DNA of 64,000 nucleotides from Mugil cephalus (taxonomy: Eukaryota; Chordata; Actinopteri; Mugiliformes; Mugilidae), in NCBI RefSeq assembly GCF_022458985.1, contig NC_061781.1, forward strand, positions 24,098,001 through 24,162,000, given 5' to 3'. The position numbers were made by a program, and so were the translations under genes. The notes under the pieces were generated by a model. It did not search any database, had not been told where the DNA came from, and was given only the letters and a program-made list of their open reading frames with translations. Positions 1-64,000 of the stretch are shown here, one piece after another (position 1 is the first letter of the stretch; each line of letters begins with the position of its first letter).

Positions 1-792
1 CTTATCTGGATACATAAAAACCTCCATGAGCCTATGTACATTTTCATTGCAGCTTTGCTACTGAACAGTGTTCTTTACAGCACTGCTATTTATCCAAAGC
101 TCCTGATTGACTTTTTATCTGAAAAACAGGTCATCTCATATTCTGCCTGCCTCTTTCAGTTTTTTTTGTTTTACTTTTTCGGAACAACAGAATTCTTTCT
201 CTTGTCAGCTATGTCCTACGATAGATATGTGTCTATATGTAAACCTCTGCAATATCCAAATATCATGACAAGAACTAATGTGAGTATGTTCTTGGTTATA
301 GCTTGGCTTATACCTGCTGGTCATATTGCTGTTCCTGCAATACTGACGGCAGAAACAAAACTGTGTGACTTAAATTTAAAAGGAATATTTTGTAACAACG
401 CAATCTATGATCTTCATTGTGTAAAATCAAGATCTATTTCTATATTTGGTGCAGTCATTTTATTAGATCTTGTAGCATTTCCTCTGCTCTTCATAGTTTT
501 TACATACACCAGGATACTTATAATAACCTACAGATGTTCTAGAGAAGTCAGGAAGAAAGCTGCAGAGACCTGTTTACCACACCTGTTGGTCATGATCGTT
601 TTCTCCATTTTGTGTGCATATGAAGGAATCATAGTACGGGTGGTACCTAATTTTCCAAGAACTGAACGTTTCCTGATGACGTTACAAATAATTCTGTATC
701 ACCCTCTGTTTAATCCATTTATATATGGACTCAAAATGAAGGAAATATTTAAACACTTAAAACGATTGTTCTGTCCAGCCAAACTCATCTGA
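1..792 (+). CDS. OR1: olfactory receptor, 5' end cut by the window
   Basis: The frame is open from base 1 and reads LIWIHKNLHEPMY, so the N-terminus and most of TM1 lie before the window; the ATG at 34 is the internal Met of LHEPMY, not the start. What remains (263 codons) covers TM2-TM7: MSYDRYVSICKPLQYP at the end of TM3, paired cysteines in the second extracellular loop, RKKAAETCLPH at the start of TM6 and PLFNPFIYGLKM in TM7, ending PAKLI-stop. The family is a seven-helix, G-protein-coupled odorant receptor of olfactory neurons. It is very close to OR2 at 21727, and their 3' flanks also match, so the two are tandem duplicates now separated by the retrovirus. Fish delta-type ORs are the likely subgroup, by overall look only. 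Confidence 0.93.
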   Translation, partial: LIWIHKNLHEPMYIFIAALLLNSVLYSTAIYPKLLIDFLSEKQVISYSACLFQFFLFYFFGTTEFFLLSAMSYDRYVSICKPLQYPNIMTRTNVSMFLVIAWLIPAGHIAVPAILTAETKLCDLNLKGIFCNNAIYDLHCVKSRSISIFGAVILLDLVAFPLLFIVFTYTRILIITYRCSREVRKKAAETCLPHLLVMIVFSILCAYEGIIVRVVPNFPRTERFLMTLQIILYHPLFNPFIYGLKMKEIFKHLKRLFCPAKLI

Positions 793-2172
793 TTTCATCA
801 TCATTTTTCGTGATGATTAAATCAATTATGTTTTTGTTGTTCATAGAAGAAATGTCCACTGGAAATGCTACACTTTGAGACACTTTGGAACTTTACTGAT
901 GAATACATAATGAAGTAACATATGTCAACTTTGCAAACTATATTACCTTGAGTCAATTGTCCAGTCATTTCTGTGTCCCTTAAAATAAGGGAATGTGTAT
1001 TTAAAGGATTGTAAATAAATAATAAAATATAGAGTCTGTACATTAAGCAAATATTTATTATACTGTCATTTGTATATGATTTAATTAGAAGTTAAACTTA
1101 TTCAATGTAATATTGAAAGTGCAAATATATTCAAATATTGCAACACCTTCATTTGTTATAGGTTTTCCAGAGCCAGCTCTAGCTTTCTTGATACCCTAGA
1201 TGAAACAACAAATACACCAGTCATGAACACACCATTAAACCACAAAAAAAAAAAATATAATACTTAAATTGAATAACAGAAATAAACACTCTGTTCAAAT
1301 GTATTTTATTTTGAGAAATCTCTGAAAAAACTTGCTATAGTCCATCTAGAAATTTGTTCATATACATTAGATCAGTGTTTCTCAATTCCGGTCCTCGGGA
1401 CCCACTGCTCTGCATGTTTTCAATTTTTCCCTCTTCCAACACACCTGATTCAAATGAATGTCTCCTTTTTAGGCCACTGCAGAGCTTGATGATGAGGAAT
1501 TGAGAAACTGACAAACAGTGACTTGGTACAGCAACTTTTCCTTGAATGTCATCTCACCTAGATCATAATAATGTAAATATATACTCTAAATTTTCCAGTA
1601 TTTTTCTTCTGTGGGCCATAGGTTCTTTCATCATAGTAGAACATGCTCACATGAATTTAGAATACATAACTAAACAAGATATACACTTGGGGTAGTACCA
1701 GCTAGTCAACTTGTTGACTGGTAGCCCGTCATGTAACAATAACAACATTAATGCCCCCAAAAAAACAGATGAAGAGCCCAGTGTGTCATTGCAGCAAACT
1801 AGTAGTGGTTCTTGAATTGTGTGGAAATCTTCACTAAAGATAAAGGTCATACTACCATGACATGAAGAATATGTAAGTCAGTCCTGAAATACAACAAATG
1901 CACTCCTGCTTTATACACTCATCTGAAAAGGCATCCACTAACGCTAACAGAGGAACAGAACAAATCCTCATAACAATAGTCAATTAACAACTTCACCTGC
2001 AGTAACAGAGGGATGGAGGCTGCAAATCAACTTAGTCTCAAGTTATTGGACCTTTAGTTGTTGTATGAATTAGATCTACGTTTTATTTCACCTACTCTGT
2101 TATCCCGTCTTACGACATGCTGTGAAATGCTATTAAATGCTGTTGACAGTGCTGGTTTGTATAAGCTGAACA
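793..2172. other. OR1 downstream region, no gene
   Basis: A+T-rich noncoding DNA. Several blocks (about 820-1130, 1150-1260 and 1640-1800) match the region behind OR2 (22680-23460), showing that the duplicated unit extended beyond the OR. AATAAA-type signals near 1013-1026 could end the OR1 transcript. A short inverted-repeat element is listed separately. Short open frames here look like chance. Confidence 0.7.
1373..1510. mobile_element. Short terminal-inverted-repeat element (MITE, hAT-like)
   Basis: The element begins CAGTGTTTCTCAATTCC and ends GGAATTGAGAAACTG, an imperfect inverted repeat of about 15 bp around 138 bp with no coding capacity. It is absent from the matching flank of OR2, so it came in after the OR1/OR2 duplication or was lost there. 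The hAT assignment rests on the CAGTG-type terminus only; I did not find a clear 8-bp target duplication. Confidence 0.55.
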
Positions 2173-2179
2173 TACAGTG
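2173..2179. mobile_element. First bases of a Tc1-like transposon, cut off by the retrovirus
   Basis: TA followed by CAGTG. Joined in the mind to GTGTGAAAAAGTG at 19865 onward, this gives the usual start of a Tc1-like terminal repeat at a TA target. The retrovirus therefore entered about five bases inside the transposon end. Confidence 0.75.
2176..2179. repeat. Target-site duplication AGTG, left copy
   Basis: AGTG directly before the TG of the LTR; the same four bases follow the other LTR at 19861-19864. Four-base duplications are made by several retroviral integrases, including foamy viruses. Confidence 0.85.
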
Positions 2180-3739
2180 TGTTAGATCCCGGAACAGGTA
2201 TAACAGCTTCTCCGTTTACTATAGGGTTATGGCTTCACGTCTGCGGAGTATTACTCCAACCGAATTCAATGATAGCACTACTCAAGCTGTAGGCGGGGTA
2301 ACTCGCCTGGCTTCTAACCACCCTTAGTCCTGACGTCTGCCCCGCTTCCTCACTTCCCCCGGAACCACCAGTCAGGGAGGCGTCCCGCAGCTGGGTCCGA
2401 AGTTGAGTCCCGTCAGTTGTGGTGGCTTACCCCTAATGGATCTGTGCACTTGGTACGTGCCAGGTTATAATTTAAAGGCTAGGCTGGAAGCCCTAGGGAC
2501 ATAGAAATAGTTTTAAGTGGAAACGACTAGTGTGACCAATAAGAGCAAGGTGTCGGAGCTACCATTATGATTGCCTATAGTTTTACTGTCTTGAGTACCA
2601 GCAAAAAGGGAGAAATAATCGTCAGCAAAGATTTTTGACCTTTAGAGCCAGATTTTATTTGAAGGTTCAGCAATAGCAGTTTGCAACAGCTCAATTAATT
2701 CGATCAAGAATCAGACATTGGTTAACATAAGATATGAATACAATTTAAACCTAAATCATGTAATACCTAATCAGAAATAAACTCTCTAAAGATTCTGTTC
2801 TAAAAATCACTTAATCAAACAAAGAATTACTCATGATCCAAGCAGGGGTAGTAGGGGTAATATAAAAATGTCCAAAACTGTCCCATAATTCCTTTTTAAA
2901 GTAGAACAGGCGTCGAGTGAGCCGCACGGCCGATGCGACCACACCCAACCCTAGTTCCTCTTACTGCCGCGGAGGGAGTTAGTAGAATAGGGAAGTCCTG
3001 ATGAACGATGATTCTGTCCTTTGGTAAATCCCTTAAATCTTTCTCAAATGTATTCCAATTCGGTCTCCTTGACTCCGTACAAAGTCCAAGAAGTAGTAGA
3101 AATCCAAAGTGTGAAAGATAATCCAACTCTATCTGCTAGGCAGGGGGAATCCAGACCAAACTCTTAAAAGCCAAAATAGTACTGCGAGGGAGTTGGCTCA
3201 GTCCGCATGCAGCACAGTCTGTGTCCGAGGTGAAGTTCCCGTAGTATATTTCTGAGTTACATCTTTTATACTCTCTAAATCGAGACACATCCTATTTCCC
3301 ACACATCACTATGACTAACCATTTCCCCCCCCTTACTACTTCTATCCAATAAGGGTGTTACCTCCCTGACTCATTAATTAATATTAGGACATTAGTTCTT
3401 TTTCTGTACTTTTCCACTAACCATGCGTTTGGACATGTCCTGACTTGTTCTTAGGCCACAAGGTTTCAGTTCCCCTTTTTATCCCCACTGCTGGCTCTCT
3501 ACATCCTGTTTATCATATTCTGCTCATGATTTCACAACACTTAGTTACACTGATCCAATTAGTATTCATTTTACATCCTGTGTATATTAATTACTTTTAC
3601 TGAAAATCAACATGTTTACTCAAAATCATTTTCAAATCATTGTATTATCTCTACTCATGCTGTTAATTCAAGTTCCGATCATACATTTAGTACCATGTCC
3701 TTAAGCTGTTGGTTGGCTGAGATCTCAACTCACTTGACA
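2180..3739 (-). repeat. 3' LTR of the retrovirus
   Basis: 1560 bp, reading TG...CA and nearly identical to 18303-19860. On the minus strand it holds a TATA-like box (TATAAAAG, 3263-3270) and an AATAAA signal (2654-2659). If these are the promoter and polyadenylation signals, U3 is about 0.5 kb, R about 0.6 kb and U5 about 0.46 kb. That partition is inference. Confidence 0.93.
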
Positions 3740-3749
3740 CCCCCTTCTT
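3740..3749 (-). other. Polypurine tract
   Basis: On the minus strand AAGAAGGGGG lies directly before the TGTCAAG that opens the 3' LTR. This is the expected position and composition for the plus-strand DNA primer of a retrovirus. Confidence 0.8.
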
Positions 3750-3776
3750 GAGATCGTAAGCTACCGGGTGATGATT

Positions 3777-4625
3777 TTACAGCTCAGGATCTTCCATCTC
3801 ATCCAAGGAATCATCAGATAATAATTCCAACACGTCGGGTACATACTCCTCACGCTGGGTTTCCATTCCCTCGTGTTGGCCTTCGGGTGGCGGTGCAAGT
3901 GTGGCCTCCTTTGGCCACTCAGCCAGGGGTAGTTGCTCCAACAGCTCCGCGAAAGGATGCAGATCCACCAGTGGCTCCTCAGGCGATGTCACCGGGGTGG
4001 AGGGAAGTCGGGTCAACTGCCTTTCCACCGCTTCAGCCAATCCTTCCCACTTGTTGTCTTCGTCCTCACTCACTTCTTCTATTCCATTAGAAGCCGTGGC
4101 ACACTGTAACACTTCCTCCAGCATGTCGCTGCTGTCTCCTCTGACAATTCCAGCGAGGGTTGTCTGGGTTCCGATGTCGCGATGTTCCTTCTCGTTTTCT
4201 GTTGACTCTTGCGCCAGAGGAGACGCTGGTTCCCCATAGACAGAGGGCGCTGCCTGTCGCGCTCCCGCGATGAGGATTCTTCCGTCCAAGGTGTGAGTGG
4301 TGCGGAGACGCGATCTGTCACGAAACTCCCAGACCCTGGTGTAGGTTGGTGCATAAATCCCTTCCTCAATCAGTCGAGGCACCCAAGTTACCCCCTTACC
4401 CCAGTAGGAACTCCAGATGATCCTTGCATGCTCTTCAAGCTCCATCACCATATCCACAGGTACTTGTAGGTTGACGAACCGATCGGCCCTTTGGAGGACG
4501 CCATGGACTGCATACGGGTGAGGATCCACCATGTAGCACTTGGAACATTGCATCCTCGTTCCCAGATTCCACAAACAGCCTACTTCTTTCAGGGTGGTCT
4601 CACACCCGCTGCAGACGGCGCCCCC
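3777..4625 (-). CDS. Retroviral accessory frame E: Cys-rich, acidic-tailed, transactivator-like
   Basis: An open frame directly before the 3' LTR, the place of the foamy-virus transactivator gene. The frame is open from 4625, just after an AG that could be a splice acceptor; the first in-frame ATG is at 4553, and a TTG lies at 4574. Two CxxC pairs (CSGC about 4600, CSKC about 4540) suggest zinc binding, and only the second lies after the ATG, so entry by splicing is plausible, as foamy and other complex retroviruses do. The C-terminal third is rich in E, D and P, ending VLELLSDDSLDEMEDPEL, like an acidic activation tail. Function as a transcriptional activator is inferred from position and composition; I recognise no named domain. 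It shares a short RLIEE-centred block with frame A. Confidence 0.7.
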   Translation of the reverse strand, partial: GGAVCSGCETTLKEVGCLWNLGTRMQCSKCYMVDPHPYAVHGVLQRADRFVNLQVPVDMVMELEEHARIIWSSYWGKGVTWVPRLIEEGIYAPTYTRVWEFRDRSRLRTTHTLDGRILIAGARQAAPSVYGEPASPLAQESTENEKEHRDIGTQTTLAGIVRGDSSDMLEEVLQCATASNGIEEVSEDEDNKWEGLAEAVERQLTRLPSTPVTSPEEPLVDLHPFAELLEQLPLAEWPKEATLAPPPEGQHEGMETQREEYVPDVLELLSDDSLDEMEDPEL

Positions 4626-4741
4626 CTATAATTAGAACACAGAGTTTTAATTCATACTTGATTATTCTTATTTCTCTTTTTTCCTGATTTTTCTATTTTT
4701 CTTTTTCTTGCAAGCGGAGCCACTTCTTCTTTTCTCAGACT

Positions 4742-5488
4742 TCAGGCCAGTGTTCCTTCTTCCTGGACCCTGTCTTCGAACGTGTCCAGCCATTTCGTCC
4801 TCCGCTCTGGAGGTGGGGTCCTCCCAATCATCGAGGCTCTCACTCGGGGATAGAAGATGGGGTACAGCATGAGCCAGCCAGCCATAGAGACCGATGCCTC
4901 AGCTCCTTCCCAATAGATGATCATCAGGGTCACCCAGCCTAGGACCCATAAAACTCCGATAGCGACCTGGTCAAGTTGGCACCAGCCTGGTCTTCCGTGC
5001 TTGATCATGGTCAGGGTGAGTAGGCAGAGTAGGAAGAAGGTCATCGTTACTCCCTCCAGCATGAATCCAATCCGCCAAGCACCCTCAACGAAGTCTGCCG
5101 CCACATCAAGCGCCAACCACGTTAGTAGCGCCACTGCCTTGATTACTCCCTTCCTGGTGGTGTCGATGGTGGTGCGCCCCAGCAGATGGATCAGGAACCA
5201 GGACAAGGTGATTCGTACCCTTCCCTGGACCACGATCTCGATCAGGGCTTTAATAAGGCCGATGAGTAGTGCTATGATCCGCAGGGGTTGTTCCTTGGAC
5301 CATACTCCAGTACAGCAAAACACCAACCATATGCACTCGAACGCCCAGAAATCCACCTTGGTAAAGTTGATCTCTGGTTCCTTGATCTCAGAGCTATTCT
5401 GGGTGTAAGTTAGACTTGTACTTACTTCCATGACCAATGCTGATGAAGTTATTGGAGACCCGGTACTTGCGTTGCTGGCGTTGGACAT
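4742..5488 (-). CDS. Retroviral accessory frame D: multi-pass membrane protein
   Basis: 248 aa starting MSNASNAST, with possible N-glycosylation sites in a polar head of about 40 residues. Then come about six hydrophobic segments (for example CIWLVFCCTGVW, VALLTWLALDVAADF, MTFFLLCLLTLTMI, VAIGVLWVLGWVTLMIIYW, AGWLMLYPIFYP) and a charged tail. It is clearly a sister of frame C just upstream in the virus: both share (I/C)IW(L/F)(V/I)FCCTG(V/L)W, an SWF...LLGR...(I/V)DT(T/S)R(K/R)G block and an (A/V)LDVA helix. A tandem gene duplication inside the virus is the simplest reading. Probably a membrane protein of infected cells; its job is unknown, and I know of no family it clearly joins. Confidence 0.8.
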   Translation of the reverse strand: MSNASNASTGSPITSSALVMEVSTSLTYTQNSSEIKEPEINFTKVDFWAFECIWLVFCCTGVWSKEQPLRIIALLIGLIKALIEIVVQGRVRITLSWFLIHLLGRTTIDTTRKGVIKAVALLTWLALDVAADFVEGAWRIGFMLEGVTMTFFLLCLLTLTMIKHGRPGWCQLDQVAIGVLWVLGWVTLMIIYWEGAEASVSMAGWLMLYPIFYPRVRASMIGRTPPPERRTKWLDTFEDRVQEEGTLA

Positions 5489-5728
5489 TCTTTTCTTCGT
5501 GTAGCTCCCCCGTTGTTCAACCTTGAACTGACCACTTCCTCTTTGCTCCGCTGGTTATAATGCAAGTCCGCCACACCCTTGGTAGGCGGGTCTCTCCTCC
5601 CACCGTTTTCTCTTTTTGTCCATACATGGTAACATAAAAGTTGATTGGATGATTATGAGTGCGAAAGCTTTAGCTGGCAGAATGCCTTGGACTGCCCTTG
5701 TCACGAGGTTAGCTTCGCCAAAATGGCG

Positions 5729-6421
5729 TCAAAGAGGGACCTCCTCGTAAATGTGCTCCATCCCCCGTGTCCAGCGTCGGGTATCGGCCGCTCTGGCTCT
5801 TTCCTCCCCCGGTGGAGTACTGACCGGCTCCTGTCGAGCAGGTTGCGGGAACAGATGTCCATACAGCACGAACCAGACGATCAGGGGTAAGTTGGAAATG
5901 AACCCCAACAGGCACATAATGCTTAGAATCCCCCAACCAAATCCCCACAAGCAGAGACGCAGCAATTTTAGAGCCCACATCTGAGCCTGGTTACTCTTCA
6001 GCTTACTGACTTGTGAATACATGTAGCTCAGTAGGCCCACCACCACCAGTCCTTCCAGGCCCAAATTCACCCAATAAGCGACTCTGGACCACAGTGAAGC
6101 TACATCCAGCACCAGCCAGATGATCAAGATGATCATTCTCATAATTCCTCGTCTGGATGTGTCTACCTTGAGCCGTCCCAGGAGGAATGCCACGAACCAG
6201 GATGTGGTGTAGGTGGCCTCGCCCCTCCATACGTTCACAATCAGTACCCGCACAATTCCTTCGATCAGGCAGAGGATCCTGAACCCCTGGTGTCCGATCC
6301 ATAGCCCCGTACAGCAAAAGATGAACCATATGATTTCCAATGTGACGAACTCTGCTACATCCCCTTCAAATCTTTTAATCCACAGAGGTTGGGTTGTGGG
6401 GGATTCAGTTCCATTTTCCAT
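5729..6421 (-). CDS. Retroviral accessory frame C: multi-pass membrane protein, sister of D
   Basis: 230 aa starting MENGTESP. A short polar N-terminus is followed by about six hydrophobic stretches (LEIIWFIFCCTGLWI, MIILIIWLVLDVASLW, LGLEGLVVVGLLSYMY, LCLWGFGWGILSIMCLLGFI, LPLIVWFVLYGHLF) and an Arg/Glu-rich tail ending HIYEEVPL. The core lines up with frame D through FCCTG, SWF...LLGR, VDTSRRG and LVLDVA, although the two have diverged strongly. It lies between env and frame D in the same direction, so both are probably made from spliced messages. Candidate roles (ion channel, receptor or immune interference, budding) are guesses. Confidence 0.8.
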   Translation of the reverse strand: MENGTESPTTQPLWIKRFEGDVAEFVTLEIIWFIFCCTGLWIGHQGFRILCLIEGIVRVLIVNVWRGEATYTTSWFVAFLLGRLKVDTSRRGIMRMIILIIWLVLDVASLWSRVAYWVNLGLEGLVVVGLLSYMYSQVSKLKSNQAQMWALKLLRLCLWGFGWGILSIMCLLGFISNLPLIVWFVLYGHLFPQPARQEPVSTPPGEERARAADTRRWTRGMEHIYEEVPL

Positions 6422-6517
6422 GTTGATGATATTTTCCGAGGGTTTTTATTCTGTCCCTTGCTTACCTCACTCAACGAACAAGTCCAGGTATGGGGCTGTG
6501 TTGACAAGCGTCACCCC

Positions 6518-8857
6518 TTACTTACGAGGTGATCCTTCCTCGCGTAGGAGGAGTTCCAACTCCTCCTCATCCTTGGGCTTAGTCTTCGTTCTCCGCCCCC
6601 TTCTGCAGAGTCCCTTGACTCCAGATCTGATCAATCCTCCTAAAAGTGGCGCGAGTAGCACCACTCCCACGCCAATCAACGCATATGGCAGAATCTTTTT
6701 GATGATCCCCCAAAGTTCTGATCCCAGAATTAGCGCTCCATCTTCAATCTTTCCCAAGATCTCCCTGGGTACTTCTACAGCACTTTCCAACACGGTTTTC
6801 CCGTACAGTTCCACTACGGTGCAATCGTGTCCTTCACATTGCAGCCAATGTTCCTGTGGCATTTCACAGGTTCCGTTGTTGTACATCTTGTTCGGCCCGA
6901 CCCATTCGAATCCTTCGATCTCCTTCCCTTCACACAGACTTTTCCGAAACGCATGTTCTTCAAGCCTGGTGAGTTCTGCTTTATTCACCACGGGTACCGG
7001 TTTCCCGGCGATGCGCCGCCTCTTGGCCATTGGTCCTAACAAGGCTTTCACACATCCTTTACCCCATTGTTTAGCCTCATACGACCGCTGCCATCCAAAA
7101 CTGCTCTGCTTCTGTCTGGTCGAGTTACCAAACAGATGTACGTTATTTTTGACCCATGTGGCTCCTTGCTGATAAGTGTCATAGGCTCCATCATACCACC
7201 AGGCACATACCTGGTCCCAACCATGGAGCGTGCTGCAAGGTCGTCGGGCAAGCTCTACGGTGCAAGAGGTGTTTGCTCGATTACATACCATTTTCCATGG
7301 CCTCGGGGTCAAAGTCACGCTTGGTCTGATCCCAGTCCAACCGTACCATTCATTGAGTCCTTCCCCTGTAGAGTAGACGGTAGCCACATATTGATACTTG
7401 ATCCAATAGTTCGAAGTCTGTGACAGGCATGGCAGAACCCAGGCCCTGGTTTCGTCCTTTTGCAGACCCCACCACGGTCGAGTCTTGTCTGGCCTGTCCC
7501 ACCACAATGGCCACTGCTCCAACGCCCCCTTCATGGTATTATGGCCCCGTATCCGCGAACAGTTGTATGTCCAGTACCCTACCACCCAGGATCCCACTTG
7601 TGTGATATCGCACCTAGGGGATGCCCAGTCGGACGATCTGGTTCCCTCACCCATGGAGTAGTCCTTGCCGTTCAGGTCCTGTACCATCTTCTCCACAACG
7701 CATTTATCGATTTTCTCAAAATCCCCTAAAGGTACAGACCACAGATCCTCAGGTGTAGGGATTTGTTGGACATACATCTCCGCTTGCTCAGGGCCCGCCA
7801 GATGAGTAGGCCGCGTTGCAATATCAGTGGTCGCTCTCAGGTGGGCCACTGGTTTCCTCCAAACCCATGGCAAGCTGTGGTTCAGCCAGTCATCAATCCT
7901 GACTGTTCCAGCCTCGGGCGGGTCACCTCTCTCAGTCGTCCCTCTCTCATTCTGATGACTAAGGACCAGATAGTGTTGGTTTTTGCAGACAATAGGCCCC
8001 AGATTCCAGTAGCAAGGGTCAAGTTTAAAAGCTTTCTCTCGCAGACAATCTTCCAAGTCCTCGCGACTATATGATGACGAGACCCGTGGAGGCCGTCTCT
8101 CGTCCAGACCCAGTCCCCCAGATGTCTTCACCACCGGCGTAGAGTTGTTAGCTACCCCTGTAGTATTGTTACCAGTAGTGGGATGGTGTCTTGTTGTGAT
8201 GTTGACATTGCTTTGTCCGGGCTGGTCTGGGTCTGGTTGATCCTGCATATCACAGGTTAGATTTAGCTCTCCCCAAAAACCCTCTGGCTTAGGGATCAAC
8301 ACATGACATCGCTGCTGGAACTGATGAGCGGGTGAAATGACCTCTTCAACCCAATAGGTTATATTCCTTCTTTTGACACAGGCCTGGGTGTAGTACCAAT
8401 ATGGATTTTCTCCGTCCACTTGTATCCAATTAACTCGTACCTCGCGAGTCTCTTGTTGCTGAGGGAGGACGCCATCTAGCAGCAGTGTTTCTCCTTGGAG
8501 CTCCACTGCTTCGATCACTCCCCCTCCTTCGACTCTATGGGAGTCGAAAAACTGCATAATGGCTGAAAGATTAAAATCCTCAAAACCATATAGACCTTCT
8601 TTAGTGCAGTTAATAGAAGAATCCACTACACAGGGAAGAGAAAAATTCCTCAGCGTGATCACTTCCCTCTTAATTTCCCAACAGGTCTGATTATACACCT
8701 GTGTTGAGGTAAAGCTAATCCTCACGTGTTCATTTTCCCACAGGCCATTACCATGGCAATACAAAAAAGTTAAAATAGAAAAAAGACCTATAAACCCGAT
8801 ACTAAACTTAAAAATAATCCACTTCGTAGGACAGGATAGAGTTCTTCCAGCCATCAT
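6518..8857 (-). CDS. env: Retroviral env
   Basis: An open frame of 779 codons from the ATG at 8857 (a second ATG follows at once; the frame is open a little further). A hydrophobic leader (about residues 13-31) lies near the N-terminus, followed by a long Cys/Trp-rich ectodomain with many NxT/NxS sites. An RRR site about 170 residues from the end could be cut by a furin-like protease. Near the C-terminus is a membrane anchor, LPYALIGVGVVLLAPLLGG, and a basic then acidic cytoplasmic tail. The leader and the LIGVGV anchor recall foamy-virus Env. I see no CX6CC or immunosuppressive motif typical of gamma-type TM subunits. Position after pol and the accessory frames supports Env. Confidence 0.82.
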   Translation of the reverse strand: MMAGRTLSCPTKWIIFKFSIGFIGLFSILTFLYCHGNGLWENEHVRISFTSTQVYNQTCWEIKREVITLRNFSLPCVVDSSINCTKEGLYGFEDFNLSAIMQFFDSHRVEGGGVIEAVELQGETLLLDGVLPQQQETREVRVNWIQVDGENPYWYYTQACVKRRNITYWVEEVISPAHQFQQRCHVLIPKPEGFWGELNLTCDMQDQPDPDQPGQSNVNITTRHHPTTGNNTTGVANNSTPVVKTSGGLGLDERRPPRVSSSYSREDLEDCLREKAFKLDPCYWNLGPIVCKNQHYLVLSHQNERGTTERGDPPEAGTVRIDDWLNHSLPWVWRKPVAHLRATTDIATRPTHLAGPEQAEMYVQQIPTPEDLWSVPLGDFEKIDKCVVEKMVQDLNGKDYSMGEGTRSSDWASPRCDITQVGSWVVGYWTYNCSRIRGHNTMKGALEQWPLWWDRPDKTRPWWGLQKDETRAWVLPCLSQTSNYWIKYQYVATVYSTGEGLNEWYGWTGIRPSVTLTPRPWKMVCNRANTSCTVELARRPCSTLHGWDQVCAWWYDGAYDTYQQGATWVKNNVHLFGNSTRQKQSSFGWQRSYEAKQWGKGCVKALLGPMAKRRRIAGKPVPVVNKAELTRLEEHAFRKSLCEGKEIEGFEWVGPNKMYNNGTCEMPQEHWLQCEGHDCTVVELYGKTVLESAVEVPREILGKIEDGALILGSELWGIIKKILPYALIGVGVVLLAPLLGGLIRSGVKGLCRRGRRTKTKPKDEEELELLLREEGSPRK

Positions 8858-8925
8858 GATCTTGTTCCTCACTTCTGGAGCCCCAGATAGTGAGTGTGTC
8901 CATGTCCCATGCTTCTGTCACTTAA

Positions 8926-9990
8926 CTACAACCAGTAGCTCCTCCTCTCCTCGCCAGGTGCCAATGGAATCACTGTCACCTTAGGACGAGGTGATCGCAG
9001 GTCACCCTTTAGATTGCGCCATACTCGTCCCCTCATGAGCCGGGTCATTGCTGGATAGGGATGGGCGCCGCTACAGTTATGCACCTCGAAGTTGTCCCGA
9101 ATATACGGATCCAATCCCCGCCACATCCAGCGATAACGGGTGATGATGACGTTCTTGGTAGGCCTAAGCGGGCCAATACAGCTGGTCACCGCATTTTTCC
9201 CCATTTCTTCGTAATCTGGCCTGTGATCAGGGGGAATGTCATTCCTTACCATTGCGAGTTCTGCGCATAAGGGCTCACCACGAGGATCCACAAGCTCCAC
9301 CAGCTTCGCCCATCGATCAGACCTGTTACACCCCGAATCGAGAAGCCCATCTTTTCGTACCGATGGCATCCTGTACATAGTATACCGTTGGCTGGGGAAA
9401 TCCTGCTCCTGCACTCCCAGTCGTTCAGTCTGGTTTTCGATAACAATCCTTTCAGGATCATTAATCCTCAGATGGAGACTCCTGTAGGTCTCTCGACTGG
9501 TAGTCCAAATAAGTGAGCTCCCGAGCCACATGTCCATATACATTCCCAACCATGGCTGGCAGTGGTTTACTCCCCACCTTAGCTTGATCAGTTCTTTTCC
9601 AATCTGGAGGTATACTGTGTTAAGTATCCAGGGCATATGTTTAGGACACTCAGGTACTGGCTGGTTCACCCATTCCGTTCTACAGTACACATATTTAAGG
9701 GAGAGAAACTGCAGCTGCGCACCCCCATGTACTCTCTTCCCCATGCATCCCTTTTCAGGTTTAGTGAGATCGGCCGATCTGGTCAGCTCTATATTACTAC
9801 AACAATAGGCCTCAGATCCACAAAAATTATAATCGTACAAGTAATCTCGAACAGGTCTTCTCAAAAATATTTTTACATTTGGAAGTTTTATATAGGGAAC
9901 AGGGGTACTTCTCCTTTGCTTCTTGTCCCCTCTTCTCTTTGCATGAAGTTGCACTTGAGCCCCAGCTACTGCTGGGCCTTCCAACTCCAT
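8926..9990 (-). CDS. Retroviral accessory frame B: orphan basic protein
   Basis: 354 aa from an ATG at 9990 that overlaps the last 25 bases of frame A in another frame. The N-terminus is basic (KRRGDKKQRR) and the C-terminus again Arg-rich. The middle has about ten cysteines (NFCGSEAYCCSN, CRTEW, PECPKHMPW) and many Trp and Tyr, but no clear membrane segment or signal peptide. It lies between frame A and env in the same direction. I recognise no family. A nucleic-acid-binding or regulatory role would fit the basic ends, but nothing shows it directly. Confidence 0.7.
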   Translation of the reverse strand: MELEGPAVAGAQVQLHAKRRGDKKQRRSTPVPYIKLPNVKIFLRRPVRDYLYDYNFCGSEAYCCSNIELTRSADLTKPEKGCMGKRVHGGAQLQFLSLKYVYCRTEWVNQPVPECPKHMPWILNTVYLQIGKELIKLRWGVNHCQPWLGMYMDMWLGSSLIWTTSRETYRSLHLRINDPERIVIENQTERLGVQEQDFPSQRYTMYRMPSVRKDGLLDSGCNRSDRWAKLVELVDPRGEPLCAELAMVRNDIPPDHRPDYEEMGKNAVTSCIGPLRPTKNVIITRYRWMWRGLDPYIRDNFEVHNCSGAHPYPAMTRLMRGRVWRNLKGDLRSPRPKVTVIPLAPGEERRSYWL

Positions 9991-11369
9991 TTCTTCAGTT
10001 TAAGCTTTTGGAAAAGGTTTCGGCCTTCTTTTCCTTCTTTTGCCGCTTCAACTGCACTCTCAGGTTTTGGCGGCTCCCCCAGGCAGGTCACCACTGCTCC
10101 CACCGAGTAGACTCCTCGAAAAGGAACAACTACTGTCCGGACCGAGAGCCGCACCCTGGTTAGCTGTTCCGGAAATGTGGGGGTGGCTGCACGTCCTGCC
10201 CATGTTCCCGGCAGCTGGATCACGCCATCTCTCCGCCACGCCTCTGGTGTGACGTCAAACTCCTTGCTTGCCTCCCTAGCTCGCGCCGCCTGGTGGCCCC
10301 ATGCGTCCATACACGTGACACTGTAGTAGAGATTGGTACCTCTTGCTCCGTCCTCTCGAGGGATCGGTCCCAGGTCCTGGACCGTCAGGGTAGGGTCAGA
10401 GTAGACTTCCTCTATGAGCCGACCCCAGGTGGTAAGCTCCCACGGTCCAGTCCAGCCCTGACTTTCCGCCATTTCACGTTGATCCTCCCGCAGATCTTTA
10501 ATGGTCGAGGTGTATCCTGGACCGTCAGGATCTCTGTAAACCCGAAACACCATATTCACTTGTTCAGTGGACGGTGGTGGATCATGGACCTCTGTACGGG
10601 CTGGGCTGTGTGGCCATCCTCTCTTAATCGCCTCTCTCCACAGCGTCCCAGGCCCTGACTGTTTTGCAGTCCTCTTTTCCGCCCCCCGAGCTGATGGTGG
10701 TGCCGAAGGCAGGGGCGGTGCAGATGGGCCCTCCATGTCTGGTGAGCTAGGATCTGGGGAACTGAGAGGGTCACTCCTGCTCCCTGCTTGTCCTCTCCTT
10801 TCCCAAGCCGACGGTGCCAGAGACTGCAGCGGATCTATAAACTTCCTTGCCTGCCATCCCTCAGCCGTAGCAACCTGCAGCAGTCGTCCACTCCTTTGCT
10901 GCAGCATGCAGTTGCCGCAAGGATGCAATCTCTGGCCATCCCATTGACAGGTACACTCCCTGCAATCCATCTTCTCACCTCTTAGGTCCCACTGTGTGTG
11001 GAACGTCATCCTGGCTACGGTGTTTACTCGGCATAGTCCACATACATGACCATCCAGCACCTTCACCGGCTTAGGGGTCATCCCCTTAAACTCCCTCCTA
11101 TTGGCTTCAACTCGGAGCGGCTTATTTCTTCCTGGGCCTTCCCATTGGACACCCAGGGTGGTGGGTCTCCAACACACCACACAGTTGTTTTTGACTTCTC
11201 TCCACTGTAGAATTTCCTTGTCATCTGTGGAAATCCCTCTCTTTGCATACTCCAATATGTTGAGGGCTCTGCCTGCCCAGAGCCCTTCGGTGCTGCGTCT
11301 CATGACAACCACCCCCTTAACAGTGGCCAGTCTGACAAAGGGTGGTAGGCACGGTATGCTACTGGCCAT
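9966..11369 (-). CDS. Retroviral accessory frame A: Cys-rich, putative zinc-binding protein
   Basis: 467 aa, beginning about 20 bases after pol ends. The N-terminal third has four cysteine pairs or clusters (C63/C66, C110/C113, C136-C139-C141, C151/C154), spaced like zinc-binding knuckles. A Pro/Ser/Ala-rich linker (about 195-260) follows, then a C-terminal region with a WGRLIEEVY block that resembles part of frame E, ending in a Lys-rich tail. As Gag has no CCHC knuckles, a separate zinc-binding product is notable. Function unknown; a regulatory or RNA-binding role is inference. Confidence 0.72.
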   Translation of the reverse strand: MASSIPCLPPFVRLATVKGVVVMRRSTEGLWAGRALNILEYAKRGISTDDKEILQWREVKNNCVVCWRPTTLGVQWEGPGRNKPLRVEANRREFKGMTPKPVKVLDGHVCGLCRVNTVARMTFHTQWDLRGEKMDCRECTCQWDGQRLHPCGNCMLQQRSGRLLQVATAEGWQARKFIDPLQSLAPSAWERRGQAGSRSDPLSSPDPSSPDMEGPSAPPLPSAPPSARGAEKRTAKQSGPGTLWREAIKRGWPHSPARTEVHDPPPSTEQVNMVFRVYRDPDGPGYTSTIKDLREDQREMAESQGWTGPWELTTWGRLIEEVYSDPTLTVQDLGPIPREDGARGTNLYYSVTCMDAWGHQAARAREASKEFDVTPEAWRRDGVIQLPGTWAGRAATPTFPEQLTRVRLSVRTVVVPFRGVYSVGAVVTCLGEPPKPESAVEAAKEGKEGRNLFQKLKLKKWSWKAQQ

Positions 11370-11388
11370 GATTTTAGCTCCTAGTCAC

Positions 11389-14300
11389 CTAGTCTGGAAC
11401 TGGTTTCAGCTGCCCTATTCCTTGGATTCCCGACTTCTTCAACCGAACTGTATTTCGATCTATAATCTCCGTCACTATGTCAGTTTTGTCGTATTTTGCT
11501 TTCACTGCTGCTCCAGCTGGGTGGCTCTGAGCTTTAATCCACACACGCTGTCCAACATGTAATGACATCTTGCCTTCCGGGGGTGGCTTCTTATCCTCAG
11601 GGCTCCTCCCAACCTCTTGTGACGTAAAGGGGCGCTGATTCAGCTCCTCCGCCGGTGACGGTCTTCCCTCTCGATGTCTGTCATTCAGGGTTTTGACCAG
11701 TGATAAGATCTGAGTGCTCCACTCTCTTCCATTGGCGTTCTTCCCAATCCAGCTTTTTACAAGCCCAATGGTTCGTTCCACTACCCCGTTGGCTTGTGGT
11801 GTGTATGGCGGTGAATACACTCTAATCACTCCATTGTCCTGACACCACTTATCCACTTTTGCGTTTCGAAAATGAGTTCCATTGTCTGTTCTGAGCTCCT
11901 TTGGTATTCCAAGACCGCAACAGACCTGGTCCAACATACTGACAACACTAGTGCCATTAGCCTGGCGAGCAGGTCTCACCGCAACGTACCCTGACATAGA
12001 ATCCACTAACACCAGCAGGTATTTTTCTCCTCTCATACCTGTTATCCCCAAGGGTCCGGCTACATCCATGCATACAGACCCCCAAGGTACGGTGCTCTTG
12101 ATGGTCAGTCCTCCTGCTCGCTGTCCTCTCCGACCCGCGTTGTACCGACCACACTCAACACAGTCCTTGAGAACACGCCGAACCTCCTTCTCTGGAATCC
12201 ACAGCTGCTGTTTTTCCAGCTCCCTGCGCGTTGGGACAGCTCCAGCGTGACCGAGTGCCTCGTGCACCGCCCGCGTCACCCCCTCCACACAGTCTTTTGG
12301 GACGATCCTACCTTTAGGCGAACTATCCCATTTCTCGATCCCGACAAAGACAATTTTCCTCATCTGGACGAAACGATCCACTTCTTCGTTTCCTCGCCAG
12401 TGAGCTCCTTCTTTTGTATGTGCTTTTTGATGCACCACTTCAAGGTCCAGGTTCAGTCGTAACTCTGCGATCTTTTTCCATAAGTCCTCGTGGGCCACCT
12501 TCTTCCCTTTCGCAGTTTCATATCCATTCTCTTCCCAAATGGTTAGGTCCTCATTCAGGGCCTGGGCACAATAATAACTGTCTGTTATAATCCTTGCTCG
12601 CTTAATCTTTCTCTTCTCCAGCTCGAGCAGTCCCTCCAACACTGCTGTTACTTCCCCAGCTTGTGCGCTACCGGCTGCCTTCCCTCGCTGACGGTACTCC
12701 TCCTTCTCCTTCAGCTTGAGAATGAACCCCCAGTATGCCGCGTCATCGGGACCCTTCCTCGAGCCGTCTGTGAACAAGGTCCATTCATGATCCTCCCGTG
12801 GCGGGTTCTCGGCCGCTGCAGCTTTAGGTGCTCCCGGTTGTAAGGGTCCGATCTCGAGATCTGGGTCTAACAGGACGTCTTCCCATCGACCCCACCTGGC
12901 ATTAGTTGCCTTTGTACTCTCGACAGTTGCTTTCCTGAGGAACCGGTGTACCTGGCTCTGGGTGATGACTCGAACCTCCTGCCCTTGGGATAAATCCTTC
13001 AAGGAACTCCAGTATCTTGCCAGCACCGCCAGTTCTTTCTCTTCTAGTGGATACTTTTTTTCCACTGAGGATAGGGTGTAGCTCCACAAAGTCACCAGTC
13101 CACCACCCTCATTGCTCACCTTCACAGTAGCACCGTCGTCCTCACAACTTATTTCTGCAACCAGCCTTGCTGTTGGACTCCTGGGTTCGAGCCTCAGGGC
13201 CCCTTGGATTGCCTTCCTCAGGATCTCCAAGTTGCTCTGATCAGCTGCAGTCCAGACCCATTCCACTGCCTCATTTGGCTTCTTAAGCTTGGCGTACAAA
13301 GGTTTCGCATACTTCTGGTATCCCGGTACGTGATCCCTCACGTAGTTGCACAAGCCCAACACTTTCTGTAGTTCATTTACTGATGACGGGGGTTCTATCC
13401 GTTCGATCTTCTTTTTATATTCTTCAGATAATCCCAAATCGTCAGACACCTGGAATCCCAAATAATCCACCTTTCTTCGCCCAAACTGACACTTTTTCAA
13501 GTTGAGTTTGAGCCCTGCTGCTGTGAGTCTCTCCACAATACTTTGTAGTCTATCCAGGTGCTGTTCTTCTGTATCATCTGCGATAAACACATCATCTATA
13601 TAGATAGTAGCATCCAGCCCATCAAGTACATCCATAACTGCTGATTGAAATATGTTAGGGGAGTTCTTGTATCCCTGAGGGAGCCTTTCCCACACGTAGG
13701 ATCTTCCTTTGTGAGTAAAGGCCGTTTTCCCTTGTGAACCTCGGGCTAGTCGAAGAGAGAAAAATCCATTGGCCAAGTCTATACAGGACTTGTAGGGTTT
13801 CAGCTTTAGGGTCTTTAGGGTTCCCTGGGGGTTGATGAGACTTGCTCTGTTGGCGACGGTTCTTCTGTTCAAAGCTTTAAAGTTGATTACCGGTCGCCAA
13901 CCCCCTCCTGAGGATTCTGGTTTCTTCACCGCCTGTATTGGGCTATTTGTGATGGGGTTTGGCTCGTGGCGAATCACCCCCAGCATCAGCAGCTCCCTGA
14001 CGATGAGATCCATCTCATCCACTGCCCCCGGGTTCAGAGGATACTGCCGTACAGGTGGATGTACTCCTCCTTCTATGGTATGGACATACCTGGTTCCCAG
14101 ATCGCCACAGTCATTCTTGAATCTTGCCACATTCGCTTTGGAGATGATCTCCCTCAATCTCTCCTTCCCTTCTGGAGAAAGATCACTCTCCTGTATTTTC
14201 TGCTCTGTCACTTCTGGGACGTTCACCGACTTGTACCAGACTCTGGTGGTCGAGTCTTCGACCGTTGGCAACCTCACCAGCCGGGCTTGTAAAACTCTCA

Positions 14301-14601
14301 GCCGCTCCTCCACTTTCTTACGGTTGCACGGTTTTTGATGTAATCTTTCCAAGTCTGCTATGGTTACCATGTCATAAGCTCCCAGGACCCACACTATTCC
14401 TTTCCAGATGCCATAGGGTACCTCTGTGATTGAGGCATCCGCTAGCTGCACCTTCAACCTCCCCCTAGGACTCAGAGCCCTCCTTGTCATAGATACCTCA
14501 GCCCCCGAGTCCACCAAATAGGGGACACCGTCCACCTGGGTGTAGATGTTGTCTTTGACACGGTAAGCATGTTCCAGGGTGACTCGAGCTGTCGCGTCCA
14601 T
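11389..14601 (-). CDS. pol: Retroviral pol (protease, reverse transcriptase, RNase H, integrase)
   Basis: 1070 aa. In order: protease with LVDSGAE near residue 30; RT with LPQGYKNSP and the catalytic YIDD; a connection region ending ARWGRWEDVLLDP; RNase H opening with TLFTDGS; integrase with an HHCC zinc module (HEALGHAG ... CVECGRYN) and a D,D-E core (CMDVAGPLG, RTDNGTHF, VVERT). The start ATG overlaps the gag stop as TAATG, in another frame, so Pol has its own start, unlike the Gag-Pol fusions of most retroviruses; foamy viruses also make Pol separately, from a spliced message. The RT fingers-palm and the LGLCNYVRDHVPGY segment recall foamy and ERV-L enzymes. All domains are open. Confidence 0.95.
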   Translation of the reverse strand: MDATARVTLEHAYRVKDNIYTQVDGVPYLVDSGAEVSMTRRALSPRGRLKVQLADASITEVPYGIWKGIVWVLGAYDMVTIADLERLHQKPCNRKKVEERLRVLQARLVRLPTVEDSTTRVWYKSVNVPEVTEQKIQESDLSPEGKERLREIISKANVARFKNDCGDLGTRYVHTIEGGVHPPVRQYPLNPGAVDEMDLIVRELLMLGVIRHEPNPITNSPIQAVKKPESSGGGWRPVINFKALNRRTVANRASLINPQGTLKTLKLKPYKSCIDLANGFFSLRLARGSQGKTAFTHKGRSYVWERLPQGYKNSPNIFQSAVMDVLDGLDATIYIDDVFIADDTEEQHLDRLQSIVERLTAAGLKLNLKKCQFGRRKVDYLGFQVSDDLGLSEEYKKKIERIEPPSSVNELQKVLGLCNYVRDHVPGYQKYAKPLYAKLKKPNEAVEWVWTAADQSNLEILRKAIQGALRLEPRSPTARLVAEISCEDDGATVKVSNEGGGLVTLWSYTLSSVEKKYPLEEKELAVLARYWSSLKDLSQGQEVRVITQSQVHRFLRKATVESTKATNARWGRWEDVLLDPDLEIGPLQPGAPKAAAAENPPREDHEWTLFTDGSRKGPDDAAYWGFILKLKEKEEYRQRGKAAGSAQAGEVTAVLEGLLELEKRKIKRARIITDSYYCAQALNEDLTIWEENGYETAKGKKVAHEDLWKKIAELRLNLDLEVVHQKAHTKEGAHWRGNEEVDRFVQMRKIVFVGIEKWDSSPKGRIVPKDCVEGVTRAVHEALGHAGAVPTRRELEKQQLWIPEKEVRRVLKDCVECGRYNAGRRGQRAGGLTIKSTVPWGSVCMDVAGPLGITGMRGEKYLLVLVDSMSGYVAVRPARQANGTSVVSMLDQVCCGLGIPKELRTDNGTHFRNAKVDKWCQDNGVIRVYSPPYTPQANGVVERTIGLVKSWIGKNANGREWSTQILSLVKTLNDRHREGRPSPAEELNQRPFTSQEVGRSPEDKKPPPEGKMSLHVGQRVWIKAQSHPAGAAVKAKYDKTDIVTEIIDRNTVRLKKSGIQGIGQLKPVPD

Positions 14602-17600
14602 TATTCCTTCTTCCCCCCGTCAGCCACCTGCTGGCGGGCTAAACGGAGTGCATCTCTCTGTTCTGGTGTTAATTTTTTATATTCCTCTGGTGCCAGATAT
14701 CCAGTCTTCTTGTTGCTGGGCTCTCCCCCGGATTGTCGTTGGTCGAATGGCCTGTTGCTAGGAGCGTTAGCTGGGGGACCTCGTGCAGGTGGCCGTTGAT
14801 CCACTCTCCTTGGTTGGTTCTGCTGGTTTGGCGGGGGCCTCGGGGTTGCCACCTTCTGTTGAGTACGTTGACTCCCCTCGACCCGCCTCTCTTCTTCGAA
14901 CTTCCTCTTACGGTCCCATTTCTTCACCGTTTCCATTATCTGGTCCGGTGTACTATTCACCGCATCCAAGGTAACAAAATCCAGCTCACCTTTCAGGCCC
15001 TTCACCAACCTCCTAAGCACCTTAACACTCCGGCTTGCAGGCACCGTTCGGCTCAAAATGTACCACACCTGGGTCAGAGTCTGCCCCTGATCCAGCTGTC
15101 CTCGTGCCTTCTCTATTTGCGCATCCTCATCGTCGCCATCCTCTAGCACCAGTCTCTTGTAATGCTCCTCTGCGGTTTCATCCTGATCCATAGGCTGTCC
15201 AGTTACATGGGACAGCCAGGTCAGCCGTGCCTGGTTGTCATTAGTGCTCGATTTCACCATCGGCCAGTTCTTCCTCAGGTAATCCTGCAGGTTCTGAGTG
15301 GAAGCTTTATCTTGCACTAGTATTTTTATCTTTTTAAATTCCTCAAAGCTGGAACTTCCCCCTGTTGTTGCCGATGTCCCAGCTCGGCTGACGCTCACCG
15401 CTACGTCCTGGGTGGGCCGACGCCTTTGTAACTCAGCACCGACCCGAGCCGAAGCTCCCAGATCCTCATCGTCACTGGATGATATCTCCTGCAAGCGGCG
15501 GTTTTCGGTCTCTTTCGCATACTTGAGGGCTGTTTTCTTCAGTCGTCTCAGCATAACATCATGTGTAATGGCCAGGAACGCGGTTTTGAAGTTAGCGGTC
15601 AGATTCCCACAGCTCCTTAGTGTGGGGAAGGTGGGGGCCATCAGAAAATTGGCCCATTCCTTCACCTGAGCTTTTACTGGCAGCACCACTTCTTCCTCCA
15701 ACCGCTCCCCCCATTCCTCTGGGACCCCATGGTCCTGCTGGCCAGCTTCAGGCATATATGTTTTCCGCCCATCCCGCGTTTCTATATATCCAAAGGAAAT
15801 ATCACGCGCCAGCCTTTCCGAGGTACTGTAGATGGTGTATACTGGGGTCTTTTTCTTTGTTCCTTTTCTCTGGCCAACTCGCAGTTCCCTGGCCCCCGTG
15901 ATGTCTTCCTGCCTTACAGACGCCAGGGTGTCCGCCTCTTCCTCCTCCTCGGACTCTTCGTCACCGCTGCTGCTGCTGATTTCCTGATGGCTGCGGGAAC
16001 GATTAAGCGGTGGTGAAGATTCTCGCATCGCGCTGTGCCTGGGAGCAGTCACGTTCCCTGGGGTTGGTGTGTTAAATGCTCCCGCGTCTAGTTGCTCCTG
16101 GTAGGTTACAGCTGCTACGCCAGGCGTCCTCTCGGTCTGCATACCCTGGTAATCCCTCATCGGCTCCAGCCTGATCCGACTAGGGGCTCCTCCAGACCCA
16201 GGGGTCCCAGCCCCTAGCTCTCGTCTGGGTGGACTTCTGGTCGGGGATAGCTGACGTGGAGGAGCCGTTGGTTCCCCCTCGGCATCCCTGCCCGGGGTGG
16301 AGGTGCTCCTGAGTCGCGAAGTTCTCAGCGGTTCTCCCGGCGACTCCCCTCTCACACGTGCCCAGGACTTCTCGTCCTCCGGCCGATTTAAGGTCCTGGT
16401 CAGCCTCTCCCTTCTTTCTTTCTGCTGCTTCAAGGAGGTGACGAGGACCATTTCCCCTATGCCGGACCAAGCCGACGCTTCTGTTGCATGTATGCGGCCA
16501 GCTTTCACCATGGCCTTCTCAGCCACCAACCATGGCAAGTTTCCCGATCTTATTCCATCAACACACATCGTTACTCGGGTATATCCAGCGTTACTGGCTG
16601 CCCGCAGCCCCATTTCCAGGGCTTCAACCAGCTCCTTCTCGTACTCCTCAGGGGGGATCACTTCCTCATATGCCCTCACGGGAATATGGATTATGGCAAA
16701 ATAGCGCGATTCACCCCCGCTGACAGTCAGGACTGGGCCGCTATCCTCTTCACCCTTTAGTTCTTTAATTCTGCCCTTCAATTCCCTAACGAACCCTTCA
16801 CCAGCATTCCTGCGCAGCTCTTTCTTGAACTTACTATTCCAAGGGTTATACCGGGAGTCTGTTAGCACGATTAGTCCGTGTCCCGCAAAATCCCATGGTT
16901 CCCCATGGTGTTGGTACATTATCGTCTGAGTTTGGCCCTTCCATCTCAGAGCCCCGGCAGGTACAGGATCCAAGAGAGGGAGCCAGTCTCCTTTGTTCTC
17001 CTCATCCGTTAGCTCCCTAGAGGGTTTCTCCCGGGAGGGCCAACTCTGTCTCCGATCCCGCAAATAAGTTCGCACCACCTGCGGGGTCACAGAGACGTGC
17101 TCGAGCTTCGCAGGCGGGGCCGCTAGTCCAAACGTGGTTCCCTTCTGGTCCCATTCCAGAGAGGAATCCGGCTCCGGGTGGTCTGGCTCAGAATCATGGC
17201 TAGAGTCAGCATCGCTCTCCTTCTGGCTCCCTTCTATACTCTCTGGGGGATCTTTCAGGAATCGGTCTGCCACGGCGCCGAACTTTTGCAGTATGACCCG
17301 ATAAGGCTCATGCTCCTTGTATTGCTTAGCCGCTACAGTCCTTGCCCCTATCGTTACTGCACCCACCCCAGACACTTTCCCTAGCATCTTGATGATCGGG
17401 TCGTATCTCTCATGGGGGCTTATCCACGCTGTCACGGGCTGGGGCTCTTCTTCCAGCTTTTTCCCTGGCCATATTACTCCCACAGCCCAGTGCAGCCATG
17501 CTTTTATTGTATCCTTTGTTGCCCCCGCTCCAGGGGATGGCACCACATGCACCCCTATCCGTGCAAGCACGTTGGGGGTTCGGAATGTTCCTCCTTCTTT

Positions 17601-17903
17601 GCAGACCCGGTCCACCTCCTTCCCCACGTCCTCATCTGAGGTGTCAGGAGAGAAGGGGACCGCAAGGCACCTCGCCGACACGTGTTGCTTGACCGTGGGG
17701 TCCCAGGTATCCCATCCCCTTCCCCAGGGAATGACCTGGATTACCGTCCCGGTCTGCGCCTTGTCACCATATTCCTTTCTTCGGACCGTGGTCTCCGGGG
17801 CCTCTCCTGAGGCCTCGTTCCCCTTATCCTCACTTGGCGGGGACACTGGAGGCGACTCCGAGCTGAGCTGCTCCACTGAGATTTCTGTTCCCCCCTCGGC
17901 CAT
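14601..17903 (-). CDS. gag: Retroviral gag with a macro-like insert
   Basis: 1100 aa, very long for a Gag. Residues about 1-330 are of unknown fold. Residues about 335-495 read like a macro domain: LIVLTDSRYNPWNSKF, then GPVLTVSGGESRYFAIIHIPV, then a helix LVEALEMGLRAASNAG and VTMCVDGIRSGNLP, matching the order of strands and ligand loops in that fold. A Ser/Pro/Arg and acidic linker (500-680) follows, then alpha-helical, capsid-like sequence (about 740-1000) and an Arg/Pro/Gln/Asn tail without CCHC knuckles. The last codons are TAATG, shared with pol. Position after the primer site and before pol identifies Gag even though the capsid is too diverged to align by eye. Confidence 0.85.
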   Translation of the reverse strand: MAEGGTEISVEQLSSESPPVSPPSEDKGNEASGEAPETTVRRKEYGDKAQTGTVIQVIPWGRGWDTWDPTVKQHVSARCLAVPFSPDTSDEDVGKEVDRVCKEGGTFRTPNVLARIGVHVVPSPGAGATKDTIKAWLHWAVGVIWPGKKLEEEPQPVTAWISPHERYDPIIKMLGKVSGVGAVTIGARTVAAKQYKEHEPYRVILQKFGAVADRFLKDPPESIEGSQKESDADSSHDSEPDHPEPDSSLEWDQKGTTFGLAAPPAKLEHVSVTPQVVRTYLRDRRQSWPSREKPSRELTDEENKGDWLPLLDPVPAGALRWKGQTQTIMYQHHGEPWDFAGHGLIVLTDSRYNPWNSKFKKELRRNAGEGFVRELKGRIKELKGEEDSGPVLTVSGGESRYFAIIHIPVRAYEEVIPPEEYEKELVEALEMGLRAASNAGYTRVTMCVDGIRSGNLPWLVAEKAMVKAGRIHATEASAWSGIGEMVLVTSLKQQKERRERLTRTLNRPEDEKSWARVRGESPGEPLRTSRLRSTSTPGRDAEGEPTAPPRQLSPTRSPPRRELGAGTPGSGGAPSRIRLEPMRDYQGMQTERTPGVAAVTYQEQLDAGAFNTPTPGNVTAPRHSAMRESSPPLNRSRSHQEISSSSGDEESEEEEEADTLASVRQEDITGARELRVGQRKGTKKKTPVYTIYSTSERLARDISFGYIETRDGRKTYMPEAGQQDHGVPEEWGERLEEEVVLPVKAQVKEWANFLMAPTFPTLRSCGNLTANFKTAFLAITHDVMLRRLKKTALKYAKETENRRLQEISSSDDEDLGASARVGAELQRRRPTQDVAVSVSRAGTSATTGGSSSFEEFKKIKILVQDKASTQNLQDYLRKNWPMVKSSTNDNQARLTWLSHVTGQPMDQDETAEEHYKRLVLEDGDDEDAQIEKARGQLDQGQTLTQVWYILSRTVPASRSVKVLRRLVKGLKGELDFVTLDAVNSTPDQIMETVKKWDRKRKFEEERRVEGSQRTQQKVATPRPPPNQQNQPRRVDQRPPARGPPANAPSNRPFDQRQSGGEPSNKKTGYLAPEEYKKLTPEQRDALRLARQQVADGGKKE
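15780..16905 (-). other. Middle of gag: end of the macro-like domain and charged linker
   Basis: The macro-like domain maps to about 16420-16900; the rest is the disordered linker with SSSSGDEESEEEEE and many SP/RS dipeptides. The macro part keeps an N-x-x-N pair where canonical macro domains have NxxN, and a GIRSGNLP loop like the GxxGxP loop, but lacks the GGG(V)A glycine stretch, so any ADP-ribose binding is uncertain. Confidence 0.45.
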
Positions 17904-18282
17904 CTCTGGACCTGGCTGGCGTTCTTCTTAACTTTGTCTTTGTCTTTGTCGTCTCGAGCCGCCTTTCTCCAAAGCCTCTCGTAGCGCGTCGAGTCAGGGA
18001 TGGAGTCGGGCGGTGATGCCTCCCTGCAGAGTCGTCCGGATCCCCGTCGGTTGGGGTCTCTCCAGCGATGTCTGCTGCAACCTTTCCTGTCTGCGTCTCG
18101 CCGCTCAGGACAGGTTGAGAGCGTTGGTTCTCTCGCTACCTCGGCTCCAAACAGCTCACGTAGTCTGTGAGGCTCCGCGCTGCTCTTCTATTTACCTCGG
18201 GTCGTCTCACACGAACGGTAACCGCTCCGGGCTACCAGGGTTCTTTCTCTTTAGGCGTGGCTAAAGTCGCTCGCTCTGCCAC
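17904..18282 (-). other. Retroviral 5' leader between primer site and gag
   Basis: About 380 bases, G+C-rich, without a long open frame. The packaging signal, and perhaps a splice donor, would be expected here or in R; I cannot pick either out with confidence. Confidence 0.6.
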
Positions 18283-18300
18283 GCCCCACGTTGGGCGCCA
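18283..18300 (-). other. Primer binding site, tRNA-Lys1,2 type
   Basis: The minus strand reads TGGCGCCCAACGTGGGGC two bases inside the 5' LTR. This is the complement of the 3' end of tRNA-Lys1,2, the primer used by foamy viruses, visna virus and Mason-Pfizer monkey virus. Confidence 0.9.
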
Positions 18301-18302
18301 CG

Positions 18303-19860
18303 TGTTAGATCCCGGAACAGGTATAACAGCTTCTCCGTTTACTATAGGGTTATGGCTTCACGTCTGCGGAGTATTACTCCAACCGAATTCAATGATAGCA
18401 CTACTCAAGCTGTAGGCGGGGTAACTCGCCTGGCTTCTAACCACCCTTAGTCCTGACGTCTGCCCCGCTTCCTCACTTCCCCCGGAACCACCAGTCAGGG
18501 AGGCGTCCCGCAGCTGGGTCCGAAGTTGAGTCCCGTCAGTTGTGGTGGCTTACCCCTAATGGATCTGTGCACTTGGTACGTGCCAGGTTATAATTTAAAG
18601 GCTAGGCTGGAAGCCCTAGGGACATAGAAATAGTTTTAAGTGGAAACGACTAGTGTGACCAATAAGAGCAAGGTGTCGGAGCTACCATTATGATTGCCTA
18701 TAGTTTTACTGTCTTGAGTACCAGCAAAAAGGGAGAAATAATCGTCAGCAAAGATTTTTGACCTTTAGAGCCAGATTTTATTTGAAGGTTCAGCAATAGC
18801 AGTTTGCAACAGCTCAATTAATTCGATCAAGAATCAGACATTGGTTAACATAAGATATGAATACAATTTAAACCTAAATCATGTAATACCTAATCAGAAA
18901 TAAACTCTCTAAAGATTCTGTTCTAAAAATCACTTAATCAAACAAAGAATTACTCATGATCCAAGCAGGGGTAGTAGGGGTAATATAAAAATGTCCAAAA
19001 CTGTCCCATAATTCCTTTTTAAAGTAGAACAGGCGTCGAGTGAGCCGCACGGCCGATGCGACCACACCCAACCCTAGTTCCTCTTACTGCCGCGGAGGGA
19101 GTTAGTAGAATAGGGAAGTCCTGATGAACGATGATTCTGTCCTTTGGAAATCCCTTAAATCTTTCTCAAATGTATTCCAATTCGGTCTCCTTGACTCCGT
19201 ACAAAGTCCAAGAAGTAGTAGAAATCCAAAGTGTGAAAGATAATCCAACTCTATCTGCTAGGCAGGGGGAATCCAGACCAAACTCTTAAAAGCCAAAATA
19301 GTACTGCGAGGGAGTTGGCTCAGTCCGCATGCAGCACAGTCTGTGTCCGAGGTGAAGTTCCCGTAGTATATTTCTGAGTTACATCTTTTATACTCTCTAA
19401 ATCGAGACACATCCTATTTCCCACACATCACTATGACTAACCATTTCCCCCCCCTTACTACTTCTATCCAATAAGGGTGTTACCTCCCTGACTCATTAAT
19501 TAATATTAGGACATTAGTTCTTTTTCTGTACTTTTCCACTAACCATGCGTTTGGACATGTCCTGACTTGTTCTTAGGCCACAAGGTTTCAGTTCCCTTTT
19601 TATCCCCACTGCTGGCTCTCTACATCCTGTTTATCATATTCTGCTCATGATTTCACAACACTTAGTTACACTGATCCAATTAGTATTCATTTTACATCCT
19701 GTGTATATTAATTACTTTTACTGAAAATCAACATGTTTACTCAAAATCATTTTCAAATCATTGTATTATCTCTACTCATGCTGTTAATTCAAGTTCCGAT
19801 CATACATTTAGTACCATGTCCTTAAGCTGTTGGTTGGCTGAGATCTCAACTCACTTGACA
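18303..19860 (-). repeat. 5' LTR of the retrovirus
   Basis: 1558 bp, TG...CA, nearly identical to the 3' LTR. A TATA-like TATAAAAG lies at 19385-19392 and AATAAA at 18777-18782, both on the minus strand. As 5' LTR it should drive proviral transcription toward lower coordinates. Confidence 0.93.
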
Positions 19861-19864
19861 AGTG
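19861..19864. repeat. Target-site duplication AGTG, right copy
   Basis: AGTG directly after the 5' LTR, matching 2176-2179. Confidence 0.85.
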
Positions 19865-21257
19865 GTGTGAAAAAGTGTCGGCCCCATTCCTGATTTCTTA
19901 CACAAATAAACAAAAAATGCAGTTTTTAAATGAAGTCTTTGCCCCAAAACCTAATAACTGCTTGTGCCACCCTTACCAGCAAGAACTACAATCAAGTATT
20001 TGTGATAACTTGCAATGAGTCTTTTACAGCGCTGTGGAAGAATTTATTCCACTCATCTTTGCAGAATTGTTCTCCTTTAGTCACATTGTAGGATTTTCCA
20101 GCATGAGCTGTCTCCAAAGTTTTCAATTTGTTTTTCCCCCAGCATCCACAGGTGGACTTGCTGGTGTGTTTTGGGTCATTGTCCTGCTGCAGTTCTCTTG
20201 AACTTGAGGTCGCGAACAGATGGCCAGACATTGTCCTTCAGGATTTTTTTGGTAGACAGTGGAATTCATGGTTCCATTTATCACAGCAAGTCTTCCAGGT
20301 CCTGAAGCAGCAAAACACCCCTAGATCATCACACTTCCACCACTAGATTTTACTGTTGCTATGATGATCTTTTTATGAAATATGACATTTCTTTCATATC
20401 AGATGTAATGGGACACACACCTTCCAAAAAGTTCAACTTTTGTCTCGTCAAGTCCACAGAGTATTTTCCCAAAAGTCTTGGGGGTCATCAAGACGTTTTC
20501 CTGCCAAACTGAGATAAGACTTCATGGTCTTTTTGCTCAGTAGTGGTTTTTGTCCACTCCTCTGTCCACTGTCATGCAGGCCATTTTTGCCCAGTCTCTT
20601 CCTTATGGTGGAGTCATGAAGACTGACCTTAACTGAGGCAAGTGAGGCCTGCAAGTCTTGTTGAGGGGTCTTTTGTGACCTCTTGGATGAGTCGTCACTG
20701 AGCTCTTGGGGTAATTTTGGTCAGCTGGACACTCCTGGGAAGGTTCACCACTGTTTCATGCTTTCACAATTTATGGATAATGGCTCTCACCGTGGTTCAC
20801 TGGAGTCCCAGAGTTTTAGAAATAGCGTGATAACCTTTCCCAGACTAATAGATATCAATTACTTTGTTTCTCATTTGTTCCTGATTTTTTTTTTTTTTTT
20901 TTTTCCCGATCTGGGCATCATGTCGAGCTTTTGAGGATCTGTTACTCTACTTCACATTGTTAGACAGGTCCTATTTATTTCTTGATTGAGAACAGGTGTG
21001 GCAGTATTCAGGCTTGGATGTGGCTAGAAAAATTTAACTCAGTTGTAATAAACCATAGTTAAGTTTTGTTTTAACAGGGAGGGCAAACACTTTCTCACAT
21101 GGCCATGTAGTTTTGGATTTTTCATTTAAAAAATGCATTTTGTGCTTACTTACTTACTTGTTGTATTTTTTTTAATGGTGTTCTGAAACATTTAGGTGTG
21201 ACAAAAATGCAGAAAAAAAAAAAATTGGAGGGAGGGGGGCACTTTTTTATTCCACTG
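19865..21257 (-). mobile_element. Tc1-like transposon, degenerate, split by the retrovirus
   Basis: The body of the transposon whose first bases are at 2175-2179. On the minus strand broken transposase pieces read SLASVKVSLHDSTIRKRLGK, PQDFWENTLWT and LQQDNDPKHTSK, all hallmarks of the Tc1 family (HTH, the DDE region and the QDNDPKH motif). The far end has CACTTTTTTATTCCACTG before TTA, an imperfect inverted copy of CAGTGGTGTGAAAAAGTG. Length without the retrovirus is about 1.4 kb, normal for Tc1. Several stops and frameshifts make it inactive. Confidence 0.88.
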
Positions 21258-21726
21258 TTACGCAATGCACAATATCGATAACCGTATGTGTTCTGTTAGT
21301 TGACATTGTTGCTGTGGTTGTAGAGTATGTTTTTTGTCCTTGATGTCAGTAAATGCAGCAAGAGACTGACGTGATGCAACAGTAGTTTGTGTTCAGTTGT
21401 CAATTACCTTGTAGAAAATCCTCCATAGCTTCAACATTGGATACTGTGAGCTAGACAGGTTACGTAATGGACCACAAGAGTCAATGAGTTAGAACAATGA
21501 TGTAATGGGCCTCCTGAGTTGAGATCCTTGGAGGGTCCAGCAATCTGATAAAAGCTTTCCACAGCCTCAAACAATTCAAAATTTGCAAAGTGAATTTCAA
21601 GATCAGGTATCTGTGAATGAATGAATACTTAGAGCAGGTTGGTTTTATAGTAATTTGAATGATTATTTATGTTAATTTGTTACACATTCTGTTTTATCAT
21701 TGAACATTAAGATTTTACAAATACTG
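21258..21726. other. OR2 upstream region
   Basis: Noncoding DNA between the Tc1 end and OR2. It holds the promoter-like pair listed next and otherwise nothing I can name. The frame opening at TTG 21700 is an artefact of alternative starts; the true ATG is 21727. Confidence 0.6.
21503..21553 (+). promoter_or_regulatory. OR2 candidate promoter (TAATGGG ... GATAAAA)
   Basis: TAATGGG at 21503 and CAATCTGATAAAA ending at 21553, about 175 bases before the ATG. The second part matches the CAGTCTGATAAAA before OR6-OR9. TAAT cores are homeodomain sites, known in OR promoters of vertebrates; GATAAAA could serve as a TATA-like box. Confidence 0.4.
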
Positions 21727-22656
21727 ATGGATGATGATGAGTTAAATGTTACTTATATAATTCTTGATGGGTACGTAGAAATTGACAAATACAGATATTT
21801 ATACTTTTTAATTATGTTTACACTATATATTCTAATAATCTGCAGCAATTCTACTATTGTGTACCTTATCTGGATACATAAAAACCTCCATGAGCCTATG
21901 TACATTTTCATCGCAGCTTTGCTACTAAACTGTGTTCTTTACAGCACTGCTATTTATCCAAAGCTCCTGATTGACTTTTTATCTGAAAAACAGGTCATCT
22001 CATATTCAGCTTGCATCTTTCAGTTTTTTCTGTTTTACTTTTTTGGGAGTGCAGAATTCCTTCTCTTGTCAGTTATGTCCTACGATAGATATGTGTCTAT
22101 ATGTAAACCTCTGCAATATCCAAATATTATGACAAGAACCAATGTGAGTATGTTTCTGGTTATAGCTTGGCTTATACCTGCTGGACACATGGCTGTTCCT
22201 GCAATACTGAGCGCACAAGCAAAACTATGTGACTTCACTTTCAAAGGAGTATTTTGTAACAACGCAATTTATGATCTTCATTGTGTAAAATCAAGATCTA
22301 TTACTATGTTCGGTGCAGTTATTTTGTTAGATCTTGTAGCATTTCCTCTGCTCTTCATAGTTTTTACATACACCAGGATACTTATAATAACCTACCGATG
22401 TTCTAGAGAAGTCAGGAAGAAAGCTGCAGAGACCTGTTTACCACACCTGTTGGTCATGATCGTTTTCTCCATTTTGAGTGGATACGAGGGAATCATAGTA
22501 CGGGTGGTACCTAATTTTCCAAAAACTGAACGTTTCCTGATGACGTTACAAATAATTCTGTATCACCCTCTGTTTAATCCATTTATGTATGGACTCAAGA
22601 TGAAGGAAATATTTAAACACTTAAAACGATTGTTCTGTCCAGCGAAATTTATCTGA
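21727..22656 (+). CDS. OR2: olfactory receptor, intact
   Basis: 309 aa. The first in-frame ATG (MDDDELNVTYIILDGYVEI) is taken as start by comparison with the other copies; N-x-T near residue 7 is the usual extracellular glycosylation site. Seven hydrophobic helices follow, with KNLHEPMYIF after TM1, MSYDRYVSICKPLQYP at the end of TM3, extra loop cysteines, RKKAAETCLPHLL at TM6 and PLFNPFMYGLKM in TM7. No introns or breaks. An odorant GPCR of the fish type, nearly the same as OR1; together they form a subfamily of their own (AETC, CPAK C-terminus). Its 3' flank repeats that of OR1. Confidence 0.95.
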   Translation: MDDDELNVTYIILDGYVEIDKYRYLYFLIMFTLYILIICSNSTIVYLIWIHKNLHEPMYIFIAALLLNCVLYSTAIYPKLLIDFLSEKQVISYSACIFQFFLFYFFGSAEFLLLSVMSYDRYVSICKPLQYPNIMTRTNVSMFLVIAWLIPAGHMAVPAILSAQAKLCDFTFKGVFCNNAIYDLHCVKSRSITMFGAVILLDLVAFPLLFIVFTYTRILIITYRCSREVRKKAAETCLPHLLVMIVFSILSGYEGIIVRVVPNFPKTERFLMTLQIILYHPLFNPFMYGLKMKEIFKHLKRLFCPAKFI

Positions 22657-23462
22657 TTTCCTGTTGGTGATGTATTTGGAAGGTACATTTTTCCTATTCG
22701 TTTATTGTTAACTTGATCTCTGAAACAATAAATTGTGAAATGTTCATCTGTCCTTGTTGTTCACAGTACAAATATCCACACAATATCCACAATTACCAGA
22801 CTTTGAGACAACTCCAGACCATTTACTTTATTGATGAATATATAATGAACTAACATATATCAACTTTCCAGGATATAAAGTTGAGTCAATTATCCAGTCA
22901 TTTCTGTGTCCCTTAAAACAAGGGAAACTGTATTTAAAAGATTGTAAATAAATAAATACATTTTTTTAATTTATTATACTGAGTAATTGCCATTTGTATA
23001 TGGTTTGATTAGCAGTCAAAATTACATAATGTGTCTCAGTCCAAACATACAGTATTTGAGCCTAACTGTGGTTTATAATGAAAGTGCAAATATAGTAACA
23101 CTTTCATTTGTTCATTTAGGTTTATTGTCATTACATTACATCCAGAGCCGGCTCGAGCCTTCTTGATGCCCTATGTGAAACAACAAACACACCAGTCATG
23201 AACTCACCCTTTAACTGCAATTACAAATGCTAATACAGAAATAAACCCTGTGTTCAAATTATATATGGAGAAATCTATGAGAGCTTTTTCTTGAATGTCG
23301 TCTCAACCAGTTCATAATAATGTACATGAATACTGTAAATCTTCCAGTGTTTTTCTTCAGTGAGTCATAGGTTCTTTCATCATAGTAGAACATGCTAACG
23401 TGAATTTAGAATAACAATAATATCTAAACAAGATATATACTCAGGGTAGCACCAAGTAGCCA
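22657..23462. other. OR2 downstream region, no gene
   Basis: A+T-rich; blocks match the OR1 downstream region. Poly(A)-type signals near 22946-22955 (AATAAATAAAT). Confidence 0.6.
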
Positions 23463-23625
23463 CTGTGGAGGAATCGTGTCCCACTCATCTTTGCAAAATT
23501 GTTGTCATTCAGCCACATTGTAGGATTTTCCAGCATGAAAGTGCCTTTTTAAGTTCATTCCACAGCATCTCAATAGGATTCAGATCAGGACGTTGACTAG
23601 GCCTCTCCAAAGTTTTCATTTTAAG
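23463..23625 (-). mobile_element. Tc1-like transposon fragment
   Basis: Minus-strand remnant of the transposase 3' part: GAGTGGGACACGATTCC, AATCCTACAATGTGGCTGAATG, and a GATTCAG/CAATAGG stretch that encodes the DLNPIE(M/K)LW segment of Tc1 transposases. Both ends are missing. Confidence 0.7.
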
Positions 23626-23639
23626 TATATATATATGTA

Positions 23640-24535
23640 TATGCACGTGTAGTTAAGATTGAGAGGAGTATTGCACAAATATATGTAAGAGATATTGCAC
23701 ATTAAGTGGGATATTGCACATATGTCGTTGTGGGTCTACTGGGAGCAGACCTGGTTGTAGAGTCTGACAGCAGAGGGGAGGAAGGACCTGCAGTACCGCT
23801 CCTTTGTGCAACATGGGTGAAGAAGCCTGGCGCTGATGGAGCTTTCCAGGGCCCTGACAGTCTCATGCAGGGGGTGGGAGGTGTTCTCCTGTCCCCCACC
23901 ATCTTCACAGGCTCAAGACTGCAGATCAATACTGCAGCCCAGGACTGAGCCGGCTTTCTTCACTAGTTTGTTCAGTCTGTTTCCCTCTGCTGCCGTGATG
24001 CTGCTGCTCCAGCAGACCACACCATAAAAGATGGCAACTGCAACCACAGAGTTGTAGAAGGTCCTCAGGAGGGCGCCCTGCACTGCAAAGGACCTCAATC
24101 TCCACAGCAGGTGGAGTCTGTTTTGGCCCTTCCTGTGTAGTGCTTTCAGTCCAGTTCAGGTTCTTGTTTAGGTGAACACCCAGGAACCTGTAAGAGTCCA
24201 CTATCTCAATGTCCGTTCCCTGGATGTTCCACAACCAGCTCTTTGGTTTTTCCTGCATCAATACGGAGGTGGTTCCGCTGACACAAAGTTCTGGTTCAGT
24301 TCTTGGTACTCCCTTTTGTTTCCGTTGTTGTTGATGAGACCGACGATGGCTGAGTCATCCGAGAACTTCTGTAGGTGACAGTTGGTTGTGTGGTGGGTGA
24401 AGTCGACTGTGTAGATGGTAAAGAGTAGAGGGGCCAGGACCAACCCCTGTGGCGCCCCCGTGCTGCAGATCACTGTGTCCGACACACAGTCCTTTGTCCT
24501 CACAAACTACAGTCTGTTGGAAACCCACAAATACC
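23640..24535 (-). mobile_element. LINE fragment, Rex1/jockey-like reverse transcriptase
   Basis: Minus-strand pieces in more than one frame read STGAPQGLVLAPLLFTIYT, CHLQKFSDDSAIVG, SYRFLGVHLNKNLNW and FYNSVVAVAIFYGVVCW, the order of RT blocks 4 to 7 and the thumb of a fish jockey-group LINE. The 3' tail with repeated GCAATAT blocks reaches about 23640. 5'-truncated and broken by frameshifts. Confidence 0.75.
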
Positions 24536-24660
24536 ATATGTCTGCAATGATGCTCCTTCATGGCAGTAGCCATCCCCAGCATGATGCACAAACAAGTCAA
24601 AAAACAAACATATAGGAACAGCACAGGGTGTTGACCTGGCCTCCAGATTCACTAAGTCCA
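24536..24660. mobile_element. Fragment of the element seen at 30128 and 34029
   Basis: GATGCTCCTTCATGGCAGTAGCCATCCCCAGCA ... GTGTTGACCTGGCCTCCAGATTCACTA is a diverged copy of 30290-30430. No ends are kept. Confidence 0.55.
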
Positions 24661-24837
24661 TCATTATAATTAAACTTGACAGTGTCAAGCATATTGCAAA
24701 GCAAACATGGACTTATTTGGAAGGGAGATATCAGAGACATCTAGTATTTGATAACCTGTATGCAACAATGCTTCTTTTGTCCTGACATGTAGCAGTGCAC
24801 TGACTACTATAACTAATGGTAAGGAATGTTACAGGTT

Positions 24838-25040
24838 TTAAAAACAATCGTGTAATGGAAATAAATTGGGCCCAGAATACAACCTTGTGGTACACCACTG
24901 TTTAAAGTAGAACAGATTATAATCAAAGAACAGTTCCGAAGTAAAACTATCTATGTTGTGCATACAAATCACATAGACCCAACCCTCGGTGTGTATTGGA
25001 TATAGAAAATAGACATAGTCATTGTATGCATGATACAACT
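24838..25040 (-). mobile_element. Degenerate LINE reverse-transcriptase fragment
   Basis: The minus strand contains a GVPQGCILGPIYF-like stretch (about 24862-24900), the RT block [10 protein letters not shown] of L2/CR1-type LINEs, and a HAYNDYVYFLYP piece (about 24998-25033) in place of the catalytic HCYADDTQIYLS block. Badly decayed. DNA from 24661 to 24837 and from 25041 to 25420 shows nothing else I can name. Confidence 0.55.
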
Positions 25041-25419
25041 TAACTGCAAAATACCCATCACAGCGTCGCTTTTAAGAAGATAAAGTACACGTATAGACAG
25101 GACCATGTAGAGTCCTTACATACTTTGCAGTCTATTTGCAAAATTATATTATTAGAGCATTATTTTACTCATTTTACATTATTTGACATTTTATGACCGG
25201 ATTTTTGTCTGACTTTTACTACATTTACTGGAGCAACCCAGTTAAACTGAATGTGTAACCTCATAAGTTAAGTATAAGCCCAAGATCACTTGGGTTTTAA
25301 ACTTTTAATTTAACTGATTTCTTCTGCACCTTGTTTTAGCCTTTTACTTGTATATTAATTTTTTTTTAGGTTTAATATTACTTTCAGTTTCAGTAATATT
25401 ACTTTTCAGGAAAATCATC

Positions 25420-25870
25420 TTGTCCTGCCTGCAGCAGAGTTGAAAAGTCTGGATTAGTCCTCTCTCATGTTACAGGCCAAGATCCCAGGGTCTCATCGCA
25501 AATGTTTTCAGTGGTAAAGCTGAATCTCCCACTATGACAAATGGGACGTCTCTTGGGCAGCACCATGCAGAGGTGTACTAGATAACACCTGAAGTGTCCC
25601 ATTCTCCATTCCTTTTTTCTGTTCAGATCCAGCATACCGACACCCTCTGGTCCCTCCCTCTTGAATCAGTCTTAATAATATAATAGAAATAGAAAATGTC
25701 TTCTTGTAGTTAAAATATTGACTTTCAAGGAGTGGTGGTGCTTGAATAACAGATGCTGTTGTTGGCTTTTGCAGAATTCTGTCTATCATACACTTTTGGT
25801 TGCGTACACGATAAGCTCGGCTGAGACGAGAGATGAAAGCTAAGCTGACCATTGAATCCCCTGAAGCCAT
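25420..25870 (-). mobile_element. PIF/Harbinger transposase relic
   Basis: A minus-strand frame (112 aa, 25532-25870) begins ASGDSMVSLAFISRL and later has PPLLESQYFNYKKTFSISI and ENGTLQVLSSTPLHGAAQE. These resemble HARBI1-type nucleases (TGDSxRSLAFxxRxG, NSGSxYYNYKxxFSIVLLA, and the region just before VGDxAFPL). It continues out of frame to about 25420 with CNMREDSTLF. A deletion joins the first two blocks, and stops follow. An inactive relic. Confidence 0.6.
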
Positions 25871-26139
25871 ATACCTCCAACAAGACAGAGGAAAGAAAGA
25901 TGAGTTAAATGTGAAATTAATTTATTAATCTGTGACTGTAATTTTTTTCAGTTGAATTTTGCAAGGGGAAATGGACGGTCTTCAGAGACATTTTTGTGAA
26001 ACACAAGAAGAAGTCACAACTGTTAAGTAGATTGGCTGGTGGAGGAAGCCAGAAGGGCTATAAATATGCTGCCATTATGGAGTTCAAGAAGCCTTCCACC
26101 AAAAAACACAGTAGCCCGGTCCGGCTCTGGAAAACCAAT

Positions 26140-26410
26140 TTCCATGTTCAGTTCAACTCAATTCAGTTGTATTTATATAGCGCCAATGACAATACAAATT
26201 GTCTCTAGACGCTTTAGTCCAGCCCTAACTATAAGCTTTGTTAAAAAGGAAAGTCTTTAGCCTGACCTTAAACGTAGAGATGGTGTCTGCCTCCTGGACC
26301 CAAACTGGGTGCTGGTTCCACAGGAGGCCTGATAGCTGAAGAGTCAACCTCCCATTTTACTTTTAGAAACTCTAGGAATCACATGTAGTCCTGCACTTTG
26401 AGATCGTAGT
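26140..26410 (-). mobile_element. L2-type LINE 3' end, split by a solo LTR
   Basis: The minus strand has the L2 3' tail (GGCGCTATATAAATACAACTGAATTG) and the AGGxTAAAGACT...CTTATAGTTAGGGCTGGAC block, matching 39720-40660 on the other strand. The element resumes at 26984 after the LTR. Confidence 0.78.
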
Positions 26411-26978
26411 TGTAACGGGCCGAATGCTGTTTGTAGTTGTTGTGGTGTGTGTTTGTGTCGCTCTCTCCACTCTCCTTCCTCCAGGTGATCGCCCTGCCTC
26501 CGACCTGCAGCTGTTTCTACTCAGGTAATCAAGTGATCCTGGTTAAAGAGTGGGGGAAGTGTGGCCCAGAGAAAGAGCGAGATGGTGGATCACAGTGGTG
26601 GAAGTGTGAGGCTGGCGTCGCTCGACAGTTTGTTGCTGCTTGTCTTGATGGTGGCGTACTGAATACTCTTTTCAGTGGAAAAGAGGGTGATTGATCTGTT
26701 TTTCCCCCAGGTGTGGTGGCGCCTTTGGTTAAATTATTCCATTGGAGATCCATGTGGTTTATTCCCTCCCCAGAGTGAGGCCACTTTGAGTTTTATTGGT
26801 GGTTGTTGGTCCTGGCCTGGTTTACGGCCAGCGTTTTCAGTTAAGGTTTTCCAAATATTCCAAAATAAAGAACAATTTTACACATAATATTCAGTCTCTG
26901 TGTCGTTTTCCTATCCCAGGAACTATTTTCTTTTGTTTTCCTACCTTCATCCCCTGGTTAACACCTCGGGAGGTAACA
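26411..26978. repeat. Solo LTR-like element
   Basis: 568 bp from TGTAACGGGCC to GGAGGTAACA, TG...CA ends, with GTAGT on both sides (26406-26410 and 26979-26983), inserted in the L2 copy. An AATAAA lies near 26864. No internal region is present, so it is a recombined single LTR; Ty3-like families are likely but not proved. Age: older than the OR3/OR4 duplication, since part of it is copied there. Confidence 0.75.
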
Positions 26979-26983
26979 GTAGT

Positions 26984-27255
26984 TACCTGTTGGGACAATA
27001 TGGTACTATGAGGTCTATCAGATATGATGGAGCTGGGCCTTTCAGGGCCTTTAAGGCAAGGAGGAGGATTTTTAATTCAATTCTAGATTTTAAAGGGAGC
27101 TAAAACTGGGGTGATGTGATCTCTCTTGCTAATTCCTGTCAGTGCTCTTGCTGCAGCATTTTGAATCAATGGGAGGCTTTTTAAAGAGCTATTTGGAGCC
27201 AGACAGTAATGAATTACAATAATCAAGCCTGGAAGACACAATTTTGACAATGTAT
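26984..27255 (-). mobile_element. L2-type LINE, continuation
   Basis: Continues the L2 copy broken at 26410. Minus-strand sequence matches the RT C-terminal part at 39440-39700 (SYMKDLIVLYCP-like and SLKSLQLIQNA-like codons). Confidence 0.78.
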
Positions 27256-27484
27256 TGTTCCATTAATTAATTAGCATCTAACAAACACAGATTCACTTTT
27301 AAAATGCTTTACTGGAAATATGGTATACATTTATATTTAGATTTAAATATGAGTGTTTCTGGTGGAGATTTAAAAAGAAAAAAAAACACCACAGTGGAGA
27401 AGGTCTAACATGACAAATATCAAAAGACATATTTCTGGATCTCAAGGGTTTAATGAGCACGTTTATATGCTAGTCGTTAACGGA

Positions 27485-27520
27485 TAATGAGCTCTACGGA
27501 GGATTAAGAACTCGCATAAA
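27485..27520 (+). promoter_or_regulatory. OR3 candidate promoter (TAATGAG ... CATAAA)
   Basis: GGATAATGAG followed by CGCATAAAAAAAC, about 110 bases before the ATG; same arrangement as OR4. Confidence 0.4.
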
Positions 27521-27628
27521 AAAACTTTGCACCGTCTCTGACAGTTCGCTTTGTGAGAGCTGGAGGCGACTGGGGTAAACACATTTCTAGCGGATGACAA
27601 AGACGAGCTAACAACAACTATATTCTAT

Positions 27629-28572
27629 ATGGGTCAAATGAATGATGAGCTTAATTCAACTTATTTAACTTTTGGTGGGCATGTGGATTTGCACAAATAT
27701 AAATTCCTGTATTTCGTGATCATGTTGACCATTTATATTCTATACTCTGTGGCAATTTGGGGATTTTTTGCATCATCTGCATTCAAAAAAGCCTTCATGA
27801 GCCTATGTACATTTTCATTGCAGCACTGTTGCTGAACTCTGCTGCTTTCAGCACTAACATCTACCCAAGACTTCTGATTGACTTTTTATCTAACCAGCAG
27901 GTCATATCGCTGTCACTTTGTACCCTTCAGAGTTTTATTTATTACTCTTTAAGCGGTTCTGAATTCTTACTTTTGTCAGTGATGGCCTACGACAGGTACG
28001 TGTCTATATGCAAACCATTGCAATATGCAACTATCATGAGAAAAAGGACTGTCAACATTTTGCTGGTTTTCTCTTGGCTTGCGCCTGCTTGTCAGCTTGT
28101 ACCATCGGTCATAATGAGCAGTAGTGTAAAACTCTGCAGCTTTACTTTGAATGCAGTTATTTGTAACAATGCATTGAGCAAACTTTACTGCATGACTCCC
28201 ACAACAATATATTTAGCTTACGGTGTTTTTATCCTGCTGACCACTGTGCTCCTCCCAATGCTTTTCATTCTTTTCACTTACTCAAAGATATTTATAATCG
28301 CCATCCAAAGCTGCAGGGAAGTCAGGAACAAAGCTGCTCAGACCTGTTTACCTCACCTGCTGGTTTTATTTAGCTTTTCATGCTTGTGTTCATACGATGT
28401 GATTATAGCTCGGCTGCAAATAGATTTGACCAAAACTGCTCGTTTGATAATGACTTTGCAAATAGTGATGTATCATCCTCTCTTCAATCCAATCATATAC
28501 GGACTAAAAATGAAGGAAATCTCCAAACACCTTAAGAGGCTGTTTATTAGGGCAAAAATAACCGGTCTCTAA
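27629..28572 (+). pseudogene. OR3: olfactory receptor with one frameshift
   Basis: Begins MGQMNDELNSTYLTF and is almost identical to OR4. At about 27741 one A is missing (TTCTATACTC here, TTCTAATACTC in OR4), shifting the frame inside TM1; the original frame resumes and stays open from 27757 to the stop at 28570-28572 with all later OR motifs (LHEPMYIF, MAYDRYVSICKPLQYA, RNKAAQTCLPHLL, PLFNPIIYGLKM). The single lesion and otherwise preserved frame mean a very recent loss, a polymorphism or a sequencing error. Without correction the product stops shortly after TM1. Confidence 0.88.
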
Positions 28573-30127
28573 GTTTCCACACCTAATAATTTATTAATGT
28601 TATGTACTTATTAATAATACAACTCAAAATAATACTTAATTTAATGACTTTATGCATATATCTCTGTCACGTTAATCGTATTATATTAATGAGTACTACT
28701 ACTACCACTGTACTATACATACATACTACATGAATGGGATGCTAAGTATAGTGTTTTATACCTTTTATTAATCATATTTATTCATTTATTTAGACTTGCC
28801 CTGTCTCTGTGCTGCTTGCATTGTGTGGATTGTGAAGCGGTGTCATTATATTTAAATTAAAAGCCAGAAGGTGAAAGAGCTAATTTCATATCATGTATTT
28901 CTGTTCTGAAGTATCACTGGATGTGAAGTTTATGTTTGTGCATCCTCAAGGGAAGGATTGTTCATTGTTCTCTGTTCTTTTAATTTATATAGGATCTGGT
29001 ATTTCTGCACTGTTACTGTTTACATGACGTACAATTGATAACTCTCAAAGCCCTGAAATCAACTGAAGCAGGCAGATGAATTAAAATCATTTGCTCTGAT
29101 GATTACAGAGAAATCCCTTTGGGTTTTACATGAAACAATAACCTTTCTCTTTGTCTCTTAACAATAAATGTATATTGACTTATTTTTTTTTGTGTGTGTG
29201 TTATGAGAAGCTAACTTTGTGAGAATTTTGTAGTAAAAGGGTTAATTTAAATTATAATTATTTTATTTTTCTGGAGAAATTAACTGGTTTTTGTGATCTA
29301 AAAAAAAACACCTTACAAAGGTAAATCAAATCAGGACTTCTGTTTTTATATTTTAAAAATGGCTTATGTTATTACCAATATGAGGCATTTCGGAGGAGAA
29401 AAATGAAAAATTTGAAATTACAAAATATGTACACTCTTTTATGATTTGATAAACTTTCAGCTGTATGTGAAATAGCACACTCCTGTCTTCATCTGATTAA
29501 CTTCAAAAAGATCTTATGAGGTTTTTTATGACATGGTCTCTTTGTTGTATTATACTAAAAGAGCCATGGGACACAAAATGCTTACAAAGCATCATTGGGA
29601 TCTCATTGTTTAACCCTTTAACATTCTGATGAGTCGTATAAGATACCACTATCTTTCTGAGCCAGTCAGAGCTCTGTGCACAAGCTGTATTTGAGTAAAT
29701 GCTTCATGCAACATATGCCTTTCTTCTGATTTCACTGATAAAGGTCAACATAGGATTCAACCAACACATTTTATCAAAACAAAATATAAGAAGTTATCGG
29801 GTTCACCTGAATTTATTTAACTGTGTACCAACTTTGATTACTCAAGAAGAATACCACATAGAGTGAATCTGACAATTGTGATAGAAACTTCAGAGTTGTG
29901 GCTTTAAAAAGAGACAAAGACCATGAATGAGCTCCACAATGTTCATGAGCAGCATTCAGTTTACTTTGAGCATGATGACAACAAAAAGAACGTCAAGGCA
30001 CCTCAGTGACAATATTAAGAACGGGATGAGAAGACAAAGATTAAACAGCTCAGGGAGGGCGACAGCAACATTCAAGGAGTATTGAATTGTACTGGGTTGT
30101 ACATACATACGGTATATAATCTAAACA
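28573..30127. other. Noncoding flank behind OR3
   Basis: A+T-rich; repeated almost base for base at 32473-34028 behind OR4. No gene, RNA or element recognised. AATAAA occurs near 29163 but far from the OR stop. Confidence 0.6.
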
Positions 30128-30455
30128 GCTACAACATTATGACCACTGACAGATAAAGTGAATAATATTGACCATCTTGTGACAACTCAGTGTTCTGCTG
30201 GGTAACTTTTGGAGCTGGCATCCATTCATGTGGATGTTATTTAGACATGTAGCCCCCACCTAGACCAGACCAGACACCCCCAACCCACAGCAATGACACT
30301 CCTTGGTGGCAGCAGTCATCCCCAGCAGAGTGCAGCCTAACACAGACACACACACACACACACACAAAAACACTTTAGGAACAACTTAAAAAAACATGAA
30401 GGTGTCGACCTGGCCTCCAAATTCACTAGATCCCAAACTGATCAAGTATCTGATC
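30128..30455. mobile_element. Inverted-repeat element, cut by the duplication junction
   Basis: Begins ACAACATTATGACCAC; the complete copy is at 34029-34441. A CA microsatellite lies at 30340-30366. It ends abruptly at ...AAGTATCTG, where the second copy of the duplication begins. Confidence 0.6.
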
Positions 30456-30456
30456 A

Positions 30457-30876
30457 AGTGTGGCCCAGAGAAAGAGCGAGATGGTGGATCACAGTGGTGG
30501 AAGTGTGAGGCTGGCGTCGCTCGACTGTTTGTTGCTGCTTGTCTTGACGGTGGCGTACTGAATACTCTTTTCAGTGGAAAAGAGGGCGATTGATCTGTTT
30601 TTCCCCCAGGTGTGGTGACGCCTTTGGTTAAATTATTCCATTGGAGATCCATGTGGTTTATTCCCTCCCCAGAGTGATGGCGCTTTGAGTTCGTTGGTGC
30701 TTGTTGGTCCTGGCCTGGTTTACGGCCAGTGTTTTCAATTAAGGTTTTCGAAATATTCCCAAATAAAGAACAATTTTACACATAGTATTCAGTCTCTGTG
30801 TCGTTTTCCTATCCCGGGAACGATTTTCTTTTGTTTTCCTCCTTTCATCCCCTGGTTAACACCTCGGGAGGTAACA
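30457..30876. repeat. Partial copy of the solo LTR
   Basis: Matches 26557-26978 and ends GGAGGTAACA followed by GTAGT. It lacks the first about 145 bases because the duplication began inside it, not because of a second insertion. Confidence 0.8.
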
Positions 30877-30881
30877 GTAGT

Positions 30882-31155
30882 TACCTGTTTGGACAATATG
30901 GTACTATGAGGTCTATCAGATATGATGGAGCTAGGCCTTTCAGGGCCTTTAAGGCAAGGAGGAGGATTTTAAATTCAATTCTAGATTTTAAAGGGAGCTA
31001 AAACTGGGGTGATGTGATCTCTCTTGCTAATTCCTGTCAGTGCTCTTGCTGCAGCATTTTGAATCAATGGGAGGCTTTTTAAAGAGCTATTTGGAGCCAG
31101 ACAGTAATGAATTACAATAATCAAGCCTGGAAGACACAATTTTGACAATATGTTG
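30882..31155 (-). mobile_element. L2-type LINE fragment (copy B)
   Basis: Duplicate of 26984-27255. Confidence 0.75.
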
Positions 31156-31383
31156 TTCCTTTAATTAATTAACATCTCACAAACACAGATTCACTTTTTA
31201 AAAAATGCTTTACTGGAAATATGGTAAACATTTGTATTTAGATTTAAATATGAGTGTTTCTGGTGGAGATTTAAAAAAAAAAAAACATCACAGTGGAGAA
31301 GGTCTAACATGACAAATATCAACAGCCATAATTCGGGGTCTCAAGGGTTTAATGAGCACGTTTACATGCTAGTCGTTAACGGA

Positions 31384-31420
31384 TAATGAGATCTATGGAG
31401 GATTACGAACTCGGATAAAA
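31384..31420 (+). promoter_or_regulatory. OR4 candidate promoter (TAATGAG ... GATAAAA)
   Basis: TAATGAG at 31384-31390 and GGATAAAA ending at 31420, about 110 bases before the ATG at 31528. Confidence 0.42.
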
Positions 31421-31527
31421 AAACTTTTCACCATCTCTGACAGTTTGGTTTGCGAGAGCTGGAGGCGACTCAGGTAAACACATTTCTAGCGGATGACAAA
31501 GACGAGCTAACAACAACTATATTCTAT

Positions 31528-32472
31528 ATGGATCAAATGAATGATGAGCTTAATTCAACTTATTTAACTTTTGGTGGGCATGTGGATTTGCACAAATATA
31601 AATTCCTGTATTTCGTGATCATGTTGACCATTTATATTCTAATACTCTGTGGCAATTTGGGGATTTTTTGCATCATCTGCATTCAAAAAAGCCTTCATGA
31701 GCCTATGTACATTTTCATTGCAGCACTGTTGCTGAACTCTGCTGCTTTCAGCACTAACATCTACCCAAGACTTCTGATTGACTTTTTATCTAACCAGCAG
31801 GTCATATCTCGGTCACTTTGCAGTCTTCAGAGTTTTATTTATTATTCTTTAAGTGGTTCTGAATTCTTACTTTTGTCAGTGATGGCCTACGACAGGTACG
31901 TGTCTATATGCAAACCATTGCAATATGCAACTATCATGAGAAAAAGGACTGTCAACATTTTGCTGGTTTTCTCTTGGCTTGCGCCTGCTTGTCAGCTTGT
32001 ACCATCGGTCATAATGAGCAGTAGTCTAAAACTCTGCAGCTTTACTTTGAATGCAGTTATTTGTAACAACGCATTGAGCAAACTTTACTGCATGACTTCC
32101 ACAACAATATATTTAGCTTACGGTGTTTTTATCCTGCTGACCACTGTGCTCCTCCCAATGCTTTTCATTCTTTTCACTTACTCAAAGATATTTATAATCG
32201 CCATCCAAAGCTGCAGAGAAGTCAGGAACAAAGCTGCTCAGACCTGTTTACCTCACCTGCTGGTTTTATTTAGCTTTTCATGCTTGTGTTCATATGATGT
32301 GATTATAGCTCGACTGCAAATAGATTTCACCAAAACCGCTCGTTTGATAATGACTTTGCAAATAGTGATGTATCATCCTCTCTTCAATCCAATCATATAC
32401 GGACTGAAAATGAAGGAAATCTCCAAACACCTTAAGAGGCTGTTTATCAGGCCAAAAATAACCGGTTTCTAG
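31528..32472 (+). CDS. OR4: olfactory receptor, intact
   Basis: 314 aa. The frame is open from 31450 but only with a TTG; the first ATG (MDQMNDELNSTYLTFGG) fits OR3 and OR5 and is used. NST near residue 9 is a likely glycosylation site. Motifs: QKSLHEPMYIF, MAYDRYVSICKPLQYATIM, RNKAAQTCLPHLLVLF, HPLFNPIIYGLKMKEISKHLKRLF. Functional partner of the broken OR3; both belong with OR5 to a subfamily that has MAYDRY rather than MSYDRY. It should detect odorants through a cAMP-linked G protein in olfactory neurons, as known for the family; the ligand is unknown. Confidence 0.95.
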   Translation: MDQMNDELNSTYLTFGGHVDLHKYKFLYFVIMLTIYILILCGNLGIFCIICIQKSLHEPMYIFIAALLLNSAAFSTNIYPRLLIDFLSNQQVISRSLCSLQSFIYYSLSGSEFLLLSVMAYDRYVSICKPLQYATIMRKRTVNILLVFSWLAPACQLVPSVIMSSSLKLCSFTLNAVICNNALSKLYCMTSTTIYLAYGVFILLTTVLLPMLFILFTYSKIFIIAIQSCREVRNKAAQTCLPHLLVLFSFSCLCSYDVIIARLQIDFTKTARLIMTLQIVMYHPLFNPIIYGLKMKEISKHLKRLFIRPKITGF

Positions 32473-34028
32473 TTTCCACACCTAATAATTTATTAATGTA
32501 ATGTACTTATTAATAATACAACTCAAAATAATACTTAATTTAATGACTTTATGCATATATCTCTGTCACGTTAATCGTATTATATTAATGAGTACTACTA
32601 CTACCACTGTACTATACATACATACTACATGAATGGGATGCTAAGTATAGTGTTTTATACCTTTTATTAATCATATTTATTCATTTATTTAGACTTGCCC
32701 TGTCTCTGTGCTGCTTGCATTGTGTGGATTGTGAAGTGTTGTGTAATTATATTTAAATTAAAAGCCAGAAGGTGAAAGAGCTAATTTCATATCATGTATT
32801 TCTGTTCTGAAGTATCACTGGATGTGAATTTTATGTTTGTGCATCCTCAAGGGAAGGACTGTTTATTGTTCTCTGTTCTTTTAATTTATATAGGATCTGG
32901 TATTTCTGCACTGTTACTGTTTTCATGACGTACAATCGATAACTCTCAAAGCCCTAAAATCAACCGAAGCAGGCAGATGAATTAATATTGATTGCTCTGA
33001 TGATTCCAGAGAAATCTCTTTAGGTTTTACATGAAACAATAACCTTTCTCTTTGTCTCTTAACAATAAATGTATATTGACTTATTTTTTTTGTGTGTGTT
33101 ATGAGAAGCTAACTTTGTGAGAATTTTGTAGTAAAAGAGTTCATTTAAATTATAATTATTTTATTTTTCTGGAGAAATTAACTGGTTTTTGTGATCTAAA
33201 AAAAAAACACCTTACAAAGGTAAATCAAATCATGACTTTTGTTTTTATATTTTAAAAATGTCTTACGTTATTACCAATATGAGGCATTTTGGAGGAAAAA
33301 AATGAAAAATTTGAAATTACAAAATATGTACATTCTTTTATGATTTGATAAACTTTCAGCTGTATGTGAAATAGCACACTCCTGTCTTCATCTGATTAAC
33401 TTCAAAAAGATCTTGTGAGGTTTTTTATGACATGGTCTCTTTGTTGTATTATACTAAAAGAGCCATGGGACACAAAATGCTTACAAAGCATCATTGGGAT
33501 CTCATTGTTTAACCCTTTAACATTCTGATGAGTCGTATAAGATACCACTATCTTTCTGAGCCAGTCAGAGCTCTGTGCACAAGCTGTATTTGAGTAAATG
33601 CTGCATGCAACATATGCCTTTCTTCTGATTTCACTGATAAAGGTCAACATAGGATTCAACCAACACATTTTATCAAAACAAAATATAAGAAGTTATTGGG
33701 TTCACCTGAATTTATTTAACTGTGTACCAACTTTGATTACTCAAGAAGAATACCACATAGAGTGAATCTGACGATTGTGATAGAAACTTCAGAGTCGTGG
33801 CTTTAAAAAGAGAAAAAGACCATGAATGAGCTCCACAATGTTCATGAGCAGCATTTGGTTTACTTTGAGCATGATGACAACAAAAATAACGTCAAGGCAC
33901 CTCAGTGACAATATAAAGAACGGGATGAGAAGACAAAGATTAAACAGTTCAGGGAGGGCGACAGCAACATTTAAGGAGTATTGAATTGTACTGTGTTCTA
34001 CATACATACGGTATGTAATCTAAACAGC
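32473..34028. other. Noncoding flank behind OR4
   Basis: Near-identical to 28573-30127; no gene seen. Confidence 0.6.
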
Positions 34029-34441
34029 CACAACATTATGACCACCGACAGGTGAAGCGAATAATATTGACCATCTTGTGACAACTCAGTGTTCTGCTGG
34101 GAAACCTTTGGAGCTGGCATTCATTCATGTGGATGTTACTTAGACATGTAGCCCCCACCTAGACCAGACCAGACAACCCCACCCCACAGCAATGACACTC
34201 CTTGGTGGCAGCAGTCATCCACAGCAGAGTGCAGCCTAACACAGACACACACAAAAACACTTTAGGAACAACTTAAAAAAACATGAAGGTGTCGACCTGG
34301 CCTCCGACCCTAACCCCAAACTGATCAAGTATCTGTGGGATGATCCAAGAGGACCCTCCCCTCAAAGGCCCCCACTAACAACAGGACACCCTCAGAAGGC
34401 CCATGTCCATTCTGTTTTGGGAAGGTGGTCATAATGTTATG
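34029..34441. mobile_element. Nonautonomous element with terminal inverted repeats
   Basis: Starts CACAACATTATGACCACC and ends GGTGGTCATAATGTTATG, an inverted repeat of about 17 bp around 413 bp without coding capacity. The termini resemble mariner-type elements common in fish; no autonomous relative is in the window. Its middle shows where the OR3/OR4 duplication ended. Confidence 0.65.
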
Positions 34442-34767
34442 CCTGACTAGTCTGTATGTTGCACTGGTATATGAACCACATGATACCAATAAATACCAGT
34501 GCTCCATTTTCATTTCGATTATTTCCTGAAATCTTATTTCTGCAAAATCATGAGAAGTTACAGAACTGAAGTGTTGAACACGTGTGACCTTTATCTTGAA
34601 TGTATTATTGTAACAATGTATTAACTAGTCCCTGAGTATGAGTTATCAAAGGCATCAAAGCATCCTCAGAAACACTATAGTGGAGATGGGCTCACGTAAC
34701 AAATATCATGACGCATTGCTTCAGGTCTCAAGGGTTTACTGAACGTGTCATGTTAGTTGTAAACAGT

Positions 34768-34804
34768 TAATGAGGACGGTGAAGGATAAAGCAGTGTCAT
34801 AAAA
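34768..34804 (+). promoter_or_regulatory. OR5 candidate promoter (TAATGAG ... CATAAAA)
   Basis: GTTAATGAGGACG at 34766 and GTCATAAAAACTC ending near 34807, about 75 bases before the ATG. GTTAATGAGGACG is also found before OR6 and OR7. Confidence 0.42.
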
Positions 34805-34876
34805 ACTCATGAACCCGCTCTTCACTTTTTTAGCGAGTGATACAGATGCTGTTTTACGGCACTTCATTCAGTTTTT

Positions 34877-35848
34877 ATGGATCTGATGAACGATGATTTT
34901 AATGAAACTTATTTAACTTTTGGTGGGTATGTAGAACTGCACAGATATAAATTCCTGTATTTTGTGATCATGTTTACTCTTTATGTCCTAATACTGTGCA
35001 GTAATTCGACCATCCTTTGCATCATCTGGATTCAAAAAAGCCTTCATGAGCCTATGTACATTTTTATTGCTGCTTTGTTGCTGAATTCTATTCTTTTCAG
35101 CACTAATATCTACCCCAAACTTCTAATGGACATTGTTTCTGACCAGCAGATCATATCCCGTTCACTGTGTACCTTTCAGAGTTTTATTTATTACTCTTTG
35201 GGTGGTTCTGAATTCTTACTCTTGGCAGTGATGGCCTATGACAGGTACGTGTCTATATGTAAACCTCTGCAATATGCAACTATCATGAGACAATCAACTG
35301 TAAATGTTTTGTTGGTTTTGTCTTGGCTTTTGCCTGCTTGTCAGGTTGCGTCAATAGCTGCAGTGGGTACCAGCATCAAACTCTGCAGCTTTACTTTAAA
35401 TGGATTTTTTTGCAATAATGCTATTTACAAGCTTTTCTGCATGACCCCGAAAACACTGTCAGTATATGGCATGTTTGTGCTGTTCAATACTGCGCTCCTC
35501 CCAATGCTTTTCATTCTTTTCACTTACTCAAAGATATTTATGATCGTCTACCAAAGCTGCAGGGAAGTCAGGAACAAAGCTGCTCAGACCTGTTTACCTC
35601 ATGTGCTGGTTTTAATTAGCTTTTCGTGCTTGTGTTCATACGATGTGATTATAGCTCGACTACAAATTGATCTTCCCAAAACCGCTCATTTCATAATGAC
35701 TTTGCAAATAGTGATGTATCATCCTCTCTTCAATCCAATCATATACGGACTGAACATGAAGGAAATCTCCAAACACCTCAAGAGGCTGTTTGTGAAAGAG
35801 AACTCAACTAACGACATCCCATGTGCAGTCATTTCTACTGTGACATAA
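34877..35848 (+). CDS. OR5: olfactory receptor, intact
   Basis: 323 aa from a clear ATG (MDLMNDDFNETYLTFGGYVEL), with an NET glycosylation site. Motifs: QKSLHEPMYIF, MAYDRYVSICKPLQYATIM, two loop-2 cysteine pairs, RNKAAQTCLPHVLVL and PLFNPIIYGLNMKEI. The C-terminus is longer than in its neighbours (KENSTNDIPCAVISTVT). This 3' end, including CATGTGCAGTCATTTC, recurs as decayed fragments behind OR6, OR7 and OR8, so OR5 or a close relative was the source of those relics. Sister to OR3/OR4. Confidence 0.95.
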   Translation: MDLMNDDFNETYLTFGGYVELHRYKFLYFVIMFTLYVLILCSNSTILCIIWIQKSLHEPMYIFIAALLLNSILFSTNIYPKLLMDIVSDQQIISRSLCTFQSFIYYSLGGSEFLLLAVMAYDRYVSICKPLQYATIMRQSTVNVLLVLSWLLPACQVASIAAVGTSIKLCSFTLNGFFCNNAIYKLFCMTPKTLSVYGMFVLFNTALLPMLFILFTYSKIFMIVYQSCREVRNKAAQTCLPHVLVLISFSCLCSYDVIIARLQIDLPKTAHFIMTLQIVMYHPLFNPIIYGLNMKEISKHLKRLFVKENSTNDIPCAVISTVT

Positions 35849-36600
35849 ATTACAAAGATCTGGTTTAGCTCCAGTGTGAACATGCGTTGGCAACGACACT
35901 GTAAAACATTATGCCCCCATTCCATTACATTATGTGTACGTATTTGTAATACGTACACACGGCCTTTGTGTGTGGAGTTTGCATGTTCTCCCTGTGTCTG
36001 TGAGGATTCTCTCCAGCTTCCTCCTCCCCTCCAAAGACTTTGCTTTTCACTTTTCCACTGGTGATTGTAAATTGGCCGTAGGTGTGAGTGTCTGATTGTC
36101 TGTCTGTGTTAGCCGTGTATGAACTATGTGAATGCCCATCACTTAGTGGTGTACTCATTTGGTAACCATGAGTTGCCTTTGGATGGTGGGAGGATGCTGG
36201 AATACCCGGAGCAGACACAGGGGGAGCATGCAAACTCCACACAGAGTTGGATTTGACTAGGACTACAAAGAGCTTTAGTGATATCACTGTTTGTAATTGT
36301 GACAAGCGACATGACACCAACATACTTGTAATAGTCTGTTTAAGTTTGAGCCTGTGACCATCAGAACAGGCCCAAAAGCAAATTTCTAAAGAGAATAAAA
36401 CCTTCCACAAACTAAACTCCATTGGCAGGAACCCTGTATCAATTCTGCACCACTAAATGAAGCTCATTTGGGGTTGGAGAAAAGTAAATGTTCAGACCAG
36501 CTACCATCTTGAAGAACATGAAGTAACATTTGTAATTGCACCTACCTCTGTGGGTTCAGGCCTCCAGAATGTGACGAGGCTGCTGACATGTTGTGTGTGG
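35849..36600. other. OR5-OR6 intergenic DNA
   Basis: No gene. 35969-36243 is an inverted-repeat stretch (listed next). 36260-36545 matches the minus-strand DNA before OR9 (about 55000-55090), so it belongs to the OR6-type unit. Confidence 0.55.
35969..36243. repeat. Inverted pair of a common fish repeat
   Basis: GTGGAGTTTGCATGTTCTCC at 35969 and the near-complement GGAGCATGCAAACTCCACAC ending at 36243 face each other around about 210 bp. The motif is a widespread teleost interspersed repeat; a related remnant without the inverted partner is at 44990-45075. Confidence 0.5.
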
Positions 36601-36604
36601 AGGT

Positions 36605-36633
36605 TAATGAGGACGTGACCCAGTCTGATAAAA
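36605..36633 (+). promoter_or_regulatory. OR6 candidate promoter (TAATGAG ... GATAAAA)
   Basis: TAATGAGGACGTGACCCAG then TCTGATAAAA, 155-185 bases before the ATG, inside a block of about 240 bases (36545-36787) conserved in front of OR6-OR12. Confidence 0.45.
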
Positions 36634-36787
36634 CCATTGCACGGTTAATTTTCCTAGTTCTGCAACAACACACCAGCAGCATTTCAAGGGCAACTGTAAA
36701 AAATAAGATGCTGGACACAGGGTTTGTAGGAGACTGTTTGGTTCTGTGACTTGTTTCGTTGACTCTACGTCATCTTTGACCATTTTA

Positions 36788-37714
36788 ATGGATGCTGGGT
36801 TAAATGTGACATATATAACTCTAGATGGACACGTGGAGGTGCACAGATACAGATATCTTTATTTTGTGATCATGTTGACTGCTTATATTCTGATAATATG
36901 CTGCAATGCCACCATTACATATCTCATTGTTATTCACCTTGACCTCCATGAGCCCATGTACATGTTTGTTGCTGCTCTGTTGATCAACTCTATTCTTTTC
37001 AGCACTAACATCTACCCAAAGCTTCTGATTGACTTTTTATCTGACAAACAGATCATCTCTTATCCAGCTTGTCTCTTTCAGGCCTTGATATTTTACTCTT
37101 TAAGCTGTTCAGAATTTTTACTGCTGGCAGCCATGTCCTATGACAGATATGTGTCTATATGTAAACCTCTGCAATATCCAATGATCATGAGAAAAACAAC
37201 AGTCAATGTTTTGCTTGCTTTAGCCTGGCTTGTGCCTGCCTGTCACGTTATGGTGCCTATTGCGCTAAACATTAATAACAAGCTCTGTAGATTAATTCTG
37301 AAAGGAATTTTTTGTAACAACATAAGTAATGATCTTTACTGTGTGACCTCCAGAGCACTGCAGATATTTGGTATAGTAACTCTATTTAACATTGCAATCT
37401 TTCCCATGCTCTTTATAATTTTCACATACACAAGAATACTCATAGTAGCTCACTGGAGTTGTGGAGAAGTCAGGAAAAAGACTGCACAGACCTGTTTGCC
37501 TCACCTTCTGGTTTTAATCAACTATTCTTGTTTGCTCACGTATGATGTTATTATTATTAAACTGGAGTCAGATTTTCCAAAGATTGCACGTTTTATAATG
37601 ACACTGCAGATTGTGACATATAATCCTCTCTTCAACACAATCATATACGGCCTGAAAATGCAGAAAATCTCCAAACACTTAAAAAAGTTGTTCTCCCGGG
37701 CCAAATTGAATTAA
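36788..37714 (+). CDS. OR6: olfactory receptor with altered NPxxY
   Basis: 308 aa from ATG 36788 (MDAGLNVTYITLDGHVEVH); the open frame before it uses a GTG and is not taken. NVT at residue 6 is the glycosylation site. Motifs: LDLHEPMYMF (53-60), MSYDRYVSICKPLQYP (about 116-131), RKKTAQTCLPH at TM6. TM7 reads PLFNTIIYGL where every other copy has PLFNPIIYGL: the proline of the conserved NPxxY switch is Thr (near 37638). The frame is otherwise intact, so the protein may fold but signal poorly, or the gene is at the start of decay. First member of the OR6-OR12 subfamily. Confidence 0.93.
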   Translation: MDAGLNVTYITLDGHVEVHRYRYLYFVIMLTAYILIICCNATITYLIVIHLDLHEPMYMFVAALLINSILFSTNIYPKLLIDFLSDKQIISYPACLFQALIFYSLSCSEFLLLAAMSYDRYVSICKPLQYPMIMRKTTVNVLLALAWLVPACHVMVPIALNINNKLCRLILKGIFCNNISNDLYCVTSRALQIFGIVTLFNIAIFPMLFIIFTYTRILIVAHWSCGEVRKKTAQTCLPHLLVLINYSCLLTYDVIIIKLESDFPKIARFIMTLQIVTYNPLFNTIIYGLKMQKISKHLKKLFSRAKLN

Positions 37715-37842
37715 TTACTTCATTTACAATCCTCTTTTTATAAACTGTTGTTATATTAAGAAAGAGATGTGAGGACTTGATGTTTAATTCTTTGACAGTA
37801 TTTATTGTGGGGATTTATTTGATGGTGTAAGTCTATGGTAAA

Positions 37843-38170
37843 TACTTTTCGTACTTTTCAACGATATTTCTAATTGCCTAGCAAAGCTGTAGGGACGTCA
37901 GGAACAAAGGTGCTCAGATCTATTTACCTCACCTGGTGGTTTTAAATAGCTTTTCATACTTGTGTTCATGCAATGTGATTATAGCTTGACTGCAAATAGA
38001 TTTGACCAAAACATTTGATATCGTTTGACAATGACTTTACAAATAGTGACGTGTCGTCCTCTGTTCAAGCCAATCATATAAGGACTGAAAATAAAGGAAA
38101 TCTCCAAACACCTTAAGAGGCTGTTTGTGAAAGAAAATCCAACGATGTTACATGTGCAGTCATTTCGACT
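37843..38170 (+). pseudogene. OR fragment, TM5 to C-terminus, OR5-like
   Basis: ACTTTTCAACGATATTTCTAATTG...CTGTAGGGACGTCAGGAACAAAGGTGCTCAG...CTCACCTGGTGG and later AAGCCAATCATATAAGGACTG matches OR5 from TM5 to the stop, with stops and a frameshift. It ends with the OR5-type ACATGTGCAGTCATTTCGACTG. It is a piece of a second OR trapped in the duplicated unit. Confidence 0.85.
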
Positions 38171-38690
38171 GAACATACTTTTAATCTTTAGAAAGATTAA
38201 TTTCATCAGGGAGGGATCACCGTCCAAATGGTCTCTTTTTGGTTCGGCCTAAATAAAATAAAATGACAAATTTCTGAAAAAAAGAAGATGTTAATTAAAT
38301 CTGTCTGACGTTTGGATAAACTTTAAAACTTGCTATTAGAACTTTATCATATTATCATTATTATTATCATTATTTTATGATACAGTGCATGGCCTACGAT
38401 GCTTTGTGTTGTTTATCTGTGTTTGATTGTTTGCTTATGTAGTTTTTCATTATCCTTGTCCTTTTATATCATTTATATTTCTTTCCTCTTTGTTTTTCAT
38501 AAACAAGCACAACATCACATGTCATTTGAATTTTCCATATACAATACGGACAAACAATAAAGATATTGTAACTATACGTAACTAATAAAAAACTAATAAA
38601 AAAAAGATATGAATATAGTGAAAATGAGAGAATGGTAACCTGGTAATCTTTTCTGCAATTATTATCATTACATTTTCATCTTTAACCCCC
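38171..38690. other. Unit 3' DNA behind OR6, no gene
   Basis: A+T-rich, with ATT repeats near 38345-38370; repeated behind OR7 (44086-44575) and OR8 (49007-49535). Confidence 0.55.
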
Positions 38691-40675
38691 CTCATGCATA
38701 CATTTGATGTTAAATTAACGGCTCTGGTTAAAGTTACCAATGATCTCCTCATGGCTTCAGACAATGGACTTGTCTCTATACTTGTCCTGCTAGATCTCAG
38801 TGTTGCATTTGACCCTATTCATCACAATATTCTACTACAGAGACTTGAAAGTGTGATCAAGATTACAGAAACTACACTAGACTGGTTTGAATCATATCTG
38901 TCAGACAGATTCCAGTTTGTCCATGTAAACAACAACTCTTCTATATATACCAAAGTAAGCTATGGAGTTCCGCAGGGTTCTGTGCTAGGACCAATATTGT
39001 TCACATTATACATGCTTCCCTTAGGCAATATATTTAGAAACCACGGCATAAACTTCCATTGCTACGCAGATGATACCCAGCTATATTTATCCATGAAACC
39101 AGATGAAACTAATCAGCTGGTTAAACTCCAAGCATGCTTTAAAGACATAAAGGCTTGGATGACCTGTAATTTTCTACTTTTAAACTCAGACAAAACAGAA
39201 GTTATTGTATTTGGCTCTAAAAATGTCATAGATTCATTATCTAATCACCTGCTTTTGTTGGATGGCATTACCTTGGCCTCCAGTACTACTGTGAAAAACC
39301 TTGGTGTTATATTTGACCAGGATATGTCCTTTAATTCTCACATAAAGCAGGTAACCAGGACTGCTTTCTTTCACGTTCGTAATATCATCAAAATTAGGAA
39401 CATCCTTTCTCAGAATGATGCGGAAAAGCTAGTTCATGCATTTTTGTCTTCCAGGCTGGATTATTGTAACTCGTTACTGTCTGGCTGTTCAAGTAGCTCT
39501 TTAAAAAGCCTCCAATTGATTCAAAACGCTTCCAGCAAGAGCACTGACAGGAATTAGCAAGAGAGATCATATTACTCCAGTATTAGCTTCTCTTCATTGG
39601 CTCCCTCTAAAATCTAGAATTGAATTTAAGATCCTCCTCCTTACATACAAGGCCCTGAAAGGCCTAGCTCCATCATATATGAAAGACCTCATAGTACTAT
39701 ACTGTCCCAACAGATCACTACCATCTCTAAGTGCAGGTCTACTTGTGGTTCCTAGAGTTTCTAAAAGTAGAATGGGAGGTAGAGCCTTCAGCTATCAGGC
39801 TCCTCTCCTATGGAACCAGCTCCCAGTTTGGGTTCAGGAGGCAGACACAGTCTCTACGTTTAAGGTCAGGACTAAGACTTTCCTTTTTGACAAAGCTTAT
39901 AGTTAGGGCTGGACTTAACCATCCCTTAGCTATGCTGCTATAGGCCTAGGCAGCAGGGGGACGATGTACTGAGGACGTGTCCTCTCCTCTTTCTTCTCTG
40001 TCTCCTGTCCTCTAATATCTTATCATTTTATTTTCTATCTCTTATAATTTACTAAACATTGTGTCTTACTCTCTCCCCTCCTCTACCCCCCCCCTCCATC
40101 CTCTTGTGAGGGTCTCTGGTCTGGAGTGCTGAATATCTGACCTGTTCTAAGCTACATCTGCTGCTGTGGCCTCATCAACCAGCCCGGTCTTCGTGGTCTG
40201 GAGTGCTGTGTATCAGATCTGTGGAGCTCCATAAACTACATCTGCCCCAGTCGTCATGGCCTCCTCCAGTTATCCACTCCTACCTAGACGAACAATTCAC
40301 CAACATGCCCAAGACTCCTGTTATACTCACAAACTGTCTCACGGATCATCAGCTATGTTATATTATTAGACCTTATATGTTTCCTTCGGCTTGATGTATG
40401 TATCTATGACAGAAGTTTGTTTATCTTGTTTCTCCTGCTCTACTTTTCTCTCTATCTTCTCTGTTTCTACCCGGCTGGCCTTCGGCAGATGGGTCCCTTC
40501 ATATGAGCTGGGTTCTGCTCAAGGTTTCTTCTTGTTAAAAGGGAGTTTTTCCTTGCCACCGTCGCCCTCAGGCTTGCTCTGGAGGTTGCAGGCTGGTATT
40601 TTGAAGCGTCTTGAGGCGATTTTATTGTTATTGGCGCTATATGAATAAAACTGAATTGAATTGAACTGAATTGAG
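38691..40675 (+). mobile_element. L2-type LINE, 5'-truncated
   Basis: An open frame of 287 codons (38694-39557) has the RT blocks: [61 protein letters not shown] and LGVIFDQDMSF, the set of fish L2/CR1 elements. The end of the RT protein continues in other frames to about 39905 (FSYQAPLLWNQLP). About 770 bases of 3' UTR follow, ending GGCGCTATATGAATAAAACTGAATTGAATTGAA. The endonuclease is missing. It inserted in the OR6 unit only; a 218-base piece of the same family sits at the same place behind OR8 (49541), so an older copy may be shared. Confidence 0.88.
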
Positions 40676-40705
40676 TGAAATCACAGTGTTGAGTTGAAAC
40701 AAGAA

Positions 40706-40771
40706 AAGATCTTTAGAACATTTTGGAAGGTGTGTAAAAGTAACACCACACATTTTTGTTCAATGGCAGCC
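40706..40771 (+). mobile_element. Tc1-like fragment, left of a LINE insert
   Basis: GAACATTTTGGAAGGTGTGTAAAAGTAACACCACACATTTTT is the Tc1 VELFGR region. The same break point is seen at 45770. Confidence 0.65.
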
Positions 40772-41700
40772 TGTGTCCAAAGGGACTGTAAGGGGTGGAC
40801 GCAGGAGGCCGAAGAGGCCCTGCAGGATTGCTTTGACTTCACAGACTGGGAGGCCCTCTGTCAGCCTCAAGGGGAAGACATCAGCAGCATGGCTGCCTGC
40901 ATCACTGAATATATCAAATTCTGTAAGAATACTGTCGTACACCGCCGTGGATCACCAGCGGCCTGAGGAGTCTGCTGAACGACAAAAGGAGAGCCTTCAG
41001 GTCTTGAGACAAGGAGGAGCTAAGGAGTGTCCAGCACCAACTGCTGGACAAGCTGAGGGAGTGCAAGGACTCCTACAGGACGAAACTGGAGGCCAAACTC
41101 CAGCAGAAGAATATGAGTGAGGTGTGGTCAGGAATGACGGACATAACTTGTCGGGGCGGCTATGGCTCAGTAGGTAGAGCAGATTGTCCATGAACCGAAG
41201 GGTTAGCGGTTCAAGCCATGGTCATGCCATGGTCATGTGCCATATGCCGAAGTGTCCTTGAGCAAGACGCGAGACACTGAACCCCCAGTGTGTGAATGTG
41301 TGTGTGCTTGTGTGAGTGAATGGGTGGATGTGTCTCTGACTGTAAAAGCGCTTTGAGTACCTTAGGGTAGGTAGAAAAGCGCTATATAAGAGCAAGACCA
41401 TTTACTCCTGTGGGGAGAGAGACAGGCTGTCTGAAGGAAATCTGGAGCGTGTGGGCGAGCTTACCACATTCTTCAACAGGTTTAGCTCTTGGAACCCTGT
41501 CTCCCCTACCCCATTCCCCCACACCTCCCCAATTCCTGCAGTGACTCCAACAACCCTGGAGGAAGGGGACAGCTCCTTCGCCCCTTAACATCCTTGATAG
41601 GGATGTGGAATGGTGGAGGAGTAAAGATACCTAGGAGTGACCAAGTGACATGTTGTAATATAGCTTTTTTCTATATATATGTTGTGATAGATATTTTTAA
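40772..41700 (+). mobile_element. Jockey/Rex1-type LINE fragment in Tc1
   Basis: Encodes WTQEAEEALQDCFDFTDWEAL and the MAACITEYIKFCKNTVV region, the linker between endonuclease and RT in Rex1-like elements. It is shorter than the sister insert at 45772, lacking the RT part, and is broken by the SINE at 41152. Confidence 0.7.
41152..41405 (+). mobile_element. tRNA-derived SINE
   Basis: The head has A box TGGCTCAGTAGG (41163) and B box GGTTCAAGCC (41208-41217) at tRNA spacing; the tail AAAAGCGCTATATAAGAGCAAGACCATTTAC is a LINE-2-like 3' end used by many fish SINEs. It is absent from the sister LINE at 46180, so it arrived after the units separated. It is not a working tRNA gene: the arms do not pair into a cloverleaf. 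Confidence 0.8.
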
Positions 41701-41704
41701 TCTA

Positions 41705-42445
41705 TCTGTCTGTCTATCCATCTTAGAAAAAAAAAACATCATAGCAACAGTAAAATTTGGTGGTGGTAGTGTGATGAGCTGAGGCTGTTTTGCTGCTTCA
41801 GGACCTGGAAGACTTACTGTGATAAAAGGAATCATGAATTCCTCTGCCTACCAAAATATCCTGAAGGAGAATGTCCGACTGATCTGTTGGGGGCCTCAAG
41901 TCGAGGTGAACTTGGGTTCTGCAGCAGGACAATGATCCAAAACACTCCAGCAAGTCCACCTCTGATTGGTTGAAGAAAAACTAAATGAAGACTTTGGCCT
42001 AACCTAGTCAAAGTCTTGGCCTGAACCCTATTGAGATGCTGTGGCACGACCTTAAAAAGGCAGTTCATGCTGGAAAACCCTCCAATGTGGCTGAATTACA
42101 ACTATTCTGAAAATATAAATGTGCCAACATTCCTCCACAGGTGGAAAAGACTCATTTAAAATGATCACAAATGCTTGGTTGCAGCAGTTGCTGCTGAGGG
42201 TGGCTCAATCAGTTTTTAGGTTTAGGGGACAAACACTTCTTCACATGGGGCCATGTAGATTTGGATTTTGTTTTCCCTTAATTATGAAAACCTTAATTCA
42301 AAAAATGGATTTTGTGTTTACATGTGTTATCTTTGACTAATATTTAAACTTGCCTGATCGGAAACATTTAAGTGTGACAAACATGCAAGAGGGAAAGAAA
42401 GAAAGACAGAAAAAGAAATTAGGAAGGAAGTAACACTTTGTCAGA
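41705..42445 (+). mobile_element. Tc1-like transposon 3' part before OR7
   Basis: Broken frames read VKFGGGSVMS, KGIMNSSAYQNILKENVR and KAVHAGKPSNVAELQ-like codons, then the terminal region ACAAACACTTCTTCACATGGGGCC and GAAAACCTTAATT. Several stops. Its position right before the OR 5' block is the same in front of OR8, OR10, OR11 and OR12. Confidence 0.85.
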
Positions 42446-42513
42446 CCGCTGTACCTCTGCGGGTTCAGGCCTCCAGAGTGTGACGATGCTGCTGACATGT
42501 TGTGTGTGGAGGT

Positions 42514-42542
42514 TAATGAGGACGTGACCCAGTCTGATAAAA
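42514..42542 (+). promoter_or_regulatory. OR7 candidate promoter (TAATGAG ... GATAAAA)
   Basis: Identical in sequence and spacing to that of OR6, 155-185 bases before the ATG. Confidence 0.45.
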
Positions 42543-42697
42543 CCATTGGGTGGTGCATTTTACCAGTTCTGCAACCACACACTAATAGCATTTCAAGGGC
42601 AACTGTAAAGAATAAGATGCTGGACACAGGGTTTGTAGGAGACTGTTTGGTTCTGTGACTTGTTTCGTTTCATTCTACATCATCTTTGACCATTTTA

Positions 42698-43624
42698 ATG
42701 GATGCTGGGTTAAATGTGACATATATAACTCTAGATGGACACGTGGAGGTGCACAGATACAGATATCTTTATTTTGTGATCATGTTGACTGCATATATTC
42801 TGATAATATGCTGCAATGCCACCATTACATATCTCATTGTTATTCACAGTGACCTCCATGAGCCCATGTACATGTTCGTTGCTGCTCTGTTGATCAACTC
42901 TATTCTTTTCAGCACTAACATCTACCCAAAGCTTCTGATTGACTTTTTATCTGAAAAACAGATCATCTCTTATCCAGCTTGTCTCTTTCAGGCCTTTATA
43001 TTTTACTTTTTAAGCTTTTCAGAATTTTTATTGCTAGCAGCCATGTCCTATGACAGATATGTGTCCATATGTAAACCTCTGCAATATCCAATGATCATGA
43101 GAAAAACAACAGTCAGTGTTTTGCTTGCTTTAGCCTGGCTTGTGCCTGCCGTTCACCTTATGGTACCTGTTGTGGTAGTTGGTAAAAATAAGCTCTGTAG
43201 CTTTAGTCTGAAAGGAATTTTTTGTCACAACTCAGGTTACGATCTTTACTGTGTGACCTCCAGCGAACTGTCTGTATTCGGTGTAATTATTCTATGTAAC
43301 ACTGCACTTTTCCCCATGCTCTTTATAGTTTTCACATACACAAGAATACTCATAGTAGCTCACCGGAGTTGTGGAGAAGTCAGGAGGAAGGCTGCACAGA
43401 CCTGTTTGCCTCACTTGCTGGTTTTAATCAACTATTCTTGTTTGCTCACGTATGACGTTACTATTGCTAAACTGGAGTCAGATTTTCCAAAGATTGCACG
43501 TTTTATAATGACACTGCAGACTGTGACATATAATCCTCTCTTCAACCCAATCATATACGGCCTGAAAATGCAGAAAATCTCCAAACACTTAAAAAAGTTG
43601 TTCTCCCGGGCCAAAGTGAATTAA
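42698..43624 (+). CDS. OR7: olfactory receptor, intact
   Basis: 308 aa from ATG 42698 (MDAGLNVTYITLDGHVEV). All family motifs present: SDLHEPMYMF, MSYDRYVSICKPLQYP, RRKAAQTCLPHLLVLI and PLFNPIIYGLKMQKI, with a SRAKVN C-terminus. It differs from OR6 mainly in the second extracellular loop (VVVVGKNKLCSFSLKG, CHNSGYDLYC), a part of ORs that faces ligand, so the copies may differ in odour tuning (inference). Flanked by a Tc1 remnant before and an OR5-like fragment behind. Confidence 0.95.
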   Translation: MDAGLNVTYITLDGHVEVHRYRYLYFVIMLTAYILIICCNATITYLIVIHSDLHEPMYMFVAALLINSILFSTNIYPKLLIDFLSEKQIISYPACLFQAFIFYFLSFSEFLLLAAMSYDRYVSICKPLQYPMIMRKTTVSVLLALAWLVPAVHLMVPVVVVGKNKLCSFSLKGIFCHNSGYDLYCVTSSELSVFGVIILCNTALFPMLFIVFTYTRILIVAHRSCGEVRRKAAQTCLPHLLVLINYSCLLTYDVTIAKLESDFPKIARFIMTLQTVTYNPLFNPIIYGLKMQKISKHLKKLFSRAKVN

Positions 43625-43753
43625 TGACTTAATTTACTATCCTCTTTTTTCAAAATTGTTGTTACATTAAGGAAGAGATGTGAGGAATTGATGTTTAATT
43701 CTTTGACAGTATTTATTGTGGGGATTTATTTGACAGTGTAAATCTATAGTAAA

Positions 43754-44085
43754 TACTTTTCATACTTTTCACTCAACGATATTTATAATTGCCTAGCAAA
43801 GCTGTAGGGACGTCAGGAACAAAGGTGCTCAGATCTGTTTACCTCACCTGCTGGTTTTAAATAGCTTTTCATACTTGTGTACATGCAATGTGTTATAGCT
43901 TGACTGCAAATAGATTTTTCCAAAACATTTGATATCGTTTGATAATGACTTTACAAATAGTAACGTGTCGTCCTCTGTTCAAGCCAATCATATATGGACT
44001 GAAAATAAAGGAAATCTCCAAAAACCTTAGGAGGCTGTTTGTAAAAGAAAATTCAACGATGTTACATGTGCAGTCGTTTCGACTG
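43754..44085 (+). pseudogene. OR fragment, TM5 to C-terminus, OR5-like
   Basis: Same relic as at 37843, in the OR7 unit. Part of TM7 and the tail is still in frame (FKPIIYGLKIKEISKNLRRLFVKENSTM), followed by the OR5-type tail. Confidence 0.85.
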
Positions 44086-45080
44086 AACATATTTTTAATC
44101 TTTAGAAAGATTAATTTCATCAGGGAGGGATCACCGTCCAAATGGTCTCTTTTTGGTTCGGCCTATGTAAAATAAAATGACAAATTTCTGAAAAAACAAG
44201 ATGTTAATTAAATAAATCTGACGTTATTATTATTCTATGATACAGTGCATGGGTTACCATGCTTTGTGTTTTTTATCTGTGTTTGATTGTTTGCTTATGC
44301 AGTTTTTCATGATCCTTGTCCTTTTATACTATTTTTATTTCTTTCCTCTTTGTCCGTACTGTATATGGAAAATTCAAATGACGTGAGATGTAGTGTTTTT
44401 TTATAAAAATATAAAAAAAACAATGAAGATATTGTTAAAAATAATGATTAAAAAAATAAATAAAGATATGAATATAGTGAAAATGAGAGAATGGTAACCT
44501 GGTAATCTTTTCTGCAATTATTATCATTTCATTACTTCATTTATTTTTATCTTTAACCCCCCTCAAGCATATATTTGATGTTAAATCACAGTGTTGAGTT
44601 TAAACAAGAAAAGATCTTTAGTTATTACTTAGCTTTCTGAGTTTTTTTTTCTGGGTTCTAAGTTGAGCTGAGTTTGCCATTTTTAAGGCAGCAGGTGAAG
44701 TTTTACTAATGAAGTTGTTCTATGTTTGATTCATTATATAGACCATATATGGTTAAAATTGTTGTAATATTTATGAACTCTAAGGCAGAGACTTTTATTT
44801 TTATGCCTAGTAACTCTGATTGTGGATGTGCTGGCCACTGGCCAGTTGACCCCCAGTGACCTGTTCAGGCACCCAGAATTGCTTCTGCTCCTGTCATCAA
44901 GTTATCTGATTGATAACTATATTTTTCCAACATGAGCTCATCTTTTCGTGACCTACAGTCAGTCTTACCATATGAATGCAAAGCACTTAGTGGTGTGCAC
45001 CACTTCCCATGTGGTTACCATGAGTTAATGAGCATGTCTTTGGATGGTGGGAGCATACTGGAATATTCAGACCAGACACA
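44086..45080. other. Unit 3' DNA behind OR7, no gene
   Basis: The first 500 bases repeat those behind OR6 and OR8. 44580-45080 is specific to this unit and includes a remnant (44990-45075) of the repeat seen at 36140-36215. Confidence 0.5.
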
Positions 45081-45084
45081 AGTG

Positions 45085-45770
45085 ATTTCCTGATTTCTTA
45101 TTTTTTTGCATGTTTGTCACACCGAAATGTTTCAGATCATCAAACAAATTCAAATATTAGTCAAATATAACAGAAAATGCAGTTTTTAAATGAAGATTTT
45201 TATTATTGAGGGGGAAAAAATCCAAGCCTTACAAAGTGAAGTAGACCAAAAGATTCTCAAAAGCTAGACATTCAACGAAATCCAGGAACAAATGAGAAAG
45301 AAAGTGATTGAGATCTATCAGTCTTAAAAAATAAGGTTATAAAGCCTTTTAAAAAAAAATTGGGACTCCAGTGAACCACAGTGAGAGACATTATCCACAA
45401 ATGGTGAAAACATGATAAACCTTCCCAGGAGTTGCCCGCAGTCCAAAATTACTCAAAGAGCTCAGCAACGTTTCATCCAAGAGGTCACAAAAGACACCAC
45501 AACAGCATACAAAGGACTGAGGTCTCACTTGCCTCAGTTAAGGTCAGTGGTCATGACTCCATTGTAATAAAGAGGCTGGGCAAAAATGGCCTGCATGGCA
45601 GAGTTCAAGACCAAAACAACTGCTGAGCAAAAAGAACATAAAGGCTTGTCTCAGTTTGGCCATATTGATGATCCCCAAGACTTTTGAGAAAATACTCTGT
45701 AGACTGTAGACTGTAGACAAAAGTTGAACATTTTGGAAGGTGTGTAAAAGTAACACCACACATTTTTGTT
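45085..45770 (+). mobile_element. Tc1-like transposon 5' part
   Basis: Contains the left terminal region and broken transposase pieces (ASVKVSGHDSIVIKRLGKNGLH, then the DDPQDF..LWT region in decayed form). The element continues at 46926 after a LINE. Confidence 0.82.
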
Positions 45771-45771
45771 C

Positions 45772-46925
45772 AATGACAGCCTGTGTCCAAAAGGACTGTA
45801 AGGGGGTGGACGCAGGAGGCCGAAGAGGCCCTGCAAGACTGCTTTGACTTCACAGACTGGGAGGCCCTCTGTCAGCCTCAAGGGGAAGACATCAGCAGCA
45901 TGGCAGACTGCATCACCGAATATATCAAATTCTGTAAGAATATTGTCGTACACCCCCGGACTGCCCGCTGTTTCGCCAACAATAAGCCATGGATCACCAG
46001 CGGCCTGAGGAGTCTGCTGAACGACAAAAGGAGAGCCTTCAGGTCTTGAGACAAGGAGGAGCTAAGGAGGGTACAGCACCAACTGCTGGACAAGCTGACG
46101 CAGTGCAAGGACTCCTACAGGACGAAACTGGAGGCCAAACTCCAACAGAAGAATATGAGTGAGGTGTGGTCAGAAATGACGGACATAACTGGCTGTGGGG
46201 GGAGAGACAGGCTGTCTGAAGGAAATCTGGAGCGTGCGAGCGAGCTTAACACGTGCTTCAACAGGTTTAGCTCTTGGAACCCTGTCTACTCTACCCCAGT
46301 CCCCCACACCTCCACAATTCCTCCAACGACCCCGCATCTCAAGTCTCCTTCACCCTTTGCAGTGAGACTTTTGGTTCCCTTTCTATGATTTCTCCAGTGC
46401 CTTCAACAACATCCAGCCTTTGTTGCTGGGTGGGAAGCTATGGTCGATGGTTGTTGGTGAATCAGCTGTCTCCTGGATCACTGACTACCTGACAGACAGG
46501 CCACAGTTTGTGCGTTTGGAAAGTGTCCTGTCTGACGTGGTGGTGAGTGGTGTGGGACCCCACAGGGGACTGTTCTTGCTCTGTTCCTGTTCATCTTATA
46601 CACCACTGACTTTCAGCACAACTCTGAGTCATGTCACATACATATACTTTTTGATGACTCTGCAGTTGTGGGTTTATACGGTGGTGGAGGTGATGATGAG
46701 GAGTATCAAGGACTGGTGATTGACCTCAGGAAGAAGGGAACAGTTCCTCTGCCCCTTACCATCCTTGATAGGGATGTGGAGGTGGTGGAGGAGTAAAGAT
46801 ACCTAGGAGTAACCAAGTGACATGTTGTAATATAGCTTTTTTTATATATATGTATATATGTTGTGATAGATATTTTTCAGTCTGTCTGTTCTGTCCGTCC
46901 ATCCGTCCGTCCATCCATCCATCCA
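45772..46925 (+). mobile_element. Jockey/Rex1-type LINE inserted in Tc1
   Basis: Pieces read WTQEAEEALQDCFDFTDWEAL, RCFANNKPWITSGLRSLLND, RDRLSEGNLERASELNTCFNRF, SWITDYLTDRPQFVRL and a CHIHILFDDSAVVG-like stretch for the catalytic FADD block. The 3' tail has GATA-like and CCATCCGTC repeats (about 46890-46930). Frameshifted and 5'-truncated. Same insertion point as 40772, so the insertion is older than the OR6/OR7-type duplication. Confidence 0.78.
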
Positions 46926-47270
46926 TCCATCTCAGAAAAAAAAACATCATAGCAACAGTAAATTTTGGTGGTGGTAGTGTGATGATCTGAGGCTGTTTTG
47001 CTGCTTCAGGACCTGGAAGACTTATTGTGATAAAAGGAACCATGAATTCCTCTGTCTACCAAAATATCCTGAAAGAGAATGTCCGACTGACCTGTTGGGG
47101 GCCTCAAGTCGCAGTGAACTCAGGTTCTGCAGCAGGACAATGATCCAAAACACTCCAGCAAGTCCACCTCTGATTGGTTGAAGAAAAACTAAATGAAGAC
47201 TTTGGCCTTTTTCACATGGGGCCATGTAGATTTGGATTTTGTTTTCCCTTAATTATGAAAAACTTAATTT

Positions 47271-47337
<67 letters not shown>

Positions 47338-47350
47338 AATTAGGAAGGAA
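46926..47350 (+). mobile_element. Tc1-like transposon 3' part before OR8
   Basis: Resumes at AGAAAAAAAAACATCATAGCAAC and runs through the GGGSV region to the terminal part; a block present at 41990-42220 is missing, and an AAAG microsatellite (47271-47339) has grown in the end. Confidence 0.8.
47271..47339. repeat. AAAG microsatellite
   Basis: About 17 copies of AAAG. Confidence 0.95.
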
Positions 47351-47431
47351 GTAACACTTTGTCACACTGCTGTACCTCTGCGGGTTCAGGCCTCCAGAGT
47401 GTGATGATGCTGCTGACATGTTTGTGGAGGT

Positions 47432-47460
47432 TAATGAGGTTGTGACCCAGTCTGATAAAA
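47432..47460 (+). promoter_or_regulatory. OR8 candidate promoter (TAATGAG ... GATAAAA)
   Basis: The pair is kept with the usual spacing although the coding N-terminus behind it is damaged. Confidence 0.4.
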
Positions 47461-47614
47461 CCATTGGATGGTTCATTTTCCCAGTTCTGCAACAACACAC
47501 CAGCAGCATTTCAAGGGCAACTATAAAGAATAAGATGCTGGACACAGGGTTTGTAGGAGACTGTTTGGTTCTGTGACTTGTTTCGTTTAATATTCTGACA
47601 TCATCTTAGACCAT

Positions 47615-48542
47615 TTATGGATGGGTTAATTGTCAGTTTAAACAACTAGAGTACATGTGGCAAAGTGACAGATAATGCAGATATCTTTATTTTGTGATCA
47701 TGTTGACTGCATATATTCTGATAATTTGCTGCAATGCCACCATTACATATCTCATTGTTATTCACAGTGACCTCCATAAGCCCATGTACATGTTCATTGC
47801 TGCTCTGTTGATCAACTCTATTCTTTTCAGCACTAACATCTACCCAAAGCTTCTGATTGACTTTTTATCTGAAAAACAGATCATCTCTTATCCAGCTTGT
47901 CTCTTTCAGGTCTTTATATTTTACTCTTTAAGCTGTTCAGAATTTTTACTGCTGGCAGCCATGTCCTATGACAGATATGTGTCCATATGTAAACCTCTGC
48001 AATATGCAATGATCATGAGAAAAACAACAGTCAATGTTTTGCTTGCTTTAGCCTGGCTTGTGCCTGCCTGTCACATTATGGTACCTGTTGCGCTAAACAT
48101 TAATAACAAGCTTTGTAGATTCAGTCTGAAAGGAATTTTTTGTAATAACTCAGGTTACGATCTTTACTGTGTGACCTCCAGCGCACTGTCTATATACGGT
48201 GTAATTGTTCTATTTAACACTGCACTTTTTCCCATGCTCTTTATAATTTTCACATACACAAGAATACTCATAGTAGCTCACCGGAGTTGTGGAGAAGTCA
48301 GGAGGAAGGCAGTACAGACCTGTTTGCCCCACTTGCTGGTTTTAGTCAACTATTCTTGTTTGCTCACCTATGATGTTATTATTGTTAAACTGGAGTCAGA
48401 TTTTCCAAAGATTGCACGTTTTATAATGACACTGCAGATTGTGACATATAATCCTCTCTTCAACCCAATCATTTACGGCCTGAAAATGCAGAAAATCTCC
48501 AAACACTTAAAAAAGTTGTTCTCTCGGGCCAAAGTGAATTAA
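47615..48542 (+). pseudogene. OR8: olfactory receptor with a lost N-terminus
   Basis: From 47694 the frame is open for 282 codons with TM1-TM7 and all motifs from TM3 on (MSYDRYVSICKPLQYA, RRKAVQTCLPHLL, PLFNPIIYGLKM). The first about 30 codons are scrambled: the normal start is now followed by a stop within about 11 codons, and the first later in-frame ATG (47700) lies in TM1, so the glycosylated N-terminus is gone. TM1-TM2 loop reads LHKPMY instead of LHEPMY. Probably a pseudogene; a shortened receptor starting at 47700 cannot be ruled out. Confidence 0.8.
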
Positions 48543-48679
48543 TTACTTCATTAGCAATCCTCTTTTTTTAAAATTGTCGTTATATTAAGGAAGAGATGTG
48601 AGGATTTGATGTTTAATTCTTTGACAGTATTTATTGTGTTGATTTGTTGACAGTGTAAGTCTATGGTAAATACTTACTT

Positions 48680-49006
48680 AATACTTTTCACTGAACGATA
48701 TTTCTAATTGCCTAGCAAAGCTGTAGGGACGTCAGGAACAAAAGTGCTCAGATCTATTTACCTCACCTGCTGGTTTTAAATAGCTTTTCATTCTTGTGTT
48801 CATGCGATGTGATTATAGCTTGACTGCAAATAGATTTGACCAAAACATTTAATATCGTTTGATAATGACTTCATAAATAGTGACGTATCGTCCTCTGTTC
48901 AAGCCAATCATATATGGACTGAAAATAAAGGAAATCTCCAAACACCTTAAGAGGCTGTTTGTGAAACAAAATTCAAGGATGTTACATGTGCAGTCATTTC
49001 GACTGA
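48680..49006 (+). pseudogene. OR fragment, TM5 to C-terminus, OR5-like
   Basis: Third copy of the relic, here with FKPIIYGLKIKEISKHLKRLFVKQNS still readable. Confidence 0.85.
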
Positions 49007-49177
49007 ACATATTTTTAATCTTTCTAAAGATTAAAAATAGGGAGGGATCACCATCCAAATGGTCTCTTTTTGGTTCGGCCTAAATAAAATAAAATGACAA
49101 ATTTCTGAAAAAACAAGATGTTAATTAAATCTGTCTGACCTTTGGATAAACTTTAAAACTTGCCATTAGTACTTTAA

Positions 49178-49214
<37 letters not shown>

Positions 49215-49540
49215 TTACAGATACAGTGCATGGGTTACCATGCTTTGTGTTTTTTATCTGTGTTCGATTGTTTGTATGTAGTTTTTCATGATCCTTGTCC
49301 TTTTATATCATTTATATTTCTTTCCTCTTTGTTTTTCATAAACAAGCACAACATTTCATGTCATTTGAATTTTCCATATACAATACGGACAAACAATAAA
49401 GATATTGTAACTATACGTAACTAATAAAAAACTAATAAAAAAAAAGATATGAATATAGTGAAAATGAGAGAATGGTAACCTGGTAATCTTTTCTGCAATT
49501 ATTATCATTACATTTTCATCTTTAACCCCCCTCATGCAAT
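49007..49540. other. Unit 3' DNA behind OR8, no gene
   Basis: Repeats the DNA behind OR6; ATT microsatellite at about 49178-49214. Confidence 0.55.
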
Positions 49541-49758
49541 CTTGATCACAAGTGTGATCAAGATTACAGGAACTACACTAGACTGGTTTGAATCATATCT
49601 GTCAGACAGATTCCAGTTTGTCCATGTAAACAACAACTCCTCTATACATACCAAAGTAAGCTATGGAGTTCCGCAGGGTTCTGTGCTAGGACCAATATTA
49701 TTCACATTATACATGCTTCCCTTAGGCAATATTATTAGAAAGCATGGCATAAACTTCA
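49541..49758 (+). mobile_element. L2-type LINE fragment
   Basis: Matches 38850-39060, reading [20 protein letters not shown] and [19 protein letters not shown]. Both ends lost. Confidence 0.85.
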
Positions 49759-49759
49759 T

Positions 49760-49945
49760 ATAAACTGGCCTAGTCAAAGTCCTGACCTGAATCCTATTGA
49801 AATGCTATGGCATGACCTTAAGAAGGCAGTTCATGCTGGAACACCATACAGTGTGGCTGAATTACAACAATTCTGCTAAGTTGAGTGGGCAAAAATTCCT
49901 CCACAGCTGGAAAAGACTCATTTCAAATTAACACAAACTCTTGGC
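49760..49945 (+). mobile_element. Tc1-like fragment
   Basis: TGGCCTAGTCAAAGTCCTGACCTGAATCC is the transposase SPDLNP segment; it continues into KAVHAG. The element's end is at 53065-53215, with LINEs between. Confidence 0.8.
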
Positions 49946-50039
49946 TGTCACAAAATACAAACAAAATACAAACAGTAACTAACCCCTGTTCACAACTAAC
50001 CACCCACCCACCCATCAGACCTGTACTGCTCAAATAAAG

Positions 50040-51320
50040 ATAGTCATTACATGTACTTGTTGATAGGGTGAATCATGTAAGCAAACATAGCAGAGACAGA
50101 AAACATATGTGACAATAAAAGTAAAGGGTTCCCATGTATTACAGGGTTACATTTTCTGCTTCCATTTAATCCAGAAAAGCCAAGAAAGGCTGCCAGGTTG
50201 CGTAAAATTTCAAAACAGACCCTTGGAGAGAGTAGCTTATTTTCTCTGGCTTCAGATGTTGCATAGTCTCTCTGATCCAGTGGGAATATGAAGGGGGAAG
50301 AGGGTTTTTCCATCTGAACAGGATCAGACGTCTGGCCATTAGTGTTCAAAAGGCCACCATATTGGACTTACAATTACTTAAGTTCACAACCCAAAAAAAG
50401 CGTTGAATAAGGTCAGCTGGACTTATAGAATTTCTTGAAGACGTTTCGCCACTCATCCGAGTAGCTTCTTCAGTTCTGATGAACTAGTGGGAATTGAGGT
50501 TTAAATAGGAAACTCTGTGGGTAACACCCACCAGAAACTTGCTTGACCAGAAACTGGGGTCACTAATTATCATAATGGCTGATACTTACCACTAATTACC
50601 ATAATGGCTGATACTTACCAGCTGACCTTATTCAACGCTTTTTTTGGATTACCATGACCTGGATGACTGAGAACCTTCACAGACTTAAGTTCACAACCTG
50701 TGGAGTGACACCAAATAAAGCAGTAAGAGGTGATGGATCTATCGGCTCCATTAATATTTTAGATAGAGTATTGAAAATTGACTGCCAGAAGTGATATAGT
50801 TTTGGACGTGTCCAAAACATGTGTAATAAAGTTGCATGAGCTTACTTGCATCTATTGTAGGTAGGCTTTAACTCCTGACCTTTGACCAGTGAAGCCGGTG
50901 CACTACCTTGAATTGTACAACTGTATGCTTTGACAAATAGATGGTGTGTGACTCCTCCCAATAACTTTCTGCCACACTGCATCTGGGATGTGTTCACTTA
51001 AATCCTCTTCCCAGTTGTGTTTGAGATAATCTAAACTTGACAAGTTAAATAGATTGAGAAGGCCATGTATCTTACCTATAATCTGCTTTAAGTTAACACC
51101 CGGGGATATAAGGGGAAGCAGTTGGAATGAGAGGCAATAAAGTTCCGCAATTGTAGATATCTAAAGAAGTGGGATCTAGGGATATTAAACCTATCTACTA
51201 GTTGTTCAAATGAAGCAAAGTTATTGTCTACATATAGATCCTGTAATAAATGTATCCCACTCCTGGACCACACACCAAAGGCTCCATCCAACACTGTGGG
51301 AGGAAACGTGATATTTTTGT
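50040..51320 (-). mobile_element. L1/Tx1-type LINE fragment
   Basis: Minus-strand pieces read FGVWSRSGIHLLQDLYVDN, FEQLVDRFNIPRSHFFRYLQ and a NWEEDLSEHIPD-like stretch, the C-terminal domain of fish L1-like ORF2, then the 3' end near 50047. Stops are frequent. A 292-bp insert (50391-50682) lies inside. Confidence 0.72.
50391..50682. mobile_element. 292-bp insert with perfect 30-bp inverted repeats and 15-bp target duplication
   Basis: CCAAAAAAAGCGTTGAATAAG... (50391-50420) is exactly complementary to 50618-50647. ACTTAAGTTCACAAC stands on both sides (50376-50390 and 50683-50697). No coding capacity; part reads GACGTTTCGCCACTCATCC...CTTCTTCAG, a motif common in fish repeats. Long target duplications point to LINE or Penelope-type retroposition rather than a cut-and-paste transposon, despite the inverted repeat. 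Confidence 0.75.
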
Positions 51321-51329
51321 TATCAGAGC

Positions 51330-53045
51330 AGAAAGGGAGGAGCTGTTAAGAGTAAATGATCTCCTAAGGTGCTTACAGTTTGGGCTGATTTGAGTTTGGT
51401 CGGTTGTTTGTTCCAGTTGTGTGCAGCATAACAGCTAAATGCTGCTTCACCATGTCTGGTGAACTCTGCGCTTCACTATCTGTAGTAGATCTCAGAGCTC
51501 TACAGGGTTTATACTCTGCTAATAAGTCATTCATGTATTCTGGACCTAAATCATGCAGTGATTTGTAAAGCAATAGCAAAACTTTAAAATCTATTCTGTA
51601 GCTGACTGGGAGCCAATGTAAAGACTTGAGAACTGGGGTGATATGCTCTGATCTCTTTGTTCTGGTTAAAACTCAAGTTGCAGAGTTGTGAATGAGCTGC
51701 AGTTGATTGATACTTTTTGGGGGGAGTCCAGTCAGCAAACTGTTACAGTATTCGAGTGTATTGGAGATGAAGGCATGAATCAGCTTCTCCTGATCTGTTT
51801 GGGACATAAAGCCTCTAATTCTGGATATGTTCTTAAGTTGATAAAAGGCTGTTTTGGTGACTGATTTTAATATGACTGTTGAAGGTCAGATCTGGAGGTT
51901 TCCGACTTGGTCTTTAGTTTCTACAGACAGTGACTCAAGGTGTTTACTGACAGTAACCCTCTTCTCTTTGTTGCCAAAAACAATGACTTCAGTTTTATCT
52001 TGGTTTAAGAGAAGGAAATTTTGGTTCATCCAATTTTTGACTTGCTCTAAGCAGTAACACAATGACTCTATTGGATTGCAGTCATCTGGAGACAGTGCAA
52101 GATATATCTGAGTATCATCTGCATAACTATGATAGCTGACATTAGAATTTTGCAGAATTTGGCCCAAACTGTTCTGCTGAGTCCTGCCCAGGATTCCAAC
52201 CTGTTCAGCAGTATACTGTGATCCACAATGTCGAACGCAGCACTGAGATCCAGCAAGACCAGAACTGACACCTTGCCTGAGTCAGTGTTTAACCTTAGGT
52301 CATTTAACACTCTAATTTTTCTGTACTGTGGTGAGGTCGGAAGCCTAATTAAAATTTGTCAAAGAGTCCACTGGAGTTCAAGAAGTTGCTGAGTTCATTA
52401 AATACCACTTTCTCAACAGTCTTGGCTATAGAAGGAAGATTTGAGATAGGTCTATAGTTGGTCAAAATTGAAGCATCCAGTGCTCACTTTTTTAAGAGTG
52501 GCTTGATGGCAACTACTTTTAGGGGTTTAGGAAACATCCCCGATTAAAGTGAATGATTTATTATTTGCTGAAGATCTATTTGGACAGAGCTTACAATAGT
52601 TTTAAAAAAGTCAGATAGCACCGCGTCAAGACAGCATGTCAATGGTTTAGATGCTGAACTGTTTTCTCTATGTTTTTTTGGTCAACTGTATTAAATTCTG
52701 ACATCATAGTTGATTTATTCCTAGGTGGTTTCAAGCATTGCATCATTTTAGTATTTTGCTGATTTGTGTTAATATTTAACCTTAGTTAAAACCTTAGTTT
52801 TAATAGGGGCAATATTATCCATGACATTTGAGATTTTCAAGTTGAAATTATCCAAGAGTTCATCAACTGTCTCTGCACTCATGATTGGTAACATATCTAC
52901 AGCCTCCATAAACTTAGCACTGGTATTTTCATTTATGTACCTTTTTCTAATAGACACAGAGGTTAACTGAATGTTTGGAGTTATCTGTAAATCAAAGAAC
53001 ACACAGAAATGATCAGAAAGAGCCAAGTCCTTAATATCAACAAAA
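51330..53045 (-). mobile_element. L2/CR1-type LINE, second family
   Basis: Minus strand, in order from 53026: MALSDHFCVFFDL (end of the endonuclease), SVLVLLDLSAAFDIVDHSIL, SYHSYADDTQIYLAL, LLNQDKTEVIVFGN and LLLYKSLHDLGPEYMNDLL. Diverged from the L2 at 38691. Three or more frameshifts and a missing stretch between the first RT blocks. Confidence 0.8.
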
Positions 53046-53064
53046 TAAATGTCAACATCTTTTA

Positions 53065-53215
53065 ATAAAAACCTTCATTTAAAAGCTGGATTTTGTGTTT
53101 AAATGAGTTATCTCTGACTAATATTTAATTTTGTCTGATGATCTGAAACATTTACGTGCGACATACATACAAAAAAAAACACAAAATAAGGAAAGGGGCA
53201 ACACTTTTTCACACT
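53065..53215 (+). mobile_element. Tc1-like transposon right end
   Basis: AAAACCTTCATTTAAAAGCTGG...GGGGCAACACTTTTTCACACTACTGTA, a good Tc1-like terminal repeat and the template against which the split copy at 2175/19865 was recognised. Confidence 0.82.
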
Positions 53216-53252
53216 ACTGTAGCTAAATAACAAAAAACATGGGAGTGTACCC

Positions 53253-53253
53253 C

Positions 53254-53292
<39 letters not shown>
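53253..53292. repeat. AAT microsatellite
   Basis: Run of ATA/ATT triplets; the counterpart of the ATT run behind OR8, on the other strand, as expected for the inverted OR9 unit. Confidence 0.9.
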
Positions 53293-53529
53293 GTAATGAT
53301 AAAGTTCTAATGTCAAGTTTTAAAGTTCACCTAAATTTCAAACAGATACAATTAACATCTTATATGTTCAGAAATTTTCATTTTATTTTAGATAGGCCCA
53401 TCAGAAAGGATGACATCAAAATTGAAAGTCCACCAAAAACACCATTTGGAAGGGATTCCTGATAGGGAAACAAATCATTCTAAAGATTACAAATATATTC
53501 ACATAACCTAATGGGGCAGCAATGTATTA

Positions 53530-53740
53530 CAGTGTGGTTGCAAAGTTCTGTTTGTAAGGTCGTTATCAAATGAGCTTTTTGGAGAAAATCTATTTGCATT
53601 CACGCTATAATGACAAGTACATATAATGACACAAGCATGAAAAGCAAATTAAAACCAGCAGGTGAGGTAAACATGTCTAAGCAGCCTTTTCCCTGATTTC
53701 CCTGCAGCTTTGGTAGATGATTATAAATATTTTTGAGTAA
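53530..53740 (-). pseudogene. OR fragment, TM5 to TM7, OR5-like
   Basis: Minus-strand relic (ACTTACTCAAAAATATTTATAATC, CTACCAAAGCTGCAGGG, CTCACCTGCTGGTTTTAA) equal in position to those behind OR6-OR8. It keeps the OR5-type ACTCAAAxATATTT better than they do but has lost most of TM7. Confidence 0.8.
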
Positions 53741-53829
53741 GTGAAAAGTAGGAAAAGTGTTTACCCTCAAGTCCTCACATCTTAATATAACAACAGTTTA
53801 AAAGAATGATGGTAAATGAAGTAATTAAT

Positions 53830-54753
53830 TCACTTTGGCCCAGGAGAAAACAATTTTTTTAAATGTTTTGAGATTTTCTGCATTTTCAGGCCGTATATGA
53901 TTGGGTTGAAGAGAGGATTATACGTCACAATCTGCAGTGTCATTATAAAGCGTGCAATCTTTGGAAAATCTGACTCCAGTTCAACAATAATAACATCATA
54001 CGTGAACAAACAAGAATAGTTGATTAGAACCAGCAGGTGAGGCACACAGGTCTGTGCAGCCTTCCTCCTGACTTCTCCACAACTCCGGTGAGCTACTATG
54101 AGTATTCTTGTGTATGTGAAAATTATGAAGAGCATGGGAAAGAGTGCAATGTTAAATAGAACAATTACACTGTATATAAACAGTGCACTGGAGGTCACAC
54201 AGTAAAGATCGTAACCTGAGTTGTTGCAAAAAATTCCTTTCAGACTAAATCTACAGAGCTTGTTATTCATGTTTAGCACAACAGGCATCATAATGTGACA
54301 GGCAGGCACAAGCCAGGCTAAAGCAAGCATAACATTGACTGTTGTTTTTCTCATGATCATTGGATATTGCAGAGGTACACATATAGACACATATCTGTCG
54401 TAGGACATGGCTGCCAGCAATAAAAATTCTGCAAAGCTTAAGGAGTAAAACATGAAAACCTGAAAGAGACAAGCTTGATGAGAGATGATCTGTTTGTCAG
54501 ATAAAAAGTCAATCAGAAGCTTTGGGTAGATGTTTGTGCTGAAAAGAATAGAATTCATCAACAGAGCAGCAATGAACATGTACATGGGCTCATGGAGGTC
54601 ACTGTGAATAACAATGAGATATGTAATGGTGGCATTGCAGCATATTATCAGAATATAAGCAGTCAACATGATCACAAAATAAAGATATCTGTATCTGTGC
54701 ACCTCCACATGTCCATCTAGAGTTATATATGTCACATTTAACCCAGCATCCAT
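53830..54753 (-). CDS. OR9: olfactory receptor, inverted
   Basis: 307 aa on the minus strand from ATG 54753 (MDAGLNVTYITLDGHVEV). Motifs: SDLHEPMYMF, MSYDRYVSICVPLQYP (Val for the usual Lys after SIC), RRKAAQTCVPHLL, PLFNPIIYGLKMQKI. One extra base near the end changes the tail from SRAKVN to SPGPK, which is unlikely to matter. The whole unit (5' block, OR, 3' relic, ATT run) is turned around relative to OR6-OR8 and OR10-OR12. The upstream DNA matches that of OR6 more than the Tc1-led units. Confidence 0.94.
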   Translation of the reverse strand: MDAGLNVTYITLDGHVEVHRYRYLYFVIMLTAYILIICCNATITYLIVIHSDLHEPMYMFIAALLMNSILFSTNIYPKLLIDFLSDKQIISHQACLFQVFMFYSLSFAEFLLLAAMSYDRYVSICVPLQYPMIMRKTTVNVMLALAWLVPACHIMMPVVLNMNNKLCRFSLKGIFCNNSGYDLYCVTSSALFIYSVIVLFNIALFPMLFIIFTYTRILIVAHRSCGEVRRKAAQTCVPHLLVLINYSCLFTYDVIIVELESDFPKIARFIMTLQIVTYNPLFNPIIYGLKMQKISKHLKKLFSPGPK

Positions 54754-54908
54754 TAAAATGGTCAAAGATGACGTAGAATGAAACGAAACAAGTCACAGAA
54801 CCAAACAGTCTCCTACAAACCCTGTGTCCAGCATCTTATTCTTTACAGTTGCCCTTGAAATGCTATTAGTGTGTGGTTGCAGAACTGGTAAAATGCACCA
54901 CCCAATGG

Positions 54909-54937
54909 TTTTATCAGACTGGGTCACGTCATCATTA
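54909..54937 (-). promoter_or_regulatory. OR9 candidate promoter (TAATGAT ... GATAAAA)
   Basis: On the minus strand TTAATGATGACGTGACCCAGTCTGATAAAA, 155-185 bases before the ATG. Confidence 0.43.
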
Positions 54938-55106
54938 ACGTCCACACACAACATGTCAGCAGCATCATCACACTCTGGAGGCCTGAACCCGCAGAGGTAG
55001 GTGCAATTACAAATGTTACTTCATGTTCTTCAAGATGGTAGGTGGTCTGAATATTTACTTTCTCCAGCTTCATTTAGTGGTGCAGAATTGATGCAGGGTT
55101 CCTGCA

Positions 55107-55131
55107 TAGATAGATAGATAGATAGATAGAT

Positions 55132-55201
<70 letters not shown>

Positions 55202-55203
55202 GA
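55107..55203. repeat. GATA/GAAA compound microsatellite
   Basis: About 6 GATA then about 18 GAAA copies, marking the edge of the inverted OR9 unit. Confidence 0.95.
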
Positions 55204-56074
55204 AGGAAGCTGATATCCTTCAACGTGTGCAGTAAGATGCTGGAGATCTTCTATCACTCTTGTGGCCAGCACCCTTTTCTCTGCTGTGGTCACTTAAGAA
55301 ACTGTCATCAATCATGGATAACCCTGACCACCCTCTCCGTCTGTCTGTCTGCTTGTCTGTCTGTCCGTCTGTTTCAGAAAAAGAACATCATAGCAATAGT
55401 AAAAATTTGGTGGTGGTTGTCAAGGTTCTAAGTCTGTCTATTATTTTGTGATGTTTTGAAGTTTCCTGTTTTATTTTGTCATGTTTCCTAGTTCCCTGTC
55501 TTGTGCCGTCTTGTCTCTTGATTGTTAAGTTGTGTCACCTGCGTTGATTGTCATCATGTGTTTCACCTGTGTCTTGTCATCCTTCAGTCCTCATGTGTAT
55601 ATATTGCCCTGCCTTTCCCTTTGTTCCTTGTCGCGTCGTTAATGTTACTTTAACGTCTTCATGTCCTCACGCCAGGTTCCATGTTTCCTAGTCCTTGTTC
55701 CACATCTGTTTCCATGTTACTTTGCCAGGTTAAGGCAGGAGAAAATAGAAAATAGAAATTCAATGCACAAACTATGTGGACGCCATCATCAAAATCTCCC
55801 TTCATGTTCAGGCCATACAAAAACATGTACATAAGTAGATTAAAGACAGTTGTAATTTTACCTTAAGGGACCAGAGTAAAATGTGCAGAGGGGCCAAATT
55901 GACCCCCTGATATGAGCCTACCTTTTGAGAATATGTAGGAATTGCACTTGAGTGAGTTTTTTTGTTTATTTCTCAAAATGTTGAGTTTTAGTCTGAACAC
56001 TGCTGAGACCAGATCAAAATGGAAGCTTAAAAGCAACGTAATGTAAAGTTTGATAGTGTCACATTAGATGTTAG
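55204..56074. other. Debris between OR9 and OR10 units
   Basis: 55375-55420 is a Tc1 fragment (AAAGAACATCATAGCAATAG...GGTGGTGG). 55420-55740 is a T-rich interspersed repeat I cannot classify. 55740-56074 shows nothing certain. Confidence 0.45.
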
Positions 56075-56178
56075 TGCTAAAAAGAACGAGTTGAACAAAA
56101 CAGCAGCAATGAAGATGTACGTGGACTCATGGAGGTCACTGTGAATAACAATGAGATATGTAATGGTGGCATTACAGG
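56075..56178 (-). pseudogene. OR fragment, TM1-TM2
   Basis: The minus strand reads NATITYLIVIHSDLHES(T)Y-like codons then FIAAV(L)F, the TM1 end and LHEPMY region of an OR6-type gene. Only about 100 bases remain. Confidence 0.8.
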
Positions 56179-56184
56179 TCTTGT

Positions 56185-57045
56185 GAGATCTTCAATTTAA
56201 ATAGACCAAAAGATCCCCAAAAGCTGCAGAGTAAAAAGAACATAAAGTCTCGTCAAAGTTTGGCTCGAAAACATCTTTGGAGTTTTGGAAAAATGCTCTA
56301 TGGACTGATGAGACAAAATTTGAACATTGTGGAAGGTGTGTTAACGTAACACGTTTCAGAAAAAGAGTATCATAGCAACAGTAAACTTTGGTGGTGGTAG
56401 TGTGATGATTTGAGGCTGTTTTGCTGCTTCAGGGCCTGGAAGACTTATTGTGATAAAAGGCATCATGAATTCTGCTGTCTATCAAAAAATCCTAAAGGAG
56501 AATGTACAGCCATCAGTTTATGACCTCAAGCTGAAATGGACTTTGGTTCCACAGCAGAACAATGATCCAAAACACACCAGCAAGTCCACCTGTGATTGGT
56601 TGAAGAAAAACTAAATGAAGACTTTGGAGTGACATAGTCAAAGTCTTGACCTGAATCCTATTGAGATGCTGTGGTATGACCTTAAAAAGGCAATTCATGC
56701 TGGAAAATCCTACAATGTGGTTGAATTACAACAATTCTTCAAAGATGAGTGGAACAAAATTCCTCCACAGGTGGAAAAGACTTATTGCCAACTATCACAA
56801 AGGCTTGACTGCAGTGTTGCTGCTAAGGGTGGCCCAACCAGTCATTAGGTTTAGGGAGCAAGCACTTTTTCAGGGCCATGTGGGTCTGGAGTTTGTTTTC
56901 CCTTAATAATGAAAACCTTAATTTAAAAACTGGATTTTGTGTTTATTTGTGTTATCTTTGAATAATATTTAAATGTGTCTGGTCTGAAACATTTAAGTGT
57001 AACAAACATGCAAAAAAAATAAGAATTCAGGAAGGAACACTTTGT
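56185..57045 (+). mobile_element. Tc1-like transposon remnant before OR10
   Basis: Transposase pieces include a MLYGLMRQNLNIVEGV-like stretch, GIMNSAVYQKILKENV and KAIHAGKSYNVVELQQFFKDEWNK, then the end GAAAACCTTAATTTAAAAACTGG. Decayed. Confidence 0.85.
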
Positions 57046-57115
57046 CACACCGCTGTACCTCTGCGGGTTCAGGCCTCCAGAGTGTGACGATGCTGCTGAC
57101 ATGTTGTGTGAAGGT

Positions 57116-57144
57116 TAATGAGGACGTGACGCAGTCTGATAAAC
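57116..57144 (+). promoter_or_regulatory. OR10 candidate promoter (TAATGAG ... GATAAAC)
   Basis: Same block as OR6-OR9 but GATAAAC in place of GATAAAA, a change shared by OR10-OR12. Confidence 0.42.
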
Positions 57145-57267
57145 ACCAGCAGTACTTCAAGAGCAACTGTAAAAGAATAAGATGAATAAGATGCTCGACA
57201 CAGGGTTTGTAGGAGACTGTTTCTGTGACTTGTTTCATTTGATTCTACGTCACCTTTTACCATTTTA

Positions 57268-58185
57268 ATGGATGCTGGGTTAAATGTGACATATATAACT
57301 CTGGATGGACATGTGGAGGTGCACAGATACAGATATCTTTATTTTGTGATCATGTTGACTGCATATATTCTGATAATATGCTGCAATACCACCATTACAT
57401 ATCTCATTGTTATTCACAGTGACCTCCATGAGCCCATGTACATGTTTGTTGCTGCTCTGTTGATCAACTCTATTCTTTTCAGCACTAACATCTACCCAAA
57501 GCTTCTGATTGACTTCTTATCTGAAAAACAGGTAATTGCTTATCAAACTTGTGTCTTTCAGGTATTCATATTTTACACTTTAAGCTTTGCAGAATTTTTA
57601 TTGCTGGCAGCCATGTCCTATGACAGATATGTGTCTATATGTAAACCTCTGCAATATCCAATGATCATGAGAAAAACAACAGTCAATATTTTGCTTGCTT
57701 TAGCCTGGCTTGTGCCTGCCTGTCACATTATGGTACCTGTTATGGTAGTCAGTAGAAATAAGCTCTGTAGATTTAGTCTGAAAGGAATTTTTTGTAACAA
57801 CTCCGGTTATGATGTTTTCTGTGCAAATTCTACAGCAATGTCTGTATTCGGTGTAGTTATTCTATTTGACATTGCGATCTTTCCCATGCTCTTTATAATT
57901 TTCACATACACAAGAATACTCATAGTAGCTCACCGGAGTTGTGGAGAAGTCAGGAGGAAGGCTGCACAGACCTGTTTGCCTCATCTGCTGGTTTTAATCA
58001 ACTATTCTTGTTTGGTTGGGTATGATATTATTCTTGCTAGATTGGAGTCGGATGTCCCAAAGATTCCACATTTTATAATGACGCTGCAGATTTTGATATA
58101 CAATCCCCTCTTCAACCCAATCATATACGGCCTGAAATTGCAGAAAATCTCAAAACACTTGAAAAACTTGAAGTGCAATAAGTGA
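57268..58185 (+). CDS. OR10: olfactory receptor with a shortened tail
   Basis: 305 aa from ATG 57268. Motifs: SDLHEPMYMF, MSYDRYVSICKPLQYP, RRKAAQTCLPHLLVLI, NPLFNPIIYGLKLQKI. The C-terminus reads KHLKNLKCNK instead of KHLKKLLSLAEMN because about 45 bases spanning the old stop are missing relative to OR11 and OR12. All helices are intact, so it is probably functional. With OR11 and OR12 it forms a group with VFQVFIFYTLSFAEF in TM3 and SCLVGYDIILARLESDVPK in TM6-TM7. Confidence 0.93.
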   Translation: MDAGLNVTYITLDGHVEVHRYRYLYFVIMLTAYILIICCNTTITYLIVIHSDLHEPMYMFVAALLINSILFSTNIYPKLLIDFLSEKQVIAYQTCVFQVFIFYTLSFAEFLLLAAMSYDRYVSICKPLQYPMIMRKTTVNILLALAWLVPACHIMVPVMVVSRNKLCRFSLKGIFCNNSGYDVFCANSTAMSVFGVVILFDIAIFPMLFIIFTYTRILIVAHRSCGEVRRKAAQTCLPHLLVLINYSCLVGYDIILARLESDVPKIPHFIMTLQILIYNPLFNPIIYGLKLQKISKHLKNLKCNK

Positions 58186-58955
58186 TAGCAAAGAGTTGCG
58201 AGGTCTTGATGTTTAATTCTCTGACGGTATTTAATGTGGGCATTTATTTTGACTGTGTAAGTCCATGGTAAGTATTGATGAGAATCTGCAGGTATTTAAA
58301 CATCCCGTATGTCAGACTTTTTAGTAAGAACAGAAAAGAAACCTTGACATTCATATTTCAACCATTGTCTCTGAGGGTAATGATCAAGTTCAACTGATAA
58401 AGACATTTTATTATTATTATTATTATTTATTTTTTCCCTTCTATAACGTTACAGTTTCCAAGCCTTCAGCACGTTACAGGTGATGAAACAATATAAACAT
58501 CAGGTTAACTCCTGTCTGCATGTTATTGAGAGTACGGATTACTGTTTAAATGACTAAATTAATCACAAATTACTGCCCGATTTCACTTTTAATATGACAA
58601 TATGCTTCTACAATAAATACCATGTTGTTTGCTGCTGTATTCATTTGCATTTGTTTGAATTGTGATCAACAGGCCACTCCCTGACATGAACCCACTTGTT
58701 AAAAATAGTTGTGGTATAGAAATACATTTTTAAAAAGGAAGTACACCTGAGTGACTGAGTTTGTTTTAATTGTTTATTTCTCAAAAATTTAAATTTCAGT
58801 CTGAACACTGCCGAGAACAGATCAAAATAGAAAATAAAAATAATGTAATATAAAGTTCACACTATCAGCAAAAGAGGTTACGAAATGGTTAGTTGAGAGT
58901 AACTGCACTGTTGCCCCTAAAGTATGTCTTGAGCAAAGTATGTCTTGACCCCACA
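58186..58955. other. DNA behind OR10, no gene
   Basis: Shares its first 350 bases with those behind OR11 and OR12. No OR5-like relic here, unlike OR6-OR9. ATT run near 58409-58429. Confidence 0.55.
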
Positions 58956-59725
58956 ACAACATCCACAAAAACTGCAGACCTCACTTGCCTCAGTTAAGGT
59001 CAGTGTTCATGACTCCATGTAAGAAAGAGACTGGGCAAAAATGGCCTACATGATGGCATTCAAAACCAAAACCACTGCTGAGCAAAAAGAACATAAAGTG
59101 TCGTCTAAGTTTGGCTCAAAAACATGTTGATGACATCCAAGACTTTTGGGAAAATACTCTGTGGACTGATGAGACAAAAGTTGAACATTTTGGAAAAGTC
59201 ACACATTTCAGAAAAAGAATATCATAGCAGCAGTAAAATCTGGTGGTGGTAGTGTGATGAACTGAGGCTGTTTTGCTGCTTCAGGACCTGGAAGATTTAG
59301 TGTGACAAAAGGCATCATGAATTCTGCTGTCTATCAAAAAATCCTGAAGGAATAAAAGTGTATCCATCAGATGCTGTGGTATGACCTTAAAAAGGCAGTT
59401 CATGCTGGAAAATCCTACAATGTGGTTGAATTACAACAATTCTTCAAAGATGAGTAGAACAAAATTCCTCCACAGGTGGAAAAGACTTATTGCCAACTAT
59501 CACAAAGGCTTGGCTGCAGTGTTGCTGCTAAGGGTGGCCCAACCAGTTTCAGGGCCATGTGGGTCTGGAGTTTGTTTTCCCTTAATAATGAAAACCTTAA
59601 TTTTAAAAACTGGATTTTGTGTTGACTTGTGTTATCTTGACTAATATTTAAATGTGTCTGATCTGAAACACTTAAGTGTGACAAACATGCCAAAAAATAA
59701 GAATTCAGGAAGGAACACTTTGTCA
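58956..59725 (+). mobile_element. Tc1-like transposon remnant before OR11
   Basis: Transposase pieces (SLASVKVSVHDSM, DDIQDFWENTLWTDETKVEHF-like, VKSGGGSVMN) run to the end region at 59725, with deletions. Closely matches 62042-62597. Confidence 0.85.
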
Positions 59726-59795
59726 CACCACTGTACCTCTGCAGGTTCAGGCCTCCAGAGTGTGACGATGCTGCTGACATGTTGTGTGTGGAGGT

Positions 59796-59824
59796 TAATG
59801 AGGACGTGACGCAGTCTGATAAAC
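59796..59824 (+). promoter_or_regulatory. OR11 candidate promoter (TAATGAG ... GATAAAC)
   Basis: As for OR10, about 130-155 bases before the ATG. Confidence 0.42.
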
Positions 59825-59951
59825 ACCAGCAGTACTTCAAGAGCAACTGTAAATGAATAAGATGAATAAGATGCTCGACACAGGGTTTGTAGGAGACTGA
59901 CTGGTTCTGTGACTTGTTTCGTTTCATTCTACGTCACCTTTTACCATTTTA

Positions 59952-60878
59952 ATGGATGCTGGGTTAAATGTGACATATATAACTCTGGATGGACATGTGG
60001 AGGTGCACAGATACAGATATCTTTATTTTGTGATCATGTTGACTGCTTATATTCTGATAATATGCTGCAATGCCACCATTGCATATCTCATTGTTATTCA
60101 CAGTGACCTCCATGAGCCCATGTACATCTTTATTGCTGCTTTGTTAATCAACTCTATTCTTTTCAGCACTAACCTCTACCCAAAGCTTCTGATTGACTTC
60201 TTATCTGAAAAACAGGTAATCTCTTATCAAGCTTGTGTCTTTCAGGTATTCATATTTTACACTTTAAGCTTTGCAGAATTTTTATTGCTGGCAGCCATGT
60301 CCTATGACAGATATGTGTCTATATGTAAACCTCTGCAATATCCAATGATCATGAGAAAAACAACAGTGAATATTTTGCTTGCTTTAGCCTGGCTTGTGCC
60401 TGCCTGTCACATTATGGTACCTGTTGTGGTAGTCAGTAGAAATGAGCTCTGTAGATTTAGTCTGAAAGGAATTTTTTGTAACAACTCCGGTTATGATGTT
60501 TTCTGTGCAAACTTTACAGCAATGTTTATATTTGGTGTAGTTATTCTATTTGACATTGCGATCTTTCCCATGCTCTTTATAATTTTCACATACACAAGAA
60601 TATTCATAGTAGCTCAACGGAGTTGTGGAGAAGTCAGGAGGAAGGCTGCACAGACCTGTTTGCCTCACCTGCTGGTTTTAATCAACTATTCTTGTTTGGT
60701 TGGGTATGATATTATTCTTGCTAGATTGGAGTCGGATGTCCCAAAGATTGCACATTTTATAATGACACTGCAGATTTTGATATATAATCCTCTCTTCAAC
60801 CCAATCATATACGGCCTGAAATTGCAGAAAATCTCCAAACACTTAAAAAAATTATTATCTCTGGCTGAAATGAATTAA
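59952..60878 (+). CDS. OR11: olfactory receptor, intact
   Basis: 308 aa from ATG 59952. Motifs: SDLHEPMYIF, MSYDRYVSICKPLQYP, RRKAAQTCLPHLLVLI, NPLFNPIIYGLKLQKI, tail SLAEMN. Nearly the same as OR12; differences from OR10 gather in TM2 and the second loop (VVVVSRNELCRF, YDVFCANFTAMFIF). It is in a unit of about 2.7-2.85 kb that also holds the Tc1 remnant and the 5' block. Confidence 0.95.
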   Translation: MDAGLNVTYITLDGHVEVHRYRYLYFVIMLTAYILIICCNATIAYLIVIHSDLHEPMYIFIAALLINSILFSTNLYPKLLIDFLSEKQVISYQACVFQVFIFYTLSFAEFLLLAAMSYDRYVSICKPLQYPMIMRKTTVNILLALAWLVPACHIMVPVVVVSRNELCRFSLKGIFCNNSGYDVFCANFTAMFIFGVVILFDIAIFPMLFIIFTYTRIFIVAQRSCGEVRRKAAQTCLPHLLVLINYSCLVGYDIILARLESDVPKIAHFIMTLQILIYNPLFNPIIYGLKLQKISKHLKKLLSLAEMN

Positions 60879-62040
60879 GTCCATTACAGTTCTTTTTTTA
60901 AAATTGTTATTAACAAAGAGATGTGAGGCCTTGATGTTTAATTCTCTGACTGTATTTAATGTGGGCATTTATTTGACAGTGCAAGTCCATGGTAAGTATT
61001 GATAAGGATCTGCAGGTATTTAAAGATCCCGTATGTCAGACATTTTAGTCAGAACAGAAAAGAAACCTTGGCCTTGACATTCATATTTCAACCATTGTCT
61101 CTGAGGGTAATGATCAAGTTCAACATTTTTTTAATTATTTCTTTTTTCCCTTCTGTAACATTACAGTTTCATATGCATCAGCACGTTACAGGTGATGAAA
61201 CAACATAAGCATCTGTTGTACAGTCAGCAGAAAAACAACACAAAAATGCACTCAAACAATACCTTTTCAATCACCCACATGTTTCGCAGACAGGTGATGA
61301 CACCAAATTATTAATGAGGCTGATCGTAATTGGCACAATTAAATTTTTGAGGCCGTTTTTCCTAAGGCTAGGTACCAAGGATAAACAGACTCAAAAATCA
61401 ATTAGTTTCATTCAAATGGCCAAGTCTCTGTGTGTATATGTACCTTAGGTGATTGCAGTTTCATGCGCATGAAATAGCTTTGATATTAAATGCATTGTCC
61501 TAGTGTGACACTTTTTGTTGTTGTTTCAGTATATATGACATACAGTTTAACCCAACTATGTTAATTATAAAGCGACAGAACAATGTTTATTCATTTCCAA
61601 TCTGATAACACTGAGTTAGACGACTATCAGTAAAGACACTAAATGTCCCAAAATAAAGAATCCTTAAAAAGAGCATTTGTTTATTTCTCAAAATGTTGAG
61701 TTTTAGTCTGAACACTGCTGAGACCAGATCAACATGAAAGCTTAAAAAAAACGTAATGTAAAGTTCACACTATCAGCAAAGAAGGTTATGAAATGGCCAG
61801 GTGAGAGTGGTTGCACTGTTGCCCCTAAAGTATGTCTTGAGCATTATTTTTTGAAAAAATTCTATTTCTAAAAATGAATTATTGAAACAAATACATACGA
61901 TTGGCTGGAACTCTGAAGCAATTAAGATAGCTGTCACCTTCTTGCTGTGGCAGTGCAGGTGTCTTCGGTTTGTGCATGGGCTTATTTAGCATCATTAACC
62001 ACACTTGAGAAGGTGTGAATAAAAGGACATTTTTGGAAAA
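60879..62040. other. DNA behind OR11, no gene
   Basis: The first 280 bases repeat behind OR12. 61200-62040 is partly specific to this unit. I see no gene, RNA or named repeat. Confidence 0.5.
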
Positions 62041-62041
62041 G

Positions 62042-62597
62042 GTTTGGAAAAGTCACACATTTCAGAAAAAGAATATCATAGCAGCAGTAAAATCTGGTGG
62101 TGGTAGTGTGATGAACTGAGGCTGTTTTGCTGCTTCAGGACCTGGAAGATTTAGTGTGATAAAAGGAATCATGAATTCTGCTGTCTATCAAAAAATCCTG
62201 AAGGAGAATGTCCGCCCATCAGTTCGTGCATCCATCAGATGCTGTGGTATGACCTTAAAAAGGCAGTTCATGCTGGAAAATCCTACAATGTGGTTGAATT
62301 ACAACAATTCTTCAAAGATGAGTAGAACAAAATTCCTCCACAGGTGGAAAAGACTTATTGCCAACTATCACAAAGGCTTGGCTGCAGTGTTGCTGCTAAG
62401 GGTGGCCCAACCAGTTTCAGGGCCATGTGGGTCTGGAGTTTGTTTTCCCTTAATAATGAAAACCTTAATTTAAAAACTGGATTTTGTGTTTACTTGTGTT
62501 ATCTTTGACTAATATTTAAATGTGTCTGATCTGAAACACTTAAGTGTGACAAACATGCAAAAAAATAAGAATTCAGGAAGGAACACTTTGTCACACC
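62042..62597 (+). mobile_element. Tc1-like transposon remnant before OR12
   Basis: VKSGGGSVMN, KGIMNSAVYQKILKENV, KAVHAGKSYNVVELQQFFKDE and the end region; same deletions as the copy before OR11 (for instance the join at CCATCAGATGCTGTGG), so the two were copied together with the OR. Confidence 0.85.
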
Positions 62598-62662
62598 ACT
62601 GTACCTCTGCGGGTTCAGGCCTCCAGAGTGTGACGATGCTGCTGACATGTTGTGTGTGAGGT

Positions 62663-62691
62663 TAATGAGGACGTGACCCAGTCTGATAAAC
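62663..62691 (+). promoter_or_regulatory. OR12 candidate promoter (TAATGAG ... GATAAAC)
   Basis: As for OR10 and OR11, about 110-140 bases before the ATG. Confidence 0.42.
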
Positions 62692-62801
62692 ACCAGCAGT
62701 ACTTCAAGAGCAACTGTAAATGAATAAGATGAATAAGATGCTCGACACAGGGTTTGTAGGAGACTGTCTGGTTCTGTGACTTGTTTCCTTTTACCATTTT
62801 A

Positions 62802-63728
62802 ATGGATGCTGGGTTAAATGTGACATATATAACTCTGAATGGACATGTGGAGGTTCACAGATACAGATATCTTTATTTTGTGATCATGTTGACTGCTTAT
62901 ATTCTGATAATATGCTGCAATGCCACCATTGCATATCTCATTGTTATTCACAGTGACCTCCATGAGCCCATGTACATCTTTATTGCTGCTTTGTTGATCA
63001 ACTCTATTCTTTTCAGCACTAACATCTACCCAAAGCTTCTGATTGACTTCTTATCTGAAAAACAGGTAATTGCTTATCAAACTTGTGTCTTTCAGGTATT
63101 CATATATTACACTTTAAGCTTTGCAGAATTTTTATTGCTGGCAGCCATGTCCTATGACAGATATGTGTCTATATGTAAACCTCTGCAATATCCAATGATC
63201 ATGAGAAAAACAACAGTCAGTGTTTTGCTTGCTTTAGCCTGGCTTGTGCCTGCCTGTCACATTATGGTACCTGTTGTGGTAGTCACTAAAAACAAGCTCT
63301 GTAGATTTAGTATGAAAGCAATTTTTTGCAACAACTCCGCTTATGATGTTTTCTGTGCAAACTTTACAGCAATGTTTATATTTGGTGTAGTTATTCTATT
63401 TGACATTGCGATCTTTCCCATGCTCTTTATAATTTTCACATACACAAGAATATTCATAGTAGCTCACCGGAGTTGTGGAGAAGTCAGGAGGAAGGCTGCA
63501 CAGACCTGTTTGCCTCACCTACTGGTTTTAATCAACTATTCTTGTTTGGTTGGGTATGACGTTATTCTTGCTAGATTGGAGTCGGATGTCCCAAAGATTG
63601 CACATTTTATAATGACACTGCAGATTTTGATATATAATCCTCTCTTCAACCCAATCATATACGGCCTGAAATTGCAGAAAATCTCCAAACACTTAAAAAA
63701 ATTATTATCTCTGGCTGAAATGAATTAA
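62802..63728 (+). CDS. OR12: olfactory receptor, intact
   Basis: 308 aa from ATG 62802 (MDAGLNVTYITLNGHVEV); the frame before it starts at a TTG and is not used. Motifs: SDLHEPMYIF, MSYDRYVSICKPLQYP, RRKAAQTCLPHLLVLI, NPLFNPIIYGLKLQKI, tail SLAEMN. Closest to OR11. Some stretches (VIAYQTCVFQVF) instead match OR10, a mosaic suggesting gene conversion or unequal exchange in the OR10-OR12 array. The array may go on beyond the window, as the 3' flank is again unit sequence. Confidence 0.95.
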   Translation: MDAGLNVTYITLNGHVEVHRYRYLYFVIMLTAYILIICCNATIAYLIVIHSDLHEPMYIFIAALLINSILFSTNIYPKLLIDFLSEKQVIAYQTCVFQVFIYYTLSFAEFLLLAAMSYDRYVSICKPLQYPMIMRKTTVSVLLALAWLVPACHIMVPVVVVTKNKLCRFSMKAIFCNNSAYDVFCANFTAMFIFGVVILFDIAIFPMLFIIFTYTRIFIVAHRSCGEVRRKAAQTCLPHLLVLINYSCLVGYDVILARLESDVPKIAHFIMTLQILIYNPLFNPIIYGLKLQKISKHLKKLLSLAEMN

Positions 63729-64000
63729 GTCCATTACAGTTCTTTTTTTTTAATTGTTATTAATAAAGAGATGCGATGCCTTGATGTTTAATTCTCTGAC
63801 TGTATTTAATGTGGGCATTTATTTGACAGTGCAAGTCCATGGTAAGTATTGATAAGGATCTGCAGGTATTTAAACATCCCGTATATCAGACATTTTAGTC
63901 AGAACAGAAAAGAAACCTTGGCCTTGACATTCATATTTCAACCATTGTCTCTGAGGGTAATGATTAAGTTCAACATTTTTTTAATTATTTCTTTTTTCCC
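63729..64000. other. DNA behind OR12, no gene
   Basis: Repeats 60879-61150 almost base for base, up to the window edge. Confidence 0.6.

What the first reader, a model, noticed from the sequence alone, without database searches (positions are those of the whole stretch)
2180..19860. A 17.7-kb, very young, foamy-like endogenous retrovirus with eight open frames
The sequence shows near-identical 1.56-kb LTRs, TSD, primer site, polypurine tract and eight same-strand frames. Foamy-type traits (Lys1,2 primer, no CCHC in Gag, separate Pol start, Env leader, 3' regulator-like frame) place it near Spumaretrovirinae, but the length and five extra frames exceed typical foamy viruses. If real, it is a large complex retrovirus that invaded the fish germline recently.
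Basis: partly seen in the sequence, partly recalled or inferred. Interest (0 to 1): 0.9.

Follow-up and report, generated by a model that had tools for sequence, protein, structure and literature searches.

The report
Young giant foamy-like fish retrovirus
A very recently inserted, apparently intact 17.7-kb retrovirus in a fish genome belongs to a known group of oversized foamy-like fish retroviruses, and its Gag protein seems to carry a macro domain, a fold better known from ADP-ribose-binding proteins.

Summary
Confirmed almost to the base. A provirus lies on the minus strand at 2180-19860: LTRs without a single substitution between them, a 4-bp TSD, a Lys1,2-type primer site, a polypurine tract and eight large frames. 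Pol is foamy-type and falls in a fully supported fish clade. Size, primer, gene order and a pair of acc1 paralogues match AciFLERV, a ray-finned-fish foamy-like ERV published in 2017 (proposed 'Gigantospumavirus'). It is a new member of a known kind.

What I add: (1) five independent sites in this genome have LTR pairs with 0-2 substitutions; the four copies compared have constrained genes (dN/dS 0.02-0.25) and recombinant histories, so the source is a recently replicating, recombining virus population rather than passive copying. (2) Gag residues 300-511 probably form a macro domain (Pfam E 3.4e-4, one bit under cut-off; a low-confidence model matches macro domains; profile tests against host macro domains failed); the ADP-ribose motifs look altered. 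(3) The acc1 duplication is old. (4) acc1a and acc1b look like multi-pass membrane proteins. (5) One apparently old copy is probably an assembly artefact.

The parts
2176..2179 (.). target-site duplication CACT (minus-strand reading), 3' side
2180..3739 (-). 3' LTR, 1560 nt, TGTC...AACA
3740..3750 (-). polypurine tract next to the 3' LTR
   Evidence: same sequence beside the 3' LTR of the other young copies
3777..4574 (-). ORF8, acc2 position, 265 codons from a TTG (first ATG at codon 8); acidic C-terminus, no known domain
4742..5488 (-). ORF7, acc1b-like, 248 aa, four hydrophobic segments; paralogue of ORF6
5729..6421 (-). ORF6, acc1a-like, 230 aa, several hydrophobic segments
6518..8872 (-). 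ORF5, env: N-terminal hydrophobic leader (18-39), C-terminal hydrophobic anchor (720-752), 14 N-glycosylation motifs, KRRR at 617; first ATG at codon 6
   Evidence: named by position and make-up, no sequence match to a known Env
8926..9990 (-). ORF4, acc4-like, 354 aa, 11 cysteines
9966..11369 (-). ORF3, acc3-like, 467 aa, paired-cysteine N-terminal part, two PSAP motifs
11389..14601 (-). ORF2, pol: protease motif (DSGA), RT, RNase H, integrase, 1070 aa; its ATG overlaps the gag stop by one base
14601..17903 (-). ORF1, gag, 1100 aa, no CCHC box
   Evidence: named by position
16371..17006 (-). Gag residues 300-511, probable macro domain
   Evidence: weak or negative
18283..18300 (-). primer-binding site, tRNA-Lys1,2 type
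   Evidence: tRNA identity recalled
18303..19860 (-). 5' LTR, 1558 nt; TATAAAAG at LTR position 469, AATAAA at 1079
19861..19864 (.). target-site duplication CACT, 5' side

Best explanation
It is a very young provirus of the ray-finned-fish foamy-like group (FLERV, 'Gigantospumavirus' proposal). Shown: LTR-TSD-PBS-PPT anatomy, a foamy-type Pol, eight open frames, near-identical LTR pairs at five insertion sites, purifying selection on gag, acc3, env and acc1a pieces, and recombinant relations among copies. Inferred: RNA made from the LTR is reverse transcribed from a tRNA-Lys primer and integrated with a 4-bp staggered cut; Gag and Pol are translated separately; enveloped particles carry the virus between cells; and the copies reached the germline by repeated recent infection from a circulating, recombining population, not by passive copying of one old element. 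A macro domain inside Gag may bind ADP-ribose-like ligands or RNA, or be structural only; its ligand motifs look altered.
For: Pol against solved structures (best 60 of 326 matches shown): monkey foamy enzymes 291.7-223.6 bits, then a caulimovirus-type 'Enzymatic polyprotein' 133, Ty3 113, p80 RT entries 111-109 (MLV/XMRV type, recalled), other retroviral RTs 105 and below, HIV-1 RT entries about 68 and below. Integrase: PFV entries from 64 bits, the first entry named for another virus (HTLV-2) about 41. Fish Pol proteins 59-76% identical (16 of 58 hits). Tree: window in a 17-row fish clade, 100/100; foamy plus the foamy-like rows, 24 in all, 100/100. Gene plan equals AciFLERV. LTR pairs 0, 0, 2, 0 (2 in the second assembly copy of that site) and 0 substitutions; 4-bp TSDs CACT, AATG, AGTC, GGAG, CCGT. 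dN/dS 0.02-0.25 in 12 of 12 comparisons, which all share the window copy and in part rest on few changes. Shared-site splits: gag piece 5:0:0, acc3 0:0:20, env 4:3:4, acc1a 0:1:1, LTR 2:5:12.
Against: No exogenous virus, particle or transcript was seen. Two of the three other young copies carry a one-base indel in env and in acc3, and stops occur in many pol, gag and env matches, so many copies are dead. Purifying selection with recombination could also arise in an active germline family. Outside Pol only the Gag piece gave a notable family match, to the macro family and below the curated cut-off.
Confidence: 0.85

Rival explanations
1. The family spreads inside the germline as an active endogenous element: a few functional copies retrotranspose, and recombination between co-packaged copies makes the mosaic. 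No outside virus is needed.
For: Many copies in the genome: 40 LTR places scored of 118 candidates, 63 pol matches. Some copies are broken though their LTR pairs are young.
Against: env pieces are constrained as well (dN/dS 0.20-0.25 in 3 of 3), which copying inside a cell does not need. The four copies differ by 2.5-3.2% in LTR while LTR pairs differ by 0-0.13%.
Confidence: 0.3
2. The LTR identity or the copy number is an assembly artefact.
For: Two copies are suspect. C1:53.38 Mb and C1:53.55 Mb share one insertion site. C23:13.138-13.156 Mb has the same host flanks as the C23:13.10-Mb copy, but its LTRs are 7-10% mismatched to that copy with many gaps, as an unpolished false duplicate would be.
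Against: The window copy has its own TSD and flanks, eight open frames and LTRs that differ by two indels. Five sites have different flanks and TSDs.
Confidence: 0.04
3. It belongs to another retroviral group (epsilon, ERV-L, lokiretrovirus) with convergent foamy traits.
For: None of these could be put in the tree.
Against: The best foamy RT scores more than twice any non-foamy solved RT; integrase also foamy-best; gene plan as AciFLERV.
Confidence: 0.04
4. The Gag stretch is an unrelated alpha/beta domain, not a macro domain.
For: Model confidence is low (mean pLDDT 47). A profile of four host macro domains ranks the piece only 50th among about 5000 shuffles, and the reverse search ranks 2 of the 4 host domains 338th and 1157th and does not report the other 2. 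hhalign is insignificant. The curated Pfam cut-off is missed by one bit, after some twenty other pieces and whole proteins had been scanned. Sequence searches with the piece found no macro protein.
Confidence: 0.15

Closest known systems
AciFLERV of the Midas cichlid (Aiewsakun and Katzourakis 2017, PMC5512871)
   Same: 17.4 kb, eight frames, tRNA-Lys primer, acc3 (465 aa) and acc4 (334 aa) between pol and env, two acc1 paralogues and acc2 after env, young LTR pairs (0.2-1.1%)
   Different: Here 17.7 kb and one intact-looking insertion rather than an inferred ancestral sequence; LTR pair without substitutions; macro domain not mentioned in the sections I read; sequences not compared directly
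AliFLERV of the annual killifish (same paper)
   Same: 17.5 kb, tRNA-Lys primer, gag-pol-acc3-env-acc1-acc2
   Different: Six frames, single acc1, no acc4 frame
Simian and prototype foamy viruses (Spumaretrovirinae)
   Same: RT and integrase similarity, no CCHC in Gag and Pol with its own start (foamy traits recalled), tRNA-Lys primer (from PMC5512871)
   Different: About 10 kb; five frames; no acc3 or acc4; Gag and Env gave no match here
Epsilon-like fish ERVs with macro-domain or CNPase frames (Basta et al. 2009, seen only as cited in PMC4977317)
   Same: A macro domain in a fish retrovirus
   Different: There described as additional frames in another retroviral group; here inside gag of a foamy-like element

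Membership tests
Spumaretrovirinae / foamy-like | RT and integrase nearest to foamy viruses | tested here: met
   only Ty3-type outgroups in the tree
Spumaretrovirinae / foamy-like | No CCHC zinc knuckle in Gag | tested here: met
   pattern scan
Spumaretrovirinae / foamy-like | Pol not made as a Gag-Pol fusion (own start) | tested here: inconclusive
   pol ATG overlaps the gag stop by one base; expression not observed
Spumaretrovirinae / foamy-like | tRNA-Lys primer site | tested here: met
   tRNA identity recalled. Not universal: NviFLERV uses tRNA-Asn
Spumaretrovirinae / foamy-like | Foamy-type Gag and Env folds | tested here: inconclusive
   no sequence match for Env or Gag; Env fold not predicted
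Spumaretrovirinae / foamy-like | Internal promoter and transactivator (Tas) | not testable with these tools
   needs transcript or reporter data
Ray-finned-fish FLERV with acc3/acc4 ('Gigantospumavirus' proposal) | About 17 kb, pol-acc3-acc4-env-acc1-acc2 order | tested here: met
   by size, order and paralogy, not by alignment to AciFLERV
Ray-finned-fish FLERV with acc3/acc4 ('Gigantospumavirus' proposal) | Pol inside the ray-finned FLERV clade | tested here: inconclusive
   17-row clade 100/100 whose named rows are all ray-finned fish; the published FLERV sequences were not in the tree
Macro domain (PF01661) | Score above the curated Pfam cut-off | tested here: not met
   21.0 bits against 22; I therefore call it probable and macro-like, not a filed member
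Macro domain (PF01661) | Macro fold | tested here: inconclusive
   matches dominated by macro domains, model of low confidence
Macro domain (PF01661) | ADP-ribose motifs of the host domains (NAAN, GG, SSG) | tested here: not met
   by eye against host macro domains; role of the motifs recalled

The most novel reading that the evidence does not exclude
A giant foamy-like retrovirus still circulates, or did until very recently, in living fish. It recombines as it spreads and repeatedly enters the germline, and its Gag precursor carries a built-in macro domain that meets the host's ADP-ribosylation (PARP) defence from inside the particle, a use of the fold not described for foamy-like retroviruses in the papers I could search.
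Probability: 0.3. Interest if true: 0.8.

Novelty: new member of a known kind. Interest (0 to 1): 0.47.

Why it matters
The 2017 paper calls ray-finned-fish FLERVs the largest retroviruses documented, and it found no known domains in their accessory proteins. A young family with several open, selection-kept genes is good material for finding the exogenous virus and for testing those genes. A macro domain inside Gag would be a first functional clue to this Gag, as far as my searches show, and would link a retroviral structural protein to ADP-ribose biology.

Tried and rejected
Gag relatives: two database searches gave none, although 16 close fish Pol relatives exist. Pol in viral contigs: none. 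The Pfam scan of the whole Gag gave nothing even at E 10; only the cut-out domain scored. Env, acc3, acc4, acc1a, acc1b and acc2 gave no Pfam match whole or in pieces; a C-terminal Gag piece gave one weak match far under its cut-off (PARM, E 0.052). Solved-structure searches with the Gag piece or its alignment gave no macro hit. Profile tests with host macro domains were weak or negative. A reading of C23:13.138-13.156 Mb as an old copy (LTR pair 19.8% apart) was dropped after its host flanks proved to be those of the C23:13.10-Mb copy. The acc3 search of the genome did not complete. acc4 and acc2 were not searched in the genome, and acc4, acc1b, acc2, pol and most of gag were not tested for selection. 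An acc1 alignment was made for a second structure prediction, which was left unused for lack of calls.

Rows left out: the tree uses 38 of the 58 Pol hits plus one foamy row and the window row; the 20 left out are low-scoring hits. The selection and mosaic tests use three other young copies; the C1:53-Mb insertion, seen twice in the assembly, was left out. LTR pairs were picked by spacing from the 40 scored places, so further pairs may exist.

Literature: searches for macro domain plus retroviral terms and for foamy-like or FLERV terms listed no report of a macro domain in a foamy-like Gag; the library holds open-licence papers only. Of PMC5512871 I read the outline, sections 5-8, 10 and the figure and table section; of PMC4977317 the passages; of PMC9040795 the abstract and outline; the others only as search listings.
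Full report
On the minus strand of the window, 2180-19860 is a provirus of 17,681 nt. The two LTRs (1558 and 1560 nt) align over 1559 columns (one flanking base included) without a substitution and with two one-base gaps. They begin TGTC and end AACA, and CACT is repeated on both sides. A Lys1,2-type primer site stands two bases behind the 5' LTR and a polypurine tract directly before the 3' LTR. The fish rate quoted in PMC5512871 (1.46e-8 per site and year) gives one expected substitution per about 22,000 years for this pair, so zero means roughly under 66,000 years (my arithmetic, about 95%). The insertion lies between two open frames that match olfactory receptors.

The affiliation is foamy-like. 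Pol carries RT, RNase H and integrase above Pfam's curated cut-offs. Among solved structures, monkey foamy protease-RT enzymes score 291.7-223.6 bits; the next entries score 133 (a caulimovirus-type 'Enzymatic polyprotein'), 113 (Ty3), 111-109 (p80 RT entries, MLV/XMRV type by recall), others 105 and below, HIV-1 RT entries about 68 and below (best 60 of 326 shown). Integrase is nearest to PFV, 64 bits, against about 41 for the first entry named for another virus, HTLV-2 (three rows between are named only 'Integrase' and are PFV by recall). In the protein database 58 Pol relatives were found, 16 of them at 59-76% identity; those with organism names are from ray-finned fish. An RT tree of 40 rows puts the window in a 17-row fish clade with 100/100 support, and beside three rows from Zoarces viviparus and Anarrhichthys ocellatus with weaker support (93/84). 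The foamy enzyme plus the foamy-like rows, 24 in all, form a 100/100 group against the remaining, Ty3-like rows.

The gene plan is known. PMC5512871 describes AciFLERV, 17,409 nt, with eight frames: gag, pol, acc3 (465 aa), acc4 (334 aa), env, acc1a (253), acc1b (251), acc2 (234), and a tRNA-Lys primer. Here the frames after pol have 467, 354, 784, 230, 248 and 265 codons, and ORF6 and ORF7 are paralogues at 33% identity. The authors tentatively proposed the name Gigantospumavirus. I could not align to AciFLERV itself, so the filing rests on Pol, size, order and paralogy.

The paper calls the acc1 duplication very recent and lineage-specific in AciFLERV. Here the two paralogues are only 33% identical, and a search with acc1b gives, besides the acc1b match, a second and weaker match (27-38% identity) close by at 13 places by my count, decayed copies included; I take the second to be acc1a. 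The duplication is therefore old. Both proteins look multi-pass by hydrophobicity, which makes a Tas-like transcription role less likely for them; the acidic ORF8 is the better candidate for that (inference).

Copies in the host. An LTR piece matched 40 scored places of 118 candidates. Seven LTR pairs about 16-17 kb apart, the window's included, were examined. One pair (C1:53.38 Mb) repeats the flanks of another (C1:53.55 Mb), and one (C23:13.138-13.156 Mb) has the host flanks of the C23:13.10-Mb copy with 0 of 120 and 1 of 87 mismatches, while its LTRs are 7-10% off with many gaps. I read the last as an unpolished false duplicate in the assembly. That leaves five independent sites, with 0, 0, 2, 0 (2 in the second assembly copy) and 0 substitutions between LTRs and with TSDs CACT, AATG, AGTC, GGAG and CCGT, all 4 bp (the last bases of some ends were set by eye).

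How it spreads. I compared the window copy with three other young copies in pieces. dN/dS was 0.05-0.10 for the Gag piece, 0.02-0.10 for acc3, 0.20-0.25 for env and 0.04-0.09 for acc1a: 12 of 12 comparisons well below 1, with no stop at an aligned codon. The 12 are not independent, as all involve the window copy, and several rest on one or two replacement changes. Two of the three others carry a one-base indel in env and in acc3, so those copies are broken there. The four copies differ by 2.5-3.2% in the LTR although each LTR pair is nearly identical, and shared sites support different pairings in different genes: 5:0:0 in the Gag piece, 0:0:20 in acc3, 4:3:4 in env, 0:1:1 in acc1a, 2:5:12 in the LTR. 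The simplest reading is a replicating, recombining virus population that entered the germline several times of late. An active germline family with recombination is the main rival; the constraint on env speaks against it.

Verdict: a real, young, apparently intact new member of a known kind, with a new domain lead and good evidence of recent repeated invasion.

Noticed in passing
window 34-792 (+) and 21700-22656 (+); other frames of about 300 aa to 63728: The provirus sits between two frames that match olfactory receptors (PF13853); many similar-sized frames follow, probably an olfactory-receptor cluster (only two frames tested).
   Followed up: partly
G000 C1:50673124-50697038 (not in the window): Tandem array of an env-derived fragment (env residues about 276-737) with a spacing of about 1.69 kb, roughly ten copies, the longer matches each with stops, next to pol pieces of a decayed provirus.
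   Followed up: no
G000 C23:13137700-13156500 (L019, L020): Error-rich second copy of one insertion with the same host flanks: looks like an unpolished false duplication in the assembly. The C7:8.29-8.31-Mb copy shows the same many-stops pattern and may be alike.
   Followed up: partly
G000 C1:53383126-53400800 and C1:53548100-53565900: Two copies share one insertion site and TSD: a segmental or false duplication.
   Followed up: partly
window 9966-11369 (-), ORF3: acc3 has two PSAP motifs (residues 215 and 221) and a paired-cysteine N-terminal part; PSAP is a late-domain type motif (recalled). Gag has one PTAP at 545.
   Followed up: no
window 18303-19860 (-): With TATAAAAG at LTR position 469 and AATAAA at 1079, the R region would be about 600 nt, long for a retrovirus (inference).
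   Followed up: no
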